A stretch of 64,000 nucleotides of DNA, from positions 1,984,001 to 2,048,000 of the forward strand of contig NZ_CP041616.1 in the NCBI RefSeq assembly GCF_007197575.1. Reading direction: 5' to 3'. Every line of letters starts with the position of its first letter. Positions within the stretch are counted from its first letter, which is position 1. Below are positions 1 to 64,000 of this stretch, piece after piece. Both the position numbers and the translations under genes were made by a program. Below the pieces are notes generated by a model. That model saw only the letters and a program-made list of their open reading frames with translations. It was not told the origin of the DNA and ran no database searches. The DNA is from Ornithinimicrobium ciconiae. Lineage in GTDB: Bacteria > Actinomycetota > Actinomycetes > Actinomycetales > Dermatophilaceae.

Positions 1-116
1 CGCGCACGGGACGCGGCAGATGCGTGCGCTGATCCTGCAGACGCGCGAGGTGGTCACGTCAGCCGCTCATGTCCTTCCTGGCGCAGCAACCGAGGATTCA
101 CTGGGTTTCGCGGGGT
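1..116. other. Window edge, no assignable gene
   Basis: One plus-strand frame is open from base 2 to a stop near base 143. It could be the 3' end of a gene truncated by the window, but it runs into the convergent RclA-like gene and resembles no family I recognise. I see no RNA gene or promoter here. Confidence 0.2.
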
Positions 117-1489
117 TTAGGTCAGCGAGCCGAGGACTTCGTTGAGTGCCTCGGTGGCGGAGGGGTGGGTGTAGACGGCGTCGCGCAGTTGGCCTGCGGT
201 GATGCCGTGGCGCATGGCCACCGCGAGAAGATTGATGACCTCATGGGAGTCCACGTGCATCAGCGCCGCACCCAGGACGAGGTCGGTGCCGGTCTCGACA
301 ACGACCTTCACGATGCCGCGCGGCTCGTTCTCGATCTTGGGGCGTGGCATGGCGGCGATGTCGCTGACCTTCTTCACCGCGACCTTCACGGTGCGCCCGG
401 CTTCCCGGGCCTGTGTCTCGCTCAAGCCGACCCGGGCCAACGGCGGAGTGAGGAACAGCGTGTACGGCACCACGGTCCGGTCTGCAGTGGAGCGGCCACC
501 CTCACCTGTGAGCTGGTCGGCGACGATGCGGTAGTCATCCAGGGAGATGTAGGTGAACTGGGGGCCGCCCTTGACGTCGCCTACCGCGTACACGCCCTTC
601 GCCGTGGTGCGCAGGTGCTCGTCGACGACGACCGCCCCACCCTCGTCGACCTCGATACCGGCGGCCTGCAGGTTGAGGTCCTTGGTCGCAGGCGTGCGAC
701 CCAGCGCCAGAAGCACGGCATCGCCCTCGATCGTGCGTGGTGCCCCGTCGACCGTGTAGGTCACCGTGGCGGTGGTGGGGCCGTCTTCGATCTGGGTGAC
801 GGACGCGCCGGTCACGAACTGGACGCCCACGTCCTCCAACGCGGCGGCAGCGACCCCCGCCACGTCCGCGTCCTCGCGGCGCATTGGACGCGTGCCGCGG
901 TCCAGGACCGTGACCGATGATCCGAAGTGAGCGAACATCGAGGCGAACTCAAGACCCACGTAGCCGCCGCCCACCACGACCAACCGAGGAGGTAGGGGGT
1001 GTACGTGCTGCAGGGTGATGGAGTTGTGGACGCGTCCACCCAGCACGGCTCCCTCAATGGGTGGCGTCGCTGGCACGGCACCGGTGTTATCACCACCGCG
1101 CCGGCAGCGATCCGCAACATCTGGTCTCCAGCGATGACCTCTACCTGGCGCGGTCCCGTGAAGGAGGCCCGGCCGGTCACCAGGCTGACTGAGTCCACGG
1201 TCTCCAGCAGCTCGACGTTCTTCGCCCGCATGGCACCGGTGAGGTTGTCGCGGCGGGCTACCGCCGCTTCGAAGAAGGTCTGTGGGTGGTCGTCGGGACG
1301 CCGGGTGTCGGCGTCGTGGATCAACGCCTTGGTCGGCACGCAGGCGACATTGATGCAGGACCCACCGGCCATCCTCAGGTCTTGTTCGACCACAGCCACG
1401 CGATGACCGGCCCGTCCCATCACCCCAGCCAGCGTCTTGCCACCCTTGCCCCACCCGAGCACCAACAGGTCCACGTTCATCTCGGGCAC
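117..1489 (-). pseudogene. RclA-like FAD disulfide oxidoreductase, frameshifted
   Basis: Member of the pyridine nucleotide-disulfide oxidoreductase family, closest by memory to E. coli RclA, a flavoprotein for reactive-chlorine and copper stress. The N-terminal half reads in one frame: FAD-binding GWGKGGKT and the redox pair in GGSCINVACVPTK. The C-terminal half reads in another: NAD-binding VVVGGGYVG, then KGGPQFTYISLDDYR, DSHEVIN and HPSATEALNEVL, all RclA-like. The switch falls near 1090 at VVI/NTGAVPATP, where one missing A in an AAC context would restore VVINTGA. Start is GTG 1489, nine bases after AAAGGAG (1499-1505); ATG 1480 is too far from that site. It is either a recent pseudogene or a sequencing indel. 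An IS110 element lies just upstream. Confidence 0.8.
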
Positions 1490-1505
1490 TTCGACCCACT
1501 CCTTT

Positions 1506-1845
1506 CGGTAACCAGGCGCTCCAGCAACCGTAGACCCCCTGGCGGAACCTGGCTTGCAACCCAGGCTCTCAGGAGCGAGGCCCCAGGTCTCCCGTCCGAC
1601 CCAACGGACGACATTGCAAGTGCCCTGTCCACCGGCTCGGCACGAGCATGACCGCCGCGCTGGCTTGCAGGTGCATACGGCCGCTGCCCACCCCGCGCAG
1701 GTCTCAGGGTGTGGCTCACTTCCGGTCTGCAGCCCGTCGGGTACCGCTGACGAGGCGTGGGGCAAGAAGGGACTGCCCTGCTCGTAGTAGCACTGCCCAC
1801 CTCGCCGTCCACATTGGTACGAGCGTCAGGTTGGGAAGAAGAATC
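1506..1845 (+). other. Non-coding left flank of the IS110 element; candidate bridge-RNA region
   Basis: About 340 bases without a convincing gene lie between the RclA-like gene and the transposase start. Two hairpins are visible: CCTGG (1548-1552) with CCAGG (1561-1565), and CGTCCG (1593-1598) with CGGACG (1605-1610). IS110-group elements are known to encode a structured bridge RNA of roughly 180 nt in the non-coding end before the recombinase gene. Assigning that role here is inference. The outer boundary of the element is not visible because IS110 elements usually lack clear terminal inverted repeats. Confidence 0.35.
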
Positions 1846-3156
1846 ATGGGACAGGTCATCATCGGGGTCGATCCCCACAAACTGTCGGCAACCATCGAGG
1901 TCGTCGACCAGCAGGAGAAGTTGCTCGGCGCGGGCCGGTTCAGCACCGACCAAGCCGGGTACGCGGCGATGCGCCTCTACGTGAAGTCGTGGCCCGATCA
2001 TCTCTGGGCGGTGGAGGGCGCCAACGGTGCAGGCCGTCCGCTGGCGCAACGGTTGCTGGAGGCCGGGGAGCACGTCGTGGATGTACCCGCAAAACTCTCC
2101 GCCCGCGCGAGGTTGTTCGACACCGGGCAGAACCGCAAGACCGATGCCCTGGATGCGCATTCGATCGCGATGGTCGCGGTCCGCACCGAAGGGTTGCGGG
2201 TGCTGAAGGTCGACGGTGAACTGGAGGCGCTCCGAATGTTGGCCGATCGGCGCGAGGCACTCACCCGGCGACGAGTCGCCGTGGTGAACCGGCTGCAGGC
2301 GCTGTTGGCTGAATTGCTGCCCGGGCAGGCCAAGAAGGACATCACCACAGGTCAGGCCAAGGCACTGCTGGCCAGCGTGCGACCGCGGGACATCGCGGGC
2401 AGGACCCGTCGGCGGATCGCGGCCGAGGAGCTGGCCGAGCTGATCGCGGTGGAGGCCAAGATGAAGAAGGCCACCGCCGAGCTCAAAGTCATGGTCGTAG
2501 CACGGGACTCGACTCTGATGGACCTGCACGGTGTCGGACCCGTGGTCGCCGCGCGGATCCTGGCCGATGTCGGTGACATCGCCCGCTTCGCCAACCGGAA
2601 CCGGTTCGCGTCCTGGACCGGTACCGCGCCGTTGGATGCCTCCTCCGGGGAGCAGAACCGGCACCGTCTCTCCCGGGCCGGGAACCGGCGGATGAACCAC
2701 ATGATCCACATCGCCGCCATCACCCAGCTGCGTCTGGACACCGACGGCCGGGCGTACTACCGGCGCAAGAGAACCGAGGGCAAGAAGCCGATGGAAGCAC
2801 TGCGCTGCCTCAAACGCCGGGTCTCTGACGCCATCTATCGGCAGTTGGTCGCCGACGCTCAACGCGCCGACGACGCACGACTGGAGGCGGGTCCGGGAGG
2901 GCACTGCGGGGCGTCTTTGCTATCCAGCGCGGCCGGCTTGCACCCGCACACCGGCACTTCGGATCGGCCACTTCCCGGACCCGCACCCACGACGCTACCG
3001 CTCACCGCGCCTCCTAGAAAGCCCCGTCCGGGACCGGCTCCTCAGCACCCGCGCCGACGTGCCGGAGCCGTCAAGGTGGAGCGCCCTACCGGACGAACGA
3101 CCTTGACGGCGACAAGCGCCGGCGCACACTCAAAAGAGCCGATCCCGACCCCTTGA
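1846..3156 (+). CDS. IS110-family transposase (DEDD recombinase)
   Basis: A 436-residue transposase of the IS110 family, which moves elements through a RuvC-like DEDD domain plus a serine in the C-terminal domain. The start has GVDPHK (first catalytic Asp), then VEGANGAG and TDALDAHSIA, the other acidic positions. A helical linker follows. The C-terminal domain has LHGVGPVVAARIL, SWTGTAPLDASSGEQ with the candidate catalytic Ser, and SRAGNRRMN. The Pro/Gly-rich tail is common in actinobacterial members. Start is ATG 1846 after GGAAGAAG; the upstream open frame lacks homology. The gene looks intact. It lies next to a broken RclA-like gene, but the sequence does not show whether the two events are linked. 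Confidence 0.92.
   Translation: MGQVIIGVDPHKLSATIEVVDQQEKLLGAGRFSTDQAGYAAMRLYVKSWPDHLWAVEGANGAGRPLAQRLLEAGEHVVDVPAKLSARARLFDTGQNRKTDALDAHSIAMVAVRTEGLRVLKVDGELEALRMLADRREALTRRRVAVVNRLQALLAELLPGQAKKDITTGQAKALLASVRPRDIAGRTRRRIAAEELAELIAVEAKMKKATAELKVMVVARDSTLMDLHGVGPVVAARILADVGDIARFANRNRFASWTGTAPLDASSGEQNRHRLSRAGNRRMNHMIHIAAITQLRLDTDGRAYYRRKRTEGKKPMEALRCLKRRVSDAIYRQLVADAQRADDARLEAGPGGHCGASLLSSAAGLHPHTGTSDRPLPGPAPTTLPLTAPPRKPRPGPAPQHPRRRAGAVKVERPTGRTTLTATSAGAHSKEPIPTP
3067..3110. terminator. 11-bp perfect inverted repeat in the transposase 3' end
   Basis: GCCGTCAAGGT (3067-3077) and ACCTTGACGGC (3100-3110) pair perfectly around a 22-base loop, inside the last codons of the transposase. It could be a terminator or a structural part of the element's right end. 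No T tract follows. Confidence 0.4.
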
Positions 3157-3264
3157 CAACAGAAGGGAGCCGGAATGCAGCGACTTGGGCATTGGATCTG
3201 TGTCGCTGCCGTCAGCAATCGTCGCTGCCGCCCAAGGACTATGTCGGAAACAAGGATGTAGAGG

Positions 3265-4860
3265 CTACTTGCGGTCCTTGGCGCCAAACATGATGTCGTC
3301 CCAGCTGGGAACTCCGGGTCGGCCGTCCTTGCGCCGTGTGGAGCGATCGGTGGCCGCCTCAGGCTTGGGCTCAGAGTTGGACTCGCCACGCTCCGGTGCG
3401 TCAGCCGCTGACCCAGCATCATCCTCTGCGTCGGCGGAGGAGGCGTCGTCCGTGTCGGCCGCAGCCGCCTCCGCAGCGTCATCAGACGGTGTGTCCGCCT
3501 CGGCCACAGCGCCGGACGAGGAATCCGCCGAGTCGTGGGAGCCGGTGGGCTCCGTGTCCTCTCCGTCGGCCGGACGGTCGGTGTTGAGGGGCGTCTCGTC
3601 GAGAGGCAGGTCAGAGTCGGCGCCGTCGAAGCCGTCGGTGTCGAGGTCGTCGTCGATCAACTCGGGATACCTGTTGTCATCCCCGGGACCGAAGAGGTCC
3701 GCCAGGGTCGCGTCCTGCGGCGTCGGGTCCACCTCGTAGTTTTCGTCGAAGTCCAGCTCGACGTCATACGTGACCTCCTCCGCAGGGGGAGCCGACGGCT
3801 CAGTTGTGGCGGCGGGGGAGTCCTTCCCCTCGGTGGCGCCTCCCGATCCGCTACCAGTGGTCTTGCCCCGTGCACGGCGCCGACGCGACCGCGGCTGCGT
3901 CTGCTTGGGAGCGCCGGGACGCGGGGTGGCGCCGTCGGCCTCGCCCTGGGCGTCGGACTCGGCCGGCTCGTCGCTGGCGCCGGCGGCGACAGGCTCCTCG
4001 GTATCACTCTGCCCAGCTGCGTCCGTCTCAGGGCCGGACTCTGCGGCGGCGTCCTTATCGGTTTCCGCGGCTGAGTCCCCCTGCTCCGCCTCGCGCGGGT
4101 CGGCGAGGTCCTCCAGCGGGAGGACGTCCTCCTCAGCCGGCTCGGCCACCGCGGCCTCACCCGGCAGGGGCGGGGCTGCGGGCGTGCGGCGCTTGCGTCC
4201 ACGGGTGCGGCTGCGCTCCCGCAGGCTGGTGACCAGGTCCACCTCCTCGCTGACACCGTGGCTGCCCAGCAGCTCCTTGCCGGCGGCGCTGCCCGGCAGC
4301 GACTGCTCGTCCTCGCTCAGCCAGCGCGCCTCGTCGTCCAGTGCCTCAACGGTGCGGTCAGCCGGCTCGAAGCGCCAGGACGCAGCACGCTGCCGCTGCC
4401 CCGCCACAAAACTGACCAAGACGGTCCAGCTGCCACCCTCGGGTCGGGTCGCGTCCCAGGTGGTGGCCTCGATGTCCACCCCGCGAGCCGCCAGGCGGCC
4501 GTGCACCCGGGACTCCAGGGTCGGGACCAGACCCTCGCTGCGACCCCGCACGTGCGCCGCACGGGCCAGCCCCGCGACGTGGCTGCGCTCGGCAACGATC
4601 GGTGCCTCGAAGCGGGCGATCCGATCGACCGGCCAGCCGGTCACCGTCGCCACCTCATCAGCCGTCTGGCCAGCGCGGATCATCGCCTGCACGTCACGCG
4701 GACGCAACTGGCTGGGGGGAGTGTCGGGCACGGGGCCGCGTGTGCGCACCGCAGCCCGGAGGCGCTCGTCGACAGGGAGCAGCAGTTCCGTGCCGTCCGC
4801 CGTCGACAGGACCAGGTGCTGACCATCCTCGTGGACAGCAGTGAACCGCAGCTGTGCCAT
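3265..4860 (-). CDS. sepH: Septation protein SepH (DUF3071)
   Basis: A 531-residue actinobacterial cell-division protein. SepH is known to bind FtsZ and stimulate its assembly through a conserved N-terminal domain with a helix-turn-helix. Here that domain covers about residues 1-170, with MAQLRFTAVHEDGQHLVL at the start and the HTH in IRAGQTADEVATVTGW. A long acidic Asp/Glu/Ala/Ser-rich disordered region follows. The conserved tail PGVPSWDDIMFGAK lies at the extreme C-terminus, as in the family. Start is ATG 4860 after AGGAGG; an in-frame start 13 codons upstream lacks family sequence. The gene stands alone on the minus strand, divergent from the TRIC-type gene. Confidence 0.9.
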   Translation of the reverse strand: MAQLRFTAVHEDGQHLVLSTADGTELLLPVDERLRAAVRTRGPVPDTPPSQLRPRDVQAMIRAGQTADEVATVTGWPVDRIARFEAPIVAERSHVAGLARAAHVRGRSEGLVPTLESRVHGRLAARGVDIEATTWDATRPEGGSWTVLVSFVAGQRQRAASWRFEPADRTVEALDDEARWLSEDEQSLPGSAAGKELLGSHGVSEEVDLVTSLRERSRTRGRKRRTPAAPPLPGEAAVAEPAEEDVLPLEDLADPREAEQGDSAAETDKDAAAESGPETDAAGQSDTEEPVAAGASDEPAESDAQGEADGATPRPGAPKQTQPRSRRRRARGKTTGSGSGGATEGKDSPAATTEPSAPPAEEVTYDVELDFDENYEVDPTPQDATLADLFGPGDDNRYPELIDDDLDTDGFDGADSDLPLDETPLNTDRPADGEDTEPTGSHDSADSSSGAVAEADTPSDDAAEAAAADTDDASSADAEDDAGSAADAPERGESNSEPKPEAATDRSTRRKDGRPGVPSWDDIMFGAKDRK

Positions 4861-4956
4861 CAACCCTCCTCGTGTGGACCCGTGGTCCGACTGTGCCACT
4901 TCTCACCCCACCTCGGCAGCAGGCCACGCCGCGCCGGGAGCTACCTTAGGCACACC

Positions 4957-5634
4957 ATGGTGACCCAGGACCTTGACCTCCAACTGCTGCTCGACGTGCT
5001 CGGGGTCTTTGTCTTTGCCCTTTCCGGCGGCCTCGTGGCGGTCCGCAAGGGCCTGGATCTCATCGGGATCGTCGTCCTCGCCTGGCTCGCCGGCCTCGGC
5101 GGCGGCATCATCCGCGACGTCTTCATCGGCGATCTGCCGCCGGTCGGCATCAGCGACTGGCGCCTGCTGGTGACCGCCCTCGCCGCCGGCCTGGGCACCT
5201 TCCTCTGGTACAGCCGGTTCCGCAGCCTGGTCGTCTCCTGGTCCGAGACCCGCCTGCGCGGGCTGGTGGGCCGCTCCGTGCGCATCCTCGACGCCTGCGG
5301 CCTCAGCCTGTTTGCCGTCAGCGGCTCCCTCAAGGCGCTCGAGCACAACACCGGGGCGATGGCCGCCGTCTTCCTCGGGGTGATCACCGCCGTGGGCGGT
5401 GGTGTGCTGCGTGACGTCCTGGCTGGCGAGGTCCCCGAGGTGCTGCGCCGCGAGCTGTATGCCGTGCCCGCCCTGGTGGGTGCCTCTCTCGTCGTCCTCG
5501 CCGACTGGCAGGGTTTCCTCACCCCGGTCCTCGTCTGGGCCGCTGTCGCACTGGTCTTTGTCATCCGGATGACGGCCGTGCTCCTTGATCTCAACGCACC
5601 AACCGCACTGCGCACGACAGGAGAGCCATCATGA
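4957..5634 (+). CDS. TRIC/UPF0126-type membrane protein
   Basis: A 225-residue integral membrane protein of the UPF0126 family, prokaryotic relatives of TRIC cation channels; K+ conductance has been shown for some members. About seven hydrophobic segments are visible. The two family repeats carry the glycine-rich signatures GGGIIRDVF and GGGVLRDVLAGEVPEVLR. Both are intact and spaced as in a duplicated fold. The ATG at 4957 fits the first hydrophobic stretch (LLDVLGVFVFALSGG). The stop overlaps the start of the ferrochelatase gene by four bases (ATGA), so the two are probably co-translated, although no functional link is obvious. Confidence 0.85.
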   Translation: MVTQDLDLQLLLDVLGVFVFALSGGLVAVRKGLDLIGIVVLAWLAGLGGGIIRDVFIGDLPPVGISDWRLLVTALAAGLGTFLWYSRFRSLVVSWSETRLRGLVGRSVRILDACGLSLFAVSGSLKALEHNTGAMAAVFLGVITAVGGGVLRDVLAGEVPEVLRRELYAVPALVGASLVVLADWQGFLTPVLVWAAVALVFVIRMTAVLLDLNAPTALRTTGEPS

Positions 5635-6890
5635 GCAACCCGATCGCCGACCCCGCCGACCCCGGCCAGGAGACCTCCGGGCAGGAGGGAGCCGACCAGC
5701 GCCTTAGTGGTGCCGGTGCACCCGCGCAGGAGTCGGCATACGAGACCGAGTCCCTGGCCGAGCTGGAGCGGGACGTGGAGTTGGACAGCACGGCGGAGAC
5801 CGAGCCCTATGACGCGGTCGTGCTGGTCTCCTTCGGTGGCCCCGAGGCGCCCGAGGAGGTGATGCCCTTCCTGCGTCGGGTGACCCGGGGACGGGGCATC
5901 CCCGACGACCGGCTGGCCGACGTCGCCGAGCACTATCAGGCGTTCGGCGGCAAGAGCCCCATCAACGACCAGAACCGGGCCTTGCTGGCCGCGCTGGGCG
6001 AGGAGTTCGCCCGACGCGAGATCTCCACGCCGCTGCTGTGGGGCAACCGCAACTCCGAGCCCTTCCTGACCGACACGCTGCGCGGGGCCGCGGGGGAGGG
6101 GATGACCCGTTTCCTGGCGGTGACCACCAGCGCCTACTCCTCCTACAGCTCGTGCCGGCAGTACCGCGAGGACATCGCCGAGTCGATCGCCGAGCTGACC
6201 GAGGAGGGGACGCCGGTGCGGGTCGACAAGATCCGGCAGTACTGGAACCACCCCGGCTTTGCCTCGACCAACGCCCGCCTGGTCACCGAGGCAGCCCGGC
6301 AGGTGCGGGACCGCACCGGTGCCCTGCCGCACCTGGTCTATGTCACCCACTCCATCCCTGACGCGATGGACGACACCTCCGGTCCCGGTGACGGTGAGGG
6401 CAATGTCTACAGCGCCCAGCACCAGGCGCTGTCGCAGGCCATCACGGAGGAGGCGCGAGCCACCCTCGGGCAGGGCCTGACCGGTGAACTGACCTACTGC
6501 TCCCGCTCCGGACCGCCCACCCAGCCGTGGCTGGAGCCGGACGTCAACGACCGTCTCCGCGAGCTGGCCCAGGAGGGCGTGACGCACGTCGTCATGGCCC
6601 CGATCGGCTTTGTCTCCGACCACATGGAGGTGATCTTCGACCTGGACACCGAGGCGCAGGAGACCGCCGCCGAGGTGGGCATCGAGGTGCTGCGCGTGCC
6701 GACCGTCGGGATCGACCCGCAGTTTGTCTCCGGCCTGGCCGACCTGGTGTTGGAGCGCGCCGCCGAGGCCCGCGACGAGACGCCGCAGCGCCCGGTCTGG
6801 CCGGCTGCCGAGCCGTGGCCGTCGGTGTGCCGTCCGGGGTGCTGCCCCAACCTGCGGGTCGCCAAACCTGCGGCGTGCGGTGCGGACTGA
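5631..6890 (+). CDS. hemH: Coproporphyrin/proto-ferrochelatase
   Basis: A 419-residue ferrochelatase that inserts Fe2+ into the porphyrin. In actinobacteria the substrate is coproporphyrin III (CpfC pathway). Family motifs: VLVSFGGPE near residue 65, YQAFGGKSPIN, catalytic His in VTHSIPDAM, YCSRSGPPTQPWLEPDV and GFVSDHMEV. A Cys in SSYSSCRQY and a C-terminal CRPGCCPN cluster match the four-Cys [2Fe-2S] ligands known in actinobacterial enzymes. About 60 residues of low-complexity Glu/Asp-rich sequence precede the catalytic domain, longer than usual. Start is ATG 5631, overlapping the upstream stop. Confidence 0.93.
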   Translation: MSNPIADPADPGQETSGQEGADQRLSGAGAPAQESAYETESLAELERDVELDSTAETEPYDAVVLVSFGGPEAPEEVMPFLRRVTRGRGIPDDRLADVAEHYQAFGGKSPINDQNRALLAALGEEFARREISTPLLWGNRNSEPFLTDTLRGAAGEGMTRFLAVTTSAYSSYSSCRQYREDIAESIAELTEEGTPVRVDKIRQYWNHPGFASTNARLVTEAARQVRDRTGALPHLVYVTHSIPDAMDDTSGPGDGEGNVYSAQHQALSQAITEEARATLGQGLTGELTYCSRSGPPTQPWLEPDVNDRLRELAQEGVTHVVMAPIGFVSDHMEVIFDLDTEAQETAAEVGIEVLRVPTVGIDPQFVSGLADLVLERAAEARDETPQRPVWPAAEPWPSVCRPGCCPNLRVAKPAACGAD

Positions 6891-7159
6891 CCAGCCAGAA
6901 AACGGGCGCGGTGACCCCCCGGGTCGACGGGGCCCCCCGGCATACGGCACAATCCCCGCGAACGCACACACACGGCGGGGTAGGATCCAGCGGCAGCGCG
7001 GCTGGGGGTCCTCTCGCACCAGGTCTGAGAACTGGCCAGGCAAGTCCGTGCTCGACATCGGGCACAAAACAACGTCATCCGACGTTCCACGCAGACCATT
7101 CGCACATCGCAGGATCAGCCAGACCCTGTGACACCAGCTCGGGAGAGGAGAGGTTCGTC
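6891..7159 (+). other. Intergenic region before the DUF4193 gene
   Basis: A G/C-rich inverted run just after the ferrochelatase stop may terminate that transcript. TAGGAT at 6981-6986 is a candidate -10 for the DUF4193 gene, without a convincing -35. No RNA gene is recognised. Confidence 0.3.
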
Positions 7160-7459
7160 ATGGCAACTGACTACGACGCCCCTCGCAAGTCTGAAGACGA
7201 CATCAATGAGGACTCTCTAGAGGAGCTGAAGGCGCGGCGGGCGGACAAGAGCTCATCCAGTGTCGACGTCGACGAGACGGAGCAGGCTGAGGGCTTCGAG
7301 CTCCCCGGGGCAGACCTGTCAGGTGAAGAGCTGTCGGTGCGGGTGCTCCCGCGCCAGGCAGACGAGTTCACCTGCTCGCGCTGCTTCCTGGTGCACCACC
7401 GCAGCCAGCTCGCTAAGGAGGTCGGTGGACTGCCCGTCTGCACCGAGTGCGCGGCCTGA
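7160..7459 (+). CDS. DUF4193 small protein with a two-CxxC knuckle
   Basis: A 99-residue protein of the actinobacterial DUF4193 family, of unknown function. The N-terminal two thirds are acidic and probably disordered. The C-terminal part has CSRCFLVHHRSQLA and VCTEC, a CxxC...CxxC pattern expected to bind Zn. The start MATDYDAPRKSEDD is the typical family start. ATG 7160 follows a strong GAGGAGAGG site. Close relatives are found beside dut in many actinobacteria, as here. Confidence 0.85.
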   Translation: MATDYDAPRKSEDDINEDSLEELKARRADKSSSSVDVDETEQAEGFELPGADLSGEELSVRVLPRQADEFTCSRCFLVHHRSQLAKEVGGLPVCTECAA

Positions 7460-7491
7460 TCCACCGATGTCGGGTCTCCGCTGAATGCGGG

Positions 7492-7506
7492 TACCCTCGA
7501 CTCACG
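7492..7506 (+). promoter_or_regulatory. Leaderless promoter for dut
   Basis: TACCCT (7492-7497) lies eight bases before GTG 7506. This places the expected transcription start at or next to the start codon. There is no ribosome-binding site. Confidence 0.6.
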
Positions 7507-8033
7507 TGACCACCCATGAGGTTCCGGTGCTGCTGCACCGGCTCGACGACGCCCTGCCGGTCCCCGGCAGGGCGCACCCGGGTGACGCCGGTGTCGACCT
7601 GCACGCCCGACAGGACGTGACCTTAGAGCCCGGACAGCGGGCCCTGGTCGGCACTGGGATCGCGATCGCCCTCCCCGACGGGTACGCCGCGTTCACCCAC
7701 CCCCGCTCCGGCCTCGCCGCACGGCACGGGATCACCATCGTCAACGCGCCCGGCACCGTGGACGCCGGCTATCGCGGGGAGATCCTGATCAACCTGCTCA
7801 ACACCGACAGCACCGAGCCGTTCACCGTCCGCCGCGGCGACCGGATCGCCCAGCTGATCGTGCAACCGGTCTCCGTGGTGGCCTTCACCGAGGTGACCGC
7901 GCTGCCCGGCAGCGACCGGGGGACGAGCGGGCACGGAGGATCTGGTGGCTTCGGGGCCGGGGCGCCAGCCACCGACGAGACGACGACCAGCGGGTTCACC
8001 ACTCGCGCATCCACCCTGACTGAGAAGGACTGA
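7506..8033 (+). CDS. dut: dUTP diphosphatase
   Basis: A 175-residue trimeric dUTPase that cleaves dUTP to dUMP and PPi, keeping uracil out of DNA and feeding dTMP synthesis. All five motifs are present: [29 protein letters not shown] with the catalytic Asp and the base-binding Tyr, RGDRIAQLI, and the glycine-rich arm [14 protein letters not shown]. About 28 residues of Thr/Ser-rich tail follow motif five. GTG 7506 is chosen over the ATG seven codons upstream because a -10 box sits directly before it and the protein then begins at the family's first strand. It is followed at short spacing by the DUF3710 gene. Confidence 0.95.
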
Positions 8034-8039
8034 CACCGC

Positions 8040-8912
8040 GTGGGCATCTTCGGCCGCAAGAAGAAGGAGACCGCTGAGGCGGTGGAGGAGATCACTCCTG
8101 TCGAGTTGGAGGGCGAGCCCGGTGTCGACCGGCCGTGGGAGCGTGAGCACGACGGCCCCTTCGACGTCGCCGAACGGGACAGCCTGAGCGGTCGTCTCGA
8201 CCTGGGGGCCCTGCGGGTCCCGGCCGTCCCCGGCATGGAGATGCGTCTCGACGTCGACAAGAAGTCCTCCGCGATCACCGGCGTGACCTGCACCATCCAG
8301 GGGTCCAAGCTGCAGCTGCAGGCGTTTGCGGCGCCCCGCCGCGAGGGCCTGTGGGACGAGATCCGCAAGGGCCTGGCCGAGGGCATCACCGGTGCCGGTG
8401 GCGCCTCCCAGATCGACCCGGACGGCGTCATGGGCAAGGAGCTCGTGGCGCGCATGCGGACCCAGGACGCCAACGGCCGGGCAGCCGTCGCGCACAACCG
8501 GTTCATCGGTGTCGACGGACCCCGCTGGTTCCTGCGCGCCGTGATCAATGGACCGGCTGCGACCGACGCCGCCCAGCTGGCTGTGGTGCGCAAGTTCCTG
8601 CGCGCCGTGGTCGTCGACCGCGGCGATGACCCGCGCCCCCCGCGTGAGGTGCTGACTCTGACCGCGCCCAAGGGTGTGATCGAGGAGGCCACCAAGCGCC
8701 GTGCTGCTGAGCGGGCTGCTGCCGCGGCCAAGGGCGTCGCCGCCGCGACCGGGGCCGGTGCTGCCGGTGCTGCGACGGCCGGTGCTCCTGCAGCCGGTGC
8801 TCCTGCCACGGGTCCCGCCCCGACCGGTGCCCCCGCTGCTGATGCTGCCGCGGGTAGCCCGGCCGAGACCGCGGACCAGGGACCGGACAACGGGACGACC
8901 CCGGAGGACTGA
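8040..8912 (+). CDS. DUF3710 protein
   Basis: A 290-residue protein of the actinobacterial DUF3710 family, function unknown. The conserved core is about residues 30-205 and includes RPWEREHDGPFD, LDLGALRVP and GPRWFLRAVINGPAATD. The tail from about residue 220 is an Ala/Gly/Pro repeat region, probably disordered. The N-terminus MGIFGRKKK is a basic patch typical of the family. GTG 8040 lies six bases after the dut stop, and the stop overlaps the next ATG (TGATG), so it sits in one transcription unit with dut. Confidence 0.87.
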   Translation: MGIFGRKKKETAEAVEEITPVELEGEPGVDRPWEREHDGPFDVAERDSLSGRLDLGALRVPAVPGMEMRLDVDKKSSAITGVTCTIQGSKLQLQAFAAPRREGLWDEIRKGLAEGITGAGGASQIDPDGVMGKELVARMRTQDANGRAAVAHNRFIGVDGPRWFLRAVINGPAATDAAQLAVVRKFLRAVVVDRGDDPRPPREVLTLTAPKGVIEEATKRRAAERAAAAAKGVAAATGAGAAGAATAGAPAAGAPATGPAPTGAPAADAAAGSPAETADQGPDNGTTPED

Positions 8913-9274
8913 TGGGCCTGCGCAGCGTGCTCGACGACCTGGCACAGGGCCAGTCCGAGCTGGAGGCCAAGGAGCTGACGATCGAGTGCGCCCGACCCGG
9001 CTGCACCCGCATCAGCGACCTGCAGGTGCGCGCCGAGGCCACGGTCACCGGGACGGTGCACAGCATCGCCGTGCTCCCCGCGGAGAAGGCCCCCGAGCTG
9101 CGTGTCGAGTTGTATGACGGCACCGGGATCCTCGACGTGATCTGGATGGGCCGCCGCTCGATCGAGGGGATCCGACCCGGGGCCTACCTGACGGTGACCG
9201 GACGGGTGACGCTGGCCGACGGCCGCCGGACCATCTTCAACCCGGGCTACGAGATGCTGCCCAGCCATGTCTGA
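8912..9274 (+). CDS. OB-fold nucleic-acid-binding protein
   Basis: A 120-residue protein with one OB-fold: strands around VRAEATVTGTVHSIAVLP, LRVELYDGTGILDVIWMG and GAYLTVTGRVTLADGRRTIFNPGYEM. This layout matches small actinobacterial OB-fold proteins related to the RecG and anticodon-binding wedge domains. It probably binds single-stranded nucleic acid; the role is not known. The CARPGC pair near residue 30 might bind a metal. The gene overlaps the DUF3710 gene by one base and the DUF3159 gene by eight, so it is translationally coupled in the same operon. Confidence 0.8.
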   Translation: MGLRSVLDDLAQGQSELEAKELTIECARPGCTRISDLQVRAEATVTGTVHSIAVLPAEKAPELRVELYDGTGILDVIWMGRRSIEGIRPGAYLTVTGRVTLADGRRTIFNPGYEMLPSHV

Positions 9275-9992
9275 GCAGCCGGCGCCCGGAGCGGGCCAGA
9301 CACCTGGACCTGAGCATGAGGTGGAGGTCGAGCAGACCGTTGAGCAGGTGATCCGCCAGCGGGTCTCGGACGTGCTGGGCGGCTGGTACGGCTCGCTGGA
9401 GACCGCCTTGCCGACGGTAGCCTTCGTCATCATGTGGCTGGTGCGTGACGAGGTCCGTCCAGCACTGCTGGCCGCCGGAGGTGTGGCGATCATCCTGCTG
9501 GGGATCCGGCTGCGCATCGGTGGCTCCGTGCGCTTTGTCGTCACCTCGATGTTCGCGACGGCGATCGCGGCCTTCTTTGCGCTGCGCACCGGAGATGCGG
9601 AGGACGCCTTCCTGCCGGGCATCCTGACGTCGATGGCCTATGGCGTGGGCACCCTGATCTCGATCATCGCCAAGTGGCCCGCGGTCGGTTTTATCGTCGC
9701 CGCCGGCGACCCACAGTTTGCCGAGCGTCCCAGCGCCTGGCGCCAGGACAGCGCCATGGTCCGGGTCTGCTCGCGGCTGACCTGGGTGATGGTCGCCCTC
9801 TTTGCCGTGCGCGTGGCGATCATGCTGCCCCTCTATCTCGCCGAGCAGGTCGCCTGGCTCGGCGTCGCCAAGATCGCGCTCGGGTGGCCCGCCTATCTGG
9901 CCGCCATCGTGATCATGGGGCTGATGCTCGCCACCGGCAGCACACCGGTCACCGAGGACGCGCACGCCGGGCGGGACGCACCACCGCAGTAG
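9267..9992 (+). CDS. DUF3159 membrane protein
   Basis: A 241-residue membrane protein of the DUF3159 family. Roughly five or six hydrophobic segments lie between residues 45 and 225, including AFVIMWLVRD, LLAAGGVAIILLGIRL, FVVTSMFATAIAAFFAL and YLAAIVIMGLMLA. The N-terminal 40 residues are charged and cytosolic. The family is found next to OB-fold and DUF3710 genes and the TrkA pair in many actinobacteria, which suggests an envelope or ion-homeostasis role. No enzymatic motif is visible. Confidence 0.82.
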   Translation: MSEQPAPGAGQTPGPEHEVEVEQTVEQVIRQRVSDVLGGWYGSLETALPTVAFVIMWLVRDEVRPALLAAGGVAIILLGIRLRIGGSVRFVVTSMFATAIAAFFALRTGDAEDAFLPGILTSMAYGVGTLISIIAKWPAVGFIVAAGDPQFAERPSAWRQDSAMVRVCSRLTWVMVALFAVRVAIMLPLYLAEQVAWLGVAKIALGWPAYLAAIVIMGLMLATGSTPVTEDAHAGRDAPPQ

Positions 9993-10061
9993 TCCGGCGC
10001 CCGATCACGGCACCTGTCCGCGGACCTCTTGACCGCGGGTCACGGGTCACGGGTCCACGGG

Positions 10062-11312
10062 TCACGGCGTCGGGTGCAGGACCGCCACGAGCTCCATGTG
10101 GTGCGTCATCGGGAAGGCGTCAAAGGCCCGCAGATCCGTCAGCGTGTAGCCCTGCTCGGCCAGATAGCCAACATCGCGGGCCAGCGCCGCCGGGTCGCAG
10201 GCCACATAGCCGATCGCCCGGGGACGAAGGGCCGCGAGATCCCGGCACACCTGACGTCCGGCGCCGGTGCGCGGCGGATCCAGCACCACCAGGTCGACGG
10301 TCGAGCCGGCCCGCACCAGGCGGCGCGTGGCACGGTCGACCCGGTCCCGCACGACCTCGACCCACCCGGAGGCGGCCAGATTGTCCCGGGCGTGCTCGGT
10401 GGCGACGCGGTCTCCCTCGATGGCGGTGACCATCCCCTGCGGCCCGACGCGCCGGGCGAGGGCGGCGGCGAAGACACCCACGCCGGCATACAGGTCGAGG
10501 GCACGCTCTCCGGGCTGCGGTGCCAACCAGTCCAGCACGGTGCTCACGAAGGTGCGGGCGGCTCCGGGGTGCACCTGCCAGAATCCGCGGGCCGACACCT
10601 CAAGCTCGAGATCGCCCACGGGCGGGGTCAGGGCGGAGAGGGCGACCCGCTCACGGACCACAGGGACGGGACCGTCCGGCACCTCGACGACGACCGGCTC
10701 GCCGACCGACGGCACGATGACGTCGACGGCGGTGGACCCGGGATGGATCGTCTCCAGCACGCCGGTGCCCAGCACCCGGGGGTCGGCGATCAGGCAGGTG
10801 TCGACGGGCACGATGTCGTGGGAGCGGTGCCGCCGCAGACCGGGCCGGCCGTCCTGGTCGACAGCGAACTCGACCCGGGTGCGCCAGCCCAGGCCGTCCC
10901 GGTCGCCGGGCACCGCCTCAACCTCAACCTCACGTCCCAGGTGCGCGGTCAGGTCCAGGTCGGCGAGGCGGGAGAACTGCTCGAGGATCACAGCACGCTT
11001 CAGCGCCCGCTGCGCGGTCAGGTCCACGTGCTGCCAGTCGCAGCCCCCGCACAGTCCCGGACCGGACCACGGGCAGGGACGCTCGACCCGCCCCGGTGCC
11101 GCCTCGAGCACCTCGACGGCGTCAGCACGCAGGAACCGGCCCCGGGGACCGATCTCGGTGACCACCGCCCGCACCCGCTCACCGGGCAGCGTGTGCCGCA
11201 CAAAGAGGACCTGCCCGTGGTGCCGGGCGACGCAGTGCCCGCCGTGGGCCACCGGACCGACCTCCACCTCGACGCTCGCGCCGACGACCAGCTCGTCCGC
11301 TCCTGCCGTCAT
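10062..11312 (-). CDS. Class I SAM-dependent RNA m5U methyltransferase (TrmA/RlmD family)
   Basis: A 416-residue RNA methyltransferase that probably makes 5-methyluridine in rRNA or tRNA. An N-terminal TRAM-like beta domain (residues 1-60) is followed by a Cys cluster CPWSGPGLCGGC for a [4Fe-4S] centre; a fourth Cys is in DTCLIADP. The SAM-binding motif is ALDLYAGVGVFAAALA. The catalytic region has VVLDPPRTGAG and YVACDPAALARDVGYL, whose Cys would attack C6 of uracil. The start at ATG 11312 overlaps the APC-transporter stop by four bases. Which uridine is modified cannot be read from sequence. Confidence 0.9.
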   Translation of the reverse strand: MTAGADELVVGASVEVEVGPVAHGGHCVARHHGQVLFVRHTLPGERVRAVVTEIGPRGRFLRADAVEVLEAAPGRVERPCPWSGPGLCGGCDWQHVDLTAQRALKRAVILEQFSRLADLDLTAHLGREVEVEAVPGDRDGLGWRTRVEFAVDQDGRPGLRRHRSHDIVPVDTCLIADPRVLGTGVLETIHPGSTAVDVIVPSVGEPVVVEVPDGPVPVVRERVALSALTPPVGDLELEVSARGFWQVHPGAARTFVSTVLDWLAPQPGERALDLYAGVGVFAAALARRVGPQGMVTAIEGDRVATEHARDNLAASGWVEVVRDRVDRATRRLVRAGSTVDLVVLDPPRTGAGRQVCRDLAALRPRAIGYVACDPAALARDVGYLAEQGYTLTDLRAFDAFPMTHHMELVAVLHPTP

Positions 11313-13294
11313 GCGTCGACCTCCCCGGCCGCCTGCTCGGCCTGCTCCAGCCCGGCACCCTGCCAGGGGACGATCACCAGCATGACCCCGGGCTGTCGCA
11401 GGAGCCCACGGCGTAGCCGCTCCAGGGTCCGGTCGCGGATGAAGCGGACCCACCAACCCTCGCGTCCGACATACTCGGCGACATAGACGACGACCACGTC
11501 CCGGGGACGGTCCCGGCGGACCCGGCGGACGTAGTCCAGCACCGGACGGACCGACTCGCGGTAGGGGGAGTCGAGGGTGCGCAGGGTGATCGGCAGCTCG
11601 CGCTCGGTCCACTGCTCGTGCAGCAGGGCGGTCGCCTCCGGCACCACGTCGACCGTGACCGCCTCGAGGGTCGGTGGCCGGGTGGCCCGGGCATAGGCCA
11701 GGGCCCGCATCGTCGGCCGGTCCAGGCGGGGGACATAGACCAGGGCGTGCACCCGCGAGGGCACGACCTGGCTGGCGTCCACCCCCTCGTCCGCCAGCGA
11801 GATCTCCTGGTCCATCGTGCGGTGATAGCGGTAAACCATGGTCATCCCCATCCCGATGAGGCCGATGCCGAGGAGGGAGAGCCCCGCCCCGTGGGTGAAG
11901 CGTGTGAGCACGACGACGGCCAGCACCAGCGCCGAGACGGTGGCGCCGACCTGGTTGATCGTGCGGGAGCGGATCATCCCCACCCGTTGGCGCACGCTGA
12001 GCTCGGTGCGCAGCTGGCGGTTCCAGTGCCGCACCAGCCCGATCTGGCTGACGGTGAAGGAGATGAAGACGCCGACGATATACATCTGGATCAGTTCGGT
12101 GACGGTGGCGCGATAGACCAGCACCAGGGCGACCGAGGCCCCCGCCAGCAGCAGGATGCCGTTGGAGTAGGCCAGGCGCTGACCACGGCTGACCAGCCCG
12201 CGGGGCAGGAACCGGTCCCGGGCGAGGCGGGAGGCCAGCACGGGGAAGCCGTTGAAGGCGGTGTTGGCGGCGACGAAGAGCATCACGCCGGTGGTGATCG
12301 CGACGAGCAGGACGCCGAAGCTGCCGGTGCCGAAGACCACCTTGGACAGCTGCCCCAGGACCGTGTCCTGCACCAGGTCCTCGCTGACGGGTTGCCCATC
12401 CAGCCGCAGCTGGGCCGGGTCGGCAGCGATCTGTATGCCGCTCGCCCGGGTCAGCCAGAGCACCGAGACCGTGATGGTGATCGAGATCGCGGCCATCACC
12501 GCCAGGATCGAGGCCGCATTGCGGCTCTTGGGGCGGCGCAGGGCTGGGACACCGTTGGCCACTCCCTGCACCCCGGTGAGGGCCACCGACCCGGAGGCGA
12601 AGGAGCGCAGCAGCAGGAAGATCAGGCCGAGTGTGGTCAGCTCTCCGTAACCCTCGGCCGGCAGCAGCTCGTAGCGGGCGGAGGCGGCCTGCCCCAGGGT
12701 GCCGGTGACCTGCTGGACGACACCCACCACGATGAGCAGCGCGATCGAGCCGAGGAAGGCATAGACCGGCACCGCGAGCGCCCGGCCGGACTCGCGGACC
12801 CCGCGCAGGTTGAGCAGGGTCATCAGGGCGACCAGCCCGGCGGCGACCGCAGACTCATAGCCGCGCAGGAACTCCAGGGCGGCCGCGGCGTTCTGCACGC
12901 CCGCCGAGACCGAGACGGCCACCGTGAGGATGTAGTCGACGATCAGGGCGGAGCCGACCGTCACCCCCGCGGCCGGTCCCAGGTTGCGTCGGGTCACCTC
13001 GTAGTCGCCGCCACCACCGGGGTAGGCATAGACCGCCTGCCGGTAGGAGGCGACGATCACCAGCATCACCAGGGCGACACCGACCCCCACCTCCCAGGAG
13101 TGCAGGTAGATCGCGGCACCACCGGCCAGGGCGAGGGTCAGCACGATCTCGTCCACGGCATACGCCACGGAGGAGATGGCGTCGCTGGCGAAGACCGGCA
13201 GACCCAGGCGGCGGGGGAGCAGGGTGTCGTTGAGTCGGTCGGTGCGCAGCGCGCGACCCACAAGAACCCGCTTGAGCAGGTTGCCGGACTCCAT
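11309..13294 (-). CDS. APC-superfamily transporter, KimA-like K+ importer candidate
   Basis: A 661-residue transporter with about twelve membrane segments up to residue 480 and a cytosolic C-terminal domain of about 170 residues. The core begins NDTLLPRRLGLPVFASDAISSVAYAVDEI, typical of the KimA/YdaO branch of the APC superfamily; KimA is a high-affinity K+/H+ symporter. Divergent TrkA-type genes lie 94 bases away, which supports potassium as substrate. An amino-acid permease role is the alternative. ATG 13294 lies seven bases after TAGAGT (13302-13307), so the mRNA is probably leaderless; a GTG three codons upstream is less likely. It is co-transcribed with the RNA methyltransferase gene. 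Confidence 0.8.
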   Translation of the reverse strand: MESGNLLKRVLVGRALRTDRLNDTLLPRRLGLPVFASDAISSVAYAVDEIVLTLALAGGAAIYLHSWEVGVGVALVMLVIVASYRQAVYAYPGGGGDYEVTRRNLGPAAGVTVGSALIVDYILTVAVSVSAGVQNAAAALEFLRGYESAVAAGLVALMTLLNLRGVRESGRALAVPVYAFLGSIALLIVVGVVQQVTGTLGQAASARYELLPAEGYGELTTLGLIFLLLRSFASGSVALTGVQGVANGVPALRRPKSRNAASILAVMAAISITITVSVLWLTRASGIQIAADPAQLRLDGQPVSEDLVQDTVLGQLSKVVFGTGSFGVLLVAITTGVMLFVAANTAFNGFPVLASRLARDRFLPRGLVSRGQRLAYSNGILLLAGASVALVLVYRATVTELIQMYIVGVFISFTVSQIGLVRHWNRQLRTELSVRQRVGMIRSRTINQVGATVSALVLAVVVLTRFTHGAGLSLLGIGLIGMGMTMVYRYHRTMDQEISLADEGVDASQVVPSRVHALVYVPRLDRPTMRALAYARATRPPTLEAVTVDVVPEATALLHEQWTERELPITLRTLDSPYRESVRPVLDYVRRVRRDRPRDVVVVYVAEYVGREGWWVRFIRDRTLERLRRGLLRQPGVMLVIVPWQGAGLEQAEQAAGEVDA

Positions 13295-13301
13295 GCTGGC
13301 C

Positions 13302-13381
13302 ACTCTAGGGAGCGAACCGGGTCAGCGACGACATCTGGCGGGAGGGTCCTTGCCGTCATCCGGCCCCGGCGGGGGTAGCGT
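13302..13381. promoter_or_regulatory. Divergent leaderless promoters, APC transporter and TrkA
   Basis: On the minus strand TAGAGT (13307-13302) sits seven bases before ATG 13294. On the plus strand TAGCGT (13376-13381) sits seven bases before GTG 13389. Both genes therefore appear to start transcription at the start codon, from one short shared region. This is consistent with co-regulation of a potassium module. Confidence 0.55.
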
Positions 13382-13388
13382 CGGCTCC

Positions 13389-14051
13389 GTGCACTTCGTG
13401 ATCATGGGCTGCGGCCGCGTCGGGGCGACCCTGGCGCACAGCCTGGTGCAGCGTGGCCACGAGGTCGCGGTCATCGACCAGGACGCCGCGGCCTTCCACC
13501 GGCTGGGGCCGGACTTTCCGGGGCGGCGGATCAAGGGCGTCGGCTTCGACCGCGACGTGATGAAGGACGCCGGGGTGCCCCAGGCCTATGCCTTCGCCGC
13601 GGTCAGCAGCGGGGACAACTCCAACATTATCGCCGCCCGGGTCGCTCGGGAGACCTTTGGCGTGGAGCGGGTCGTGGCCCGCATCTATGACCCCAAGCGG
13701 GCCGAGATTTTCCAGCGGCTGGGCATCCCGACGGTGGCGACGGTGCGCTGGACGGCAGACCAGACACTGCACCACCTGCTGCCCGAGGGCAGCACCCCCG
13801 ACTACTTCGACCCCAGCGGTGCCCTGGTGATGTCCCAGATCCATGTGAACTCACGCTGGATCGGGCGCCGACTGACCGAGATCGAGGGGACCTTCGGGTG
13901 CCGGGTGGCCTTCGTGACCCGCCTCGGTGACGCGATGGTGCCGGCCGCCGACACCGTCTATCAGGAGGGCGACGAGCTGCACCTGATCGCCCGGCGCGGC
14001 ACCCTGCCCGAGCTCGAGCACCGGCTGGACACGATCCGGCCGGAGGACTAG
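13389..14051 (+). CDS. TrkA-family potassium regulator (CeoB-like)
   Basis: A 220-residue RCK protein. The N-terminal Rossmann RCK_N domain begins VHFVIMGCGRVGATLAHSL, with GxGxxG for NAD(H) or nucleotide binding and VAVIDQD after it. A C-terminal RCK_C (TrkA_C) domain spans about residues 140-215, with SRWIGRRLTEIEGTFGCRVAFVTR. Such proteins gate Trk/Ktr-type channels. In mycobacteria the pair CeoB/CeoC forms the TrkA equivalent, and this gene is followed 13 bases later by the second member. GTG 13389 is the leaderless start. Confidence 0.9.
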   Translation: MHFVIMGCGRVGATLAHSLVQRGHEVAVIDQDAAAFHRLGPDFPGRRIKGVGFDRDVMKDAGVPQAYAFAAVSSGDNSNIIAARVARETFGVERVVARIYDPKRAEIFQRLGIPTVATVRWTADQTLHHLLPEGSTPDYFDPSGALVMSQIHVNSRWIGRRLTEIEGTFGCRVAFVTRLGDAMVPAADTVYQEGDELHLIARRGTLPELEHRLDTIRPED

Positions 14052-14064
14052 GGGAGGAGGCAGC

Positions 14065-14754
14065 ATGCGAGTCGCAGTCATCGGCGCCGGCAGCGTGGGC
14101 GTGTCCATCTGCAAGGAGCTCATCCACAACGGTCACGACGTGCTCATCATCGACCGGGATGCCACCACCGAGCGCACCTCGCTGGTGCCGGCCGCGGAGT
14201 GGATCATCGGGGACGCGTGCGAGATCAGCACGCTGACCACGGCCGAGCTGGACAGCTATGACCACGTCGTGTGCGCCACCGGCGACGACAAGGTCAACTT
14301 GGTGGTCTCCTTCCTGGCCCGCACTGAGTTCGCGGTGCCGCGCACCGTGGCCCGGGTCAACAACCCGCGCAACGAGTGGCTCTTCAACGACTCCTGGGGG
14401 GTTGACGTCGCGGTGTCCACCCCCCGCCTGATGACGGCGCTCGTGGAGGAGGCCGTCTCCGTCGGTGAGGTCGTGCGGCTCTTTGAGTTCCAGCACGGCG
14501 CGGCCCACATGGTCGAGCTGACCCTGCCCGAGTCGAGCCCGCTGGTGGGCACCCGCGTCGGGGACGTGCCGCTGCCCCCGGACACCTCGCTGATCGCGAT
14601 CCTGCGCGACGGCCAGGCGATCTCCCCGAGCCACGACGAGGTCATCGAGGCCGCCGACGAGATCCTCTTCATCTGCCCGCCCGAGGCCGAGCGCAAGCTT
14701 GAGCTGACCCTCAACCCGGACAGCCGGGTCCGCGCGGAGCGGGAGGACGACTGA
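14065..14754 (+). CDS. TrkA-family potassium regulator (CeoC-like)
   Basis: A 229-residue second RCK protein, starting MRVAVIGAGSVGVSICKEL with the nucleotide-binding GxGxxG and VLIIDRD. The C-terminal TrkA_C domain has SSPLVGTRVGDVPLPPDTSLIAILRDG. It probably assembles with the preceding RCK protein to control a K+ transporter, likely the divergent KimA-like protein or one encoded elsewhere. ATG follows GGGGAGGAGG. No Trk membrane subunit (TrkH/KtrB) is present nearby. Confidence 0.9.
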   Translation: MRVAVIGAGSVGVSICKELIHNGHDVLIIDRDATTERTSLVPAAEWIIGDACEISTLTTAELDSYDHVVCATGDDKVNLVVSFLARTEFAVPRTVARVNNPRNEWLFNDSWGVDVAVSTPRLMTALVEEAVSVGEVVRLFEFQHGAAHMVELTLPESSPLVGTRVGDVPLPPDTSLIAILRDGQAISPSHDEVIEAADEILFICPPEAERKLELTLNPDSRVRAEREDD

Positions 14755-14770
14755 CCGCCGGCTGAGGGGC

Positions 14771-14840
14771 GCGATCGCCGTGAGGACTGCGGGTGGCGAT
14801 CGTCGTGAGGACTGAGGGTGGCGATCGCCGTAAGAGGCGA
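14771..14840. repeat. Three tandem 25-bp repeats
   Basis: Units begin GCGATCGCCGTGAGG at 14771, GCGATCGTCGTGAGG at 14796 and GCGATCGCCGTAAGA at 14821, with exact 25-base spacing. They lie between the TrkA gene and acnA. Each unit carries the palindrome CGATCG. Function unknown. Confidence 0.75.
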
Positions 14841-14916
14841 GGTTAGGCCAGCCTTGCGTGGACGTGTCCGCCGAGGTGCGGGAGACTGGCTGCTGAGGAC
14901 GGTTCTGTGATAGAAC

Positions 14917-14934
14917 TATCTTGACGTCAAGATA
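14917..14934. promoter_or_regulatory. 18-bp perfect palindrome upstream of acnA
   Basis: TATCTTGACGTCAAGATA is a perfect palindrome ending 18 bases before the acnA GTG. Its left arm contains TATCTT, which could be the -10 element. A dimeric regulator bound there would block transcription. The regulator is not identified. It is not the AcnR box I remember from corynebacteria. Confidence 0.7.
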
Positions 14935-14952
14935 AATCTGAGAGGAGTCGGC

Positions 14953-17775
<2,823 letters not shown>

Positions 17776-17797
17776 GTCTGAGCACCAACCGCACACG

Positions 17798-17833
17798 GCG
17801 GCCCCGCACCGGAGACATCCGGGGCGGGGCCGC
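17798..17833 (+). terminator. Hairpin terminator after acnA
   Basis: GCGGCCCCGC (17798-17807) pairs with GCGGGGCCGC (17824-17833), and inside it CCGGA pairs with TCCGG around a short loop. The stem is very stable but no T run follows, as is usual for high-GC actinobacteria. Confidence 0.75.
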
Positions 17834-17907
17834 TGCCGTCGGTGGGAATGGACAGACGGGCATCCCTGTTGTAATACTTGAACCATCAACAACGTAGAGG
17901 ATGTCGC

Positions 17908-18798
17908 ATGGCCACCACGCCTGACCTGATCACCCCCAAGGATCTGCTCGCCGCCGACACCGCCATGGGCGCGGTGACCCTCGACGTTGCCGATCTCGAC
18001 GTGATGACCGCCTACTACCGCGACGCGATCGCGTTGCAGGTGCTGTCCAGCCAGGGCTCGGAGGTGACCCTCGGTCGCGGGACCGAGCCCGTCGTCATAC
18101 TCCGGCACAGCCCCGCGCTGAAGGCGGCGAGCCCCGGTCAGGCCGGCCTGTTCCACACCGCGATCCTGTTTGAGACCCAGGAGGCGCTGGCAGCCGCCGT
18201 GGCGACCGCTGCGCAGTATCCGGGCGTGAAGTTCGTCGGCTCCAGCGACCACCTGGTCAGCCAGGCGTTCTACTTCGACGACCCGGAGGGCAACGGCATC
18301 GAGCTCTACTGGGACCGTGACCGCAGCCAGTGGAGCTGGACGCACGGGCAGGTCGAGATGAGCACCCTCTTCCTTGACCCCAACGAGTTCCTGCGCGAGC
18401 ACCTCAGCGAGCAGGGACTGGCTGACCCGACCTCACTGGGCGGTGCCATCGTCGGTCACGTCCACCTGTCCGTGGGTGACGTGGCGACAGCCAGGGACTT
18501 CTATGTCGGCAAGCTGGGTTTTGAGACCACGGCCACCCTGGGCAACCAGGCCCTGTTCGTCAGCGCCGGCAAGTATCACCACCACATGGCGATGAACGTG
18601 TGGAACTCGCGCGGAGCGGGGCCGCGGCAGCAGACCCTGGGTCTGGGCCAGGTCGACATCATCGTCCCGACCGCTGACGAGGTCGGCGCGCTGACCGAGC
18701 GGATGAAGCACTACGGCATGCAGACGCGTGACGACGGTCGCACCGTGTCCTTCGACGACCCGTGGGCCAACCTGATCAATGTCCGTGTCGCTGACTGA
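17908..18798 (+). CDS. VOC-family ring-cleavage dioxygenase-like protein (CatE type)
   Basis: A 296-residue protein with two vicinal-oxygen-chelate modules (residues about 15-150 and 175-290), resembling Bacillus CatE, a catechol 2,3-dioxygenase. Metal ligands expected in the second module are seen in GHVHLSVGD (His), HHHMAMNVWNSRG (His), and a Glu or Asp near the C-terminus; NGIELYWDR is conserved in this family. It probably cleaves a catechol or a quinone-derived thiol adduct. ATG 17908 follows AGAGGA. A weak inverted pair GTTGT/ACAAC and TTGA/TCAA lies at 17868-17893 and could be a MarR-type operator, but I am not confident of it. Confidence 0.8.
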   Translation: MATTPDLITPKDLLAADTAMGAVTLDVADLDVMTAYYRDAIALQVLSSQGSEVTLGRGTEPVVILRHSPALKAASPGQAGLFHTAILFETQEALAAAVATAAQYPGVKFVGSSDHLVSQAFYFDDPEGNGIELYWDRDRSQWSWTHGQVEMSTLFLDPNEFLREHLSEQGLADPTSLGGAIVGHVHLSVGDVATARDFYVGKLGFETTATLGNQALFVSAGKYHHHMAMNVWNSRGAGPRQQTLGLGQVDIIVPTADEVGALTERMKHYGMQTRDDGRTVSFDDPWANLINVRVAD

Positions 18799-18827
18799 TC
18801 AGGTCGATCCGCCGGGCGGGCTCAGTC
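18793..18827. terminator. Bidirectional terminator between convergent genes
   Basis: GACTGA (18793-18798) pairs with TCAGTC (18822-18827), with CCGCC/GGCGG pairing inside. The stop codons of both convergent genes sit in the stem. Confidence 0.6.
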
Positions 18828-19256
18828 TCTCGTGGGAGGCCTCGCCCCGGCGAGCAGCTCCTCAGCCAGGCGGGCGACCCGGGCCTCGATGTCCGCGCGG
18901 ATGAGCCGCATCCGCTCCAGGCCCTCGATGCCGCGCAGTGAGGGCTCATCGGTCTCCCACCGCTCGACCGGCACTGTCGTGGCCTCGAGCTGAGCCTCAG
19001 AGCCGAGGATGACCACGCGATCGACCGTGCCGAGCAGCGAGGGATCGACCGCCTTGGGGTGCTCCCCGTCGGTGGGTGCACCCACCTCGGCCAGAGACTC
19101 GACCGACTGTGGGTTCAACCCTGTGCCGGGTCGGGTGCCGGCCGAGTGCACCGCGATCTGATCGCCCACCCGGTGGCGCAGGAGGGCGGCCGCCATCTGG
19201 GACTTCCCGCCGTTCTTGACACACACGAAGAGCACCGAGGGCCGCGCGTCACTCAT
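18822..19256 (-). CDS. Low-molecular-weight phosphatase-type arsenate reductase (mycothiol-type ArsC)
   Basis: A 144-residue LMW protein-tyrosine-phosphatase fold. The active-site loop is [17 protein letters not shown]: the nucleophilic Cys is followed by a loop in which Lys replaces the usual Arg of CX5R. This form resembles by memory the corynebacterial arsenate-mycothiol transferases ArsC1/ArsC2, which form an arseno-mycothiol adduct reduced by mycoredoxin. DRVVILG near residue 80 and the tail [14 protein letters not shown] also fit. ATG 19256 is chosen because the upstream 13 codons lack homology. No arsB or arsR is nearby, so a general thiol-redox role is possible. Confidence 0.8.
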
Positions 19257-19407
19257 GCGCCCAGTATGTCGTGTGGCGGAAGGAGGGCGGCGCACAGCCG
19301 GTTGCTGTTGCGCTCCTCCAGTGCCTCGCCCAGCACCAGCGTGCGGCGACAGGTGCTCCCGACGGAAGGCCGCGCTGCTGTCAGCAGCGCCCGGGTGCAG
19401 GCACCGC

Positions 19408-19421
19408 TATCCTCGGCTGCA
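19408..19421 (+). promoter_or_regulatory. Leaderless promoter
   Basis: TATCCT (19408-19413) stands seven bases before ATG 19421, giving an expected transcription start on the start codon. Confidence 0.55.
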
Positions 19422-20128
19422 TGGCGACAGCGACTGTTGCCCCAGGGGACGTGGGGGCGAGATCACGCGGCGGGACGGCGTGGCAGGTGGCGCGGTGGGT
19501 GACTCTCGGGCTGTATGCCGTCACGGTCATCGTGGCGGTCCTGACAGGTGCGCGGGTGGGCACCTTCGAGGACCTGCAGTCCGATCTTGCGCGGGGCGCG
19601 GTGTCCCAGGTGCGGGTCGAGGGGTTTGCGGGTGCACCCACGGACTACTCCGACGGCGTCCAGGGGGTCACCATGGTGCGTCTCGTGTGGCAGGACGGAT
19701 GGCGTCGCAGCGCCGCAGAGGTTCAGCTCGCCAGCTCGGTGGAGGAGTTGGAGGCGCAGGGGTTCGACAGCACCCCGGGGACATTCATCATCGGTGACGT
19801 CGACCGGGCGCTGCGGGAGTTCTCCCCCGACGTGGAGGTCGTGGGGGCAACACTCTCGAACGGGATCTACAGCACGGTCGGCGGGTGGGAGCTGCGCGGC
19901 ATGGGGGCCTACCTTCCGGGAGTGCTGATCGTCACCTTCCTCCTGGTGCTGGTCAACGCACCCGAGCCCCGTCTGGCCACCCGCTGGGCCTGGGTGTGGC
20001 TCACGTTCAGCCCGGCCATGGTGATCGCCGTGCCCGCCTTCCTCCTCGTCGGTGCCCGTGGTCAGGTCCCCGGCCGCCGCCGCATCACCGGCGTCGTCGC
20101 CTTCCTGATCGTCGTCCTGCTGCTGTAG
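19421..20128 (+). CDS. Hypothetical membrane protein
   Basis: A 235-residue protein I do not recognise. A hydrophobic segment near residues 25-43 (VARWVTLGLYAVTVIVAVL) is followed by about 110 residues of soluble, mostly extracytoplasmic sequence with a repeated V-R-V-E / R-L-V-W-Q-D-G beta pattern. Three further membrane segments follow (YLPGVLIVTFLLVLVN, AWVWLTFSPAMVIAVPAFLL and ITGVVAFLIVVLLL). No catalytic motif is visible. It resembles the many small Intrasporangiaceae membrane proteins of unknown role. The start is set by the leaderless promoter. Confidence 0.65.
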   Translation: MATATVAPGDVGARSRGGTAWQVARWVTLGLYAVTVIVAVLTGARVGTFEDLQSDLARGAVSQVRVEGFAGAPTDYSDGVQGVTMVRLVWQDGWRRSAAEVQLASSVEELEAQGFDSTPGTFIIGDVDRALREFSPDVEVVGATLSNGIYSTVGGWELRGMGAYLPGVLIVTFLLVLVNAPEPRLATRWAWVWLTFSPAMVIAVPAFLLVGARGQVPGRRRITGVVAFLIVVLLL

Positions 20129-20230
20129 GGCCTCGGCCCCCGAACCTGGGCGCGCAGATTGTGGTCGTGCGACGGCTATATCCCGTGTCACGGCCTCATA
20201 AGCGTGCTCAGGTTCAGATCCCAAGGTTGC

Positions 20231-21475
20231 TCAGAGGTCGGTGAGCGCGATGCCGCTGTCGGCGAGTTGCTCCGGCGCGATCTGTCGCCCGATGAGGGCA
20301 CGCAGGTCGTCGTTGACGTCCCAGATGTTGACGTTCATGGCCGCGCTCACCGCTCCGGCGTGCAACCAGAAGGCGATGAACTCGCCGGAGCCCAGGTCGC
20401 CGCGGATCACCACGTCATCCTCGGCGCTGCCGTGCCCGACATACTCCATGCCGAGGTCGAACTGGTCGGTGTAGAAGTAGGGCGCCCAGTCATAGGTCTC
20501 GGAGCCGCCCGTGATGGTGGCTGCCGCCAGCTTGCCCTGCCGGATGGCGTTGTCCCAGTGCTCAACCCGCAGCGGCGCACCCAGGACCGTATGCCGTGCC
20601 TGAGCCACGTCTCCGACGGCCAGGACGTCGGGGTCGTCCACCGAGCGCAGGTGCTCATCCACCAGGACACCGGACTCCACGGTCAGACCCGCGGCCTGGG
20701 CCAGCCCCGTGTTGGGAACGGCACCGACCCCGAGCAGCACGAGATCGGCCGGCAGGGTCTCGCCGTCCACGACGACGCCGGTGACCTTGCCGTCGCTGCC
20801 GGTCAGCTCGGACACGCCCACACCGGTCCGCAGGTCGACCCCGTGGTCACGGTGCAACTGGGCGAAGTGCTGGGCGACGGTGGCCCCGAGCACCGGGAGC
20901 AACGGCAGCTCAGCGCGCTCCAGGACGGTGACCTCGCACTCGCCAGCCCGGGCCGCAGCCGCGACCTCGAGGCCGATCCAGCCCCCGCCGACGATGACGA
21001 TGCGGGCGTGGTGTCCGATGGCCTCGCGCAGGGCGTCGCTGTCACTGATCCGGCGCAGCGTCAGCACGCCGGCCAGGTCGGCTCCGGGCAGGGGGATGCG
21101 GCGCGGCTCGGCACCGGTGGCCAGCACGAGCGAGCTGTAGCCCAGCCGCTCACCACTGGCCAGCTCGACCTCGTGCCCGGTCCGGTCGATGGCGACGGCG
21201 GCGTCACCGAAGTGGGTCGAGACATCGTGCTCGGCATACCAGTCGGCGGGGTGGACATAGGCCTCCTCGAGGTCCTCGTCCCCCTGCAGATAGCCCTTGG
21301 ACAGGGGTGGGCGCTGATAGGGGCGCTCCTGCTCATCGCCCACCAGGGTGACGGGCCCGGCATACTCACGTGCGCGCAGCGCCTCGACGACCGTGGCTCC
21401 GGCGAGTCCGGCGCCGATCACCACCACGCCGGGCTGTGCCTCGGGTGCGGGGGTTGCCTGCTCGGTGGTGGACAT
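20231..21475 (-). CDS. FAD-dependent ferredoxin/rubredoxin reductase
   Basis: A 414-residue NAD(P)H:ferredoxin-type oxidoreductase, like the reductase components of P450 and dioxygenase systems (BphA4/ThcD type). FAD motif VVVIGAGLAGATVVEALR is at residues 17-34, ERPYQRPPLSKGYL is characteristic, NAD-binding IVIVGGGWIGLEVAAAA is near 160, and VLAVGDVAQ is the second FAD motif. The C-terminal domain has HWDNAIRQG and PYFYTDQFDLGMEYVG. It has no disulfide pair. ATG 21475 follows GAAAGGA. It lies 20 bases after the folE stop on the same strand, so the pair probably form one transcript controlled from the folE promoter. Confidence 0.92.
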   Translation of the reverse strand: MSTTEQATPAPEAQPGVVVIGAGLAGATVVEALRAREYAGPVTLVGDEQERPYQRPPLSKGYLQGDEDLEEAYVHPADWYAEHDVSTHFGDAAVAIDRTGHEVELASGERLGYSSLVLATGAEPRRIPLPGADLAGVLTLRRISDSDALREAIGHHARIVIVGGGWIGLEVAAAARAGECEVTVLERAELPLLPVLGATVAQHFAQLHRDHGVDLRTGVGVSELTGSDGKVTGVVVDGETLPADLVLLGVGAVPNTGLAQAAGLTVESGVLVDEHLRSVDDPDVLAVGDVAQARHTVLGAPLRVEHWDNAIRQGKLAAATITGGSETYDWAPYFYTDQFDLGMEYVGHGSAEDDVVIRGDLGSGEFIAFWLHAGAVSAAMNVNIWDVNDDLRALIGRQIAPEQLADSGIALTDL

Positions 21476-21495
21476 GGCGGATCCTTTCGTGGGGG

Positions 21496-22083
21496 TCAGT
21501 GCAGGAGAGTGAGGAACTCGGCGCGGGTGGCTCCGTCACGCAGCGCGCCCCGCAGCGCCGACGTGCGGGTGGTGGTGCCGGCGGCCCGCACCCCGCGCAG
21601 GGTCATGCAGGTGTGTTCGGCCTCGATGACCACGCCGACGCCGCGCGGTGTCAGCTCATGGTCGATCCAGTCGGCGACCTGCTGGGTCAGCCGCTCCTGG
21701 ACCTGGGGGCGGCGGGCAAACATCTGCACGACGCGGGCAAACTTGGACAGGCCGAGGATGCGCTGGCCGGGCAGATAGCCGATGTGCGCGCGGCCGGTGA
21801 AGGGCAGCAGGTGGTGCTCGCAGACCGACTGCACGGGGATGGCGCGGACCAGGACGAGTTCGTCATAGCCCTCGTCGTTGTCGAAGGTGGTCATCTCGAA
21901 CGGTCGTGAGGAGAGCATGGCGGCATAAGCCTGGGCCATCCGGCGCGGGCTGCGGGCCATGCTCTCGTTGTCGCAGTCGACACCGAGGGCGGCGAGGAAG
22001 GCCGCCGCGGCCTCGGTGGCCTGGTCGAGCCGGTCCGCGACGTGAGGCACCGGGGTGGGGGACAGCTCGGAGTATGTCGTCAC
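21496..22083 (-). CDS. folE: GTP cyclohydrolase I
   Basis: A 195-residue GTP cyclohydrolase I, which converts GTP to 7,8-dihydroneopterin triphosphate for folate and pterin synthesis. Zn ligands: Cys and His in VQSVCEHHLLPF and Cys in EHTCMTLRG. Other motifs are GRAHIGYLPGQRILGLSK, RRPQVQERLT and the GTP-binding RGV. GTG 22083 stands eight bases after AGGAGG. It is separated from other folate genes and shares an operator region with a divergent Fe-S-type regulator, which suggests a stress-inducible second copy rather than the main folate-operon enzyme. That last point is inference. Confidence 0.93.
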   Translation of the reverse strand: MTTYSELSPTPVPHVADRLDQATEAAAAFLAALGVDCDNESMARSPRRMAQAYAAMLSSRPFEMTTFDNDEGYDELVLVRAIPVQSVCEHHLLPFTGRAHIGYLPGQRILGLSKFARVVQMFARRPQVQERLTQQVADWIDHELTPRGVGVVIEAEHTCMTLRGVRAAGTTTRTSALRGALRDGATRAEFLTLLH

Positions 22084-22115
22084 GCGGGTCCTCCTGGGTG
22101 GTGCTGGACGGAGCT

Positions 22116-22143
22116 TCTAACGGAGAGTACTCTTGACGTTAGA
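22116..22143. promoter_or_regulatory. Operator between folE and the HTH regulator gene
   Basis: TCTAACG (22116-22122) and CGTTAGA (22137-22143) are perfect 7-bp inverted half sites. Between them lies the palindrome AGAGTACTCT (22124-22133). The site is 32 bases from both start codons and fits a dimeric regulator, most simply the neighbouring HTH protein acting on both genes. Confidence 0.65.
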
Positions 22144-22175
22144 CCTGAAGGTGCTGCGACGCAAGAGGAGGATCC

Positions 22176-22895
22176 ATGACGGGGGAGCCGTTCGAGCGGG
22201 CGGTGGACAGCATCGCCTCCCTGGCCGAGCCGGTGCGGAGAGAGCTCTATCGGTATGTGTGCCAGCGGGACGTCCCGGTGGGTCGCGAGGAAGCGGCAGA
22301 GGCGACGGGCCTGGCCCACCACACGGTGAAGTTCCACCTGGACCGGTTGGCCGCCGACGGCCTGTTGGAGGTGGACTATCAACGGCTCGGCGACAGGACC
22401 GGCCCAGGCGCCGGAAGGCCGGCCAAGGTCTATCGCCGCGTCGAAGAGGAGGTCAGCATCTCCCTGCCGGCGCGCGATTATGCCCTGGCCGGAGAGCTGC
22501 TGGCCGCTACCGTCGACGCTGCGGCGATGTCCGGGCGGCCGGTCCTGGAGGTGCTGACCGAGGTGGCCACGGCGCGCGGTGCAGAGCTGGCTCGGGACGC
22601 CTCGGCGCCAGACGCCTCAGCTGCGCAGCCAGGGGGGCCTGGCGGGAGCGACGTGTTGGCGATCGCCTCCGAGGCGCTGGCCCGGCACGGTTTTGAACCG
22701 CGCAGCGACGGCGACCGGGTGCTGTTGACCAACTGCCCGTTCCACGCTCTCGCGCAGCGGCACACGCAACTGGTCTGCGGCATGAACCACGCCATGCTTG
22801 AGGGCTTCACGGGTGAGCTGGCCCCGGGGTGCCTGGCCGCACACCTCGACCCTGCCCCCGGGCGTTGCTGCGTGACCCTCAGTCAGCAGCGATGA
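22176..22895 (+). CDS. ArsR-like HTH regulator with SufR-type Cys ligands (COG2345)
   Basis: A 239-residue regulator. The winged-HTH occupies residues about 10-90: SLAEPVRRELYRYVCQ, then VGREEAAEATGLAHHTVKFHLDRLAADGLL. The C-terminal domain carries Cys in LLTNCPFHALA, QLVCGMNHAM and GRCCVTL, the pattern used by SufR-like proteins of this family to hold an Fe-S cluster. It is probably a redox or NO/iron sensor. ATG 22176 follows AAGAGGAGG. It is divergent from folE and the ferredoxin reductase gene with an operator between, so these are its likely targets along with itself. No suf genes are in the window. Confidence 0.8.
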   Translation: MTGEPFERAVDSIASLAEPVRRELYRYVCQRDVPVGREEAAEATGLAHHTVKFHLDRLAADGLLEVDYQRLGDRTGPGAGRPAKVYRRVEEEVSISLPARDYALAGELLAATVDAAAMSGRPVLEVLTEVATARGAELARDASAPDASAAQPGGPGGSDVLAIASEALARHGFEPRSDGDRVLLTNCPFHALAQRHTQLVCGMNHAMLEGFTGELAPGCLAAHLDPAPGRCCVTLSQQR

Positions 22896-22904
22896 CAGAG
22901 TCCG

Positions 22905-23858
22905 TCAGGAGCGTCGGCCGGAGGCGGTCAGCCAGCTCTCGTCCAGGGCCGGCGAGTCCGTGTCGTCGGCCGGGTCGGACGGACTCGGCTCAGCCGTCAC
23001 CGTGACGTCCGTGTCCGGCTCGGACGGGCTCGGCTCAGCCGTCACCGTGACGTCCGTGTCCGGCTCGCCAACCAACGGCCCCGGGCCCACGGGCGCACCG
23101 GTGGTCCAGAAGATGCCGAGCCGCATGCCGTGCAGGTCCTGCACGTGGATGTCCATGTCGAAGACCTCGCGCAGCACCTCGCGCTGCATGATCTCGTGCG
23201 GGCCACCCTGGAGCACGACCCGTCCGTCGCGCATCGCCACGATGTGGTCGGAGAAGCAGGAGGCGAAGTTGATGTCGTGCAGCACCAGGACGATCGTCTT
23301 GCCCAGGTCGTCGGCCGCCCGTCGCAGCAGCGTCATCATCGACGACGCGTGCTTCATGTCGAGATTATTGAGCGGCTCGTCCAGCAGGATGTAGTCGGTG
23401 TCCTGCGCCAGGATCATCGCGATGTAGGCCCGCTGGCGCTGCCCGCCGGAGAGCTGGTCCAGGAAGCGGTCGCGCAGCGGCTGCAGGTCCAGATAGTCCA
23501 GGGCTTCGTCGACCAGCTGGTGGTCCTCCGGGTTCAGGCGCCCCTTGGAGTAGGGGAAGCGCCCGAAGCGCACCAGGTCCACCACGGTCAGCCGGGCGGT
23601 GATGCGGTTGTCCTGGCGCAGCACGGCCAGCCGGCGGGCGATCGCGTCGTCACCGGCGGTCTGCACGTCGAGGCCGTCGATCAGCACCGTGCCGCTCTCG
23701 GGCTTGATCAGCCGACTGATCACCGACAACAGCGTCGACTTGCCGGCACCGTTTGCCCCGACGATCGAGGTCAGCTGCCCGACCGGAAGGGTGAGCCCGA
23801 CCTCGTCGAGCACCAGCTGGCGGTCATAGCGGTGGCTGACATTGCGGATGGTGATCAC
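22905..23858 (-). CDS. Siderophore ABC transporter ATP-binding protein
   Basis: A 317-residue FecE/FhuC-type ATPase. Walker A is VGANGAGKSTLL, the signature LSGGQRQRAYIA, Walker B DYILLDEP, and the H-loop LVLHDINFA. It energises the two FecCD permeases encoded just upstream, whose gene overlaps this start by four bases. The last 65 residues are an unusual extension beyond the family's end, low complexity and containing a duplicated 15-residue unit that begins DTDVTVTAEPSPS. It is the last gene of the IdeR-box operon. The substrate is a ferric siderophore by family. Confidence 0.9.
   Translation of the reverse strand: MITIRNVSHRYDRQLVLDEVGLTLPVGQLTSIVGANGAGKSTLLSVISRLIKPESGTVLIDGLDVQTAGDDAIARRLAVLRQDNRITARLTVVDLVRFGRFPYSKGRLNPEDHQLVDEALDYLDLQPLRDRFLDQLSGGQRQRAYIAMILAQDTDYILLDEPLNNLDMKHASSMMTLLRRAADDLGKTIVLVLHDINFASCFSDHIVAMRDGRVVLQGGPHEIMQREVLREVFDMDIHVQDLHGMRLGIFWTTGAPVGPGPLVGEPDTDVTVTAEPSPSEPDTDVTVTAEPSPSDPADDTDSPALDESWLTASGRRS
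22977..23067. repeat. 45-bp tandem duplication in the ATPase 3' end
   Basis: The stretch from 22984 to 23028 is repeated, nearly exactly, from 23029. It adds one 15-residue copy to the protein tail and keeps the frame. Confidence 0.8.
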
Positions 23859-24898
23859 AGTTTGACCGTCCTCATGAGAAGCAGGATGAAATAGATGCCA
23901 CCGACCAGGTTGACGACCACGCTCAAGGTGGTGGCGTTGTCCATCAGGTGACCGACCACGAACTGCCCCCCGACCGTGCAGAGCACGCCCACCAGGGCCG
24001 ATCCCAGGACCAACTCGGTATGCCGGTGAGTCGGCAGGATCTGCCGGGCCAGGTTAGCCACGATGAGACCGAGGAAGAGCATCGGCCCCACCAGGGCGGT
24101 CGAGACGGCCACCAGCAGGGTCACCACGGCCAGGCTGAAGGTGACCACCCGGTGATAGGGCAGCCCGAGGGCCAGGGCGTTGTCATAACCGAGGTCGACA
24201 ACGTCGAGCTGGCGCAGCAAGGGCACCAGGGCCGCCAGGCCGACCGCGCAGACGATGGCCGCCACGACCAGCAGGTCACCGTCCACGGTGTTGAAGGTGG
24301 CGAACATGACGTCCTGCAGGGTCAGGAAGTCGTTGGGGCTGAGCACGCGCGAGGCCAGCGACGTCAGCGAGCCGAAGAGCGAGCCGATCACGATGCCGAC
24401 CAGGACCAGCACCAGCAGGTTGCGGCTGTTGCGCCCGAACAGCCAGCGGAAGAGCAGCATGCCGAAGACGACCAGTGCCGCGGTGTTGATCAGGAAGCGC
24501 TCGCCGACGCTCATCAGCATGAACGTGCTGCTGCCGAAGAAGAACACGATGACCGTCTGCACGAGCATGTAGAGCGCGTCGAAGCCCATCACGCTCGGCG
24601 TCAGGATCCGGCTGCCGGCGATGGTCTGGAAGACCAGGCTGGAGGCACCCACCGCGGCCCCCACCACGATCAGTGACCCGACCTGGCGGCTGCGCAGGTC
24701 CATCGCATAGCTCCAGGAGCCGCGCACGTCATAGGTCAGGTAGCCGATCACGGCCAGCACCGAGACCACGGCCAGGATGCCCAAGGTCATCCGGATCCGG
24801 CGTCGGCGTCGCGCCTCCTCGGCGCTGGTGTGCGAGCCGATCGGCGCGGAGCGTCCTCGCGCGGCGGCGCGCTCGCGGACGAACTGGAGGGCCGTCAT
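23855..24898 (-). CDS. Siderophore ABC permease (FecCD family)
   Basis: A 347-residue FecCD-type permease with about nine or ten membrane segments from residue 38 on, preceded by an Arg-rich cytosolic N-terminus. Family signatures include GAAVGASSLVFQTIAGSRILTPSVMG and GPMLFLGLIVANLARQILPTHRH, which contacts the ATPase. It pairs with the neighbouring permease to form the membrane channel for a ferric siderophore. It overlaps both neighbours by four bases. This permease branch resembles the YclO/CeuC type. Confidence 0.92.
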   Translation of the reverse strand: MTALQFVRERAAARGRSAPIGSHTSAEEARRRRRIRMTLGILAVVSVLAVIGYLTYDVRGSWSYAMDLRSRQVGSLIVVGAAVGASSLVFQTIAGSRILTPSVMGFDALYMLVQTVIVFFFGSSTFMLMSVGERFLINTAALVVFGMLLFRWLFGRNSRNLLVLVLVGIVIGSLFGSLTSLASRVLSPNDFLTLQDVMFATFNTVDGDLLVVAAIVCAVGLAALVPLLRQLDVVDLGYDNALALGLPYHRVVTFSLAVVTLLVAVSTALVGPMLFLGLIVANLARQILPTHRHTELVLGSALVGVLCTVGGQFVVGHLMDNATTLSVVVNLVGGIYFILLLMRTVKL

Positions 24899-25917
24899 AC
24901 CGTCGCCCCCTTGGCGGAGCGCAGGATGAGCCAGATGAAGACTGCCCCGCCGATCGCGCCCGCGATGGTGGCGACGGGCAGCTCGTAGGGGTGGATGACG
25001 GTGCGCCCGACCACGTCGCAGGCGAGCACGAAGCCGGCGCCGGCCAGGGCCGTGACGGGCAGGACGCGCCGCACGTTGTCACCCATCATCAGGGTGACCA
25101 CGTTGGGCACGATCAGGCCCAGGAACGGGATCGCGCCGACTACGACGACCACGACCGCGGCCATCACCGAGACCACGATGAGGCCGATATAGAGGATGCG
25201 CTGGTAGTTCAGGCCGAGGTTGGTCGCGAAGGACTCACCCATCCCGATCACGGTGAACCGGTCGGCGAAGAGATAGCCGATCACCCCAACCACCAGCACG
25301 ATGTAGAGCGGCTCGTAGCGGCCCTCGAGGATGCCGGAGAAGGAGCCGGTGGTCCAGATGTCGAGGAACTGCACCATGTCGCGCTGGTAGGCGACGAAGG
25401 TGGTGATGGCGGCCAGGACCCCGCCATACATCAGGCCGACCAGGGCGACCACGATGCTCTCGCGGTGCTGGATGCGCTGCAGCATCTGCAGGAAGATCAG
25501 GGTGCCGGCAATGGCGGTGACGATCGCGATGAGCATCTTGGCCACCAGCGAGGTGGAGTTGAAGAACATCGTGGCGATCAGGATGCCTAGGACCGCGGCC
25601 TCCACCGTCCCCGAGGTGCTGGGGGAGACGAAGCGGTTGGCGGTAATGCGCTGCATGATCAGGCCGGCGACCGACAGGGCCGCGCCGGCCATCAGGATGG
25701 ACAGCAGGCGGGGGAGTCGCGAGGTCGTCAGGATGTGCCAGTCAACCGTCGCGGGGGAGAGCAGGTCAGCGACCCCGAGGCTGCTCGCTGCGCCGATGCC
25801 CAGCGAGAAGTAGCTGCCCACTGCCAGGACGGCCGCGGCGATCCAGAGGTGGACGGCACGAACCCCGCCACGGCTCTGGGCCGAGGCGGGGCGTGTGCTG
25901 GTGGCTGTGGGACTCAC
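24895..25917 (-). CDS. Siderophore ABC permease (FecCD family)
   Basis: A 340-residue FecCD-type permease, resembling YclN/CeuB. Signatures: TTSRLPRLLSILMAGAALSVAGLIMQRITANRFVSPS near residue 65 and GAIPFLGLIVPNVVTLMMGDNVRRVLP near 250. About nine membrane segments are predicted. GTG 25917 begins two bases before the upstream gene's stop region ends (25920), so the operon is tight. It forms a heterodimer with the following permease. Confidence 0.92.
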   Translation of the reverse strand: MSPTATSTRPASAQSRGGVRAVHLWIAAAVLAVGSYFSLGIGAASSLGVADLLSPATVDWHILTTSRLPRLLSILMAGAALSVAGLIMQRITANRFVSPSTSGTVEAAVLGILIATMFFNSTSLVAKMLIAIVTAIAGTLIFLQMLQRIQHRESIVVALVGLMYGGVLAAITTFVAYQRDMVQFLDIWTTGSFSGILEGRYEPLYIVLVVGVIGYLFADRFTVIGMGESFATNLGLNYQRILYIGLIVVSVMAAVVVVVVGAIPFLGLIVPNVVTLMMGDNVRRVLPVTALAGAGFVLACDVVGRTVIHPYELPVATIAGAIGGAVFIWLILRSAKGATV

Positions 25918-25919
25918 GC

Positions 25920-26909
25920 TCAGAGCGTCGCCTTCACGTCGTCGATCATCTGCTGGATCGAGCTGGGCGAGTTGCCGGCGATGTACCAGGAGAAGCCGTC
26001 GACGAGCTGGATGTTGTCGTTGGTGGCGGCGTCGGTGGTGTTGACCAGGTCGTTGTTGAGCACGTCCAGGGCCGGTGCCTCGTCGGAGCCGATCGCGGCG
26101 GCGCGGTCCAGGACCAGTAGCACGCCGGGGTTGTACTCGGTGAAGAACTCCTGGCTGATCTCCTGGCCGTGCGAGCCCTCCTCGTCGACCGGGGCGCCGG
26201 TGTCGGCATAGCCGAAGGCGTCATAGACGATGCCGAAGCGCGAGCCGGGGCCGTAGGCGCTGGCGGTGCCGCCGGAGACCTGGACGAACAGGGCCGTCTC
26301 ACCGGCCTCCTTGACCTGGCCGCCGACCTCCTCGATCTGGTCGTTGACGTCGTCCATCAGGGCCTGCGCCTCGGCCTCCTTGCCGAAGAGGGAGCCGAGC
26401 TGGACCACCCGCTCCTCGGTCACCGCGAGCTGGCCGGAGGGCTCGTCATAGCGCACGGACATGTCAATCACGGTGGGGGAGATCTTCTCCATCTCGGCCA
26501 GGATCTCCGGGTTGCCGCTGCGCCCGGCGATGATGATCAGGTCGGGCTCGAGCTCGTTGATCGCCTCGTAGTCCGGCTCCTGCAGGGTCCCGATCGCGGG
26601 GATGTCGCCGTCCGCGTAGTGGGCGATGTCGTCGGGGAGGGTGATGTTGGCGGTCGGTGCCGCGTCGACCTCGATGCCCAGGTCGTTGAGGGTGCGGATG
26701 ACGCTCCAGTCGGTGGCCACGACGGTCTCGGCGTTGAGCGGGACCTCGACGGTGCGGCCCTGCGCGTCGGTGATCGAGACGGTCTCGCCGCCCGCGTCGC
26801 CAGCGTTGTCGCCCTCGGCCTCCGAGTCGGAGCCGCACGCGGTCAGCGCGAGCGCGGCGGTGAGGGCGAGGCTGGTGGCCAGGGTGCGGAACGTGGACCG
26901 AGTCGTCAT
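25920..26909 (-). CDS. Siderophore-binding lipoprotein
   Basis: A 329-residue periplasmic-binding lipoprotein of the FepB/FecB class. The signal peptide ends in lipobox LTAC, with Cys 25 as the lipidation site. A Ser/Glu/Gly-rich linker follows. The binding domain starts TVSITDAQGRTVEVP and has the family pattern APTANITLP, EPDYEAINELEPDLIIIAG. It captures the ferric siderophore outside the membrane and hands it to the two permeases. It is the first gene of the operon; an IdeR/DtxR box lies 37 bases upstream, so it is expected to be repressed by iron. Confidence 0.93.
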   Translation of the reverse strand: MTTRSTFRTLATSLALTAALALTACGSDSEAEGDNAGDAGGETVSITDAQGRTVEVPLNAETVVATDWSVIRTLNDLGIEVDAAPTANITLPDDIAHYADGDIPAIGTLQEPDYEAINELEPDLIIIAGRSGNPEILAEMEKISPTVIDMSVRYDEPSGQLAVTEERVVQLGSLFGKEAEAQALMDDVNDQIEEVGGQVKEAGETALFVQVSGGTASAYGPGSRFGIVYDAFGYADTGAPVDEEGSHGQEISQEFFTEYNPGVLLVLDRAAAIGSDEAPALDVLNNDLVNTTDAATNDNIQLVDGFSWYIAGNSPSSIQQMIDDVKATL

Positions 26910-26945
26910 GAGCTGCGTACTCCCGATATGTCAGTGGGGAAAGCC

Positions 26946-26964
26946 TTTGGTAAGGCTTACCTAA
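26946..26964 (-). promoter_or_regulatory. IdeR/DtxR iron box
   Basis: Read on the minus strand the site is TTAGGTAAGCCTTACCAAA, a 19-bp near match to the DtxR consensus with a perfect GTAAG-C-CTTAC core. TTGATA lies about 18 bases upstream of TAGGTA in the box, so the repressor would cover the -10. It controls the siderophore-import operon. Confidence 0.85.
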
Positions 26965-27243
26965 CCATCACTTCGGGCAATTATCAAACGACTCCCTGTC
27001 GTATATGTCACATCGTAACCATGTGTGCTCGGATGGCGGGCGCCGACCCCGCTGGGCGGTAGGTGCCGTTGCCGTCGATCGGTAGCCGTTGGTCGGGCAG
27101 GCGGAGGGCGTTGGCCGCGGCGCCGGTAGGCGTTGGCGCCGACTGTGGCCCGTCCCGGACTGCCAGCTCATGGTGCTCGACCGCCTGTCGACCACGACTC
27201 TCTGTGAGGTCGGCCGACACTGTGGTGTCGTACACTTGTTCGT
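26965..27243 (+). other. Intergenic region between the siderophore operon and the small-protein gene
   Basis: It holds the siderophore-operon -35 and the promoter of the next gene. CGACAC (27215-27220) and GTGTCG (27225-27230) form an inverted repeat directly before TACACT (27231-27236), which lies seven bases before ATG 27244. The rest holds nothing I can assign; an open minus-strand frame of 75 codons has no family resemblance. Confidence 0.5.
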
Positions 27244-27603
27244 ATGTCGGGACCTCCTGGGTGGCCAGAGCGCGTGCCGCCCACCGGTGTGCCCGGGTGG
27301 GAGGAGGCTGCGGTGTCCTGGCTGCTCGACCAGTGCCCGGCCGACTACCGCGCCTACCGGGCCTGGCGTCGGCACCCGGTGGCGCTGGCCTGGATCACCG
27401 TCCGGCACCTGCAGGCCGAGCTGGACGCGATGCGCGGCGCGTGGCGGGACGTCCGCGCCGACCTCGGCCCGCTGCTGCCCCCGGGGTCCCTGAGTGACGT
27501 GTTGGGGTCGCTGACCCAGGAGGGTCTGCGGCTTCGTGCCGCGCTGCGCAGCGCGCAGTTGCTGCTGGAGGCGATGCGGGTGCGGGCGCCGATCCGGGCG
27601 TGA
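27244..27603 (+). CDS. Small hypothetical protein
   Basis: A 119-residue soluble protein, not assigned to a family. It starts MSGPPGWPERVPPTGVPGWEEAAVSWLLD and is then largely helical, with WRRHPVALAWITVRHLQAELDAMRGAWRDVR and a Leu/Arg-rich second helix. Similar small proteins are, to my memory, widespread in Micrococcales. The start is fixed by a TACACT -10 seven bases upstream (leaderless). The inverted repeat against the -10 suggests it is repressed by a dimeric regulator. It precedes the repeat array and dxs. Confidence 0.7.
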   Translation: MSGPPGWPERVPPTGVPGWEEAAVSWLLDQCPADYRAYRAWRRHPVALAWITVRHLQAELDAMRGAWRDVRADLGPLLPPGSLSDVLGSLTQEGLRLRAALRSAQLLLEAMRVRAPIRA

Positions 27604-27616
27604 CTGGATGCCCAGC

Positions 27617-27800
27617 GTGTGAAGGATCCGTTCACGTGCGCGTGACGTTGTCGCGTTCGGTGCGGGGCTGTGTGAAGGATCGGTTCACGTGCGCGCGACG
27701 TTGTCGTGATCGGTGCGGGGCTGTGTGAAGGATCCGTTCACGTGTGCGCGGCGTTGTCGCGTTCGGTGCGGGCTGTGTGAAGGATCCGTTCACATGCGCG
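27617..27800. repeat. Four-copy tandem array, period about 53 bp, before dxs
   Basis: Each unit holds an inverted repeat with arms GTGAA and TTCAC around GGATCC or GGATCG. Copies begin at 27619, 27672, 27725 and 27777. Between them a GC-rich spacer is also repeated (CGTTGTCGCGTTCGG and close variants). The spacing of 53, 53 and 52 bases is five turns of B-DNA. Confidence 0.85.
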
Positions 27801-27944
27801 CACGGGCCATGGCGCGGTGCTGTGGTGGCTCACCGGGGCGCTCGGTGGGCTGGGACGCGCCCTCGGTCGCTGTGAAAAGGGTATGGGGCGGCAAGTGGTC
27901 GTAGACTCGGTCGTCACGTCCCCGGAGAAAGGCGCCGACGCATC
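27801..27944 (+). promoter_or_regulatory. Promoter and leader of dxs
   Basis: TAGACT (27902-27907) is a good -10, giving a leader of about 30 bases with GGAGAAAGG before GTG 27945. No clear -35 and no riboswitch-like structure are seen. Confidence 0.5.
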
Positions 27945-29810
27945 GTGGGTCTGCTCAGCAGCATCACCGGACCAGCCGACTTGAAGCGGCTCTCAGCCAG
28001 TCAGCTCGTCGACCTGGCCCAGGAGATCAGGACCACCCTGATCGACTCGGTCTCGCGCACCGGCGGTCACCTTGGTCCCAACCTGGGCGTGGTCGAGCTG
28101 ACCATGGGGATCCACCGGGTCTTCAACAGCCCGCACGACACGGTCGTCTTCGACACCGGCCACCAGTCCTATGTGCACAAGCTGCTGACGGGGCGTCACG
28201 ACTTCGCCACGCTGCGCAAGCAGGGCGGCATCTCTGGCTATCCCAGCCGCGTCGAGTCCGAGCACGACGTGGTCGAGAACTCCCACGCCAGCACCTCCTT
28301 GTCCTGGGCGATCGGCATCGCCACCGGACGCAAGCTGCGCGGCGAGACCGACCGGCACACGGTCGCCGTGATCGGTGACGGGGCGCTCACCGGAGGCATG
28401 GCCTGGGAGGCCCTCAACAACATCGCCGCCAACCCCGACCTGCCGCTGGTCATCGTCGTCAACGACAACGAGCGTTCCTATGCGCCGACCATCGGGGGTA
28501 TGGCGGACTACCTCGCCTCGCTGCGGGCGACCCGCAACTACGAGAACGTGCTGTCCTGGGGCAAGCGGGTGCTGCACAAGACGCCGGTCGTGGGGCGGCG
28601 GACCTACGAGACGCTGCACGGTGTCAAGAAGGGCATCAAGGACATCGTCAGCCCGCAGGGGATGTTTGAGGACCTGGGACTGAAATATCTCGGCCCGGTC
28701 GACGGGCACGACCTGGAAGCCGTCGAGACCGCGTTGCGCCGCGCCCACGACTTCGGTGGGGTCGTGCTGGTGCACGCCATCACCGAGAAGGGCCACGGAT
28801 ATATCCCCGCCACACGCGACGAGGCGGACCGCTTCCACGCCGTCGGCGTGATCAATCCCGAGACCGGCCTGCCGCTGGAGCTGTCCGGACGCTCCTGGAC
28901 CGACGAGTTCAGCGACGAGCTGCTCGAGTTGGCGGAGGAGCGGGACGACATCGTCGCGCTGACCGCCTCGATGCTCATCCCGGTGGGGCTGGCCGGGCTC
29001 GCGCAGAAGTATCCCGAACGGGTCTTTGACGTCGGCATCGCCGAGCAGCACGCGGTCACCATGGCCTCAGGGCTCTCCTTCGCCGGGATGCACCCGGTGG
29101 TGGCGATCTATGCGACCTTCCTCAACCGGGCCTTTGACCAGTTGCTCATGGACTGCGCCCTGCACAAGCAGGGAGTCACCTTTGTGCTGGACCGGGCCGG
29201 GGTCACCGGCACCGACGGTGCCAGCCACAACGGCATGTGGGACATGGCGCTGCTGACCATCGTCCCCGGGTTGCGCCTGGCGGCGCCGCGCGACGGCCAG
29301 CAGATCCGCACCGCTTTGCGGGAGGCGGTCGCCGTCACTGACGGCCCGACGGTGATCCGCTTCCCCAAGGGCAGCGTCGCCGAGCCCATCCAGGCCGTCG
29401 GTGCCCACGGCTCCGTCGACCTGCTGCGCGACTCCGAGCGCCCCGACCTGCTGCTGGTCTCTGTCGGATCTATGGCTAGCATCGCCACTGCGGTCGCCGA
29501 AAAGCTTGGGGCACAGGGCATTTCGACCAAGGTGGTCGACCCGCGCTGGGTCCTGCCGGTCAGCGAGGACCTGCTCGAGCTGACCTCGGCGGTCCCGGCC
29601 GTCGCAGTCATTGAGGACAACCTCGTGGAGGCCGGCATCGGTGCCGCCATCACCGCCCAGCTGCGCGCCCGAGGCGAGCGGACCCCGGTCTGGACCTACG
29701 GCATACCCAAGCAGTTCCTCGACCACGGCTCCCGCGGCCAGGTCCTGGAGCGGATCGGCCTGACCCCCGACACCATCGCCACGTCCCTGATCGACCGCCT
29801 GCGCGACTGA
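27945..29810 (+). CDS. dxs: 1-deoxy-D-xylulose-5-phosphate synthase
   Basis: A 621-residue thiamine-diphosphate enzyme that condenses pyruvate and glyceraldehyde 3-phosphate, the first step of the MEP isoprenoid pathway. It has [17 protein letters not shown], the ThDP motif [16 protein letters not shown] followed by [12 protein letters not shown], the transketolase pyrimidine-domain [33 protein letters not shown], and a C-terminal transketolase domain. GTG 27945 has a good ribosome site. It is followed seven bases later by the lipid-kinase fusion gene. Control by the upstream tandem array is possible. Confidence 0.96.
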
Positions 29811-29816
29811 GCGTCC

Positions 29817-31826
29817 ATGACCGGGACCACACAGGTCGCCGCGGTGCTCAATCCCACCGCCGACCGAGCCTGGGCGGCCCAGGCGGAGCTGCACCGGGTC
29901 TGCCACGTGCTGGGCTGGCCGGACCCGATGATCCGCTACACGACTGTCACGGAGCCGGGCACCACCCAGGCGAGCGAGTGCCTCCAGGAGGGCGCCGAGC
30001 TGGTGGTCGTCGGAGGCGGCGACGGCACCGTCCGGCAGGTGGCCCGGGCCCTGGCGGGCACCGGAGTGCCGCTGGGAATCCTGCCCCTCGGCACCGCCAA
30101 CCTCTTTGCCCGCAACCTGCGGCTGCCGCGCCACCGGGTGCAGGAGATGGTGCGGGTCGCGCTGCTGGGCGGGCAGCGCGAGCTGGACGTGGGGCTCGTG
30201 CGCTATGTGCAGCTCGGTCCCGCCGGGCCGGTCGAGTCCTCTCCCCATCACTTCCTGGTGCTGGTCGGCATCGGGCACGACGCAGCGACGGTCGCCGACA
30301 CGCGGCAGGAGCTGAAGCGCTGGATCCGATGGCTCGCCTACTTCGAGCCCGGGGTGCGGAGACTGGCCAAGCCGCTGCTGCCGATGCGTGTTGAGGTCGA
30401 TGGTGGCCCGCGCGAGGACGCCAGGGCGTGGAGCCTGCTCATCGGCAACTGCGGGCTGATCCCCGCAGGCATCACGGTCGCCGCCGACGCCAGGCCGGAC
30501 GACGGACTGCTCGACCTGGTGCGGGTAGCACCCAAGAACGTGCTGCACTGGGCGCCCATCGCTCTGAAGGGGTTGGTGGGGTCCCGCCGAGACGTGCCCG
30601 GGCTGTCCTACCAGCAGGGGCAGAGCGTGAGGGTTTTCAGCGAGGACCCGGTGACGATCCAGATCGACGGTGACCCGCACCCGGAGGTCCTGGAGCTGGA
30701 CATCTCGCTGCTGCCCCGGGCGCTGACGGTGCGGACCCCGCGCTCCGCACGGGCCGGGCAGGTCGCCGATCTGATGCGTGGCTTCGCCGGGCGCCGGGAC
30801 GAGGCGCGGATCCTGCGCCTCATCACCGACACCCCGCCCGCGGAACTGGACGACCTGCTCAGCGAACTGGACCTGATCTCACTGGTGCGCAAGGTGGACG
30901 ACCGCCGGTTCGGTCCGGACCACCGCAGCGCACTGCTGGACTATCTGGCGCGCGAGCAGCGAGAGCACCTGTCGTTGGAGACCCTGACGCGTCTGGTGCG
31001 GGCCCTGCATACCGGCCCCACGCCATACAGCCACGAGGTCGTCATCCGCGACATCATGCTCTCGCTGCGGGGGGAGCAGCTCGGCCTGTTCAAGACCCTG
31101 ACCAACACCGCCGGCGGCCACCACGACCTCGACCACCTCGTCTTTGAGGACATCGATGACGAGGAGGTGCGCGAGCAGATCCTGGCGCACATCGCGGCCG
31201 AGGCGGGGGAGCCCTCGGTCGACCTGCGCATCCTGTGCGACATCGACGACACGGTGCTGTGCATGCTGCACGACGGGCGGTATCCGCGCGGGACGGTCTA
31301 TCCGGGGGTGGTCGAGTTCCTGCAGGCGTTGGACCGCGGTGCGGCCGAGGACCCGGGTCGGCCTGGCGACCTGACCTTCATCACGGCCCGGCCCAGCGAT
31401 CCGCGTGGCCTGGTCGAGAGCTACACCCGCAACGGGCTGGCCGGGCTCGGGCTGCCGCCGCACTCGGTGATGACCGGGAGCATCCTGAACCTGGCGACCA
31501 AGGGACGCATCGCCGAGCGCAAGCTGGTCAACTTTGACCGGTCCCGACTGCTGTTTCCCGAGTGCCAGGTGGTCTTCATCGGCGACAACGGGCAGGCCGA
31601 CGTGGAGGTGGGCCGGGCGATGCTCGCGCGCGACCCGGACCACGTGCGGGCCGTCTTCATCCACAACGTCACCCAGCAGGGCGAGGACGTGCGCGAGACG
31701 CTCGCGGCCGAGGGGCTCTGCCTGTTTGACACGTATGCCGATGCCGCGGCCCGGGCGCACCAGCTCGGCCTGATCAGTGATGAGGGTCTGGCCAGGGTCC
31801 AGGCAGCGGCGGCTGGGTCCCGCTGA
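29817..31826 (+). CDS. Diacylglycerol/sphingosine-type lipid kinase fused to a HAD/LNS2-like phosphatase
   Basis: A 669-residue three-part protein. Residues 1-300 are a YegS/DgkB-type lipid kinase: VAAVLNPTA, GGGDGTVRQVA (66-71 is GGGDGT), LPLGTANLFARNL, and LLDLVRVAPKN. Residues about 310-465 are a helical region I cannot assign. Residues about 470-660 look like an App1/LNS2-type HAD phosphatase: DIDDTVL at 475-481 (the DxDxT nucleophile motif), FITARPSDPRGLVE and FIGDNGQADVEVG. The kinase half should make a lipid phosphate; the other half resembles phosphatidate phosphatases that reverse that reaction. There is no signal peptide. It is probably translated from the dxs transcript. Confidence 0.8.
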   Translation: MTGTTQVAAVLNPTADRAWAAQAELHRVCHVLGWPDPMIRYTTVTEPGTTQASECLQEGAELVVVGGGDGTVRQVARALAGTGVPLGILPLGTANLFARNLRLPRHRVQEMVRVALLGGQRELDVGLVRYVQLGPAGPVESSPHHFLVLVGIGHDAATVADTRQELKRWIRWLAYFEPGVRRLAKPLLPMRVEVDGGPREDARAWSLLIGNCGLIPAGITVAADARPDDGLLDLVRVAPKNVLHWAPIALKGLVGSRRDVPGLSYQQGQSVRVFSEDPVTIQIDGDPHPEVLELDISLLPRALTVRTPRSARAGQVADLMRGFAGRRDEARILRLITDTPPAELDDLLSELDLISLVRKVDDRRFGPDHRSALLDYLAREQREHLSLETLTRLVRALHTGPTPYSHEVVIRDIMLSLRGEQLGLFKTLTNTAGGHHDLDHLVFEDIDDEEVREQILAHIAAEAGEPSVDLRILCDIDDTVLCMLHDGRYPRGTVYPGVVEFLQALDRGAAEDPGRPGDLTFITARPSDPRGLVESYTRNGLAGLGLPPHSVMTGSILNLATKGRIAERKLVNFDRSRLLFPECQVVFIGDNGQADVEVGRAMLARDPDHVRAVFIHNVTQQGEDVRETLAAEGLCLFDTYADAAARAHQLGLISDEGLARVQAAAAGSR

Positions 31827-31849
31827 CGGGCCCGGAGTCAGGCCCGTCA
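31824..31849. terminator. Bidirectional terminator
   Basis: TGACGGGCC (31824-31832) pairs perfectly with GGCCCGTCA (31841-31849) around an 8-base loop. It includes the fusion gene's stop codon and lies between convergent genes. Confidence 0.75.
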
Positions 31850-31862
31850 ACGGGATCGAGCA

Positions 31863-33812
31863 TCAGCGCGGCAACAGCGCGCTGTTGGGCACCGCCAGGG
31901 TGCCCTCGGTGACCTGCGGGCTCAGGCCCTTGCCCTTGCCGAACCCGGCCATCGGACCGGCCATCGGGATGTTCAGGCGCGAGTTGGCCAGGTTCACCTC
32001 ATACTCCGTGGCGGTGCCGTCCAGGGTGACCACCCACCCACGGCTGGCTCCGACGACCAAGACTCCGAGCTGGTGCCCAGCTTCGATCTGGATGTCGTTG
32101 GGGTCCATCTCCACCGTGAGCTGGTGACGACCGGCGCCGTCCAGACGTGCCCAGCCGCGGGCCAGGACCTGCAGGTCGGTGCTGCCGATGCGCCGCTCCA
32201 CGTCCCGGTAGCAGGCGTCGTCCTGCGGGGTCGACTCGCCCCAGCAGGACTGCGTGCCCAGGGTGAGCGCGCCGTCGCCGGTGGTCAGCACCCGCTGTGC
32301 CTCGCCGTAGTCGACGAGGGCAACCCCGACCTGGCCGGTCTCGGCGGTGTGGGTGATGTCCAGGTCGACGGTGGCCGTGCCGGAGAGCCGGATGTCGTGT
32401 TTGACGGTGCCGCTGGTGAACAGCAGGCGGTTCGGGTTGTCGCCCGGCAGGACCGCCTGTGCCTCGCGCAGCGATGGTGAGTTGATGAATGAGGCGGTGC
32501 CGGAGCCCTTGCGGCCCAGCACGAGCGTCCCGTCACCGTGCAGGTTCAGTTGCTGGGTCCGCGCCTTGCTGATGGGCCACTGGTCTGAGTGCTCCCACTC
32601 GTTGGGGGCGACCTCCACGCTGACCAGCGGCTCGTCCAGGATGCCGTTGTCGATGCCCATCAGCTCGTGGTCGAACCAGCGGTGCAGCAGATCGACCCAG
32701 ACCTCACGGTCGGAGTCGAACGCGTCGACGTGGCCCAGACGGGTCAGGAACATCTTGCGGTCTACGCCCTGCTCACCCAGCACCTCCCACCACGAGGCGA
32801 AGTTGCGGGTCTTGACGTTCGTGTCCTGCAGGCCGTGCATGATCAAGGCGCTCGCGGTGATCTGCGAAGCGTCGTAGTGCGAGCCGTCGCGGTAGTCGCG
32901 CTCGGCCCAGAAATCGGTGTACTGGCCGCTTTCGTCGCCGTCGTTGGCGTCCATCCAGGCCAGCCGCTCGGAGCAGTCCACGGCCTCGGTGCGGTTCTGA
33001 GCCACGCTCCGGGACAGGCTGCTGGGGTAGTTGTAGGACTTGGGCACGTCCTGGTAACGGTTGTAGTCGTACCAGGAGCTGATCGCGGAGACCGGGACGA
33101 TCGTCTCCAGGCCCTCCACCCCGGTGGCGGCGACCCCGTTGGCCAGCGTGCCGTCATACGACTTGCCGATCATGCCGGTGCGTCCGTTGCTCCAGGACGC
33201 GGTGACCACGTCGCCCTGGGCGTCGTGGGCGGTCGCGCGGCCGTTGAGCCAGTCGATCGTGGCGCGGACCGACTCGATGTCGGAGACCCCGCCCTGGTCC
33301 GTGCAGCCGGTGGACCGGCCCGTCCCGGCCATGTCGACAGCGACGAAGGCGTAGCCGCGCGGCACGAAGTAGTTGTCGTAGTAGAGCGGGAACTTGCTGA
33401 TGACGCCGTCCTCGTCATACTCCTTGAGCTCGGACTCGTTGCCCCGCCCGCAGCACAGGTAGTAGGGGCTGGCGTCCATGATGATCGGCACCTGCGCGGT
33501 GCCGTCCAGCTCGGCCGGGCGGATGATGTCGACGGCGATCTGGTCGGCGACCCCGTCACCATCCAGGTCGGGAGCGGTCACCCACACCGACTCCCGGATC
33601 GCGTCGCCATAGTCGTAGACGGGGGCGGTGACCCCGTCCTGGAGGGTGTAGCCACTGGTGGACATGGCCGCGGGGGCGGCCTGTGTCACGGGTGCCGTGA
33701 ACGCGGCGGGTGCCGGCGCGACGGGGGTGGCGGAGGCCATCGTGACGCTGGCCAGCGCGACCGGCGCGACGATGGCCAACGACCCCAGAAGGGCGGTCAA
33801 GCGGGTTCTCAT
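31863..33812 (-). CDS. Secreted S15-family Xaa-Pro dipeptidyl-peptidase-like hydrolase
   Basis: A 649-residue secreted alpha/beta hydrolase of the CocE/PepX (S15) family. A Sec-type signal peptide covers residues 1-29 (MRTRLTALLGSLAIVAPVALAS). The nucleophile Ser is in TGMIGKSYDGTLA near residue 217, Asp in LIMHGLQDTNVKTRN near 328 and His in TRLGHVDAFDSDR near 360. A C-terminal jelly-roll domain typical of PepX/CocE follows from about 420. It probably releases X-Pro dipeptides from external peptides. The start at ATG 33812 is set by the signal peptide; the longer open frame upstream is not coding. It stands alone. Confidence 0.9.
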   Translation of the reverse strand: MRTRLTALLGSLAIVAPVALASVTMASATPVAPAPAAFTAPVTQAAPAAMSTSGYTLQDGVTAPVYDYGDAIRESVWVTAPDLDGDGVADQIAVDIIRPAELDGTAQVPIIMDASPYYLCCGRGNESELKEYDEDGVISKFPLYYDNYFVPRGYAFVAVDMAGTGRSTGCTDQGGVSDIESVRATIDWLNGRATAHDAQGDVVTASWSNGRTGMIGKSYDGTLANGVAATGVEGLETIVPVSAISSWYDYNRYQDVPKSYNYPSSLSRSVAQNRTEAVDCSERLAWMDANDGDESGQYTDFWAERDYRDGSHYDASQITASALIMHGLQDTNVKTRNFASWWEVLGEQGVDRKMFLTRLGHVDAFDSDREVWVDLLHRWFDHELMGIDNGILDEPLVSVEVAPNEWEHSDQWPISKARTQQLNLHGDGTLVLGRKGSGTASFINSPSLREAQAVLPGDNPNRLLFTSGTVKHDIRLSGTATVDLDITHTAETGQVGVALVDYGEAQRVLTTGDGALTLGTQSCWGESTPQDDACYRDVERRIGSTDLQVLARGWARLDGAGRHQLTVEMDPNDIQIEAGHQLGVLVVGASRGWVVTLDGTATEYEVNLANSRLNIPMAGPMAGFGKGKGLSPQVTEGTLAVPNSALLPR

Positions 33813-33946
33813 AGGGATCCTCTGTGTGGGACTTCGTTGTCCACGCCAGGACTGGCGGGATCGGACGACGCGGACCCCCGTGGGTCTTCCGTCAGGGAGT
33901 CTGGCAGAGCCGTCCCCTGTGGTCCAGAGAATGTTTTCGGGCCCGC

Positions 33947-35188
33947 TCAAGCAGCGTCCTCGGCGGGCATCTGCGCCGACCGGAACGGGGAGAGGGTCGG
34001 GATGAGGGCAGCCACGGTCAGCCCGGCGACCCCTAGCCACAGGGTCGGCCGGTTGCCGTAGGTGGCCGCGAACCAACCGGCCAAGGGTGCCGAGACGGTG
34101 ATGGTGCCCCAGTTCAGGGACCGGATCGTGGCGTTCATCCGGGCACGCAACCGGTCCGGGGTGATGGCGTTGCGGTAGCTCATTTCCAGGGGGCCCCGCA
34201 GCCCGTTGCCCAGTCCGTTGACCAGCTGCCCCGCGACCAGTGCCACCAGGCCGACGGACCCGGTGGGAGCCAGCGCCGTGAGGGCGAAGGCCAGCGGCGC
34301 GGTCCAGCCACCCAGGCACGCCACGGCACCCAGCCCGAACCGGTCTGCCAGCCGAGGTGACAGCCCGGCCCCCAGCACGCCGGTCACGCCGGCGCTTGCC
34401 AGCACCACCCCGATGGCGAGCGGACCGAGCCCGAGCTCCTCGGAGGCATAGAAGACCAGGATGGTCATCACCGCCGAGTTGAAGAAGAACCAGGTGTGCA
34501 ACCCGAGGGCATAGGGCGCCAGAGTCCGGTGCTGATAGACCCAGCGGGCGCCCTCCATGAGTTCGCGCCGCAGGTGCCTGTCCGCACGGTCTGCGGGGGC
34601 TGGCTCACGGACCCGGATGGTGGACAGCACGAGCGCCGAGATCGCATAGGTGGCCGCGTTGAACAGGATGGCCACGGGGGCTGACAGGACCCGCACGAGG
34701 GCACCGGCCAGCAGGGGGCCGACGGACTCGGCCGCGGTCATGGACTGCTCGAGCCGGGCGTTGGCCTGCGGCAGTCGGACTGTCGGCACCAGTCGGGGCA
34801 GGAATGACTGGTGTGCTGCCGTGGCACACAACGACGCCGCGCCGACCACAAACATCAGCGCGGCCACCAGCGGCACGGTCAACTCCCCGAGCAGGCCCAG
34901 CACGCCGATCGCGGCAAAGGCGACGGCACAGACCGCGTCGCCGCCGACCAGGACGGGCTGGCGCCGCACCCGGTCGATGAGCACCCCGGCGAGCATCCCG
35001 AACAGCAGCATCGGCAGCCACTGGGCGGAGCGCACCAGACCCAGGTCCTGCTGGTCGGCGCCGAGGGTCTCGATGAGGAGCAGCTGCAGCGCCAGACCAG
35101 AGGTGAACAGCCCCAGCCACTTGGTGGTGTCGGAGATCCAGAGCCGGACGAAGGCGGGATAACTGAACACCTCGCCACTCGTGGTCAT
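33947..35188 (-). CDS. MFS transporter (enterobactin-exporter EntS-like)
   Basis: A 413-residue major-facilitator protein with about twelve membrane segments. The start FSYPAFVRLWISDTTKWLGLFTSGLALQLL and the loop GVLIDRVRRQPVLVGGDAV are typical of the MFS_3/EntS branch of drug or siderophore exporters. The second half has RLADRFGLG and LRGPLEMSYRNAITPDRLRARMNATIRSLNWG. The substrate cannot be told. It lies next to no siderophore synthesis genes, so a multidrug role is as likely. The first ATG after a weak Shine-Dalgarno is used. Confidence 0.85.
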   Translation of the reverse strand: MTTSGEVFSYPAFVRLWISDTTKWLGLFTSGLALQLLLIETLGADQQDLGLVRSAQWLPMLLFGMLAGVLIDRVRRQPVLVGGDAVCAVAFAAIGVLGLLGELTVPLVAALMFVVGAASLCATAAHQSFLPRLVPTVRLPQANARLEQSMTAAESVGPLLAGALVRVLSAPVAILFNAATYAISALVLSTIRVREPAPADRADRHLRRELMEGARWVYQHRTLAPYALGLHTWFFFNSAVMTILVFYASEELGLGPLAIGVVLASAGVTGVLGAGLSPRLADRFGLGAVACLGGWTAPLAFALTALAPTGSVGLVALVAGQLVNGLGNGLRGPLEMSYRNAITPDRLRARMNATIRSLNWGTITVSAPLAGWFAATYGNRPTLWLGVAGLTVAALIPTLSPFRSAQMPAEDAA

Positions 35189-35264
35189 GGGAGCCAGTCA
35201 AACAGGTCAGCGATGATGACCAGGGCCACCACGCTGCCTCCGGACCTCCCTTGCGTCCGCTATT

Positions 35265-35304
35265 GGGGTGCAGAAACGGTCACCGATGACCGGTTCTGCA
35301 CCCC
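35265..35304 (-). terminator. Long hairpin downstream of the RIO kinase gene
   Basis: GGGGTGCAGAA (35265-35275) pairs perfectly with TTCTGCACCCC (35294-35304), and inside it CGGTCA pairs with TGACCG around a CCGA loop; the two parts are separated by a single A/G mismatch. It lies 27 bases past the RIO kinase stop and is probably its terminator. Confidence 0.7.
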
Positions 35305-35330
35305 AGAGTGAGGAGGCTCGGGCTGATGAC

Positions 35331-36278
35331 TCAGACCGGCGTGACCTCCTCGAAGAGTTCCTGGGCGTCCACGTCCAGGCCGCGGGCCTGGAACCATGAG
35401 CAGACATTGCGGCAGTCCCGCAGCAGGAGCTCAGGTCCGTTGGGGTTAGCGATCAGGTCGATGACCTGCGGCAGGTCGATGATGACCAGCCGCTCGCCCG
35501 CGGCCAGGATGTTGTATGCCGAGAGGTCACCGTGGGCGACCCCCTGCGCCGCCATCACCGAGATGGCGGTGCGCATCTGGAAGAAGTACTCCTCGAGCAA
35601 CTCGACGTCCGGCCTGACCTGGGACAGCCGCGGGGCCGGCGTCCCGTCATACTCGATCAGCTCCATGAGGATCTCGGTGCCGTCGATCTGGACGGGGTAG
35701 GGGACCGGCAGCCCGGCTGACCAGTAGCGGCACAACGCATCCCACTCGGCGACCGCCCACTGGCCGGCGGCGACGGCGCGTCCCCACTCGGACTTGCGGG
35801 AGAGGGCGCGGCGGTCACGAGTGCGGCGCGCGGTGCGGCCCTCGGTGTAGGCCGCGCTGCGCCGGAAACTGCGGTGGTCGAGGTCGCGGTAGCGTTTGGC
35901 GGCCATGACGACGCCGGTGCCGTCGGGAGCGGTGCGGTCCACGAGGAAGACGTCGGCCTCCTTGCCGGTCTTGAGGACACCCAGCTCGGTGTCCAGGGCG
36001 CCGGAGTCGGTGATCACCCATTCGGGGACGGGGTCCGGTCCGCGACAGCCCTTTTCGACGTCCCAGTAGGTGGTGAAACGTTGCTCCGCGTCGTCGGTCT
36101 CGGGTGCGCGTGGACCGTCGTGCGGGGCGTCGTCCGGACCGTCGACCGGGACGTAGTCGAAGACGAAGAGGGGGTCGATGTCGTCGGCGCGGTGACCGCT
36201 GCCGGTGGTGCTGGTGCTGCGCTGCGCGGAGCGTGGGGTGTTACGGGTGGACGCGAGGTCCTGGTGCTGTGCGTGCAC
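35331..36278 (-). CDS. RIO1-family atypical protein kinase/ATPase
   Basis: A 315-residue RIO-type kinase. The nucleotide loop is VLKTGKEADVFLVDR, with MAAKRYRDLDHRSFRRSAAYTEGR after it. The catalytic loop is GVAHGDLSAYNILAAG and the metal-binding loop IIDLPQVIDL, which in RIO proteins replaces DFG. RIO proteins are ribosome-assembly ATPases in eukaryotes and archaea; the bacterial role is poorly known. GTG 36278 is chosen because AGGAG stands five bases before it. The open frame upstream runs through the dispersed repeat and is not coding. It stands alone on the minus strand. Confidence 0.88.
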   Translation of the reverse strand: MHAQHQDLASTRNTPRSAQRSTSTTGSGHRADDIDPLFVFDYVPVDGPDDAPHDGPRAPETDDAEQRFTTYWDVEKGCRGPDPVPEWVITDSGALDTELGVLKTGKEADVFLVDRTAPDGTGVVMAAKRYRDLDHRSFRRSAAYTEGRTARRTRDRRALSRKSEWGRAVAAGQWAVAEWDALCRYWSAGLPVPYPVQIDGTEILMELIEYDGTPAPRLSQVRPDVELLEEYFFQMRTAISVMAAQGVAHGDLSAYNILAAGERLVIIDLPQVIDLIANPNGPELLLRDCRNVCSWFQARGLDVDAQELFEEVTPV

Positions 36279-36547
36279 GTGAACTCCTGAGAGAAGGAAG
36301 GTGGGCGGTGGGCTCACCGAGGACAGTCGTGAACACGTCTGCTCCTCTCCTCCGGGCCGGGGTCGCGGCCGGTGCGTGCACGGCAGGTGTTGCCGTATGT
36401 CGTGTGCCAGGGTCGCGCAGATGTGCCGCGGTCGGCAAGTGGTTTTGTGAGTGGCAGCGAAACCACTGCAAAAAGACGGGGCGGACCCGCGAAACCACTG
36501 CAAAAAGGCGGGGCGGACCCGCGAAACCACTACATAGATTGGGGGGG
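36279..36547. other. Intergenic region between RIO kinase and selB
   Basis: It contains the RIO kinase promoter and ribosome site and copy A of the dispersed repeat (36441-36545), which lies against the selB stop codon. Nothing else is recognised. Confidence 0.6.
36458..36545 (+). repeat. Dispersed 32-bp repeat, copy A
   Basis: AAACCACT blocks begin at 36460, 36492 and 36524, exactly 32 apart. Each of the first two is followed by GCAAAAAG and then a G-rich hairpin part (CGGGGCGGACCCGC). An inverted AAGTGGTTTT at 36438-36447 flanks the left. It is the only copy in an intergenic region and the only one with three units. Confidence 0.85.
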
Positions 36548-38509
36548 TCAGCGGACGACCTGGCGCAGCTGCCCGTCCGTGCGGCGGGTCCAGCCCCGGG
36601 AGTCCAGGTGCTCCAGCAGGGGCACGGCCACCCGCCGTGTCGTGTCGAGGGCCTGACGGGCGGCGCTGAGGGTGAACGGTTGCTCCAGGGCCGCGAGCTC
36701 GCGCATCGCCCGGGCGGGGCCGTCAGGCAGCAGGATGATGTCGCCGGGCAGGCGCAGGAGGCGATCGGCCCGGGCGGCAGCGGCCAGCTCGGTGGTGCCC
36801 AGTCCGAGCGAGGCCAGCTCATCGCGCTCCGGGGCGGCGAACGGCTCCTGGCGCAGCCGGTCCTCAAGGCTCGCGACCGCTTCCTCTGCCGCCCCGAGCC
36901 CGCCGGAGCCCGGTGCCCGCACGCGTCCGCCGCTGATCGTCAGGCCGGTGTCCTGTGCGAGGTGTCGCACCAGGTCGGGGACCAGCGGTGACAGGTCGTG
37001 GGGCAGAGTGCCCCCGTCCGTGCTCGGCCGCAGGTGATCGGGAAGGTCGAGTTCCCGGCCCGCCTCGGCCACCGGCACGCCATGACTCAGCGGCTGCTGC
37101 TCGTGGTGGTCACGCACGAAGCGGCTGAGGCGGGCGCTCCACAGGGTGAGCGCGTCGGGGTCGACCCACCACTGGCCGACCCGCACGGCACCCGTCGGCT
37201 CGGGCAGGCACAGCCTGGATAGGACGGAGGGGTGCTCGGCCGATCGGGACCGCACGCGCGTCATGGTGGCGGCGAAATGTGGGGTGGAGTCGGCCTCGGT
37301 GGTCGCGGCCCCGTCGCCGGCCAGTTCCGTGGCGCGTCGGCCTCCGTCGCCGGCCAGCTCCGCCGCGCGTCGGCGGCCGGCGCCCCGGCGCCGCAGCGGC
37401 AGGGGATCGACGTCGAGGATGCGCAGCGACCACAGGCGGCGGTCACCGGGGTCGCGCAGGATCGCCAGGTCACCCACGTGCCAGGGCAGCGAGACCTCTG
37501 TGGTGATCCGGGCGTAGCTGACCTCGACCACCGTGCCCGAGACTGGGGCATCACCATCACCAGCACCCATGAGCGGCCGAACATGCGCGGGCTGAGCTGC
37601 CGTCCCGACGTGCAGGATCGCCTCCGTGGGTGGAGTTGCCCGCTCCTGGCGGGAGTGCCCAAGGCCGGTGTCGACGGGCTCGAGGGAGACATCGATGACC
37701 TGCGCCTCGGCGTAGGCACCCGGGGTGACCAGCACGGAGGAGCGGCCGGCGACGTCGGTCTCCGTGCGGCGCAGGTTGACCGCGACCCGGGAGACCGGGC
37801 CCACCACGTCATGGGGCTGGTCCTCGCTCTGCAGTCCGCGGACGACGACCTCCCGCGACTGCTCACCAGAGAGCAGGGTCAGACGGTCACCGGTGTGCAG
37901 GGTGCCGGCACCGAGCGTGCCGGTTACCACGGTGCCGGCCCCGGAGATGGTGAACGAGCGGTCGCACCACAGGCGCGCCGGGGCCTGCGGGTCCGGGGCG
38001 GGCATCCGCCCCACGAGATCGTCCAAGGCCACGCGCAGGTCCTCGATCCCCTCACCGGTCGCCGCGGAGACGGTGCACGCCGGCAGGGCCAGGCCTGCCC
38101 CGGCGAGGTGCCGACTGGCCTCCACGCGGACGGCGTCCACGCGCTCGGGGTCCGCGAGGTCGCACCGGGTGAGCACGAGCAGACCGTCGCGGATGCCCAG
38201 GGCGCGGACGGCCGCGAGGTGCTCTGAGCTCTGGGCCTGCCACCCCTGGTCGGCAGCGACCACGAACACCACGGCGGCGGACGGTCCCAAACCCGAGAGC
38301 GTGGTTGCCACGAAGCGTTGGTGTCCGGGCACGTCCACGAAGGCGACGTCGGCACCGCCGGGCAGTTGCGTCCAGGCAAAGCCGAGCTCGATGCTCAGGC
38401 CGCGGGACTTCTCCTCCCCGAGCCGGTCGGGGTCCCGGCCGGTGAGCGCCCGCACCAGCGTCGACTTGCCGTGGTCGACGTGCCCCGCCGTGGCCAGCAC
38501 CCGCTTCAC
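36548..38509 (-). CDS. selB: Selenocysteine-specific translation elongation factor
   Basis: A 653-residue SelB. The GTPase domain starts VLATAGHVDHGKSTLVRALTG with G1, FVDVPGHQRFVATTL is G3, and VLTRCDLAD stands in place of NKxD. Two beta-barrel domains follow. The C-terminal half holds the winged helices that bind the SECIS hairpin of selenoprotein mRNA. Between barrel and winged helices (near residue 360) a short tandem duplication adds two RRAxELAGDG-like units. GTG 38509 follows GAAGGAG; the open frame upstream crosses the tRNA gene and is not used. It works with the neighbouring tRNA-Sec and SelD to decode UGA in fdhA. Confidence 0.95.
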   Translation of the reverse strand: MKRVLATAGHVDHGKSTLVRALTGRDPDRLGEEKSRGLSIELGFAWTQLPGGADVAFVDVPGHQRFVATTLSGLGPSAAVVFVVAADQGWQAQSSEHLAAVRALGIRDGLLVLTRCDLADPERVDAVRVEASRHLAGAGLALPACTVSAATGEGIEDLRVALDDLVGRMPAPDPQAPARLWCDRSFTISGAGTVVTGTLGAGTLHTGDRLTLLSGEQSREVVVRGLQSEDQPHDVVGPVSRVAVNLRRTETDVAGRSSVLVTPGAYAEAQVIDVSLEPVDTGLGHSRQERATPPTEAILHVGTAAQPAHVRPLMGAGDGDAPVSGTVVEVSYARITTEVSLPWHVGDLAILRDPGDRRLWSLRILDVDPLPLRRRGAGRRRAAELAGDGGRRATELAGDGAATTEADSTPHFAATMTRVRSRSAEHPSVLSRLCLPEPTGAVRVGQWWVDPDALTLWSARLSRFVRDHHEQQPLSHGVPVAEAGRELDLPDHLRPSTDGGTLPHDLSPLVPDLVRHLAQDTGLTISGGRVRAPGSGGLGAAEEAVASLEDRLRQEPFAAPERDELASLGLGTTELAAAARADRLLRLPGDIILLPDGPARAMRELAALEQPFTLSAARQALDTTRRVAVPLLEHLDSRGWTRRTDGQLRQVVR

Positions 38510-38549
38510 CCGGGCTCCTTCCCGCGCCGGGAGCACCCGGCATACGTGG

Positions 38550-38645
38550 TGGCGGAGGCGGACGGGAATCGAACCCGCCAGACCGAGATGCTCGGCCTCG
38601 CCGGTGTTGAAGACCGGGGGGCCCACCAGGAACCCAGACGCCTCC
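38550..38645 (-). tRNA. selC: tRNA-Sec (anticodon UCA)
   Basis: A 96-base gene on the minus strand. The acceptor arm GGAGGCG (38645-38639) pairs with CGCCTCC (38560-38554), followed by G and an encoded CCA. The anticodon stem CCGGT/ACCGG holds the loop CTTCAAC with anticodon TCA. The T arm has GGTTCGATTCC. The long variable arm CCGAGCATCTCGG and the overall length of about 95 are hallmarks of tRNA-Sec. It sits between selB and selD, 40 bases upstream of selB. Confidence 0.95.
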
Positions 38646-38705
38646 ACCCGGCAGCCTACCCGGGCCACCGGGCGCGACCGGAGTGCCAGGTGGCAGAGTT
38701 GGGCC

Positions 38706-39713
38706 ATGGACACCCTGCGACTGACCCAGTTCGCGCGCGGCGGTGGCTGCGCCTGCAAGATCCCGGCCGGGGAGCTCGAGCAGATCATCGGGGGACTGCA
38801 GGTCGTGCTGCCCGACCCGGCTGCCGAGGTGCTCGTCGGACTGGACGACGGTGACGACGCCGCTGCCGTCCGCATCGAGGGTGGGACGGCGCTGCTGTCC
38901 ACCGCGGACTTCTTCACCCCGGTGATCGACGATGCCTATGACTGGGGCCGGATCGCGGCGGCCAACGCGCTCTCCGACATCTATGCCATGGGCGGCACGC
39001 CGGTCATGGGCATCAACCTGGTGGCCTGGCCGCGGGAGGCGCTGCCGACCGAGCTGCTGCGCGAGGTGCTGCGCGGCGGTCTCGACGTCGCCGCACTGGC
39101 CAGCTGCCCCGTTCTGGGAGGCCACAGCATCGACGGGCCCGAGCCGATGTATGGCATGGCAGTCACCGGCACAGCCGACCCCGACCGGCTGATGCGCAAC
39201 GACGCGGCGCAGGCCGGGTTGCCGATCTCGTTGACCAAGCCGCTGGGGGTCGGGGTGCTCAACAACCGGCACAAGGCCACCGGTGAGGTGAGCCAGGAGG
39301 CCGTGGAGAGCATGACGGCGCTCAACCGGGACGCCTCCCTGGCTGCCCTCGCGGCGGGGATCCGGGCAGCCACAGATGTCACCGGCTTCGGCCTGTTGGG
39401 CCACCTCTACAAGATGTGCCGGGCCTCCAGCATCGCCGCCCGGATCGACGCCTCCGCCGTTCCGTATGTCGCCGGGGCCCGCGAGGCGCTGGCCGCCGGT
39501 CACGTGCCGGGCGGGTCCCGTCGCAACCTGGAGTGGGTCCGGCCCTCCCTGGCCGCTGTCTCCGGGATCAGCGAGGACGAGTTGATCCTGCTCGCCGACG
39601 CCCAGACCTCCGGCGGTCTCCTGGTCGTCGGTGAGATCCCCGGTGCCCCGGTGATCGGCGAGACCGTCTCCGCCGGAAGCCTGGGCGAGGGTGTGCTGAT
39701 CCAGGTCAGCTGA
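38706..39713 (+). CDS. selD: Selenide, water dikinase (selenophosphate synthetase)
   Basis: A 335-residue SelD, which makes selenophosphate from selenide and ATP for selenocysteine synthesis. The glycine-rich N-terminal loop GGGCACKIP has Cys and Lys at the catalytic positions (Cys form, not Sec). AIRS/PurM-type motifs follow: GDDAAAVR, DFFTPVIDDAYDWGRIAAANALSDIYAMGG, LGGHSIDGPEPMYG and ATDVTGFGLLGHL. ATG 38706 has no ribosome site; CAGAGT six bases upstream may be a leaderless -10. It is divergent from tRNA-Sec and selB, as often in actinobacterial sel clusters. selA is absent from the window. Confidence 0.95.
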   Translation: MDTLRLTQFARGGGCACKIPAGELEQIIGGLQVVLPDPAAEVLVGLDDGDDAAAVRIEGGTALLSTADFFTPVIDDAYDWGRIAAANALSDIYAMGGTPVMGINLVAWPREALPTELLREVLRGGLDVAALASCPVLGGHSIDGPEPMYGMAVTGTADPDRLMRNDAAQAGLPISLTKPLGVGVLNNRHKATGEVSQEAVESMTALNRDASLAALAAGIRAATDVTGFGLLGHLYKMCRASSIAARIDASAVPYVAGAREALAAGHVPGGSRRNLEWVRPSLAAVSGISEDELILLADAQTSGGLLVVGEIPGAPVIGETVSAGSLGEGVLIQVS

Positions 39714-39745
39714 TCTCACCGGTCACGCTGGTCACCCGGCGGCGG

Positions 39746-41125
39746 TCAGGTGGTGGCGGGTGCAGTGCCCGGGTGCTTCGGCGGCTTGGCGATGAACGGC
39801 AGGACCGCACCGGCCAGAGCCATGATGCCGACCACGGTGTAGCCCAGGACGTAGGCTCCGTCCGCGCCGACCAGCCAGGAGATCAGCATCGGCCCGATGA
39901 TGCCGCCGATGGACCAGCCGACCAGCATCAGACCATAGATCGCACCGGCGTGCTTGACGCCGAAGAAGTCACCCGCGGTGGACGGCATCGTGCCGAAGGC
40001 GCCGCCGTAGCAGGTGTAGATGACGGCGGCGAGGATGTAGAAGAGCGCGGCATTGCCGGCGTGAGGGATCGCGAGCAGGGCCACGCCCTGGATCACGAGG
40101 ATGCCCAGGAAGGCTGGCATCCGCCCGATCTTGTCGGAGATGCCTGCCCACAGGATGCGGCCACCACCGTTGAACAGCCCCATGACTCCCACCAACGTCG
40201 CCGCGCCCGCAGCGGTGAAGCCGGCCACGTCCGTGGCCGTGTCCGCCGCGATGGAGATCAGGGAGATGCCGGCGCTGACGGAGATGGTCAGGATCAGGGT
40301 GAGCAGATACCACTGCGGCGTGCTGAGGGCTTCCTTGGGGGTGAAGTCGTGTCCGGCGGCGTTGCGTGCCGCGGGCGCAGGCTCCGAGGTGGTCCGCGTG
40401 TCCTGTGCGCCGACCGTGTGTGCGGCAGGGTCCGCACTGTCGTCGGAAGCCAGGGCCGCGGCGGGCGCGGCAGCACTGGGCACCGTGTAGCCCTCAGGCG
40501 GGTTGCGGAAGACCGACGCGCCCAGGACCCCGGCGATCAGGTAGGCGACGCCGAGCCAGAGGAAGACCTTCGTGGGGTACTGCTGGTAGTCGGCGCTGCC
40601 GGCGATCATCTGCTGAGCCAGGGGAGAGGTGATGACCGCACCGAAGCCGAACCCACCGACCGCGATGCCGGTAATGAGACCGCGCTTGTCGGGGAACCAC
40701 TTCTGGAGCATCGCGATCGGCACGATGTAGGCCAGGCCGAGACCGAACCCGCCGAGCACGCCATAACCCAGGATGAGCATCCACAGGTCGGACGCGTCGC
40801 GGGTGAAGCTGGCCAGCATGATGCCCAGCGAGTAGATCGTGACGCCGACGAGGGCAACGATGCGGGGTCCGCGCTTGTCCTGCGCGCGGCCACCGAGGAA
40901 GCTGCCGACAAAGATCATCCCGATGGCGACGGTGAACGGCAACGTCGCCTGCACCGGGGTGAGCTCGATCGCCGACGGGTCGGCCTGGATCGCCTTGCTG
41001 AAGGTGCTCCACGCATAGACGGCGCCGATGGCAAGCTGCACGAGCACGCCCCCCGCGAGAATGAGGAGGCGGTTTCCCCCCGCCGTGGTGGCCGGTGACT
41101 GGCTGGTGTCCGGTGTCGTGGCCAT
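39746..41125 (-). CDS. OFA-family MFS transporter (oxalate/formate antiporter type)
   Basis: A 459-residue MFS protein of the oxalate/formate antiporter family. The start NRLLILAGGVLVQLAIGAVYAWSTFSKAI is the family signature, followed by GGRAQDKRGPRIVAL and AMLQKWFPDKRGLITGIAVGGFGFGA. A charged central loop of about 60 residues separates the halves. Being the last gene of the formate dehydrogenase operon, formate or a related acid is the likely substrate. ATG 41125 follows TAGGAG by five bases; that TAG is also the stop codon of the previous gene, so the two are coupled. Confidence 0.9.
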   Translation of the reverse strand: MATTPDTSQSPATTAGGNRLLILAGGVLVQLAIGAVYAWSTFSKAIQADPSAIELTPVQATLPFTVAIGMIFVGSFLGGRAQDKRGPRIVALVGVTIYSLGIMLASFTRDASDLWMLILGYGVLGGFGLGLAYIVPIAMLQKWFPDKRGLITGIAVGGFGFGAVITSPLAQQMIAGSADYQQYPTKVFLWLGVAYLIAGVLGASVFRNPPEGYTVPSAAAPAAALASDDSADPAAHTVGAQDTRTTSEPAPAARNAAGHDFTPKEALSTPQWYLLTLILTISVSAGISLISIAADTATDVAGFTAAGAATLVGVMGLFNGGGRILWAGISDKIGRMPAFLGILVIQGVALLAIPHAGNAALFYILAAVIYTCYGGAFGTMPSTAGDFFGVKHAGAIYGLMLVGWSIGGIIGPMLISWLVGADGAYVLGYTVVGIMALAGAVLPFIAKPPKHPGTAPATT

Positions 41126-41133
41126 GCGCACTC

Positions 41134-42309
41134 CTATCGCACGGTGACCGTGCTGTCGTGGATGGTGCCAGCCGCTCGGCGCTCCTCCAGGCGTCGCTTC
41201 TGTGGGCCGACGGTGTACTTCGGGTCACGGGCGGACTCCATGCCTGCGTCCACCACGCCGAATCGGGTCAGGGCCGAGGCACCGGCCAGCGCCAGGCCGG
41301 AGGCGACGGCGACCACGCGGCTGCGTCCGGCCAGCAGGGTGCCCAGACCGCCAGCGATGGTCAGTGCCTTGGCCAGCCGCAGCTTCGTGCCCGCTGGTCC
41401 GGTGGTGGTCGGCTCGTCGAGCTCCAGGTCCTCGAGGTGCTCCTCGAGACGGTGCATGGCCACGAGATCCGCCGCCACTCCCAGCAGTGCGAACCGGCGG
41501 GCCGGGCCGGCCTGCTCGGTCGGGGTGAGCACCATCTGCACGCCGGCGGACGCCATCGCGGCCGACCCGACGAAGACAAAGGGCAGCTGACGCCGGGCCT
41601 CGAACCACACCGGCGTCACCGTGTCGGAGAGCAGGACCGCGGTGTAGGCCGCCAGGGGTGGGGCGAAGAAGGCCTGGCCGGCGGCCGCCGGTGCGTCGAC
41701 CGCTTCGAGCAGCCGGGCCAGGGTGCCGACCACGCCACGCTCTGGCAGTGGGAGGAGGCGCGCGACCTCGGTGGCGGTCGTCACGCCGGTGAAGGCCGCA
41801 TAGCCGGACAGGATCCAGGTGCCGACCGACATGGGTGAGGTGAGCTTGACCGTGCGCATCATGTTGAGGAAGCGCTCGGGCCGGCCCAGGTCGGCCACCA
41901 GGAAGGCACCACTCATCGCCACCCCCGTCATCGCGGTGAGGCGGCTGTTGCGACGCAGCAGCTCCCGACCGGTGGCTGCCGCGCCGGTGGCGATGAGACC
42001 GGAGCCGGCCGCGATACCCCCGACGAACAGGTAGGCCGGGATCTTGTAGTCCCACGGCACAGGCTTGATGACGGCGCGCCCGTAGTAGCTGGAGAACTCC
42101 GCGTCGGGGACGGCCGGGGCCTCGCGGCGGCCCCCACCGTCACGGTTGAGCCAGCTGGTGCCGCCCCTGGCGGCGCCGCGGCTGCCCTTGGCGACGCCCC
42201 GGGCCGCGTCAGAGACCGCCCCGGTCACGGCACCGCGGACGCCGCTGCGGCGGCGTCGTCGGCCACCCTCGTCAGGTGGCCGGTAGCTGTCGAAGGGGGA
42301 GGTGGTCAC
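41134..42309 (-). CDS. NrfD/PsrC-type membrane subunit of formate dehydrogenase
   Basis: A 391-residue membrane protein of the NrfD/polysulfide-reductase family, with about eight membrane segments from residue 75 on. Typical sequence is VPWDYKIPAYLFVGGIAAGSGLIATG and VADLGRPERFLNMMRTVKLTSPMSVGTWIL. The N-terminal 70 residues are Arg/Gly-rich and cytosolic. NrfD proteins bind quinone and bind no heme, so this enzyme differs from FdnI-type cytochrome b systems. It should pass electrons from the Fe-S subunit to menaquinone. GTG 42309 overlaps the previous stop (GTGA) after GGAGGG. Confidence 0.9.
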   Translation of the reverse strand: MTTSPFDSYRPPDEGGRRRRRSGVRGAVTGAVSDAARGVAKGSRGAARGGTSWLNRDGGGRREAPAVPDAEFSSYYGRAVIKPVPWDYKIPAYLFVGGIAAGSGLIATGAAATGRELLRRNSRLTAMTGVAMSGAFLVADLGRPERFLNMMRTVKLTSPMSVGTWILSGYAAFTGVTTATEVARLLPLPERGVVGTLARLLEAVDAPAAAGQAFFAPPLAAYTAVLLSDTVTPVWFEARRQLPFVFVGSAAMASAGVQMVLTPTEQAGPARRFALLGVAADLVAMHRLEEHLEDLELDEPTTTGPAGTKLRLAKALTIAGGLGTLLAGRSRVVAVASGLALAGASALTRFGVVDAGMESARDPKYTVGPQKRRLEERRAAGTIHDSTVTVR

Positions 42310-43502
42310 CGTCGCCCTCCCAGGAAGGCCAGCGCCCCGGCTGCCAGCAGACCGGTCCCGGCCCAGCCCGCCGCGCGGAACATCTCGGCCAGCTTGGAGG
42401 TGGCACAGACCGGGTCCGGGGGCAGCCCATAGACCTCCGGCTCGTCGAGCAGCAGGAAGACCGAGCCGGTCCCGCCGACACCGTCGTCGTCGTTGGCGCC
42501 ATAGAGCCGCGCCTCGGTGAAGCCCTGCTCGTGGAGTTGGACGACCCGATGCTTCGCGGCGGTCACCATGTCCTCGCGGGCCCCGAACTGGATCGAGGTG
42601 GTCGGGCAGGTCTGGGCGCAGGCGGGCGTCTGGTCGTGGCTGAGACGGTCGTAGCAGAGCGTGCACTTCTGGGCGACACCGACATTGGGGACGTGGCCGT
42701 CACCGCGCACCGACACCGAGGCGTCGGTGCGGCGCTCGATGACCCCGAAGGGACAGGCCCCGACGCAGTAGCCGCAGCCGTTGCAGATGTCGTCCTGGAC
42801 CACGACCGTGCCGTGCTCGCTGCGGAAGAGCGCGCCCGTCGGGCAGACGTCCAGACACCCGGCGTGCGTGCAGTGCTTGCAGACGTCGGAGGCCATCAAC
42901 CAGCGGAACTCCGGCAGCGGACCCACCATCGGGATGCCGTCGACCGTGGTGCCCAGACCACCACCCGCGGACAGCGGGTCGGCGCCGTTCTCGACAGCCT
43001 CCTTCTCCGAGAGCAGGTCACCGAGGGAGGGACCACCGTGCTCCGGCGGCGCCGGCAGCGTCCCGTAACCCGCGGGAGCCCCACCAATTTGCGAGTGGTT
43101 TTGCGGGTCTGGCCCGTCTTTTCGTAGTGGTTTTGTCGATCCGCCGCCCGGCGCCTCGGGTGCGGGGGAGGCAGAGCCGACGGTCGGCATACCCAGATCG
43201 ACCAGGCGGCGCCCGGACTCGCGGGCGGCCTCGATGCGGTTTTTGCTCTGCTCCACGAAGGCGACGTGGCGCCAGGTGCTCGCGCCCAGGTCGCCGGTGT
43301 TGTCGTAGGAGTTGCCGGTGAGATCCAGGCTCCCGTCCATCGGCAGGGCGTTCCACTCCTTGCACGCCACCTCACAGGCCTTGCAGCCGATGCAGATCGA
43401 GGTGTCGGTGAAGAAGCCCTTGCGGCTGGGCGGCTCCTCCCACCCCGCGTCCGCGGCGGGGTCCGTGCGTCCGGCGAGTTGGCGGGCGAGATAACCCATC
43501 AC
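42306..43502 (-). CDS. fdhB: Formate dehydrogenase Fe-S (beta) subunit
   Basis: A 398-residue four-cluster ferredoxin-like subunit. The Cys groups are CIGCKACEVACKEW near residue 38, CKHCTHAGCLDVCP, CNGCGYCVGACPFG, and CTLCYDRLSHDQTPACAQTCP, matching four [4Fe-4S] clusters as in FdnH. A single hydrophobic segment at the C-terminus (GTGLLAAGALAFLGG) would anchor it. Residues about 120-143 (STKPLRKDGPDPQNHSQIGG) are encoded by copy B of the dispersed repeat and sit in a Pro/Gly-rich loop with no Cys. GTG 43502 overlaps the fdhA stop; ATG 43499 right after is an alternative. Confidence 0.93.
   Translation of the reverse strand: MMGYLARQLAGRTDPAADAGWEEPPSRKGFFTDTSICIGCKACEVACKEWNALPMDGSLDLTGNSYDNTGDLGASTWRHVAFVEQSKNRIEAARESGRRLVDLGMPTVGSASPAPEAPGGGSTKPLRKDGPDPQNHSQIGGAPAGYGTLPAPPEHGGPSLGDLLSEKEAVENGADPLSAGGGLGTTVDGIPMVGPLPEFRWLMASDVCKHCTHAGCLDVCPTGALFRSEHGTVVVQDDICNGCGYCVGACPFGVIERRTDASVSVRGDGHVPNVGVAQKCTLCYDRLSHDQTPACAQTCPTTSIQFGAREDMVTAAKHRVVQLHEQGFTEARLYGANDDDGVGGTGSVFLLLDEPEVYGLPPDPVCATSKLAEMFRAAGWAGTGLLAAGALAFLGGRR
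43083..43143 (-). repeat. Dispersed 32-bp repeat, copy B (inside fdhB)
   Basis: On the plus strand AGTGGTTT blocks begin at 43094 and 43126, exactly 32 apart. On the coding strand each block is AAACCACT and the first is followed by ACGAAAAGACGGG and a CGGG/CCCG hairpin. The frame of fdhB stays open through it. Confidence 0.85.
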
Positions 43503-46500
43503 TGGTCTCCATCCACGTCGGGGGGCGGGGCGTCACCAGCAGCGTTCTCCCGGAGCCCGGTGGCCTCGGACGAGACGTCCGAGAGACGCTGGCTGCCGGT
43601 CTCGGTCGTGGAGCCCGCGCGGGACTGATACTCGGCCACCAGCCGCAGCAAGGCCTCGCCGCGGGGGCGACGACCAGGCTGTATGTCGCACGAGCCCACC
43701 TTGGACTCCTGGATCTGGACGTTGGGGTCCAGCACGATGCCGAGCAGGTCATTGGCGCCGTCGCCCTCGACCACCGCGTCGCCGCCGACACCCCAGTGGT
43801 AGGGCAGACCGATCTGGTGGACGGTGTGCCCCTTGATCGTCAGCGGGGTCATCCGCTGGGTCACCAGCACCCGGGCCTCGATGGCACTGCGTGCGGAGAT
43901 GATCGTGGCCCACTCGCCGTTGGTCAGGCCGCGCTCGGCCGCCAGCTCGGGGGAGATCTCACAGAACATCTCCGGCTGCAGCTCGGAGAGGTAGGGCAGC
44001 CACCGGCTCATCCCACCGGCCGTGTGGTGCTCGGTCAGCCGGTAGGTCGTGAACACGTAGGGGTAGACCTCAGACCCGGGCTCGGTGCCCGACGGTGCCC
44101 ACAGGTTGTCCTTGCGCGGGTAGATCAGCCGGCTCGGGTTGCTCTGCTGGGGATAGAGCGGGTTGGGGATCGGCGACTCGTGCGCCTCGTAGTGGGTCGG
44201 CAGCGGACCGTCGACCATGCCCTTGGGAGCAAACAGCCAGCCCTTGCCATCGGCCTGCATGATGAACGGGTCGTCGCCCGCGATCGCGGCAGGACCGCCG
44301 ATGTCGGGGTCGGGTCGGAACGAGGGGTCCCGGTCGACCGGGAAGTCCGGCACGTCCTTGCCGACCCACTTGCGCTGGTCCTCGTCCCACCAGACATATT
44401 TCTTGCGCTCGCTCCACGGCTTGCCCTGGGGGTCCGCCGAGGCCCGGTTGTAGAGGATCCGCCGGTTCATCGGCCAGGCCCAGCCCCACTCAGCGGCGGT
44501 CTCGTCCTGCTCCGAGCCGGGGACCCGGTTGTCGGAGCGGTTGACCCCGCCGGCGAAGACGCCGGTGTAGATCCAGCACCCGCCGGAGGTCGACCCGTCG
44601 GCCTTCATGTCGGCGAACTTGTCGAGCAGCTGCCCCGCGCGCTCACCGGTCAGGTGATAGCCGTTGATCTCCTTCAGGACGGCCTCCCCGCTGGGCTCGC
44701 CGTGCTCGTCGACCGGGTAGTCCCAGGTCAGGTCGAGCAGGGGGCGGTCGCGCTCGTCGGTCGAGCCCGCCAGGCGCTCCCGGATGCGGTTGCCCAGGTC
44801 GTAGAAGAACTCCAGCTCGCTGCGGGCGTCGCCCGGTGGCTGCACCGCCTGGTGGCGCCACTGCAGCATCCGCTGGGTCTGGGTGAACGTCCCCGACTTC
44901 TCCACGTGGTTGGCCGCGGGGAAGAAGAAGACCTCGGTGTCGATGTCTTCGGTGCGCAGCTCACCGGTGGCGATCTCGGGGGAGTCCTTCCAGAAGGTCG
45001 CGGTCTCGATGAGCTGGAAGTCACGCACCACGACCCACTTCAGGTGGGTCAGCGCCATCCGCTGCATCTTGCCGTGAGCCGACCCGACCGCGGGGTTCTG
45101 CCCCAGGACGAAGTAGCCCTCGACCTCGTCGTCCAGCATGGCCATGGCCGTCTGGTAGGTGCCGTGGGCACCGGTCAGCTTGGGCAGGTAGTCGAAACAG
45201 AAGTCGTTCTCGGGCGTGGCCGCGTCGCCCCACCAGGCCTTGAGCAGGCTGGCGGTGTAGGCGTCGGCCTCGGTCCAGAAACCCTTCTGCAGCGGCGAGG
45301 AGATCGTGGACAGGTAGTCCTGCAGGTTGTCGTGCTCACCGGCCATCGGCATCGGCAGGTAGCCCGGCAGGATGTTGAACAGCGTCGGGATATCGGTGGA
45401 GCCCTGGATGCTGGCGTGCCCGCGCAGGGCCATGATCCCGCCACCGGGGCGGCCCATGTTGCCCATCAGCAGTTGCAGGATCGCGGCGGTGCGGATGAAC
45501 TGCGCGCCCAGGCTGTGCTGGGTCCAGCCGAGGGCGTAGGCGAAGCAGGTCGTCCGCTCCCGGCCGGAGTTGTCGGTCAGCGCTCGGGCCACCTCGTCGA
45601 ACAGCTCGACCGGGATGCCGCAGACCTCCTGGACCATCTCGGGGGTGTAGCGCGAGTAGTGGCGCTTGAGGATCTGGAAGACCGAGCGCGGGTGCTGCAG
45701 GGTCTCATCCCGCACCACGTTGGCGTGCTCGAGCGCTGCCCCGGCCGCGCCGAGCTCGTCCCCGGCGGCACGGGCCCGCTGGCTGGCCCCGGACTCGTCG
45801 TCACCGTCAGGCTCCTGGATCTGACCGTCCCCCATTTCCGTAGCGGTTTCGCTGGCGGAACCCGCATTTTTGTCGGGGTTTTGCGGGTCCATCTTCTCGG
45901 CATACGACCAGGAGGAGGTGTCGTAGGTGCCGGTCTCGGGGTCGAACCCGGAGAAGAGACCGCCCAGGTCCTCGGTGTCGACGAACTTCTCGTTGATCAG
46001 GGTCGCGGCGTTGGTGTAGGCGACGACGTAGTCATGGAAGTAGAGGTCCTTGCTCAGCACGTGGTTGATCAGGGCGCCCAGCAGCACGACATCCGTGCCG
46101 GCGCGCAGCGGGACGTGCGTGTCAGCGATCGCCGAGGTGCGGGTGAAGCGCGGGTCGACGTGGATGATCCGCGCGCCCTTGGCCTTGGCCTCCGAGACCC
46201 ACTGGAACCCCACCGGATGGCACTCGGCCATGTTGGAGCCCTGGATGATGACGCAGTCGGCATTGGCCATGTCCTGCAGGGACTGGGTGGCGCCGCCACG
46301 ACCGAACGAGGATCCCAGACTGGGAACCGTGGAACTGTGTCAAATGCGTGCTTGGTTCTCGATCTGGATCGCCCCGGAAGCCGTGTAGAGCTTCTTCATC
46401 AAATAGTTTTCCTCGTTGTCGAGGGTGGCTCCCCCGAGCGAGGCGATGCCCATCGTGCGGCGCACGCGGTGGCCCTTGTCGTCGAACTCCTGCCACTTGT

Positions 46501-46912
46501 TCTCGCGGGCCTCGAGATAACGGTCGGCGACCATGTCCATGGCCTTGTCGAGCTCGATCCGCCGGAACTCGGTCGCCCCGGGCGCGCGATAGAGCACATG
46601 CGTCTGGCGGGTGGGGGAGTTGACCAGCTGCTCGCTGGCAGCACCCTTGGGGCACAACCGGCCCCGGCTGATCGGTGAGTCGGGGTCGCCCTCGATCTGG
46701 ACGACTTTCTCGTCCTTGACGAAGACCTTCTGACCGCAGCCGACGGCGCAGTAGGGACAGACGCTCTGCACGACGCGGTCCGCGGTCGTGGTGCGCGCCT
46801 CCACCTCACGGGTGCGCCGCGAGGTCACCGCCGCCCCACGCCCCAGGAAGTCGCCAGTGGCGAGTTGCCTCAGAACGGGCCAGCCCAGGAAGGTCGAGTC
46901 CTTGGGTGCCAT
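43499..46912 (-). CDS. fdhA: Selenocysteine-containing formate dehydrogenase catalytic subunit
   Basis: A molybdopterin formate dehydrogenase of 1137 residues read through an in-frame TGA at 46342-46340 as selenocysteine (residue 191). The context NQARI-U-HSSTVPSLGSSFGRGG matches the Sec site of FdnG/FdoG, where U is followed by the catalytic His. A [4Fe-4S] motif SVCPYCAVGCGQ is near residue 45. A SECIS-type hairpin follows the TGA. Residues about 340-361 come from copy C of the dispersed repeat. ATG 46912 follows GGAGGTG; no twin-arginine signal is visible, so the enzyme is probably cytoplasmic-facing. It oxidises formate to CO2 with the two following subunits. Confidence 0.95.
45830..45892 (-). 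repeat. Dispersed 32-bp repeat, copy C (inside fdhA)
   Basis: On the plus strand AGCGGTTT (45842-45849) and CGGGGTTT (45874-45881) are exactly 32 apart. This is the most diverged copy. The hairpin survives as GCGG/CCGC. The reading frame of fdhA is open through it and encodes DPQNPDKNAGSASETATEMG. Confidence 0.75.
46310..46342 (-). promoter_or_regulatory. Bacterial SECIS element and Sec UGA of fdhA
   Basis: After TGA (46342-46340) come 11 bases and then GGTTCCCAGTCTGGGATCC (46328-46310). It folds as a stem with an unpaired U in the stem and a small loop containing GU. These are the two features SelB needs in the E. coli fdhF and fdnG elements, at the same distance from the UGA. Confidence 0.88.
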
Positions 46913-46940
46913 GTCCACCTCCACGCTGAGTGCTTGCCTG

Positions 46941-46981
46941 ACCATACTGCGGGCCCGCGCTTTCGGCACGTGGACGTGCCG
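46941..46981 (-). promoter_or_regulatory. fdh operon promoter with inverted repeat
   Basis: TATGGT (46946-46941) is a good -10, with GTGCCG 17 bases upstream. An 8-bp inverted repeat, CGGCACGT (46964-46971) and ACGTGCCG (46974-46981), covers that -35. A dimeric regulator could bind it. Confidence 0.55.
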
Positions 46982-46990
46982 GACCGGTCC

Positions 46991-48019
46991 TCAGTCGCCG
47001 GGATAGACCACGCCGACCTGACGCCGGATCTCGTCGGTGGTGGTGAGTATGCCGATCGTCTCCTCCGGGGGCAGCGCCGGTGAGTGGGTGCGCCCGTCGG
47101 CGACGAGTTGGGCCAGGTGAGCCGCCTGATAGACCAGACCATCGTGACCGCTGATCGGTCCGGGGTCGATGGTGGAGGTGGCGCCGTCTGTGCTGCGCAC
47201 GGTCAACGGCACGGGGGTGTAGAAGTCACCGGGCAGGTCGACCCGGGCCGTGGTGCCGACGATGCTGGCCGTATTGTGCGTCCGCTCGGCCAGGGTCGTG
47301 GTGAGCACCGCCTCCGCGCCCCCGCTGGTCAGGACTGCCCGGACCTGCTCGTCGACGCCGCTGGGCGTCAGCGTGCCGGTGGCCCGGATCGTGTCGGGCT
47401 GGCCGAGGACCAGCGAGGCGAAGGACACCGGATAGATGCCCAGGTCCAGCAGTGCCCCGCCGGCCAGCGCCGGGTCGTGCAGGCGTGCTGCGTCCGCGGC
47501 ACCGATCAGCTGACCGTGGTCGGCGGTCACCGAGACGATCGTGCCGAGCGCACCGTCGGCCAGCAGCTGCCTGAGCACGTCGGTGCCGGGCAGGAACCGG
47601 CTCCACATGGCCTCCAGCGCCACGACGCCCGCCTCCTGCGCTGCCTGGAGGACCTCGCGAGCCTCGCTGGCGTTGCGGGTGAAGGCCTTCTCCACCAGCA
47701 CGTGCTTGCCGCCGCCGATCGCCAGGAGTGCCTGGGCGCGGTGGTGCGAGTGCGGGGTGGCGACATAGATGACGTCCACCTCGGGGTCTGCCGCGAGGTC
47801 TTCGTATGCCGTGTGCACCCGGGGGATGCCGAACTCGCCGGCGAAGTGCTCGCCGCGCTCCCGGGACCGGGAGGCGACGGCCACGAGGTGCTGGCGGGAG
47901 TGTGTGAGGACGGTCGAGGCGAAGGTCCGCGCGATGGTGCCGGGCCCGAGGATTCCCCAACGCAGGGCGGGTGCGGCGGCAGGGTCGGGGACGCGGGTGA
48001 GCGGAAGGGCGGTGGTCAC
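46991..48019 (-). CDS. Gfo/Idh/MocA-family oxidoreductase
   Basis: A 342-residue NAD(P)-dependent oxidoreductase. The Rossmann domain starts LRWGILGPGTIARTFAS; EVDVIYVATPHSHH and GKHVLVEKAFTRN (the EKP-like motif with Ala instead of Pro) follow. The C-terminal domain has DLGIYPVSFASLVLG. Members act on sugars, inositols or dihydrodiols; the substrate here is not known. GTG 48019 lies seven bases after TACCCT, so the mRNA is probably leaderless. It is separate from the fdh operon, whose promoter lies past its stop. Confidence 0.87.
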   Translation of the reverse strand: MTTALPLTRVPDPAAAPALRWGILGPGTIARTFASTVLTHSRQHLVAVASRSRERGEHFAGEFGIPRVHTAYEDLAADPEVDVIYVATPHSHHRAQALLAIGGGKHVLVEKAFTRNASEAREVLQAAQEAGVVALEAMWSRFLPGTDVLRQLLADGALGTIVSVTADHGQLIGAADAARLHDPALAGGALLDLGIYPVSFASLVLGQPDTIRATGTLTPSGVDEQVRAVLTSGGAEAVLTTTLAERTHNTASIVGTTARVDLPGDFYTPVPLTVRSTDGATSTIDPGPISGHDGLVYQAAHLAQLVADGRTHSPALPPEETIGILTTTDEIRRQVGVVYPGD

Positions 48020-48026
48020 CGGCACC

Positions 48027-48048
48027 AGGGTAGACCGACCGATAGGAT
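48027..48048. promoter_or_regulatory. Divergent promoters, oxidoreductase and uracil permease genes
   Basis: Minus strand TACCCT (48032-48027) serves the leaderless oxidoreductase gene. Plus strand TAGGAT (48043-48048) serves the permease gene, with a leader of about 35 bases and GAAGGAG before GTG 48090. Confidence 0.5.
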
Positions 48049-48089
48049 CGCCCGCGGGCCGACCCACCACCCTTCTGAAGGAGAGCCAC

Positions 48090-49457
48090 GTGAGCCTATG
48101 GCGCGTGCACGGCAACGGATACCGGATCGAGCCTGGCCAGGTGGTCGGACCGGGGGAGCGACTGGCCTGGGGACCCACGATCGGCATCGGCATGCAGCAC
48201 GTCGTGGCGATGTTCGGTGCGACCTTCCTGGTGCCGTTGATCACCGGCTTCCCGCCGAGCACGACGTTGCTGTTCAGCGGAGTCGGCACCGTGATCTTCC
48301 TGCTCATCACGGCCAACCGGGTCCCGTCCTATCTGGGGTCCTCGTTCGCCTTCCTGGCGCCGATCGCCGCCGCGCAGGCGCAGCACGGCCCGGCGGGGGC
48401 GCTCGGTGGCGTGATCATGGCGGGCGCCTCCCTCTTCCTCATCGGGCTGATCGTCCAGGCGGTCGGTCATGCGTGGATCAGCCGTCTCATGCCGCCCATG
48501 GTCACTGGTGCGATCGTTGCCCTGATCGGCCTGAACCTGGCGCCCGCCGCGTGGAACAACGTCAAGGAGGCCTCGACCACGGCATTCGCCACCCTGCTGG
48601 CGATCGTGCTCTGCACCGTGCTCTTCCGCGGGCTGCTGGGTCGCCTGTCGATCCTGGTGGGTGTGCTCGTCGGGTATGCCGTCGCCGCCTTCCGCGGTGA
48701 GGTCGACGCCAGCGCGATCGGCGAGGCGGGCTGGTTCGGAGCTCCTGAATTCATGGCTCCCGAGATCCACTGGAACGTGGTCGGGCTCTTCCTGCCGGTG
48801 GTGCTGGTGCTGGTGGCCGAGAACATCGGGCACGTGAAGTCCGTGGCGCTGATGACCGACAGCTCCTCCGAGGCGCTGGACCCCCTGCTGGGCCGCACCC
48901 TGATGGCCGACGGACTGGCCACCACGCTCGCCGGAGCCGGCGGCGGGTCCGGCACCACGACCTACGCGGAGAACATCGGGGTCATGGCGGCGACCAAGGT
49001 CTACTCGACCGCGGCCTACTGGGTGGCCGGTTTCACCGCGATCGGACTGGCTTTCCTGCCCAAGTTCGGTGCCGCGATCCAGACGGTGCCGGTCGGGGTG
49101 CTCGGTGGGGCGGCGACCGTGCTCTACGGCATGATCGGCGTCCTGGGCTTCCGAATCTGGGTGGAGCACCGGGTCGACTTCGGCAACCCGATCAACCTGA
49201 CCACCGGGGCGGTGGCGCTCATCGTCGGCATCGCCAACTACACCTGGAGCGTCGGGGACCTGGTCTTTGAGGGCATCGCCCTGGGCACCGCGGCTGCGCT
49301 GATCCTCTATCACGGCATGCACGGCATCAACCGCCTCACCGGTGCCGTGGCCAGCGAGGGCGACCACCTGCAGGTCGGCGCCTCGACCAACCCGGCTCCG
49401 GAGCTGGCCCGGCCCAGCTGGGACGACCCAGCACAGGGTGATCCCGGGACCCGGTGA
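48090..49457 (+). CDS. Uracil/xanthine permease (NCS2 family)
   Basis: A 455-residue NCS2 transporter with fourteen hydrophobic segments. Signature regions are WGPTIGIGMQHVVAMFGATFLVPLITGFPPSTTLLFSGVGT, LVAENIGHVKSVALMT with the substrate-binding Glu, and GGGSGTTTYAENIGVMAATKVYST, which is close to the UraA form. Uracil with H+ symport is the best guess; xanthine is possible. GTG 48090 follows GAAGGAGAG. It stands alone, without pyr genes or an obvious PyrR site. Confidence 0.92.
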   Translation: MSLWRVHGNGYRIEPGQVVGPGERLAWGPTIGIGMQHVVAMFGATFLVPLITGFPPSTTLLFSGVGTVIFLLITANRVPSYLGSSFAFLAPIAAAQAQHGPAGALGGVIMAGASLFLIGLIVQAVGHAWISRLMPPMVTGAIVALIGLNLAPAAWNNVKEASTTAFATLLAIVLCTVLFRGLLGRLSILVGVLVGYAVAAFRGEVDASAIGEAGWFGAPEFMAPEIHWNVVGLFLPVVLVLVAENIGHVKSVALMTDSSSEALDPLLGRTLMADGLATTLAGAGGGSGTTTYAENIGVMAATKVYSTAAYWVAGFTAIGLAFLPKFGAAIQTVPVGVLGGAATVLYGMIGVLGFRIWVEHRVDFGNPINLTTGAVALIVGIANYTWSVGDLVFEGIALGTAAALILYHGMHGINRLTGAVASEGDHLQVGASTNPAPELARPSWDDPAQGDPGTR

Positions 49458-49502
49458 CCGGGGCCGACTAGAACAACTCTGGCTGACCCGACACCGTGCG
49501 CC

Positions 49503-49973
49503 TCAGCGCGCGGCGCGGATCTGCTCCACCAGGATGTCGCCGTGTCCTGCGTGCCGGGCCAGCTCGGCGATCAGATGCCCGAGGACGAAGCGCAGGCTCA
49601 GTGGGCCGTGGTGCCCGGGGAACTGGTCCTCCAGGTCGTGCTCGGCGGCGATCACTCGGGAGCGCTCGCACGCCGAGCGGTAGGCCTCCAGGACAGACTC
49701 GATGGTGTCCTCGTCGGCAGGCACGAAACTCTCCTCGACGGTCTCGGGGATGCCCAGCTCTGCGCGCGGCACCCCGGCGACCCGGTGATGGAACCAGACC
49801 TTCTCGACAAAGGTCGCGTGCGTCACCAGGCTCAGGGGCGTCGTCAGTGACGGGACAAGTCGGCGGCGGGCCTGCTCGTCGGTCAGGCCATCCAGCAGGC
49901 CGGCGATGGCCTCACGCTGCCTCTCGACCAGGCCCTCCAGGACAGCCCGCTCGTCGGCGGTGTGGATGCTCAC
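49503..49973 (-). CDS. DinB-family protein
   Basis: A 156-residue four-helix bundle of the DinB/YfiT superfamily (DUF664/MDMPI type). Three His that could bind a metal are in TTPLSLVTHATFVEKVWFHHRV and LGHLIAELARHAGHGDIL. Members include mycothiol- or bacillithiol-dependent transferases; the reaction here is not known. GTG 49973 is chosen because TACCGT (49985-49980) lies six bases before it (leaderless). The gene is convergent with the uracil permease gene and divergent from the thiolase gene. Confidence 0.85.
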   Translation of the reverse strand: MSIHTADERAVLEGLVERQREAIAGLLDGLTDEQARRRLVPSLTTPLSLVTHATFVEKVWFHHRVAGVPRAELGIPETVEESFVPADEDTIESVLEAYRSACERSRVIAAEHDLEDQFPGHHGPLSLRFVLGHLIAELARHAGHGDILVEQIRAAR

Positions 49974-50110
49974 GGTCACACGGTAGTCGACGAGCTCAGC
50001 CAGGTCGGGGCGTAGCTTCCCACCGAGAGCCACCGTCGCGCAGGTCGGGCCACGAGCTCCCCGCCCACCGCGGCAGAGAGCGCGGTGGAGTGGATGGGCA
50101 TACTGGGGCC

Positions 50111-51292
50111 ATGAGTTCAGCACACCTCTCGCCAGTGATCACCGGGTGGGCGCACAGCGCGTTCGGCAAGGCGCCAGAGCCGGATGTTGAGACCCTGCTG
50201 GCTGGGGTGACGACGCGGGCGCTGGAGCACGCGGAGGTGGAGGCTGCCGACGTCGACGGGATCTTCGTCGGGGTCTTCAACGGGGGCTTCTCGCAGCAGG
50301 GCTTCGACGCCGGACTGGTCGGCGCGGGCCAGCCTTCCCTGGGGCAGGTGCCGGCCGTGCACCTGGAGAACGCCTGCGCCACGGGCTCGGCGGCGCTGTA
50401 TGCCGCGCTCGACTTTGTGCAGTCCGGCCGTGGCCGGGTGGCCCTCGTCGCCGGGGCGGAGAAGATGTCGGCCTCCTCGCCCGAGGTGGTCAACAACGCT
50501 CTGCTGCACGCGTCCTACCGTGCCGAGGAGGAGGACGCCGGGAGTTTCGCGGCGATCTTCGGACAGCTGACCGAGCAGTACTTCGAGCGCTACGGCGACC
50601 ACGCGGACACCCTGGCGCGCATCGCGGCCAAGAACCACGCCAACGGGATCCACAACCCCTACGCGCACCTGCGCAAGGACTTCGGCTTTGAGTTCTGCAA
50701 CACCGTCTCGGACAAGAACCCGCTGGTCGCGGGGCCGCTGCGACGCACCGACTGCTCGCTCGTCTCTGACGGGGCCGCTGCCCTTGTCATCACCGCGGCT
50801 GACCTCGTGACGTCCGTGCCACGGGCCGTCGGCTTCCGGGGACGTGCCCAGGCCAATGACCACCTCCCGCTGAGCCGGCGACAGGACGTGCTCGAGCTCG
50901 CGGGCGCCAAACGTGCCTTCACCCAGGCGATGGCCGAGGCCGGGACGACCCTGGCTGACCTCTCGCTGCTGGAGACTCACGACTGCTTCACCGTCGCCGA
51001 GCTCCTGGAGTATGAGGCGTTCGGGCTGGCCGAGCCCGGCAAGGGCGCCACCGCGATCGAGAGCGGTCGCACCGCCCGGGACGGCGACCTGCCGGTCAAC
51101 CCCTCGGGTGGGCTGAAGTCCAAGGGACATCCGATCGGAGCAACAGGAGTGAGCCAGCACATCATGGCGGCCATGCAACTGACTGAGGAAGCAGGAGACA
51201 TGCAGATCGCAGACACCGAGGTGGCGGGCGTGTTCAATATGGGCGGCGTGGCCGTCGCCAACTACTTCTCCGTCCTGGAGCGTCGGGCATGA
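50111..51292 (+). CDS. Thiolase-family acetyl-CoA acyltransferase
   Basis: A 393-residue thiolase of the SCP2-type branch. The nucleophilic Cys is in HLENACATGSAALYAAL near residue 90, a His in LLETHDCFTVAELLEYEAFGL, and the C-terminal GGLKSKGHPIGATGVSQ carries the second active-site His. It probably splits or forms 3-oxoacyl-CoA. ATG 50111 has no ribosome site; CATACT lies six bases upstream, again suggesting a leaderless message. The stop overlaps the next gene by four bases, so a gamma-carbonic-anhydrase-like protein is co-translated. Confidence 0.9.
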   Translation: MSSAHLSPVITGWAHSAFGKAPEPDVETLLAGVTTRALEHAEVEAADVDGIFVGVFNGGFSQQGFDAGLVGAGQPSLGQVPAVHLENACATGSAALYAALDFVQSGRGRVALVAGAEKMSASSPEVVNNALLHASYRAEEEDAGSFAAIFGQLTEQYFERYGDHADTLARIAAKNHANGIHNPYAHLRKDFGFEFCNTVSDKNPLVAGPLRRTDCSLVSDGAAALVITAADLVTSVPRAVGFRGRAQANDHLPLSRRQDVLELAGAKRAFTQAMAEAGTTLADLSLLETHDCFTVAELLEYEAFGLAEPGKGATAIESGRTARDGDLPVNPSGGLKSKGHPIGATGVSQHIMAAMQLTEEAGDMQIADTEVAGVFNMGGVAVANYFSVLERRA

Positions 51293-51927
51293 GCGCCCCG
51301 GAGCAGTCGCAGGGCGCCGCCCAGCAGCCGCACGGCCCCGCACAGACGCCCGCAGCGCCTCAGCCACCCGCAGCGCCTCAGCCACCCGCAGCGCCTCAGC
51401 CACCCGCAGGTCTGGTGCTGCCTCTGGGCGACCGCGTCCCGGAGGTCCATCCCGACGCGTGGCTGGCGCCCCACAGCGTGGTCTCCGGCCGGGTCGTCAT
51501 CGGGCCTGGCACCAGCCTTTGGTATGGCTCGTCCGCCCGCGGCGACGCAGCGGATGTCACCATCGGGTCCAACTCCAACCTGCAGGACAACGCGGTGATC
51601 CACGCTGACCCGGGCCACCCGGCGATCATCGGCGACAACGTGTCGATCGGTCACGCCGCAGTGGTGCACGGGTGCACCGTGGGTGAGGGCTGCATCATCG
51701 GGATGGGGTCGGTCGTCCTCAACGGTGCCGTGATCGGTGCCGGCAGCATGGTGGCTGCTGGCGCGGTCGTGCTCGAGGGCACCGAGGTGCCGCCCGGGTC
51801 GCTGGTCGCTGGCGTGCCGGGCAAGATCCGCCGCGAGCTCACCGAGGAGGAGCGCGCCGGGATGCGGGCCGGGATCGGTCACTACCCCGGCCTGGCGGCG
51901 ATGCACCGCAGCGCCCTGGAGTCCTGA
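51289..51927 (+). CDS. Gamma carbonic anhydrase-like protein (left-handed beta helix)
   Basis: A 212-residue hexapeptide-repeat protein. From residue 45 it has the gamma-CA pattern: WYGSSARGDAADVTIGSNSNLQDNAVIHADPG, then IGDNVSIGHAAVVHGCTVG with the His ligands, and LVAGVPGKIRREL at the end. It could be a carbonic anhydrase or a related hydrolase/transferase such as PaaY. Linked to a thiolase, a PaaY-like thioesterase role is possible. The first 40 residues are a Pro/Ala/Gln tail with a triplicated PAAPQP unit, absent from typical members. Confidence 0.87.
   Translation: MSAPEQSQGAAQQPHGPAQTPAAPQPPAAPQPPAAPQPPAGLVLPLGDRVPEVHPDAWLAPHSVVSGRVVIGPGTSLWYGSSARGDAADVTIGSNSNLQDNAVIHADPGHPAIIGDNVSIGHAAVVHGCTVGEGCIIGMGSVVLNGAVIGAGSMVAAGAVVLEGTEVPPGSLVAGVPGKIRRELTEEERAGMRAGIGHYPGLAAMHRSALES
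51349..51402. repeat. Three 18-bp tandem repeats in the gamma-CA gene
   Basis: CCCGCAGCGCCTCAGCCA is repeated exactly three times (51349, 51367, 51385). It encodes PAAPQP units near the N-terminus. Confidence 0.85.
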
Positions 51928-52045
51928 GGCACACCGCCAGCGCAGCATGCCGTCAGCCCACCGCCCTGAAGCCGAGCGTCACCGCAGGGCGTCGTCAGAT
52001 CGCCCGCGCAGTGGGTGGGTGGCCATGGTGAGGACCACGACCGGA

Positions 52046-52058
52046 TAGGTTGAAGGGG
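52046..52058 (+). promoter_or_regulatory. Leaderless promoter
   Basis: TAGGTT (52046-52051) stands six bases before GTG 52058. Confidence 0.5.
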
Positions 52059-52831
52059 TGGACACTGACGGCATACTGACCCTGCTCCAGGAGGTCGCCG
52101 AGGAGGTCATCAACCCTCGGTTCCGGGACCTCTCGGAGCACCAGGTGATGGAGAAGAACCCGGGGGACCTGGTCACGGTCGCCGACCGCGAGGCGGAGGT
52201 GCTGATCACCGCGCGGCTCCAGGCGGCCTATCCGGAGGCTGTCGTGCTGGGGGAGGAGCACTACGCGCAGGACCGCGGGGTCCTGCAGGAGTATGCCGCG
52301 GCCGAGCACGCGTTCACCGTCGACCCCATCGATGGCACCAAGAACTTCGTCAACGGCTCCAAGGACCACGGCGTGATGGTGGCCGAACTGCAGGGGCCGC
52401 AGGTGGTGCGCAGCTGGATCTGGCAGCCGCAGCACCAGGTCGCGTTCGTGGCCGAGCGCGGTGCCGGCGCCTTCCGCAACGGTGAGCGGCTGACCCGTCC
52501 GTCGGTGGCCGATCCGGCCGCGCCGCGCGGGGTGACCTCGCACCGGCCGTGGATCGGGGAGAGCCTGGGGGAGTTCCCGCCGATGGAGCTCACCTGGATC
52601 TGTTGCGCCGTCGACTACCCCATGCTGGTCAACGGGTCGGCCGACTACATCGTCTATCGAGGCCGTCAGCCGTGGGACCACGCGCCCGGCTCGTTGCTGC
52701 TGGCGGAGTCCGGCGCCTTCCTCGGCACCTTCGGAGGTGTGCCCTATGACGCGCGCATCATCCCCGAGAACGGGCTGATCGGCGCTGCCGACCGCGCGTT
52801 GTATGACGTGCTGCTGCCCCTGATCCCGTAG
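52058..52831 (+). CDS. Inositol-monophosphatase-family phosphatase
   Basis: A 257-residue Mg2+-dependent phosphatase of the IMPase/CysQ/FBPase superfamily. Metal ligands: VVLGEEHY, then the hallmark FTVDPIDGTKNFVNG, and PWDHAPGSLLLAESGA near the C-terminus. The substrate could be inositol phosphate, histidinol phosphate or a sugar phosphate; sequence alone does not decide. GTG 52058 is set by a -10 box directly before it. It stands alone. Confidence 0.9.
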   Translation: MDTDGILTLLQEVAEEVINPRFRDLSEHQVMEKNPGDLVTVADREAEVLITARLQAAYPEAVVLGEEHYAQDRGVLQEYAAAEHAFTVDPIDGTKNFVNGSKDHGVMVAELQGPQVVRSWIWQPQHQVAFVAERGAGAFRNGERLTRPSVADPAAPRGVTSHRPWIGESLGEFPPMELTWICCAVDYPMLVNGSADYIVYRGRQPWDHAPGSLLLAESGAFLGTFGGVPYDARIIPENGLIGAADRALYDVLLPLIP

Positions 52832-52837
52832 GAGCTT

Positions 52838-52932
52838 CCACCCCGCGCTCGAAGGGAGCGCAATCCCACGCGCACGGAGTGAGGGCAACCCCGCGCGCTG
52901 GAGTCAGCGCAACCCCACGCCCTCGGTCTGAG
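52838..52932. repeat. Four degenerate tandem repeats of 24-25 bp
   Basis: Units begin with CCACCCCGCGCTC (52838), CAATCCCACGCGC (52861), CAACCCCGCGCGC (52886) and CAACCCCACGCCC (52910), each ending in a G-rich GGAG/TCAG part. They lie after the phosphatase stop and before the transport-operon promoter. Confidence 0.65.
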
Positions 52933-53030
52933 GGGAGAGCGTCACACGGTGCGCCCCGTCGGGGACTTGGGGGAGAGGTGCCCTGAACTGCACAAACGCC
53001 GTCGTGACCACATTGTGATGTGCGTCTGCG

Positions 53031-53089
53031 TTGACTTCCCTCGTCGACCTCGATACGTTTCCCCTGAAACCTGAATCACCTTTCAGGTT
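53031..53089 (+). promoter_or_regulatory. Promoter and 22-bp operator of the branched-chain-type transport operon
   Basis: TTGACT (53031-53036) and TACGTT (53054-53059) are spaced 17 bases apart. Just downstream, over the expected start of transcription, AACCTGAA (53068-53075) and TTCAGGTT (53082-53089) form a perfect 8-bp inverted repeat with a 6-base spacer. This is the size of a TetR-family operator, and a tetR gene is the seventh in the operon. Confidence 0.8.
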
Positions 53090-53117
53090 GGCAGTCCCAC
53101 ACACAAAGGAGTGCTTG

Positions 53118-54365
53118 ATGGCACGCTCGTCCCTCTTGGCCCTGTCGATGGCCGCGGTCCTGGCGCTGGCCGCCTGCGCGCCGTCCGACTCCAACGACGA
53201 CTCGAACGGCGACAACGGTTCGAACGACAACGGTTCGAACGACGACACCGCAGCTACCGCCGAAGACGCTGGCGGCGGCGAGCCGTTCAAGGTCGGCATC
53301 ATCTACTCCGAGACCGGCCCGCTGGCCGCCTACGGTGAGCAGTACAAGGCCGGACTGGAGGCGGGCATCGACTACGCCACCGACGGCACCGGTGAGATCG
53401 ACGGCCGCGAGGTGGAGATCACCTACCGCGACGACGCCGGCAACCAGGACACCGCCGTGGCCGCTGCCAAGGACCTGATCGGTCAGGACTACAAGATCCT
53501 GGGCGGCACGATCGTCTCCGGCATCGCGGTTGCGATGGCGGACCAGGCCGAGCAGAACGAGATCCTCTACATCTCCGGCCCCGCCGCGGTCGACGCGCTG
53601 ACCGGTGTGAACGAGTACACCTTCCGCTCCGGCCGGCAGAGCCTGCAGGACGTCGCCGCCGCCGGCGCCTTCCTCGAGGGCGACTCCAGCAAGGTCGTCG
53701 TCTTCGCCCAGGACAACGCCTTCGGTCAGGGCAACCTGGCCGCCGTCGAGGCCGTGCTCGGTGCGGGTGGCGCCGAGGTGAGCAGCGTGCTCGTCCCCGA
53801 GGACGCCACCGAGTTCACCCCCTTTGCCGCGCAGTTGAAGTCGGACGAGCCGGACATGATCTTTGTGGCCTGGGCCGGTGCGACCTCGGCCAACATGTGG
53901 CAGGCACTGGAGCAGCAGGACGTCTTTGACGTGGCTCCGGTCGTCACAGGGCTGGGCGACTCGGTCACCTTCGACGCCTACGGCCCGGTCGCTGAGAACA
54001 TCAGCTTCCTGAACCACTACTTCCCCGGCGCTCCCGACAACGATGTCAACACCGCGATGATCGAGGCCGTCGAGGAGGGCGGGGGCACCCCCGACCTGTT
54101 CACCCCGGACGGCTTCGTCGCCGGTCAGATGATCGTCCACGCCCTCACCGAGGGTGACGAGGACGTCAACGCCATGATCGACGCGCTCGAGGGCTGGGAG
54201 TTCCAGGGCCCCAAGGGTGACTACACCATCCGCGAGAGCGACCACGCTCTCCTGCAGGACATGTACACCGCCCGGCTGGTTGCTGACGGTGACTCCTGGA
54301 TGCCCGAGCTCATCGACACCGTCCCGGCTGCCGACGTCGCGCCGCCGGAGACGTCCGGCAAGTGA
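53118..54365 (+). CDS. Branched-chain-amino-acid-type ABC substrate-binding lipoprotein
   Basis: A 415-residue LivJ/LivK-like lipoprotein. The signal peptide ends in ALAAC, with Cys 20 as lipidation site, followed by an Asn/Asp/Ser/Gly linker with repeated NGSND units. The binding domain starts FKVGIIYSETGPLAAYGEQYKAG and has GGTIVSGIAVAMADQAEQ and YTFRSGRQS. Such proteins bind amino acids but also amides, urea and short acids. The downstream CoA ligase and dehydrogenase suggest an acid rather than leucine. ATG 53118 follows AAAGGAG. First gene of a nine-gene operon. Confidence 0.92.
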   Translation: MARSSLLALSMAAVLALAACAPSDSNDDSNGDNGSNDNGSNDDTAATAEDAGGGEPFKVGIIYSETGPLAAYGEQYKAGLEAGIDYATDGTGEIDGREVEITYRDDAGNQDTAVAAAKDLIGQDYKILGGTIVSGIAVAMADQAEQNEILYISGPAAVDALTGVNEYTFRSGRQSLQDVAAAGAFLEGDSSKVVVFAQDNAFGQGNLAAVEAVLGAGGAEVSSVLVPEDATEFTPFAAQLKSDEPDMIFVAWAGATSANMWQALEQQDVFDVAPVVTGLGDSVTFDAYGPVAENISFLNHYFPGAPDNDVNTAMIEAVEEGGGTPDLFTPDGFVAGQMIVHALTEGDEDVNAMIDALEGWEFQGPKGDYTIRESDHALLQDMYTARLVADGDSWMPELIDTVPAADVAPPETSGK

Positions 54366-55117
54366 CCGCCACCGCGCTGGAGGTCCGGGACCTCTCGCTG
54401 CGCATCGGCGGGGCACAGATCCTGGAGGACATCTCCTTCACCGTGCCGACCGGTCAGATCGTCGGCGTCATCGGCCCCAACGGGGCCGGCAAGACGACGC
54501 TGTTCAACCTGATCTCCGGCGTGATGACCCCCTCCACGGGCAGCGTGCGGCTAGACGGACGTGACGTCACCGGTCGCTCGGTGACCCAGCGGGCGGTCGC
54601 CGGTCTCGGCCGGACCTTCCAGACATCCTCGGTCTTCCCTGCCCTGTCGGTGGAGGAGAACGTGCGCCTGGCCGCTCAGGTCACCGAGGGCCACGCCATC
54701 TCGCTGTTCACCTTCCCCCGACGCGGCGACCGCGCCTCGGCCCGCGCCCGCTCCCTGCTGCAGGAGGTCGGGCTGGGGGACCGGATGGACTTCCGCGCCG
54801 GTGACCTGCCGCACGGCGACAAGCGCAAGCTCGAGATCGCGATGCTGCTGGCCACCGACCCCTCGGTGGTGCTGCTCGACGAGCCGATGGCCGGGGTCGC
54901 CTCCGGAGATGTCGCCGGGCTGACCGAGGTGATCCGCAGCCTGCACACCGAGCATGGCTGCACCGTGCTGATGGTCGAGCACCACATGGAGGTGCTGCTC
55001 GGGCTCGTCGAGCGCGTGGCGGTGCTGCACTTCGGGCACCTGCTTGCCATCGACACCCCGGACGCCGTCATGGCCGACCCGACCGTTCAGAGCGCCTACC
55101 TGGGAGAGTCCGTATGA
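54362..55117 (+). CDS. ABC transporter ATPase, LivG type
   Basis: A 251-residue ATPase. Walker A is VIGPNGAGKTTLFNLISG, GRTFQTSSVFPALSVEENV is typical of LivG, and the signature reads LPHGDKRKLEIAMLLA, the usual LivG variant of LSGGQ. Walker B is VVLLDEPMAGV and the H-loop VEHHMEV. It overlaps the previous gene by four bases (GTGA). It forms a heterodimer with the next ATPase. Confidence 0.93.
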   Translation: MTATALEVRDLSLRIGGAQILEDISFTVPTGQIVGVIGPNGAGKTTLFNLISGVMTPSTGSVRLDGRDVTGRSVTQRAVAGLGRTFQTSSVFPALSVEENVRLAAQVTEGHAISLFTFPRRGDRASARARSLLQEVGLGDRMDFRAGDLPHGDKRKLEIAMLLATDPSVVLLDEPMAGVASGDVAGLTEVIRSLHTEHGCTVLMVEHHMEVLLGLVERVAVLHFGHLLAIDTPDAVMADPTVQSAYLGESV

Positions 55118-55881
55118 CGCCCGCGACCCAGTCCGAGCCTGTCGCCACCGCCACCGGGCAGGTGAGCGAGGCGGTGCTCTCCGTCCGGGGCCTGCAGGCG
55201 CACGTCGCCGGTCAGCAGGTTGTCGAGCATGTCGACCTGGACGTGGCCGCCACCGGCGTGACCGCACTGCTGGGCCGCAACGGCGTCGGCAAGACCTCGA
55301 CCATCAAGGCCGTCATGGGCCTGATCGGTCGCTCCGGGCAGATCACTCTTGAGGGGCGCGACATCGCCGACCTGCCCACCCACAAGGTGGCTCAGCTGGG
55401 CGTGGGCTATGTGCCTGAGGACCGGGAGGTCTTCTCCGCGCTGACCGTCACCGAAAATCTGCGGATCGCCGAGCGCAAGGGGCACGACCACCAGTACGAC
55501 CTGGTCTATGACCTCTTCCCCGAGCTCAAGGAGCGCGGGAGCCAGGCGGCCGGCACGCTGTCCGGCGGGCAGCAGCAGATGGTGTCGCTGGCGCGTGCCC
55601 TGCTCAACACCAACCGAGTGCTCCTCATCGACGAGCCGACCAAGGGCCTGGCGCCACGCCTCGTCCAGGAGGTCGGGCAGGTCCTGGCCCGGGCGGCCGA
55701 GGTCGTCCCGGTGCTCCTGGTGGAGCAGAACCTACAGGTGGTGCGCGACCTCGCCAACCACGCAGTTGTCCTCACCGGCGGTCGTAGCGTCCATGCCGGA
55801 CCCGCCGCAGAGTTCCTCAACGACCCCGACCTGACCCAACGCCTGCTGGGCGTCAGCACAGGTGCGGAGGGAGCTGTATGA
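55114..55881 (+). CDS. ABC transporter ATPase, LivF type
   Basis: A 255-residue ATPase. After a 20-residue Thr/Ala-rich start, Walker A is LLGRNGVGKTSTIKAVMG. GVGYVPEDREVFSALTVTENL, signature GTLSGGQQQMVSLARALL, and Walker B RVLLIDEPTKGLAP are all characteristic of LivF. It starts at an ATGA overlap with livG-type gene and ends in one with the permease gene. Confidence 0.93.
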   Translation: MTPATQSEPVATATGQVSEAVLSVRGLQAHVAGQQVVEHVDLDVAATGVTALLGRNGVGKTSTIKAVMGLIGRSGQITLEGRDIADLPTHKVAQLGVGYVPEDREVFSALTVTENLRIAERKGHDHQYDLVYDLFPELKERGSQAAGTLSGGQQQMVSLARALLNTNRVLLIDEPTKGLAPRLVQEVGQVLARAAEVVPVLLVEQNLQVVRDLANHAVVLTGGRSVHAGPAAEFLNDPDLTQRLLGVSTGAEGAV

Positions 55882-56753
55882 ACGACGTCATCCTGCTCGC
55901 GGTCACCGGTCTCGGCCTCGGTGCGATCTACTTCCTGGTCGCGTCCGGACTGTCCCTGATCTATGGCCTGATGGGCGTGCTGAACTTCGCCCACGGTGTC
56001 TTCCTGTCCCTGGGCGCCTTCCTCGGCCTCGAGGTCGCACAGCGACTGGGTGCCTCCACCTGGACCGGCTTTGCCGCGTCCCTGGTCGTGGGTGCCCTGG
56101 CCGGTGCGCTCTTCGCGGCCGCGACCGAGCGCATCCTGGTCCAGAAGCTCTATAACCGGCACATCGAGCAGGTGCTGGTCACCGTCGGTCTGGGCCTGGC
56201 CGCCGTCGCGCTCTTCGACGGCATCTGGGGCACGGACCCGCGCTTCCCGCGCGGTCCGGCCTGGCTGGACCAGACCACCAAGATCGGTGGCGCCAGCATC
56301 CCCAACATCGTCTTCGTCGCGATCGTCTCGGCGGTCGCCGTGCTGGCCGCCATCGTGCTCTTCCTCAAGCACACCCGCTACGGCATGATCATCCGCGCCG
56401 GCGTGGAGAACCGCTCGATGGTGACGGCGCTGGGCATCGACGTGCGCACGGCCTTCACCCTGGTCTTCACGATCGGTGGTGCGGCCGCCGGCATCGGCGG
56501 TGTGCTCGCCTCGCACCACTTCGGTTATGTGTCCCCGATGCTGGGGCAGACGCTGCTGATCTTTGCCTTCATCGTGACGGTCATCGGTGGTCTCGGCTCC
56601 CTGATCGGCGCCGCCGTCGCCTCCGTGCTCGTCGCCCTCATGCAGCAGTTCGCCAACTTCTATCTGGCCGGCACCGGAGACTTCGCTGTCGTCGTGCTGC
56701 TCGCCCTGGTGCTGCTCACCCGACCGTCCGGCCTGATGGGGAGGAAGGCATGA
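55878..56753 (+). CDS. ABC transporter permease, LivH type
   Basis: A 291-residue permease with about eight membrane segments. LivH features: GLGLGAIYFLVASGLSLIYGLMGVLNFAHGVFLSLGAFLG at the start, AGVENRSMVTALGIDVRTAFTLVF as the ATPase-contact loop, and a conserved C-terminal GGLGSLIGAAVASVLVA. Overlaps both neighbours by four bases. With the LivM-type protein it forms the channel. Confidence 0.93.
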   Translation: MNDVILLAVTGLGLGAIYFLVASGLSLIYGLMGVLNFAHGVFLSLGAFLGLEVAQRLGASTWTGFAASLVVGALAGALFAAATERILVQKLYNRHIEQVLVTVGLGLAAVALFDGIWGTDPRFPRGPAWLDQTTKIGGASIPNIVFVAIVSAVAVLAAIVLFLKHTRYGMIIRAGVENRSMVTALGIDVRTAFTLVFTIGGAAAGIGGVLASHHFGYVSPMLGQTLLIFAFIVTVIGGLGSLIGAAVASVLVALMQQFANFYLAGTGDFAVVVLLALVLLTRPSGLMGRKA

Positions 56754-57997
56754 CCACCATGAACACGCACAACGCCGACAAGGGCCGCGACGCCCAGCAG
56801 GGGCGGTCCGCCGCTGAGACAGCAATCGACAAGAAGGTGGGGGAGATGCGTCACGGGGCCACGGCTGCGCCGGAGACCTCCGGCCGCACGGACCTGCGCT
56901 CGCGCCTGTTGAGCCTGATCGTGCCGATCGGCCTCGTCGTCCTGCTGGCCTGCCTGCCGCTGCTCAACCTCTCGATCCCGGGCGTGCTCCCGGGCGCGAC
57001 CTACACCCCGGGCACCCTGCACCTGCTGGCGCTGGCCATGGTGATGGCCGGTGTGGCCCTGTCCTATCACCTGCTCTTCGGGGTGGCCGGCCTGCTCTCC
57101 TTCGGTCACGCGCTCTACTTCGGCATCGGCGCCTACGGCCTCGGCATCGTCATGGCCGAGCTCGAGCTGGGGCTGGTGCCCGCGGCGCTGGTGGTGCTGG
57201 TGGCCGCAGTGGTGATGTCGCTCCTGCTGGGCGCGGTGTCGCTGCAGGTGACCGGCATCCCGTTTGCCATGGTCACCCTCGCCTTCGCGCAGGCCGGCTT
57301 CGTGCTGGTCCGCAAGAACCCCGGCAAGCTCACCGGCGGCGAGGAGGGCATGCGCCTGCCGACCGATTACGTGCCGGACTGGCTGGTCGGGGTGGCGGAC
57401 ACCCGCAACCTCTACTGGGTGGCGCTGGCGGCCCTCGTCGTGGCCTTCATCGTCGTGACCTGGGTGCAGCGCAGCCGGGCCGGCCACGTCGCGGCAGCGG
57501 TCCGGGAGAACGAGCTGCGGGTCCAGGTCCTGGGCATGCGCCCGTTCCTGGTCAAGCTGGCGATCTTTGTCGCCGCCTCGGTCATTGCCGCCGGCATGGG
57601 CATGGTGCACCTGCTGCTCAACTCCGGCGCGGTGCCGCACGTCATGAGCGCCGAGCTGACGATCTCCCTGCTGCTGATGGTCGTGCTCGGCGGTGTCGGC
57701 TCACGCTGGGGCGCCGTCGTCGGCGCGTTCGTCTATGTCATCCTCAGCCAGCGCCTCGCCGTGCTGGCCCAGTCCGACACCATCCACGACCTGCCCGCGG
57801 TGCTGCGCATCCCGCTGTCCGAGCCGATGTTCATCCTGGGTGTCATCTTCATCCTGGTCGTGATGTTTGTGCCGGGCGGACTCAGCGCGCTGGGCCTGCG
57901 GCTGTGGGCGCTCTTCTCGCGCCGGGCCCGGTCACAGCTGGCCGAGAGGCCGCGGACCCCGGACGAGCTCGTGGCAGGGGATGATCAGCAGTCATGA
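56750..57997 (+). CDS. ABC transporter permease, LivM type
   Basis: A 415-residue permease. The first 50 residues are charged and cytosolic, unusually long for LivM. About nine or ten membrane segments follow. Family sequence includes GVAGLLSFGHALYFGIGAYG, VRENELRVQVLGMRPFLVKLAIFVAAS (ATPase contact) and LGGVGSRWGAVVGAFVYVIL. It completes the importer and overlaps the acyl-CoA ligase gene by four bases, so import and activation are produced together. Confidence 0.92.
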   Translation: MTTMNTHNADKGRDAQQGRSAAETAIDKKVGEMRHGATAAPETSGRTDLRSRLLSLIVPIGLVVLLACLPLLNLSIPGVLPGATYTPGTLHLLALAMVMAGVALSYHLLFGVAGLLSFGHALYFGIGAYGLGIVMAELELGLVPAALVVLVAAVVMSLLLGAVSLQVTGIPFAMVTLAFAQAGFVLVRKNPGKLTGGEEGMRLPTDYVPDWLVGVADTRNLYWVALAALVVAFIVVTWVQRSRAGHVAAAVRENELRVQVLGMRPFLVKLAIFVAASVIAAGMGMVHLLLNSGAVPHVMSAELTISLLLMVVLGGVGSRWGAVVGAFVYVILSQRLAVLAQSDTIHDLPAVLRIPLSEPMFILGVIFILVVMFVPGGLSALGLRLWALFSRRARSQLAERPRTPDELVAGDDQQS

Positions 57998-59670
57998 GGA
58001 CTGACGTGACTTCCGCTCCCAGCACGTGCGGCGCGCACACGCTGGGTCGCTGGCCCACCGACCGGGCCCGGCTGCACCCGGGCCGGGTGGCCATCGTCGA
58101 CCGTGGTGTCGAGCTGACCTACCGCGACCTGGACGAGCGCTCCGCGGCACTCGCCCAGGCCTGGCGGCGGGCCGGCTACCGGCACGGTGACCGCGTGGCC
58201 ACCCTGGTCGGCAACAGCGCGGAGCACGTCATTGCCTTCTTCTCCTGTGCCCGAGCGGGTCTGGTGCTGGTGCCGCTGTCCTGGCGGCTGACCGCCGGCG
58301 AACTGGCCGACCAGCTCACGCAGGCCGACCCGGCCGTGCTGCTGGTCGAGGACGAGACCGAGACCCTGGCCCGGGGCGCACTGGCCAAGGTGCACGCCCG
58401 CGTCCCCACGGCATACGTCGGGCAGGTCGGCGTGGAACAGCCGGTCCCGGACCCGTGGCACAGCATCTCCCCGGCGTCGGCCGGCGAGCAGGGGGATTCC
58501 CCGGCGTATGCCGACGCGCACCTGCCCGCTGCGGCGCTCGGGCGACCGGGTCTGCCGCTGGGGTCGCGACCGGTGCAGGACGAGGACCCGCTGCTGATGG
58601 TCTTCACCTCGGGCAGCTCCGCCCGACCCAAGGCCGCCGTGCTCACCCATGCGTCCTGCTTCTGGACCAACCTGTCGCTGTCGCGCACCCTGGAGCTGGA
58701 CGAGACCGATGTGGTGCTCAGCGTGCTGCCCCAGTTCCACGTCGGCGGATGGAACATCCAGCCGCTGCTGGCGTGGTGGACCGGCGCGACCGTCGTGCTC
58801 GAGAGGTCCTTCGACCCCGGTCGGGCCCTCTGCCTCATCGCCGAGCACAAGGTCACCACGATGATGGGGGTGCCCACGCACTATGCCCGGCTCGCCGAGC
58901 ACCCCACCTTTGAGCGCACCGACCTCACCGCCCTGCGCAGTGCGGTCGTCGGCGGTGCCCCCATGCCCGCACCGCTGCTGCGGATCTTTCACGAGCACGG
59001 CGTGGCGCTCACCCAGGGTTATGGCCTCACCGAGGCCGGACCCAACGTGCTCTGCGTCCCACCGCGCCATGCGATGGAGCGCATCGGTTGGGCCGGGGTG
59101 CCCTATCCGCACGTCGAGGTGCAGCTGGCCGACCCCACCACCGGGGAGCACCTGGACGGACCGGGCACCGGCGAGCTGCTCGTGCGCGGTCCGGGACTGT
59201 TTGCCGGCTACTTCCGGGACGTGTCCGCGACCCGGGCGATCTGGCGCAACGGCTGGTTGGCGACCGGCGACGTCGCGACCCGGGACGAGGCCGGCTACCT
59301 GCGGATCGTGGACCGGCTGCGCAATATCTACATCTCCGGCGGCGAGAACGTCGCCCCCGCCGAGGTCGAGGCGGCGCTGCGGGCCCACCGTGCGGTCCAG
59401 GACGTCTGCGTCGTCGGGGTCCCTGACGACCGGTGGGGAGAGCGGGGTGTCGCCCTCGTGGTTCGTCGCAACGGGGTCGTCACGGACGCGCCCGAGCTGA
59501 TGGAGCATGCCCGCGAGCGACTGGCCGCCTTCAAGGTGCCGACCGCGGTGCACTTCGTCGCCGAACTGCCCTACGGGTCCCTGGGCAAAATCTCGCGCCA
59601 GCGGGCCCTCGACCTCGCCCTGGAGGCTGAGGGAGCCGCCCGCCAGACGGCATACGAGGTGCGGCCGTGA
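57994..59670 (+). CDS. Acyl-CoA synthetase / AMP-dependent ligase
   Basis: A 558-residue ANL-superfamily ligase that forms an acyl-adenylate and then an acyl-CoA. Motifs: MVFTSGSSARPKAAVLTH (P-loop, A3), YGLTEAGPN (A5), NGWLATGDVATRDEAGYLRIVDRLRNIYISGGENV (A7-A8 hinge) and PYGSLGKISRQ with the catalytic Lys (A10). It resembles medium-chain or aromatic acid ligases. The imported compound is the likely substrate. Near residue 150-195 there is a Pro/Gly/Ala-rich insertion not seen in most members. Confidence 0.92.
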   Translation: MRTDVTSAPSTCGAHTLGRWPTDRARLHPGRVAIVDRGVELTYRDLDERSAALAQAWRRAGYRHGDRVATLVGNSAEHVIAFFSCARAGLVLVPLSWRLTAGELADQLTQADPAVLLVEDETETLARGALAKVHARVPTAYVGQVGVEQPVPDPWHSISPASAGEQGDSPAYADAHLPAAALGRPGLPLGSRPVQDEDPLLMVFTSGSSARPKAAVLTHASCFWTNLSLSRTLELDETDVVLSVLPQFHVGGWNIQPLLAWWTGATVVLERSFDPGRALCLIAEHKVTTMMGVPTHYARLAEHPTFERTDLTALRSAVVGGAPMPAPLLRIFHEHGVALTQGYGLTEAGPNVLCVPPRHAMERIGWAGVPYPHVEVQLADPTTGEHLDGPGTGELLVRGPGLFAGYFRDVSATRAIWRNGWLATGDVATRDEAGYLRIVDRLRNIYISGGENVAPAEVEAALRAHRAVQDVCVVGVPDDRWGERGVALVVRRNGVVTDAPELMEHARERLAAFKVPTAVHFVAELPYGSLGKISRQRALDLALEAEGAARQTAYEVRP

Positions 59671-60452
59671 GCGCCGGGGGAGCAGCGCAGCCGGTGGACC
59701 GGACGGCCCGCACCCCACGCGGGGCGCGCACCCGCGCCAAGCTGCTGGAGGCCGCCGAGCACGTCTTCGCGACGGTGGGCTACCACGAGGCTTCTATCGT
59801 GAAGATCACCGAGCAGGCCGGGGTCGCCCTCGGCACCTTCTACACCCACTTCGAGGGCAAGAAGGAGATCTTCGACGAGGTCGTGCTGGACCTGTCCCAC
59901 CGGGTCCGGCACGCCATGAGCGGTGCCTCCCGCGGTGTCACCGACCGGATCGAGGCCGAGCGGGCCGGTTTCCGGGCGTTCTTCCGGTTCACCGCCGAGC
60001 ACCCGGCGCTCTATCGCATCATCCGGCAGGCCGAGTTCGTCTCGCCGGAGTCGATGCGCCGCCACTACGACAACATCGTGGACGGCTATGCCTCCGGACT
60101 GGCGGCAGCCCGTGAGCGGGGCGATATCCGCGACGTCGACCCCGTCGTGGCCGCCTGGGCACTGATGGGCGCCGGCGAGCTGATTGGGATGCGGTGGGTG
60201 CTGTGGGAGCAGGCCGACCAGATCCCCGAGCACATCTATGAGGGACTGATGGACGTGATCCGCGGTGCTCTCGCGCCGGATCAGTCGGAGTCGGGTCAGT
60301 CGGAGTCGGGTCAGCCGGAGTCGGGTGAGTCGGAGTCGGGTCAGTCGGAGTCCTCAGCGGACCGGGGACGTGCGAAACCACTGCAAAAAGGCGGGGTGGA
60401 CCTACGAAACCCCTCTGAAAATTCGGGGTCAACGGAAGGAATGCAGCAATGA
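59667..60452 (+). CDS. TetR-family regulator with repeat-derived tail
   Basis: A 261-residue repressor. The HTH is in residues about 20-65: GARTRAKLLEAAEHVFATVGYHEASIVKITEQAGVALGTFYTHFEGKKEIF. A helical ligand domain runs to about 205. The remaining 55 residues are unusual: five 5-residue units of the form QSESG encoded by a 15-bp repeat, then AKPLQKGGVDLRNPSENSG encoded by copy D of the dispersed repeat. It lies in the middle of the operon and probably binds the 22-bp inverted repeat at its promoter. GTG 59667 overlaps the ligase stop. Confidence 0.9.
   Translation: MSAGGAAQPVDRTARTPRGARTRAKLLEAAEHVFATVGYHEASIVKITEQAGVALGTFYTHFEGKKEIFDEVVLDLSHRVRHAMSGASRGVTDRIEAERAGFRAFFRFTAEHPALYRIIRQAEFVSPESMRRHYDNIVDGYASGLAAARERGDIRDVDPVVAAWALMGAGELIGMRWVLWEQADQIPEHIYEGLMDVIRGALAPDQSESGQSESGQPESGESESGQSESSADRGRAKPLQKGGVDLRNPSENSGSTEGMQQ
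60282..60356 (+). repeat. Five 15-bp tandem repeats in tetR
   Basis: CAGTCGGAGTCGGGT and close variants begin at 60282, 60297, 60312, 60327 and 60342. The fifth copy diverges at its end. Confidence 0.85.
60366..60430 (+). repeat. Dispersed 32-bp repeat, copy D (inside tetR)
   Basis: AAACCACT (60375-60382) and AAACCCCT (60407-60414) are exactly 32 apart. The first is followed by GCAAAAAGGCGGGG, as in copy A, and the second by CTGAAAATTCGGGG. It encodes part of the TetR tail and ends about 20 bases before the next gene's start. Confidence 0.85.
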
Positions 60453-61183
60453 CGCGCAAGGCAGTGGTCACCGGGGGTGCCAGCGGCATCGGTGCCGCGA
60501 TCGCACGGCAGCTGGCCAAGGACGGCCTGCAAGTGGTCGTCGCCGACCGGGACGCCGAGGCCGCGGAGCGGCTGGCTGCCGAGGTCGGTGGCGAGGCCTG
60601 GGCCACCGACCTGTCGGACACGGCTGCGCTGGAGGGGCTGCGGCTGGAGTGTGACGTGCTGGTCAACAATGCGGGGATCCAGCGGGTGGCGCCGATCCAC
60701 GAGTTCGTGCCGGAGGATTTCCGGTTGATCCAGCGGTTGATGTTGGAGGCGCCGTTCCTGTTGATCCGGGCGGCGTTGCCGCACATGTATGCCGGGGGGT
60801 GGGGTCGGATCATCAATGTCTCCTCGGCGCACGGGCTGCGGGCGTCGGCGTTCAAGTCGGCGTATGTGTCGGCCAAGCACGGGCTGGAGGGGTTGTCGAA
60901 GGTGACGGCCCTGGAGGGTGCCGAGCACGGGGTGACGTCCAACTGCATCAACCCTGGTTATGTGCGAACTCCCTTGGTGGAGAAGCAGATTGCTGACCAG
61001 GCGGCGACCCATGGCATCCCCGAGGACGAGGTCGTCGAGAAGATCATGCTGACCCGCTCAGCGATCAAGAAGCTCATCGAACCGCAGGACGTCGGCGCCC
61101 TGGCTGGTTTCCTGGCCAGCGACGACGCCGGGATGGTCACCGGGACCTCCTACGTCATGGACGGTGGGTGGACGGCCCAGTGA
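60449..61183 (+). CDS. 3-hydroxybutyrate dehydrogenase (SDR family)
   Basis: A 244-residue short-chain dehydrogenase. NAD motif TGGASGIGAAIARQLA, then NNAGIQRVAPIHEF. The catalytic Ser/Tyr/Lys are in INVSSAHGLRASAFKSAYVSAKHGLEGLSK, where the AHGLxAS run is characteristic of BdhA-type D-3-hydroxybutyrate dehydrogenase. CINPGYVRTPLVEKQI also fits. It would oxidise 3-hydroxybutyrate to acetoacetate or act on a similar hydroxy acid. ATG 60449 overlaps the tetR stop, just after AGGAATG. Confidence 0.88.
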   Translation: MTRKAVVTGGASGIGAAIARQLAKDGLQVVVADRDAEAAERLAAEVGGEAWATDLSDTAALEGLRLECDVLVNNAGIQRVAPIHEFVPEDFRLIQRLMLEAPFLLIRAALPHMYAGGWGRIINVSSAHGLRASAFKSAYVSAKHGLEGLSKVTALEGAEHGVTSNCINPGYVRTPLVEKQIADQAATHGIPEDEVVEKIMLTRSAIKKLIEPQDVGALAGFLASDDAGMVTGTSYVMDGGWTAQ

Positions 61184-62112
61184 CCACGACTCAGCTGCAA
61201 CCCTCGCTGGCAGCGGTCGTCGGAGACCGCTATCGCACGCACGACGCCCCCGTCCGCGGTGGGGTGATGCGCGTCGGCATCTGGGAGCCGGCCTCCGGCG
61301 ACCGGCAGGCGCCGACCGTCCTGGCGGTCCACGGGATCACCTCCTCCCACATCGCCTGGCCGCTGGTGGCTCAGGCGATGCCGGATGTGCGGATCATCGC
61401 GCCGGACCTGCGCGGACGTGGACGCTCGCGCACCCTGCCCGCGCCCTATGGCATGCCCAGCCATGCTGATGACGTGGCCGCGGTGCTGGACTCGGTCGGT
61501 GTCGAGCAGGCCGTCGCCGTCGGGCACTCGATGGGTGCGTTCGTCTCCCTGGTGCTGGCCGACCGCCACCCCGAGCGGGTCAGCTCCCTGGTCCTGGTGG
61601 ACGGTGGCATGCCGCTGCTGCCACCCCCTGGCGTGGCCCCCGAGGACATGTCGATGGCGATCCTGGGTCCGGCAGCCGAGCGCCTGCAGATGACCTTTCC
61701 CGACCACGAGGCCTACCGCGACCACTGGCGTGAGCACCCGGCCTTCACCGAGTGGGTGGACCTGACCACTGCCTATGTCGATTATGACTTGGTCCCGGCC
61801 GCGGCTGGGGGCTTCCACCCGGCAACCTGTGTCGATGCTCTGAACGAGGACATCCGGGAGCTCGTCGACGGTGACTCACTGCTCAACGCGCTGGCGCGGT
61901 TGCGACACCCGACGTCCTGGCTGCTCGCCCCGCGCGGCCTGATGGACGAGGTGCCGCCGCTCTATCCGCAGGCGGCCCGGGAGCACTGGCTGGGTGAGCA
62001 CCCGCAGATCTCTATGGCGGAGATCGAGGACGTCAACCACTACACGATCGTCATGCTCCAGGGCGGGGTCGACCAGGTCGTCCCGCACGTACGTCAGGCA
62101 CTCGCTGGCTGA
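61180..62112 (+). CDS. Alpha/beta hydrolase
   Basis: A 310-residue hydrolase. Oxyanion-hole region VLAVHGITSSHIAWPL, IIAPDLRGRGRS, nucleophile elbow VAVGHSMGAFVSLVLA, and catalytic His in DVNHYTIVML at the end. It could be an esterase, lipase or depolymerase; a hydroxyalkanoate-oligomer or ester substrate would fit the neighbouring dehydrogenase. GTG 61180 overlaps the dehydrogenase stop (GTGA); an ATG four codons upstream is possible. Last gene of the operon. Confidence 0.87.
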   Translation: MTTTQLQPSLAAVVGDRYRTHDAPVRGGVMRVGIWEPASGDRQAPTVLAVHGITSSHIAWPLVAQAMPDVRIIAPDLRGRGRSRTLPAPYGMPSHADDVAAVLDSVGVEQAVAVGHSMGAFVSLVLADRHPERVSSLVLVDGGMPLLPPPGVAPEDMSMAILGPAAERLQMTFPDHEAYRDHWREHPAFTEWVDLTTAYVDYDLVPAAAGGFHPATCVDALNEDIRELVDGDSLLNALARLRHPTSWLLAPRGLMDEVPPLYPQAAREHWLGEHPQISMAEIEDVNHYTIVMLQGGVDQVVPHVRQALAG

Positions 62113-62187
62113 CCGGTCCCGGTGACGATCCGGTTGCCTCGGGTGACGATCCGATAACGACCAGATGGTGGCGTCCGGGGCGGCACG

Positions 62188-62200
62188 TAGTGTGCGAGCG
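62188..62200 (+). promoter_or_regulatory. Leaderless promoter
   Basis: TAGTGT (62188-62193) stands six bases before GTG 62200. Confidence 0.5.
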
Positions 62201-63861
62201 TGACTTTTCGTGCCGTGGCTGCGCGGGTCGCGGTCGCGGTGTCCCTGGGGTGGTTTCTGGCACAGACGGTGCTGCCACCGCGCGGTGGTCCGGTGCCGGG
62301 CCTGCCCCGCACCTTTGATCCCGACCTCGGCTTCCTGCTGTGGCCCTGGCAGTGGGCCCAGGACCCGCGGCTGCTGCCGATCCTGGCGATGGCCGTCGTT
62401 GGTGCCCTGCTGGCGCGCCGGTCTGCCTGGCTGGCCGTGATGGCTGGTGTGCCGGTGCTCGTCGAGGCCTGGCAGTTCCTCGTGCCCGCTGTGGGGGAGG
62501 TCGCGGCCCTGCGGGACGTGGCGCACGCCTGGATCGGCCTCGCGACAGGTGCCCTGGTGGCGCTGACCGGTTGGGCCCTGGGGCGTCTCGTCGCGCACGC
62601 CGTCCGGCCGGTGTGGCCCAACGCCCGGTCCACGGCCGTCACGACAGGGTCTGCCCACCGCTCCCGCATCGTCCTGGCTGCCGGAGTCACCGCGATTGTG
62701 CTGCTGGGAGTGTCCGTGGCCTGGCCCCGCGCCGACGGCGGGGCCGTTGCCGCCGCGCCACCGGTGGGCGCACAGGGTGCGTTGCAGGGTGCGGACTTCC
62801 ACGGCAGCGAGCATCCCGACGCGGTGGCGCGGGAGTGGCTGGCCGCCGGCGACCTGCCGGGGGAGGGCACGGCATACGAGGACATGGCGCGGGTCGCGCT
62901 CTGGGACCTGCACCTGCTGACCCGCGACCCGCTGCCACCAGCGGGGCCAGCGGCCCAGTGGGACTACTACTGGCCGCGGGACGGTGCCTTCGTGGCGGTG
63001 GCGCTGGTGCGCACCGGACACACGGGAGATGCGGTCGAGATCCTGCGGCGGCAGGCCGACCTCTATCTGGACCCGCTCTATGGTTTTGACGCGCGCTATC
63101 TGCTGGACGGTGGGCGGGTCGTTCGTGACCCTCGCGGAGCCCAGGTTGACGGTTGCGGCTGGGTCCTGTGGGCGATCCATGAGACGGCCCAGGACACCGC
63201 CCTGCCGGACGAGGTCGCTGGGCTGCGCGACCGGTGCGCCGACCAGCTGCTGCGCGCCACCGGCGGAGGCACCCATCTGGCGGCACCCAGCCCGGACTAC
63301 TGGGAGCGCGCCACCTTTGAGCGGCTGTTGGGAGCCAACGCGCCGCTGCTCCTCGGGCTGCGGTCGGCGGCGGCCGACTATCGGGCCAGCGGGTCCGTCG
63401 AGCGTGCGGACTCCTTGCTGGAGGCCGCGGACACGTTCACCGCGGAGCTGGGTCAGGAGTTTGGACCGACCTTCTCCCGCTCCACGCGCGGCGGTGGGCT
63501 GGACGCCGCGACCGCGATGCTGATGCCACCTTTTGCTGCGGAGCCGCTGCCGGGTGTTCGAGAGGCGTGGGAGGGCTATCAGGCTGGAGCGCTGCGGCCC
63601 GGCGGTGGCCTGGCGCCGGGGACCGACTGGCGGCAGGACGGCGTCTCCTGGACGCCGGAGGTCGCCCTGGTGGCCTACACGGCCGCGGCCGACGGGCAGG
63701 AGGGGATCGCCACGGACTGGCTGGACTGGCTGGAGACGCACCGCGCGCCCTGGGGATCGCTGCCGGAGAAGGTGGGACCAGACGGCACGCCCGGCGGGCC
63801 AGCGCCGCTGGGCTGGACCAGCTCCCTGGTGGTGCTGACACTGTCGGAGCTGGGGCTGTAG
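62200..63861 (+). CDS. Membrane protein with VanZ-like segment and GH15-like glycosidase domain
   Basis: A 553-residue protein. Residues 1-125 hold about four membrane segments; LVEAWQFLVPAVGEVAALRDVAHAWIGLATGALVA resembles the VanZ-like pattern. A further hydrophobic segment near residue 160 (VLAAGVTAIVLLGVSVAW) leads to an extracellular six-hairpin domain from about 210 to 553. There AQWDYYWPRDGAFVAVALVRTGH is the GH15 glucoamylase-like signature, and GTDWRQDGVSWTPEVAL lies where the second catalytic acid is expected. It probably cleaves a surface or external glucan. The GTG start is set by the -10 just upstream. Confidence 0.78.
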   Translation: MTFRAVAARVAVAVSLGWFLAQTVLPPRGGPVPGLPRTFDPDLGFLLWPWQWAQDPRLLPILAMAVVGALLARRSAWLAVMAGVPVLVEAWQFLVPAVGEVAALRDVAHAWIGLATGALVALTGWALGRLVAHAVRPVWPNARSTAVTTGSAHRSRIVLAAGVTAIVLLGVSVAWPRADGGAVAAAPPVGAQGALQGADFHGSEHPDAVAREWLAAGDLPGEGTAYEDMARVALWDLHLLTRDPLPPAGPAAQWDYYWPRDGAFVAVALVRTGHTGDAVEILRRQADLYLDPLYGFDARYLLDGGRVVRDPRGAQVDGCGWVLWAIHETAQDTALPDEVAGLRDRCADQLLRATGGGTHLAAPSPDYWERATFERLLGANAPLLLGLRSAAADYRASGSVERADSLLEAADTFTAELGQEFGPTFSRSTRGGGLDAATAMLMPPFAAEPLPGVREAWEGYQAGALRPGGGLAPGTDWRQDGVSWTPEVALVAYTAAADGQEGIATDWLDWLETHRAPWGSLPEKVGPDGTPGGPAPLGWTSSLVVLTLSELGL

Positions 63862-64000
63862 GTCACGCCTCGGTGCGCCCGGTGCCATTCTGGGCGCAGC
63901 ACAGTGCGCGCGCTGCTGTGCGCTCGGTACTTTAGGTGCGCCCGGTGTTTTGTGCGCCCGGGTGTTAGGTGTCGGCGGCGTGGAGGACGGTGAACTCCTC
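63862..64000. other. Intergenic end region with small repeats
   Basis: GTGCGCCCGGTG-like words occur at 63873, 63936 and 63952. GCACAG (63899-63904) pairs with CTGTGC (63916-63921) and may end the glycosidase transcript. On the minus strand the last 36 bases read as the end of a gene. Confidence 0.4.
63965..64000 (-). CDS. Possible 3' end of a minus-strand gene
   Basis: Eleven codons, ending EEFTVLHAADT followed by TAA, run off the window edge. Too short to assign. The only support is the open frame and its position after the small repeats. Confidence 0.3.
   Translation of the reverse strand, partial: EEFTVLHAADT

Follow-up and report, generated by a model that had tools for sequence, protein, structure and literature searches.

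Four repeat arrays in the window

The window, a stretch of 64,000 nucleotides from Ornithinimicrobium ciconiae, contains four arrays (A to D) of the 32-bp unit GAAACCnCTnnnAAAATGCGGGnnnGACCTAC, which defines an array family in this genome (4.09 Mb; G000). All four loci were confirmed on the strands and with the 32-base phasing that the original prediction gave for them. Gene calls were made with a codon-usage script trained on the open reading frames of the window and are not curated.

36459..36547, plus strand: array A, two full units (starting at 36459 and 36491) followed by a last unit (starting at 36523)
36548..38917, minus strand: open reading frame whose 3′ part is SelB (TIGR00475 selB, 228 bits, under its cut-off, which is 242)
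42306..43502, minus strand: FdhB, formate dehydrogenase beta subunit (TIGR01582, 171 bits, below the cut-off of 335)
43080..43141, minus strand: array B, a single full unit followed by a last unit, in frame within FdhB
43499..46270, minus strand: FdhA downstream of a probable selenocysteine codon (NF041513, 1535 bits, above the cut-off)
45829..45889, minus strand: array C, divergent, two units, in frame in FdhA
59667..60452, plus strand: TetR-family regulator
60367..60428, plus strand: array D, a single full unit followed by a last unit, lying in the TetR C-terminal extension
60449..61183, plus strand: next gene after TetR, short-chain dehydrogenase-like by eye only

Array A ends beside the stop codon of the opposite-strand selB, the typical position for the family; the stop of the SelB reading frame (TCA on the plus strand, 36548–36550) directly follows the array. 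The real SelB start is probably further in than the start of the open reading frame. Array B belongs to an FdhB linker of variable length, and the segment was found in 3 of 16 orthologues, with perhaps a remnant in a fourth. Array C sits in a hypervariable linker of FdhA, where a copy was present in 1 of the 6 linkers that were read among 16 loci. Absence of the genic segments from sister species had been anticipated and was observed; judged from these sequences, the in-frame FdhB and FdhA copies are lineage-specific. The claim that copies lie inside three protein genes stood for FdhB and FdhA and needs qualification for copy D, which lies in an extension lacking from the one TetR orthologue examined (in the relative G014), a protein that ends before the array D stretch. 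Array D is also directly upstream of the next gene, which starts about 20 bp after it. Comparison of the window with Rfam at the gathering score gave two matches, tRNA-Sec and ncrMT1302; neither coincides with an array.

Composition and genomic abundance of the arrays

The arrays are modular, with a varying number of inner units and a distinct end module, the last unit reading ...AAAATnGG. Among 94 arrays, 58 had two units, 24 had three, 9 had four, 2 had five and 1 had a single unit. The basic two-unit array is about 62 bp, the 32-bp spacing is approximately three helical turns, and GAAACC within the unit is near-invariant. A T-tract replaces the usual AAAA of the last unit in five arrays. 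A two-copy minimum was shown for the G000 arrays and for a sample of G014 (374 kb), in which single units numbered 5 versus 6 in a reversed-core control. Compared by eye, the 5′ end (ACCTACGAAACC) and the 3′ end (AAAATnGG) showed no inverted relationship, and terminal inverted repeats were thus not found. Polarised decay along the arrays is not claimed, the counts being 18 versus 6 in all arrays of at least three units and 13 versus 6 (P = 0.17) with well-matching units only. By eye and uncounted, the gene-sense (reverse) strand of the arrays was seen to carry TAG and TGA words whose frame shifts with each 32 bases; GTAG in this strand is not invariant.

With up to three mismatches, AAACCACTNCNAAAAGRCGGG matched five times in the window and not once in 100 dinucleotide shuffles, and GAAACCACTNCAAAAAGNCGGG matched 56 times in the whole genome versus 0 for the pattern read backwards. 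A sequence model gave 140 genome matches, which merged into at least 95 arrays, the four window loci included. These data confirm the predicted existence of a genuine dispersed family. The arrays showed no replication-strand bias (53/95, with the origin assumed near position 1).

The family was abundant in five species, all from one Ornithinimicrobium clade; in two others (G007 and G019, the decayed copies being judged by eye) it was sparse or decayed. None of 24 other congeners had more than two pattern matches, and 395 further genomes of the order, searched coarsely, showed no copy. Restriction to the clade is thus shown within the genomes searched, several calls of presence or absence in relatives being by-eye judgements. 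Collections of phages, plasmids and viral contigs gave no match to the exact pattern or to one typed consensus at the sensitivity used, and an origin there was rejected on these searches. No description of this repeat was found among the literature matches listed, from a search whose coverage of subscription papers was mostly lacking.

Arrays are phased to stop codons

The original prediction placed three of the four copies inside genes. Genic arrays were in the minority, 14 of 95 being in coding orientation and 2 in the opposite one (both weak), and the dominant site was behind stop codons. The 14:2 bias inside genes can be explained by the stop codons in the reverse strand. An opposite-strand gene was faced by 58 of 95 arrays, and 52 of these 58 ended between -15 and +10 bp from the stop codon, whereas at 5′ ends the mirror-image arrangement was found in 11 of 49 (P = 6e-13). 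The sites are therefore polar: they are asymmetric, occupy short intergenic space and have an orientation tied to the gene. The commonest distance from stop to T-tract was exactly 4 nt (21/57), with 3–9 nt in 40/57, and this spacing held for stop codons of all three kinds.

The stop codon itself was TAA at 16 of 52 array-adjacent stops and 12 of 210 other genes, a 5-fold enrichment (P = 3e-6), and a few genes have their own stop codon inside the array. Across eight orthologous stops, TAA was present at 4/8 in G000 and 0/8 in G014, where these stops are array-free; at G014 stops with an array TAA occurred in 1/7, and the link to TAA was thus not seen in that genome.

Seven arrays lay in divergent positions and 14 before starts; these are not explained by termination. 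Tight same-direction junctions were found for 5 of 14 forward arrays and 1 of 23 reverse arrays (P = 0.02, in a comparison picked after the data were seen). A larger gap behind reverse-oriented arrays was rejected, as the median leftover intergenic gap did not differ between orientations (101 versus 93, P = 0.85).

Orthologous sites and a possible origin by insertion

When 25 G000 array sites were checked in G014, 11 carried intact arrays and 14 had no array; all four pre-start sites (4/4) were among those lacking one. At 12 of the empty sites nothing unit-like was present (best 4–6 mismatches of 12), and two whole-gene scans gave 3 mismatches. The flanks of the empty sites were too diverged for target duplications to be read by eye. 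In the 11 orthologous arrays, core identity was 235/242 (97%) and identity at variable positions 98/187 (52%), a contrast partly conditioned by detection because arrays were scored present by core match, without a pairwise check of unit register. The best identity between loci was 87% over 62 nt (4371 pairs). Low identity between loci together with a core kept between orthologues fits old constrained sites better than a currently jumping element. The suggestion of a mobile element therefore found no sign of current mobility in its favor, the array ends being likewise not inverted. A past copying burst in the clade's ancestor is possible, given the 14 of 25 sites empty in G014.

The main rival explanation builds on such a burst: a non-autonomous repeat of the BOX or MIRU sort would have spread in the clade's ancestor and persisted where it did little harm, behind stops, before ribosome-binding sites and in flexible linkers, with the core reflecting the need of a former mobilising enzyme. 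This reading is a serious possibility at somewhat less than even odds. It would account for the clade-specific gain, for orthologous sites both filled and empty and for the BOX-like combination of a distinct last unit with variable inner units, but near-identical copies at different loci, as well as inverted ends, are absent, and the core is kept at orthologous sites where about half of the neighbouring letters differ. The link to gene boundaries, comparable to that of MIRUs at start codons (PMC12548453), also agrees with it, although a 4-nt spacing to any of three stop codons would not be expected from passive insertion. Furthermore, the phage, plasmid and viral collections held no relative at the sensitivity used.

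The two model elements resemble the arrays in part. In MIRU insertion, the open reading frame of the unit is reported to be coupled to the gene. Mycobacterial interspersed repetitive units share with the arrays a short length, a place at gene boundaries and an actinobacterial host; the insertions reported in the cited passage are at start codons (PMC12548453), whereas the arrays are mostly antisense to the gene and behind stops (58/95 facing one). BOX elements of Streptococcus pneumoniae are likewise dispersed and modular, with distinct ends and inner modules that vary in number, and the cited passages give about half of the insertions as common to all strains, a further likeness (PMC3049150). 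According to the same passages, BOX ends are inverted, target sites are duplicated and an RNA fold is predicted (PMC3049150); the arrays have neither inverted ends nor a conserved fold.

Conserved sequence without conserved RNA structure

A conserved hairpin had been predicted and was not supported: RNAalifold predicted no consensus pair in 42 copies, and folding z-scores near stop codons, from 53 segments for each sense, had means of -0.6 (gene sense) and -0.2 (array sense). Some arrays have the GCGGG/CCCGC hairpin locally; in the family the sequence is conserved and the RNA hairpin is not. A stem between the stop codon and GGUUUC was also rejected, with no excess over genes generally and none by permutation; stop-overlapping stems occurred in 33 of 36 parsable segments and 221 of 262 genes, a control set that takes in the array-bearing genes (P = 0.32).

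These results make it improbable that the arrays act as RNA-level 3′ elements, whose gene-sense transcripts would terminate transcription or stop exonucleases 3′ of the coding sequence. The place directly behind stops, the gene-sense T-tracts and the z-scores below -2 in 11 of 53 gene-sense segments (7 of 53 in array sense) would suit such elements, but neither a consensus structure nor an excess of stop-overlapping stems was found and the mean z was only -0.6. An RNA U-tract would also hardly tolerate the T-tract that stands for AAAA in five arrays, whereas a DNA A-tract might. Still less credible is a translation fail-safe of extra stops in all frames behind the natural stop of this GC-rich genome, to which the frame-shifting TAG and TGA words (by eye), the TAA enrichment and the few stops within arrays could be assigned, but which has no need for a near-invariant GAAACC, a two-unit minimum or pre-start and genic arrays.

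A proposed polar DNA site

REP elements of the RAYT type are hairpins with a GTAG foot. The arrays differ from them in lacking a conserved hairpin and an invariant gene-sense GTAG, and from a MITE in lacking terminal inverted repeats and conserved foldable RNA. The proposed analogy to Rickettsia palindromic elements held for the in-frame copies within protein genes and failed for the remainder of the family: in the cited passages these elements are about 150 bp, palindromic by name, with a conserved peptide, and noted in genes (PMC10969869), while the arrays are about 62 bp or more, without conserved pairing and mostly non-genic.

The preferred reading, tentatively given a probability of about 0.4, is that the arrays are lineage-specific double-stranded DNA sites for a putative factor and perhaps form a polar, stoperator-like transcription barrier. 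The results above show a family defined by its sequence, nearly always with two or more units in tandem, and set with fixed polarity at gene boundaries, mainly behind stops; the factor and the barrier are inferred. The reading draws on the position and spacing at stops, the TAA enrichment, the kept core, the scarcity of single units, the decayed copies in G007 and G019 and the lack of a conserved RNA structure. Counting against it are the similar gaps in both orientations, the divergent and pre-start arrays, the mere 58 arrays that face a stop and the missing TAA link in G014. A putative DNA-binding factor of the clade would read the core letters and may have been lost or reduced in G007 and G019. 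Once bound, an array could then form a polar barrier at which transcription coming from its 3′ side is ended or blocked, as phage stoperators do; since the proposed barrier is one-sided, operons and genes would tolerate copies that are read 5′ to 3′ within them. The patchy presence of arrays (14/25 G000 sites empty in G014, 4/4 before starts) is also compatible with their gain by insertion.

Stoperators of cluster A mycobacteriophages are 13-bp sites bound by the phage repressor (PMC9283540). As described in the cited passages, they share with the arrays asymmetry, short intergenic spaces, an orientation that follows transcription and more than 20 dispersed copies per genome (PMC9283540). They differ in belonging to a phage genome and in their 13-bp length (PMC9283540), the arrays having at least two 32-bp units on a bacterial chromosome and a factor and barrier that are putative. 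The fuller version of the barrier reading, that a host factor on two-unit arrays halts RNA polymerase one-sidedly in a chromosome-wide, stop-codon-phased system that arose once in the clade and decays upon loss of the factor, is doubtful at present.

Many bacterial short interspersed repeats are hairpins or relics of transposition. In the array family no fold is conserved and no copies are near-identical, yet the core is kept beside letters of which about half differ, and the arrays are phased to stop codons within a few bases. Since species with intact, decayed and no arrays exist in one genus, gain, function and loss are directly testable, and the arrays may lead to a new sequence-specific bacterial factor. 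If the barrier reading is true, the family would be a chromosomal counterpart of phage stoperators with a single origin in an Ornithinimicrobium clade.

Arrays of a 32-bp unit in the genome

The four loci of the original prediction were borne out in position, strand and 32-base phasing. Each is an array of tandem units, typically with a distinct last unit: array A adjoins the selB stop, B and C lie in FdhB and FdhA, and D lies in the C-terminal extension of a TetR protein. The window contained five pattern matches, compared with none in 100 shuffles. A whole-genome search, which had been proposed with the prediction, gave 56 matches to a 22-letter pattern (≤3 mismatches) and none to the reversed pattern, revealing further dispersed copies. 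A sequence model trained on 42 two-unit modules yielded 140 matches, merged into at least 95 arrays (53 plus, 42 minus); this count is a lower bound because 150 of 767 candidates were scored.

The inner unit is GAAACCnCTnnnAAAATGCGGGnnnGACCTAC. Across 128 inner units selected for a core match (≤2 mismatches), AAACC and the A-tract were conserved at 91-100%. A unit end of the ACCTAC type precedes the first unit, and AAAATnGG closes the last, replacing AAAATGCGGG. Two units were present in 58 of the 94 arrays read, three in 24, four in nine, five in two and one in a single array. Since the model had been built on two-unit modules, single units were checked separately: 374 kb of G014, another genome of the genus, left five (≤2 mismatches of 12) versus six for a reversed-core control, and the context table for these 374 kb held 16 arrays. 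Neighbouring inner units within one array were on average 78.5% alike (48 pairs), compared with 62% between arrays.

The last unit of five arrays (L089, L096, L144, L147 and L150) has a T-tract instead of the A-tract (AAAA), as if the latter had flipped strand. A partial inverted unit (AGTGGTTTTG, window 36432-36446) lies shortly upstream of array A, and facing arrays also occur at further convergent gene pairs (e.g. L110, L112, L121 and L136).

Position of arrays relative to stop codons

Gene context of the arrays in the genome under study (G000), from our own gene calls
Convergent genes: 35 arrays
Both flanking genes opposite to the array: 23 arrays
Both flanking genes in the array direction: 14 arrays
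Divergent genes: 7 arrays
Inside a gene, coding direction: 14 arrays
Inside a gene, against coding direction: 2 arrays, both weak model hits

Arrays facing an opposite-strand gene ended -15 to +10 bp from its stop in 52 of 58 cases, and the mirror geometry at the array 5′ end was found in 11 of 49. Read in gene sense, the strand opposite to the array sense, the stop is followed by CC(C)A and then TTTT; the T-tract lies exactly 4 nt from the stop in 21/57 and 3-9 nt away in 40/57. Four outliers lay at 35-46 nt; by count alone, they agree with the stop-facing arrays that have a T-tract last unit, missed by the caller, which also number four. The geometry recurred in relatives, where the 3′ gap of model-found arrays facing an opposite-strand gene was -15 to +3 in 13/15 and, in a separate, partly overlapping scan of G014, -15 to +2 in 9/10; a gap of -12 or -15 places the stop codon within the last unit.

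In G000, TAA was used at 16 of 52 array-adjacent stops versus 12 of 210 other genes. Eight orthologous stops without an array in G014 included no TAA, and the same eight in G000 included four. Array-bearing stops in G014 were TAA in one of seven, and the TAA link is therefore established for G000 only.

RNA structure

The predicted conserved hairpin did not hold up, RNAalifold returning no pair. Shuffle z-scores averaged -0.6 in gene sense (11/53 below -2) and -0.2 in array sense (7/53 below -2), and a stem pairing the stop codon with GGUUUC showed no excess (33/36 versus 221/262), permutation likewise being no better. On these grounds, structural RNA was rejected as the nature of the arrays.

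Copies inside genes

One check proposed with the prediction was whether the segments within FdhA, FdhB and TetR are absent from sister species. The FdhB segment was missing in 12 of 16 orthologues and present in G000, G014 and G023, and perhaps as a remnant in G018. The repeat-derived stretch sits in a linker variable in length and sequence. In FdhA the unit was confined to G000 among the six linkers readable by pattern (16 loci), the G014 linker being without it yet of nearly equal length, and the G014 TetR, the one orthologue examined, stops before the stretch of copy D. Arrays were present in both G000 and G014 at FdhB and at genic positions L108, L111 and L151. Because the core is kept in DNA but the FdhB peptide varies from species to species, constraint on this copy looks to be at the DNA level. 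The orientation bias of genic arrays is explicable by reverse-strand stop codons and is therefore uninformative on mechanism.

Other features of the window
60265-60365: 15-bp tandem repeat in the TetR extension before array D, coding QSESG-like units; not seen in the G014 orthologue
46340-46342, minus strand: in-frame TGA in FdhA, context IQIENQARI-U-HSSTV
36548-38917, minus strand: ORF with SelB in its 3′ part
38554-38645: tRNA-Sec
2877-2973: Rfam match to the Mycobacterium sRNA ncrMT1302, 47 bits (gathering score 45)

From this in-frame TGA, with selB and tRNA-Sec also in the window, FdhA looks like a selenoprotein; the G009 match has two in-frame TGA.

Distribution and decay among relatives

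Exact matching in the species collection returned 12 stretches: four from Ornithinimicrobium (three from F0845, one from O. cavernae), two Actinomycetales MAG and six single matches in unrelated organisms, by our own estimate about chance level. Among 31 genomes of the genus, 90-153 matches (≤3 mismatches) were found in five (G000, G009, G014, G018 and G023), 13 in G007 and at most three in the other 25, G019 having the three; the backwards control gave at most one. A DnaJ tree, which placed 16 of the 31 genomes, united these five with G007 and G019 in one group (support 100/99). Run with tighter filtering and a limit of 13 scored candidates in each genome, the model found G000 alone among 396 genomes sampled from the order. 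Phages, plasmids and viral contigs, searched with an exact pattern and one consensus, gave no match.

Two sites were compared by eye, their genes also being named by eye. Directly after the stop of a presumed enoyl-CoA hydratase, array-like sequence was seen in all six group genomes in which the locus was located, decayed in G007, and in none of 24 others within 130 nt (the G010 stop was misplaced). Behind a presumed phosphate-transporter gene, an array was present in five group members, partly decayed in G007 and G009, and absent from G012 and more distant matches. Upstream of dnaJ, 16 regions were readable (of 20 loci), with arrays in five, a decayed one in G019 and none in 10.

Of the 95 G000 arrays, 25 had their gene in the G014 DNA sampled, which was selected by expected synteny. 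G014 had an array at 11 of these sites and none at 14, the filled sites being 7/15 at stops, 4/6 in genes and 0/4 before starts. Identity in the 11 orthologous pairs was 97% in the core and 52% in variable letters, the latter possibly lowered by a few pairs one unit out of register; non-orthologous pairs gave 97% and 39%. Between G000 arrays at different places, the best identity was 87% over 62 nt (4371 pairs).

Interpretation

The arrays are what DNA sites for a putative trans-acting factor would look like, since they are sequence-specific and polar, have a two-copy minimum with units about three helical turns apart, lack a conserved RNA fold, keep their core beside changing letters and have decayed in two species. 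The closest functional parallel is the stoperator of cluster A mycobacteriophages (PMC9283540). For a putative barrier function, a plain gap comparison between array orientations was negative, and the sole orientation effect, at operon junctions (5/14 versus 1/23), was small and post hoc. A serious rival, as to origin, is a past insertion burst resembling BOX of Streptococcus pneumoniae (PMC3049150) or mycobacterial MIRU (PMC12548453). The DNA-site reading and such a burst are compatible: the family could have begun as a spreading repeat whose copies were then kept as sites.
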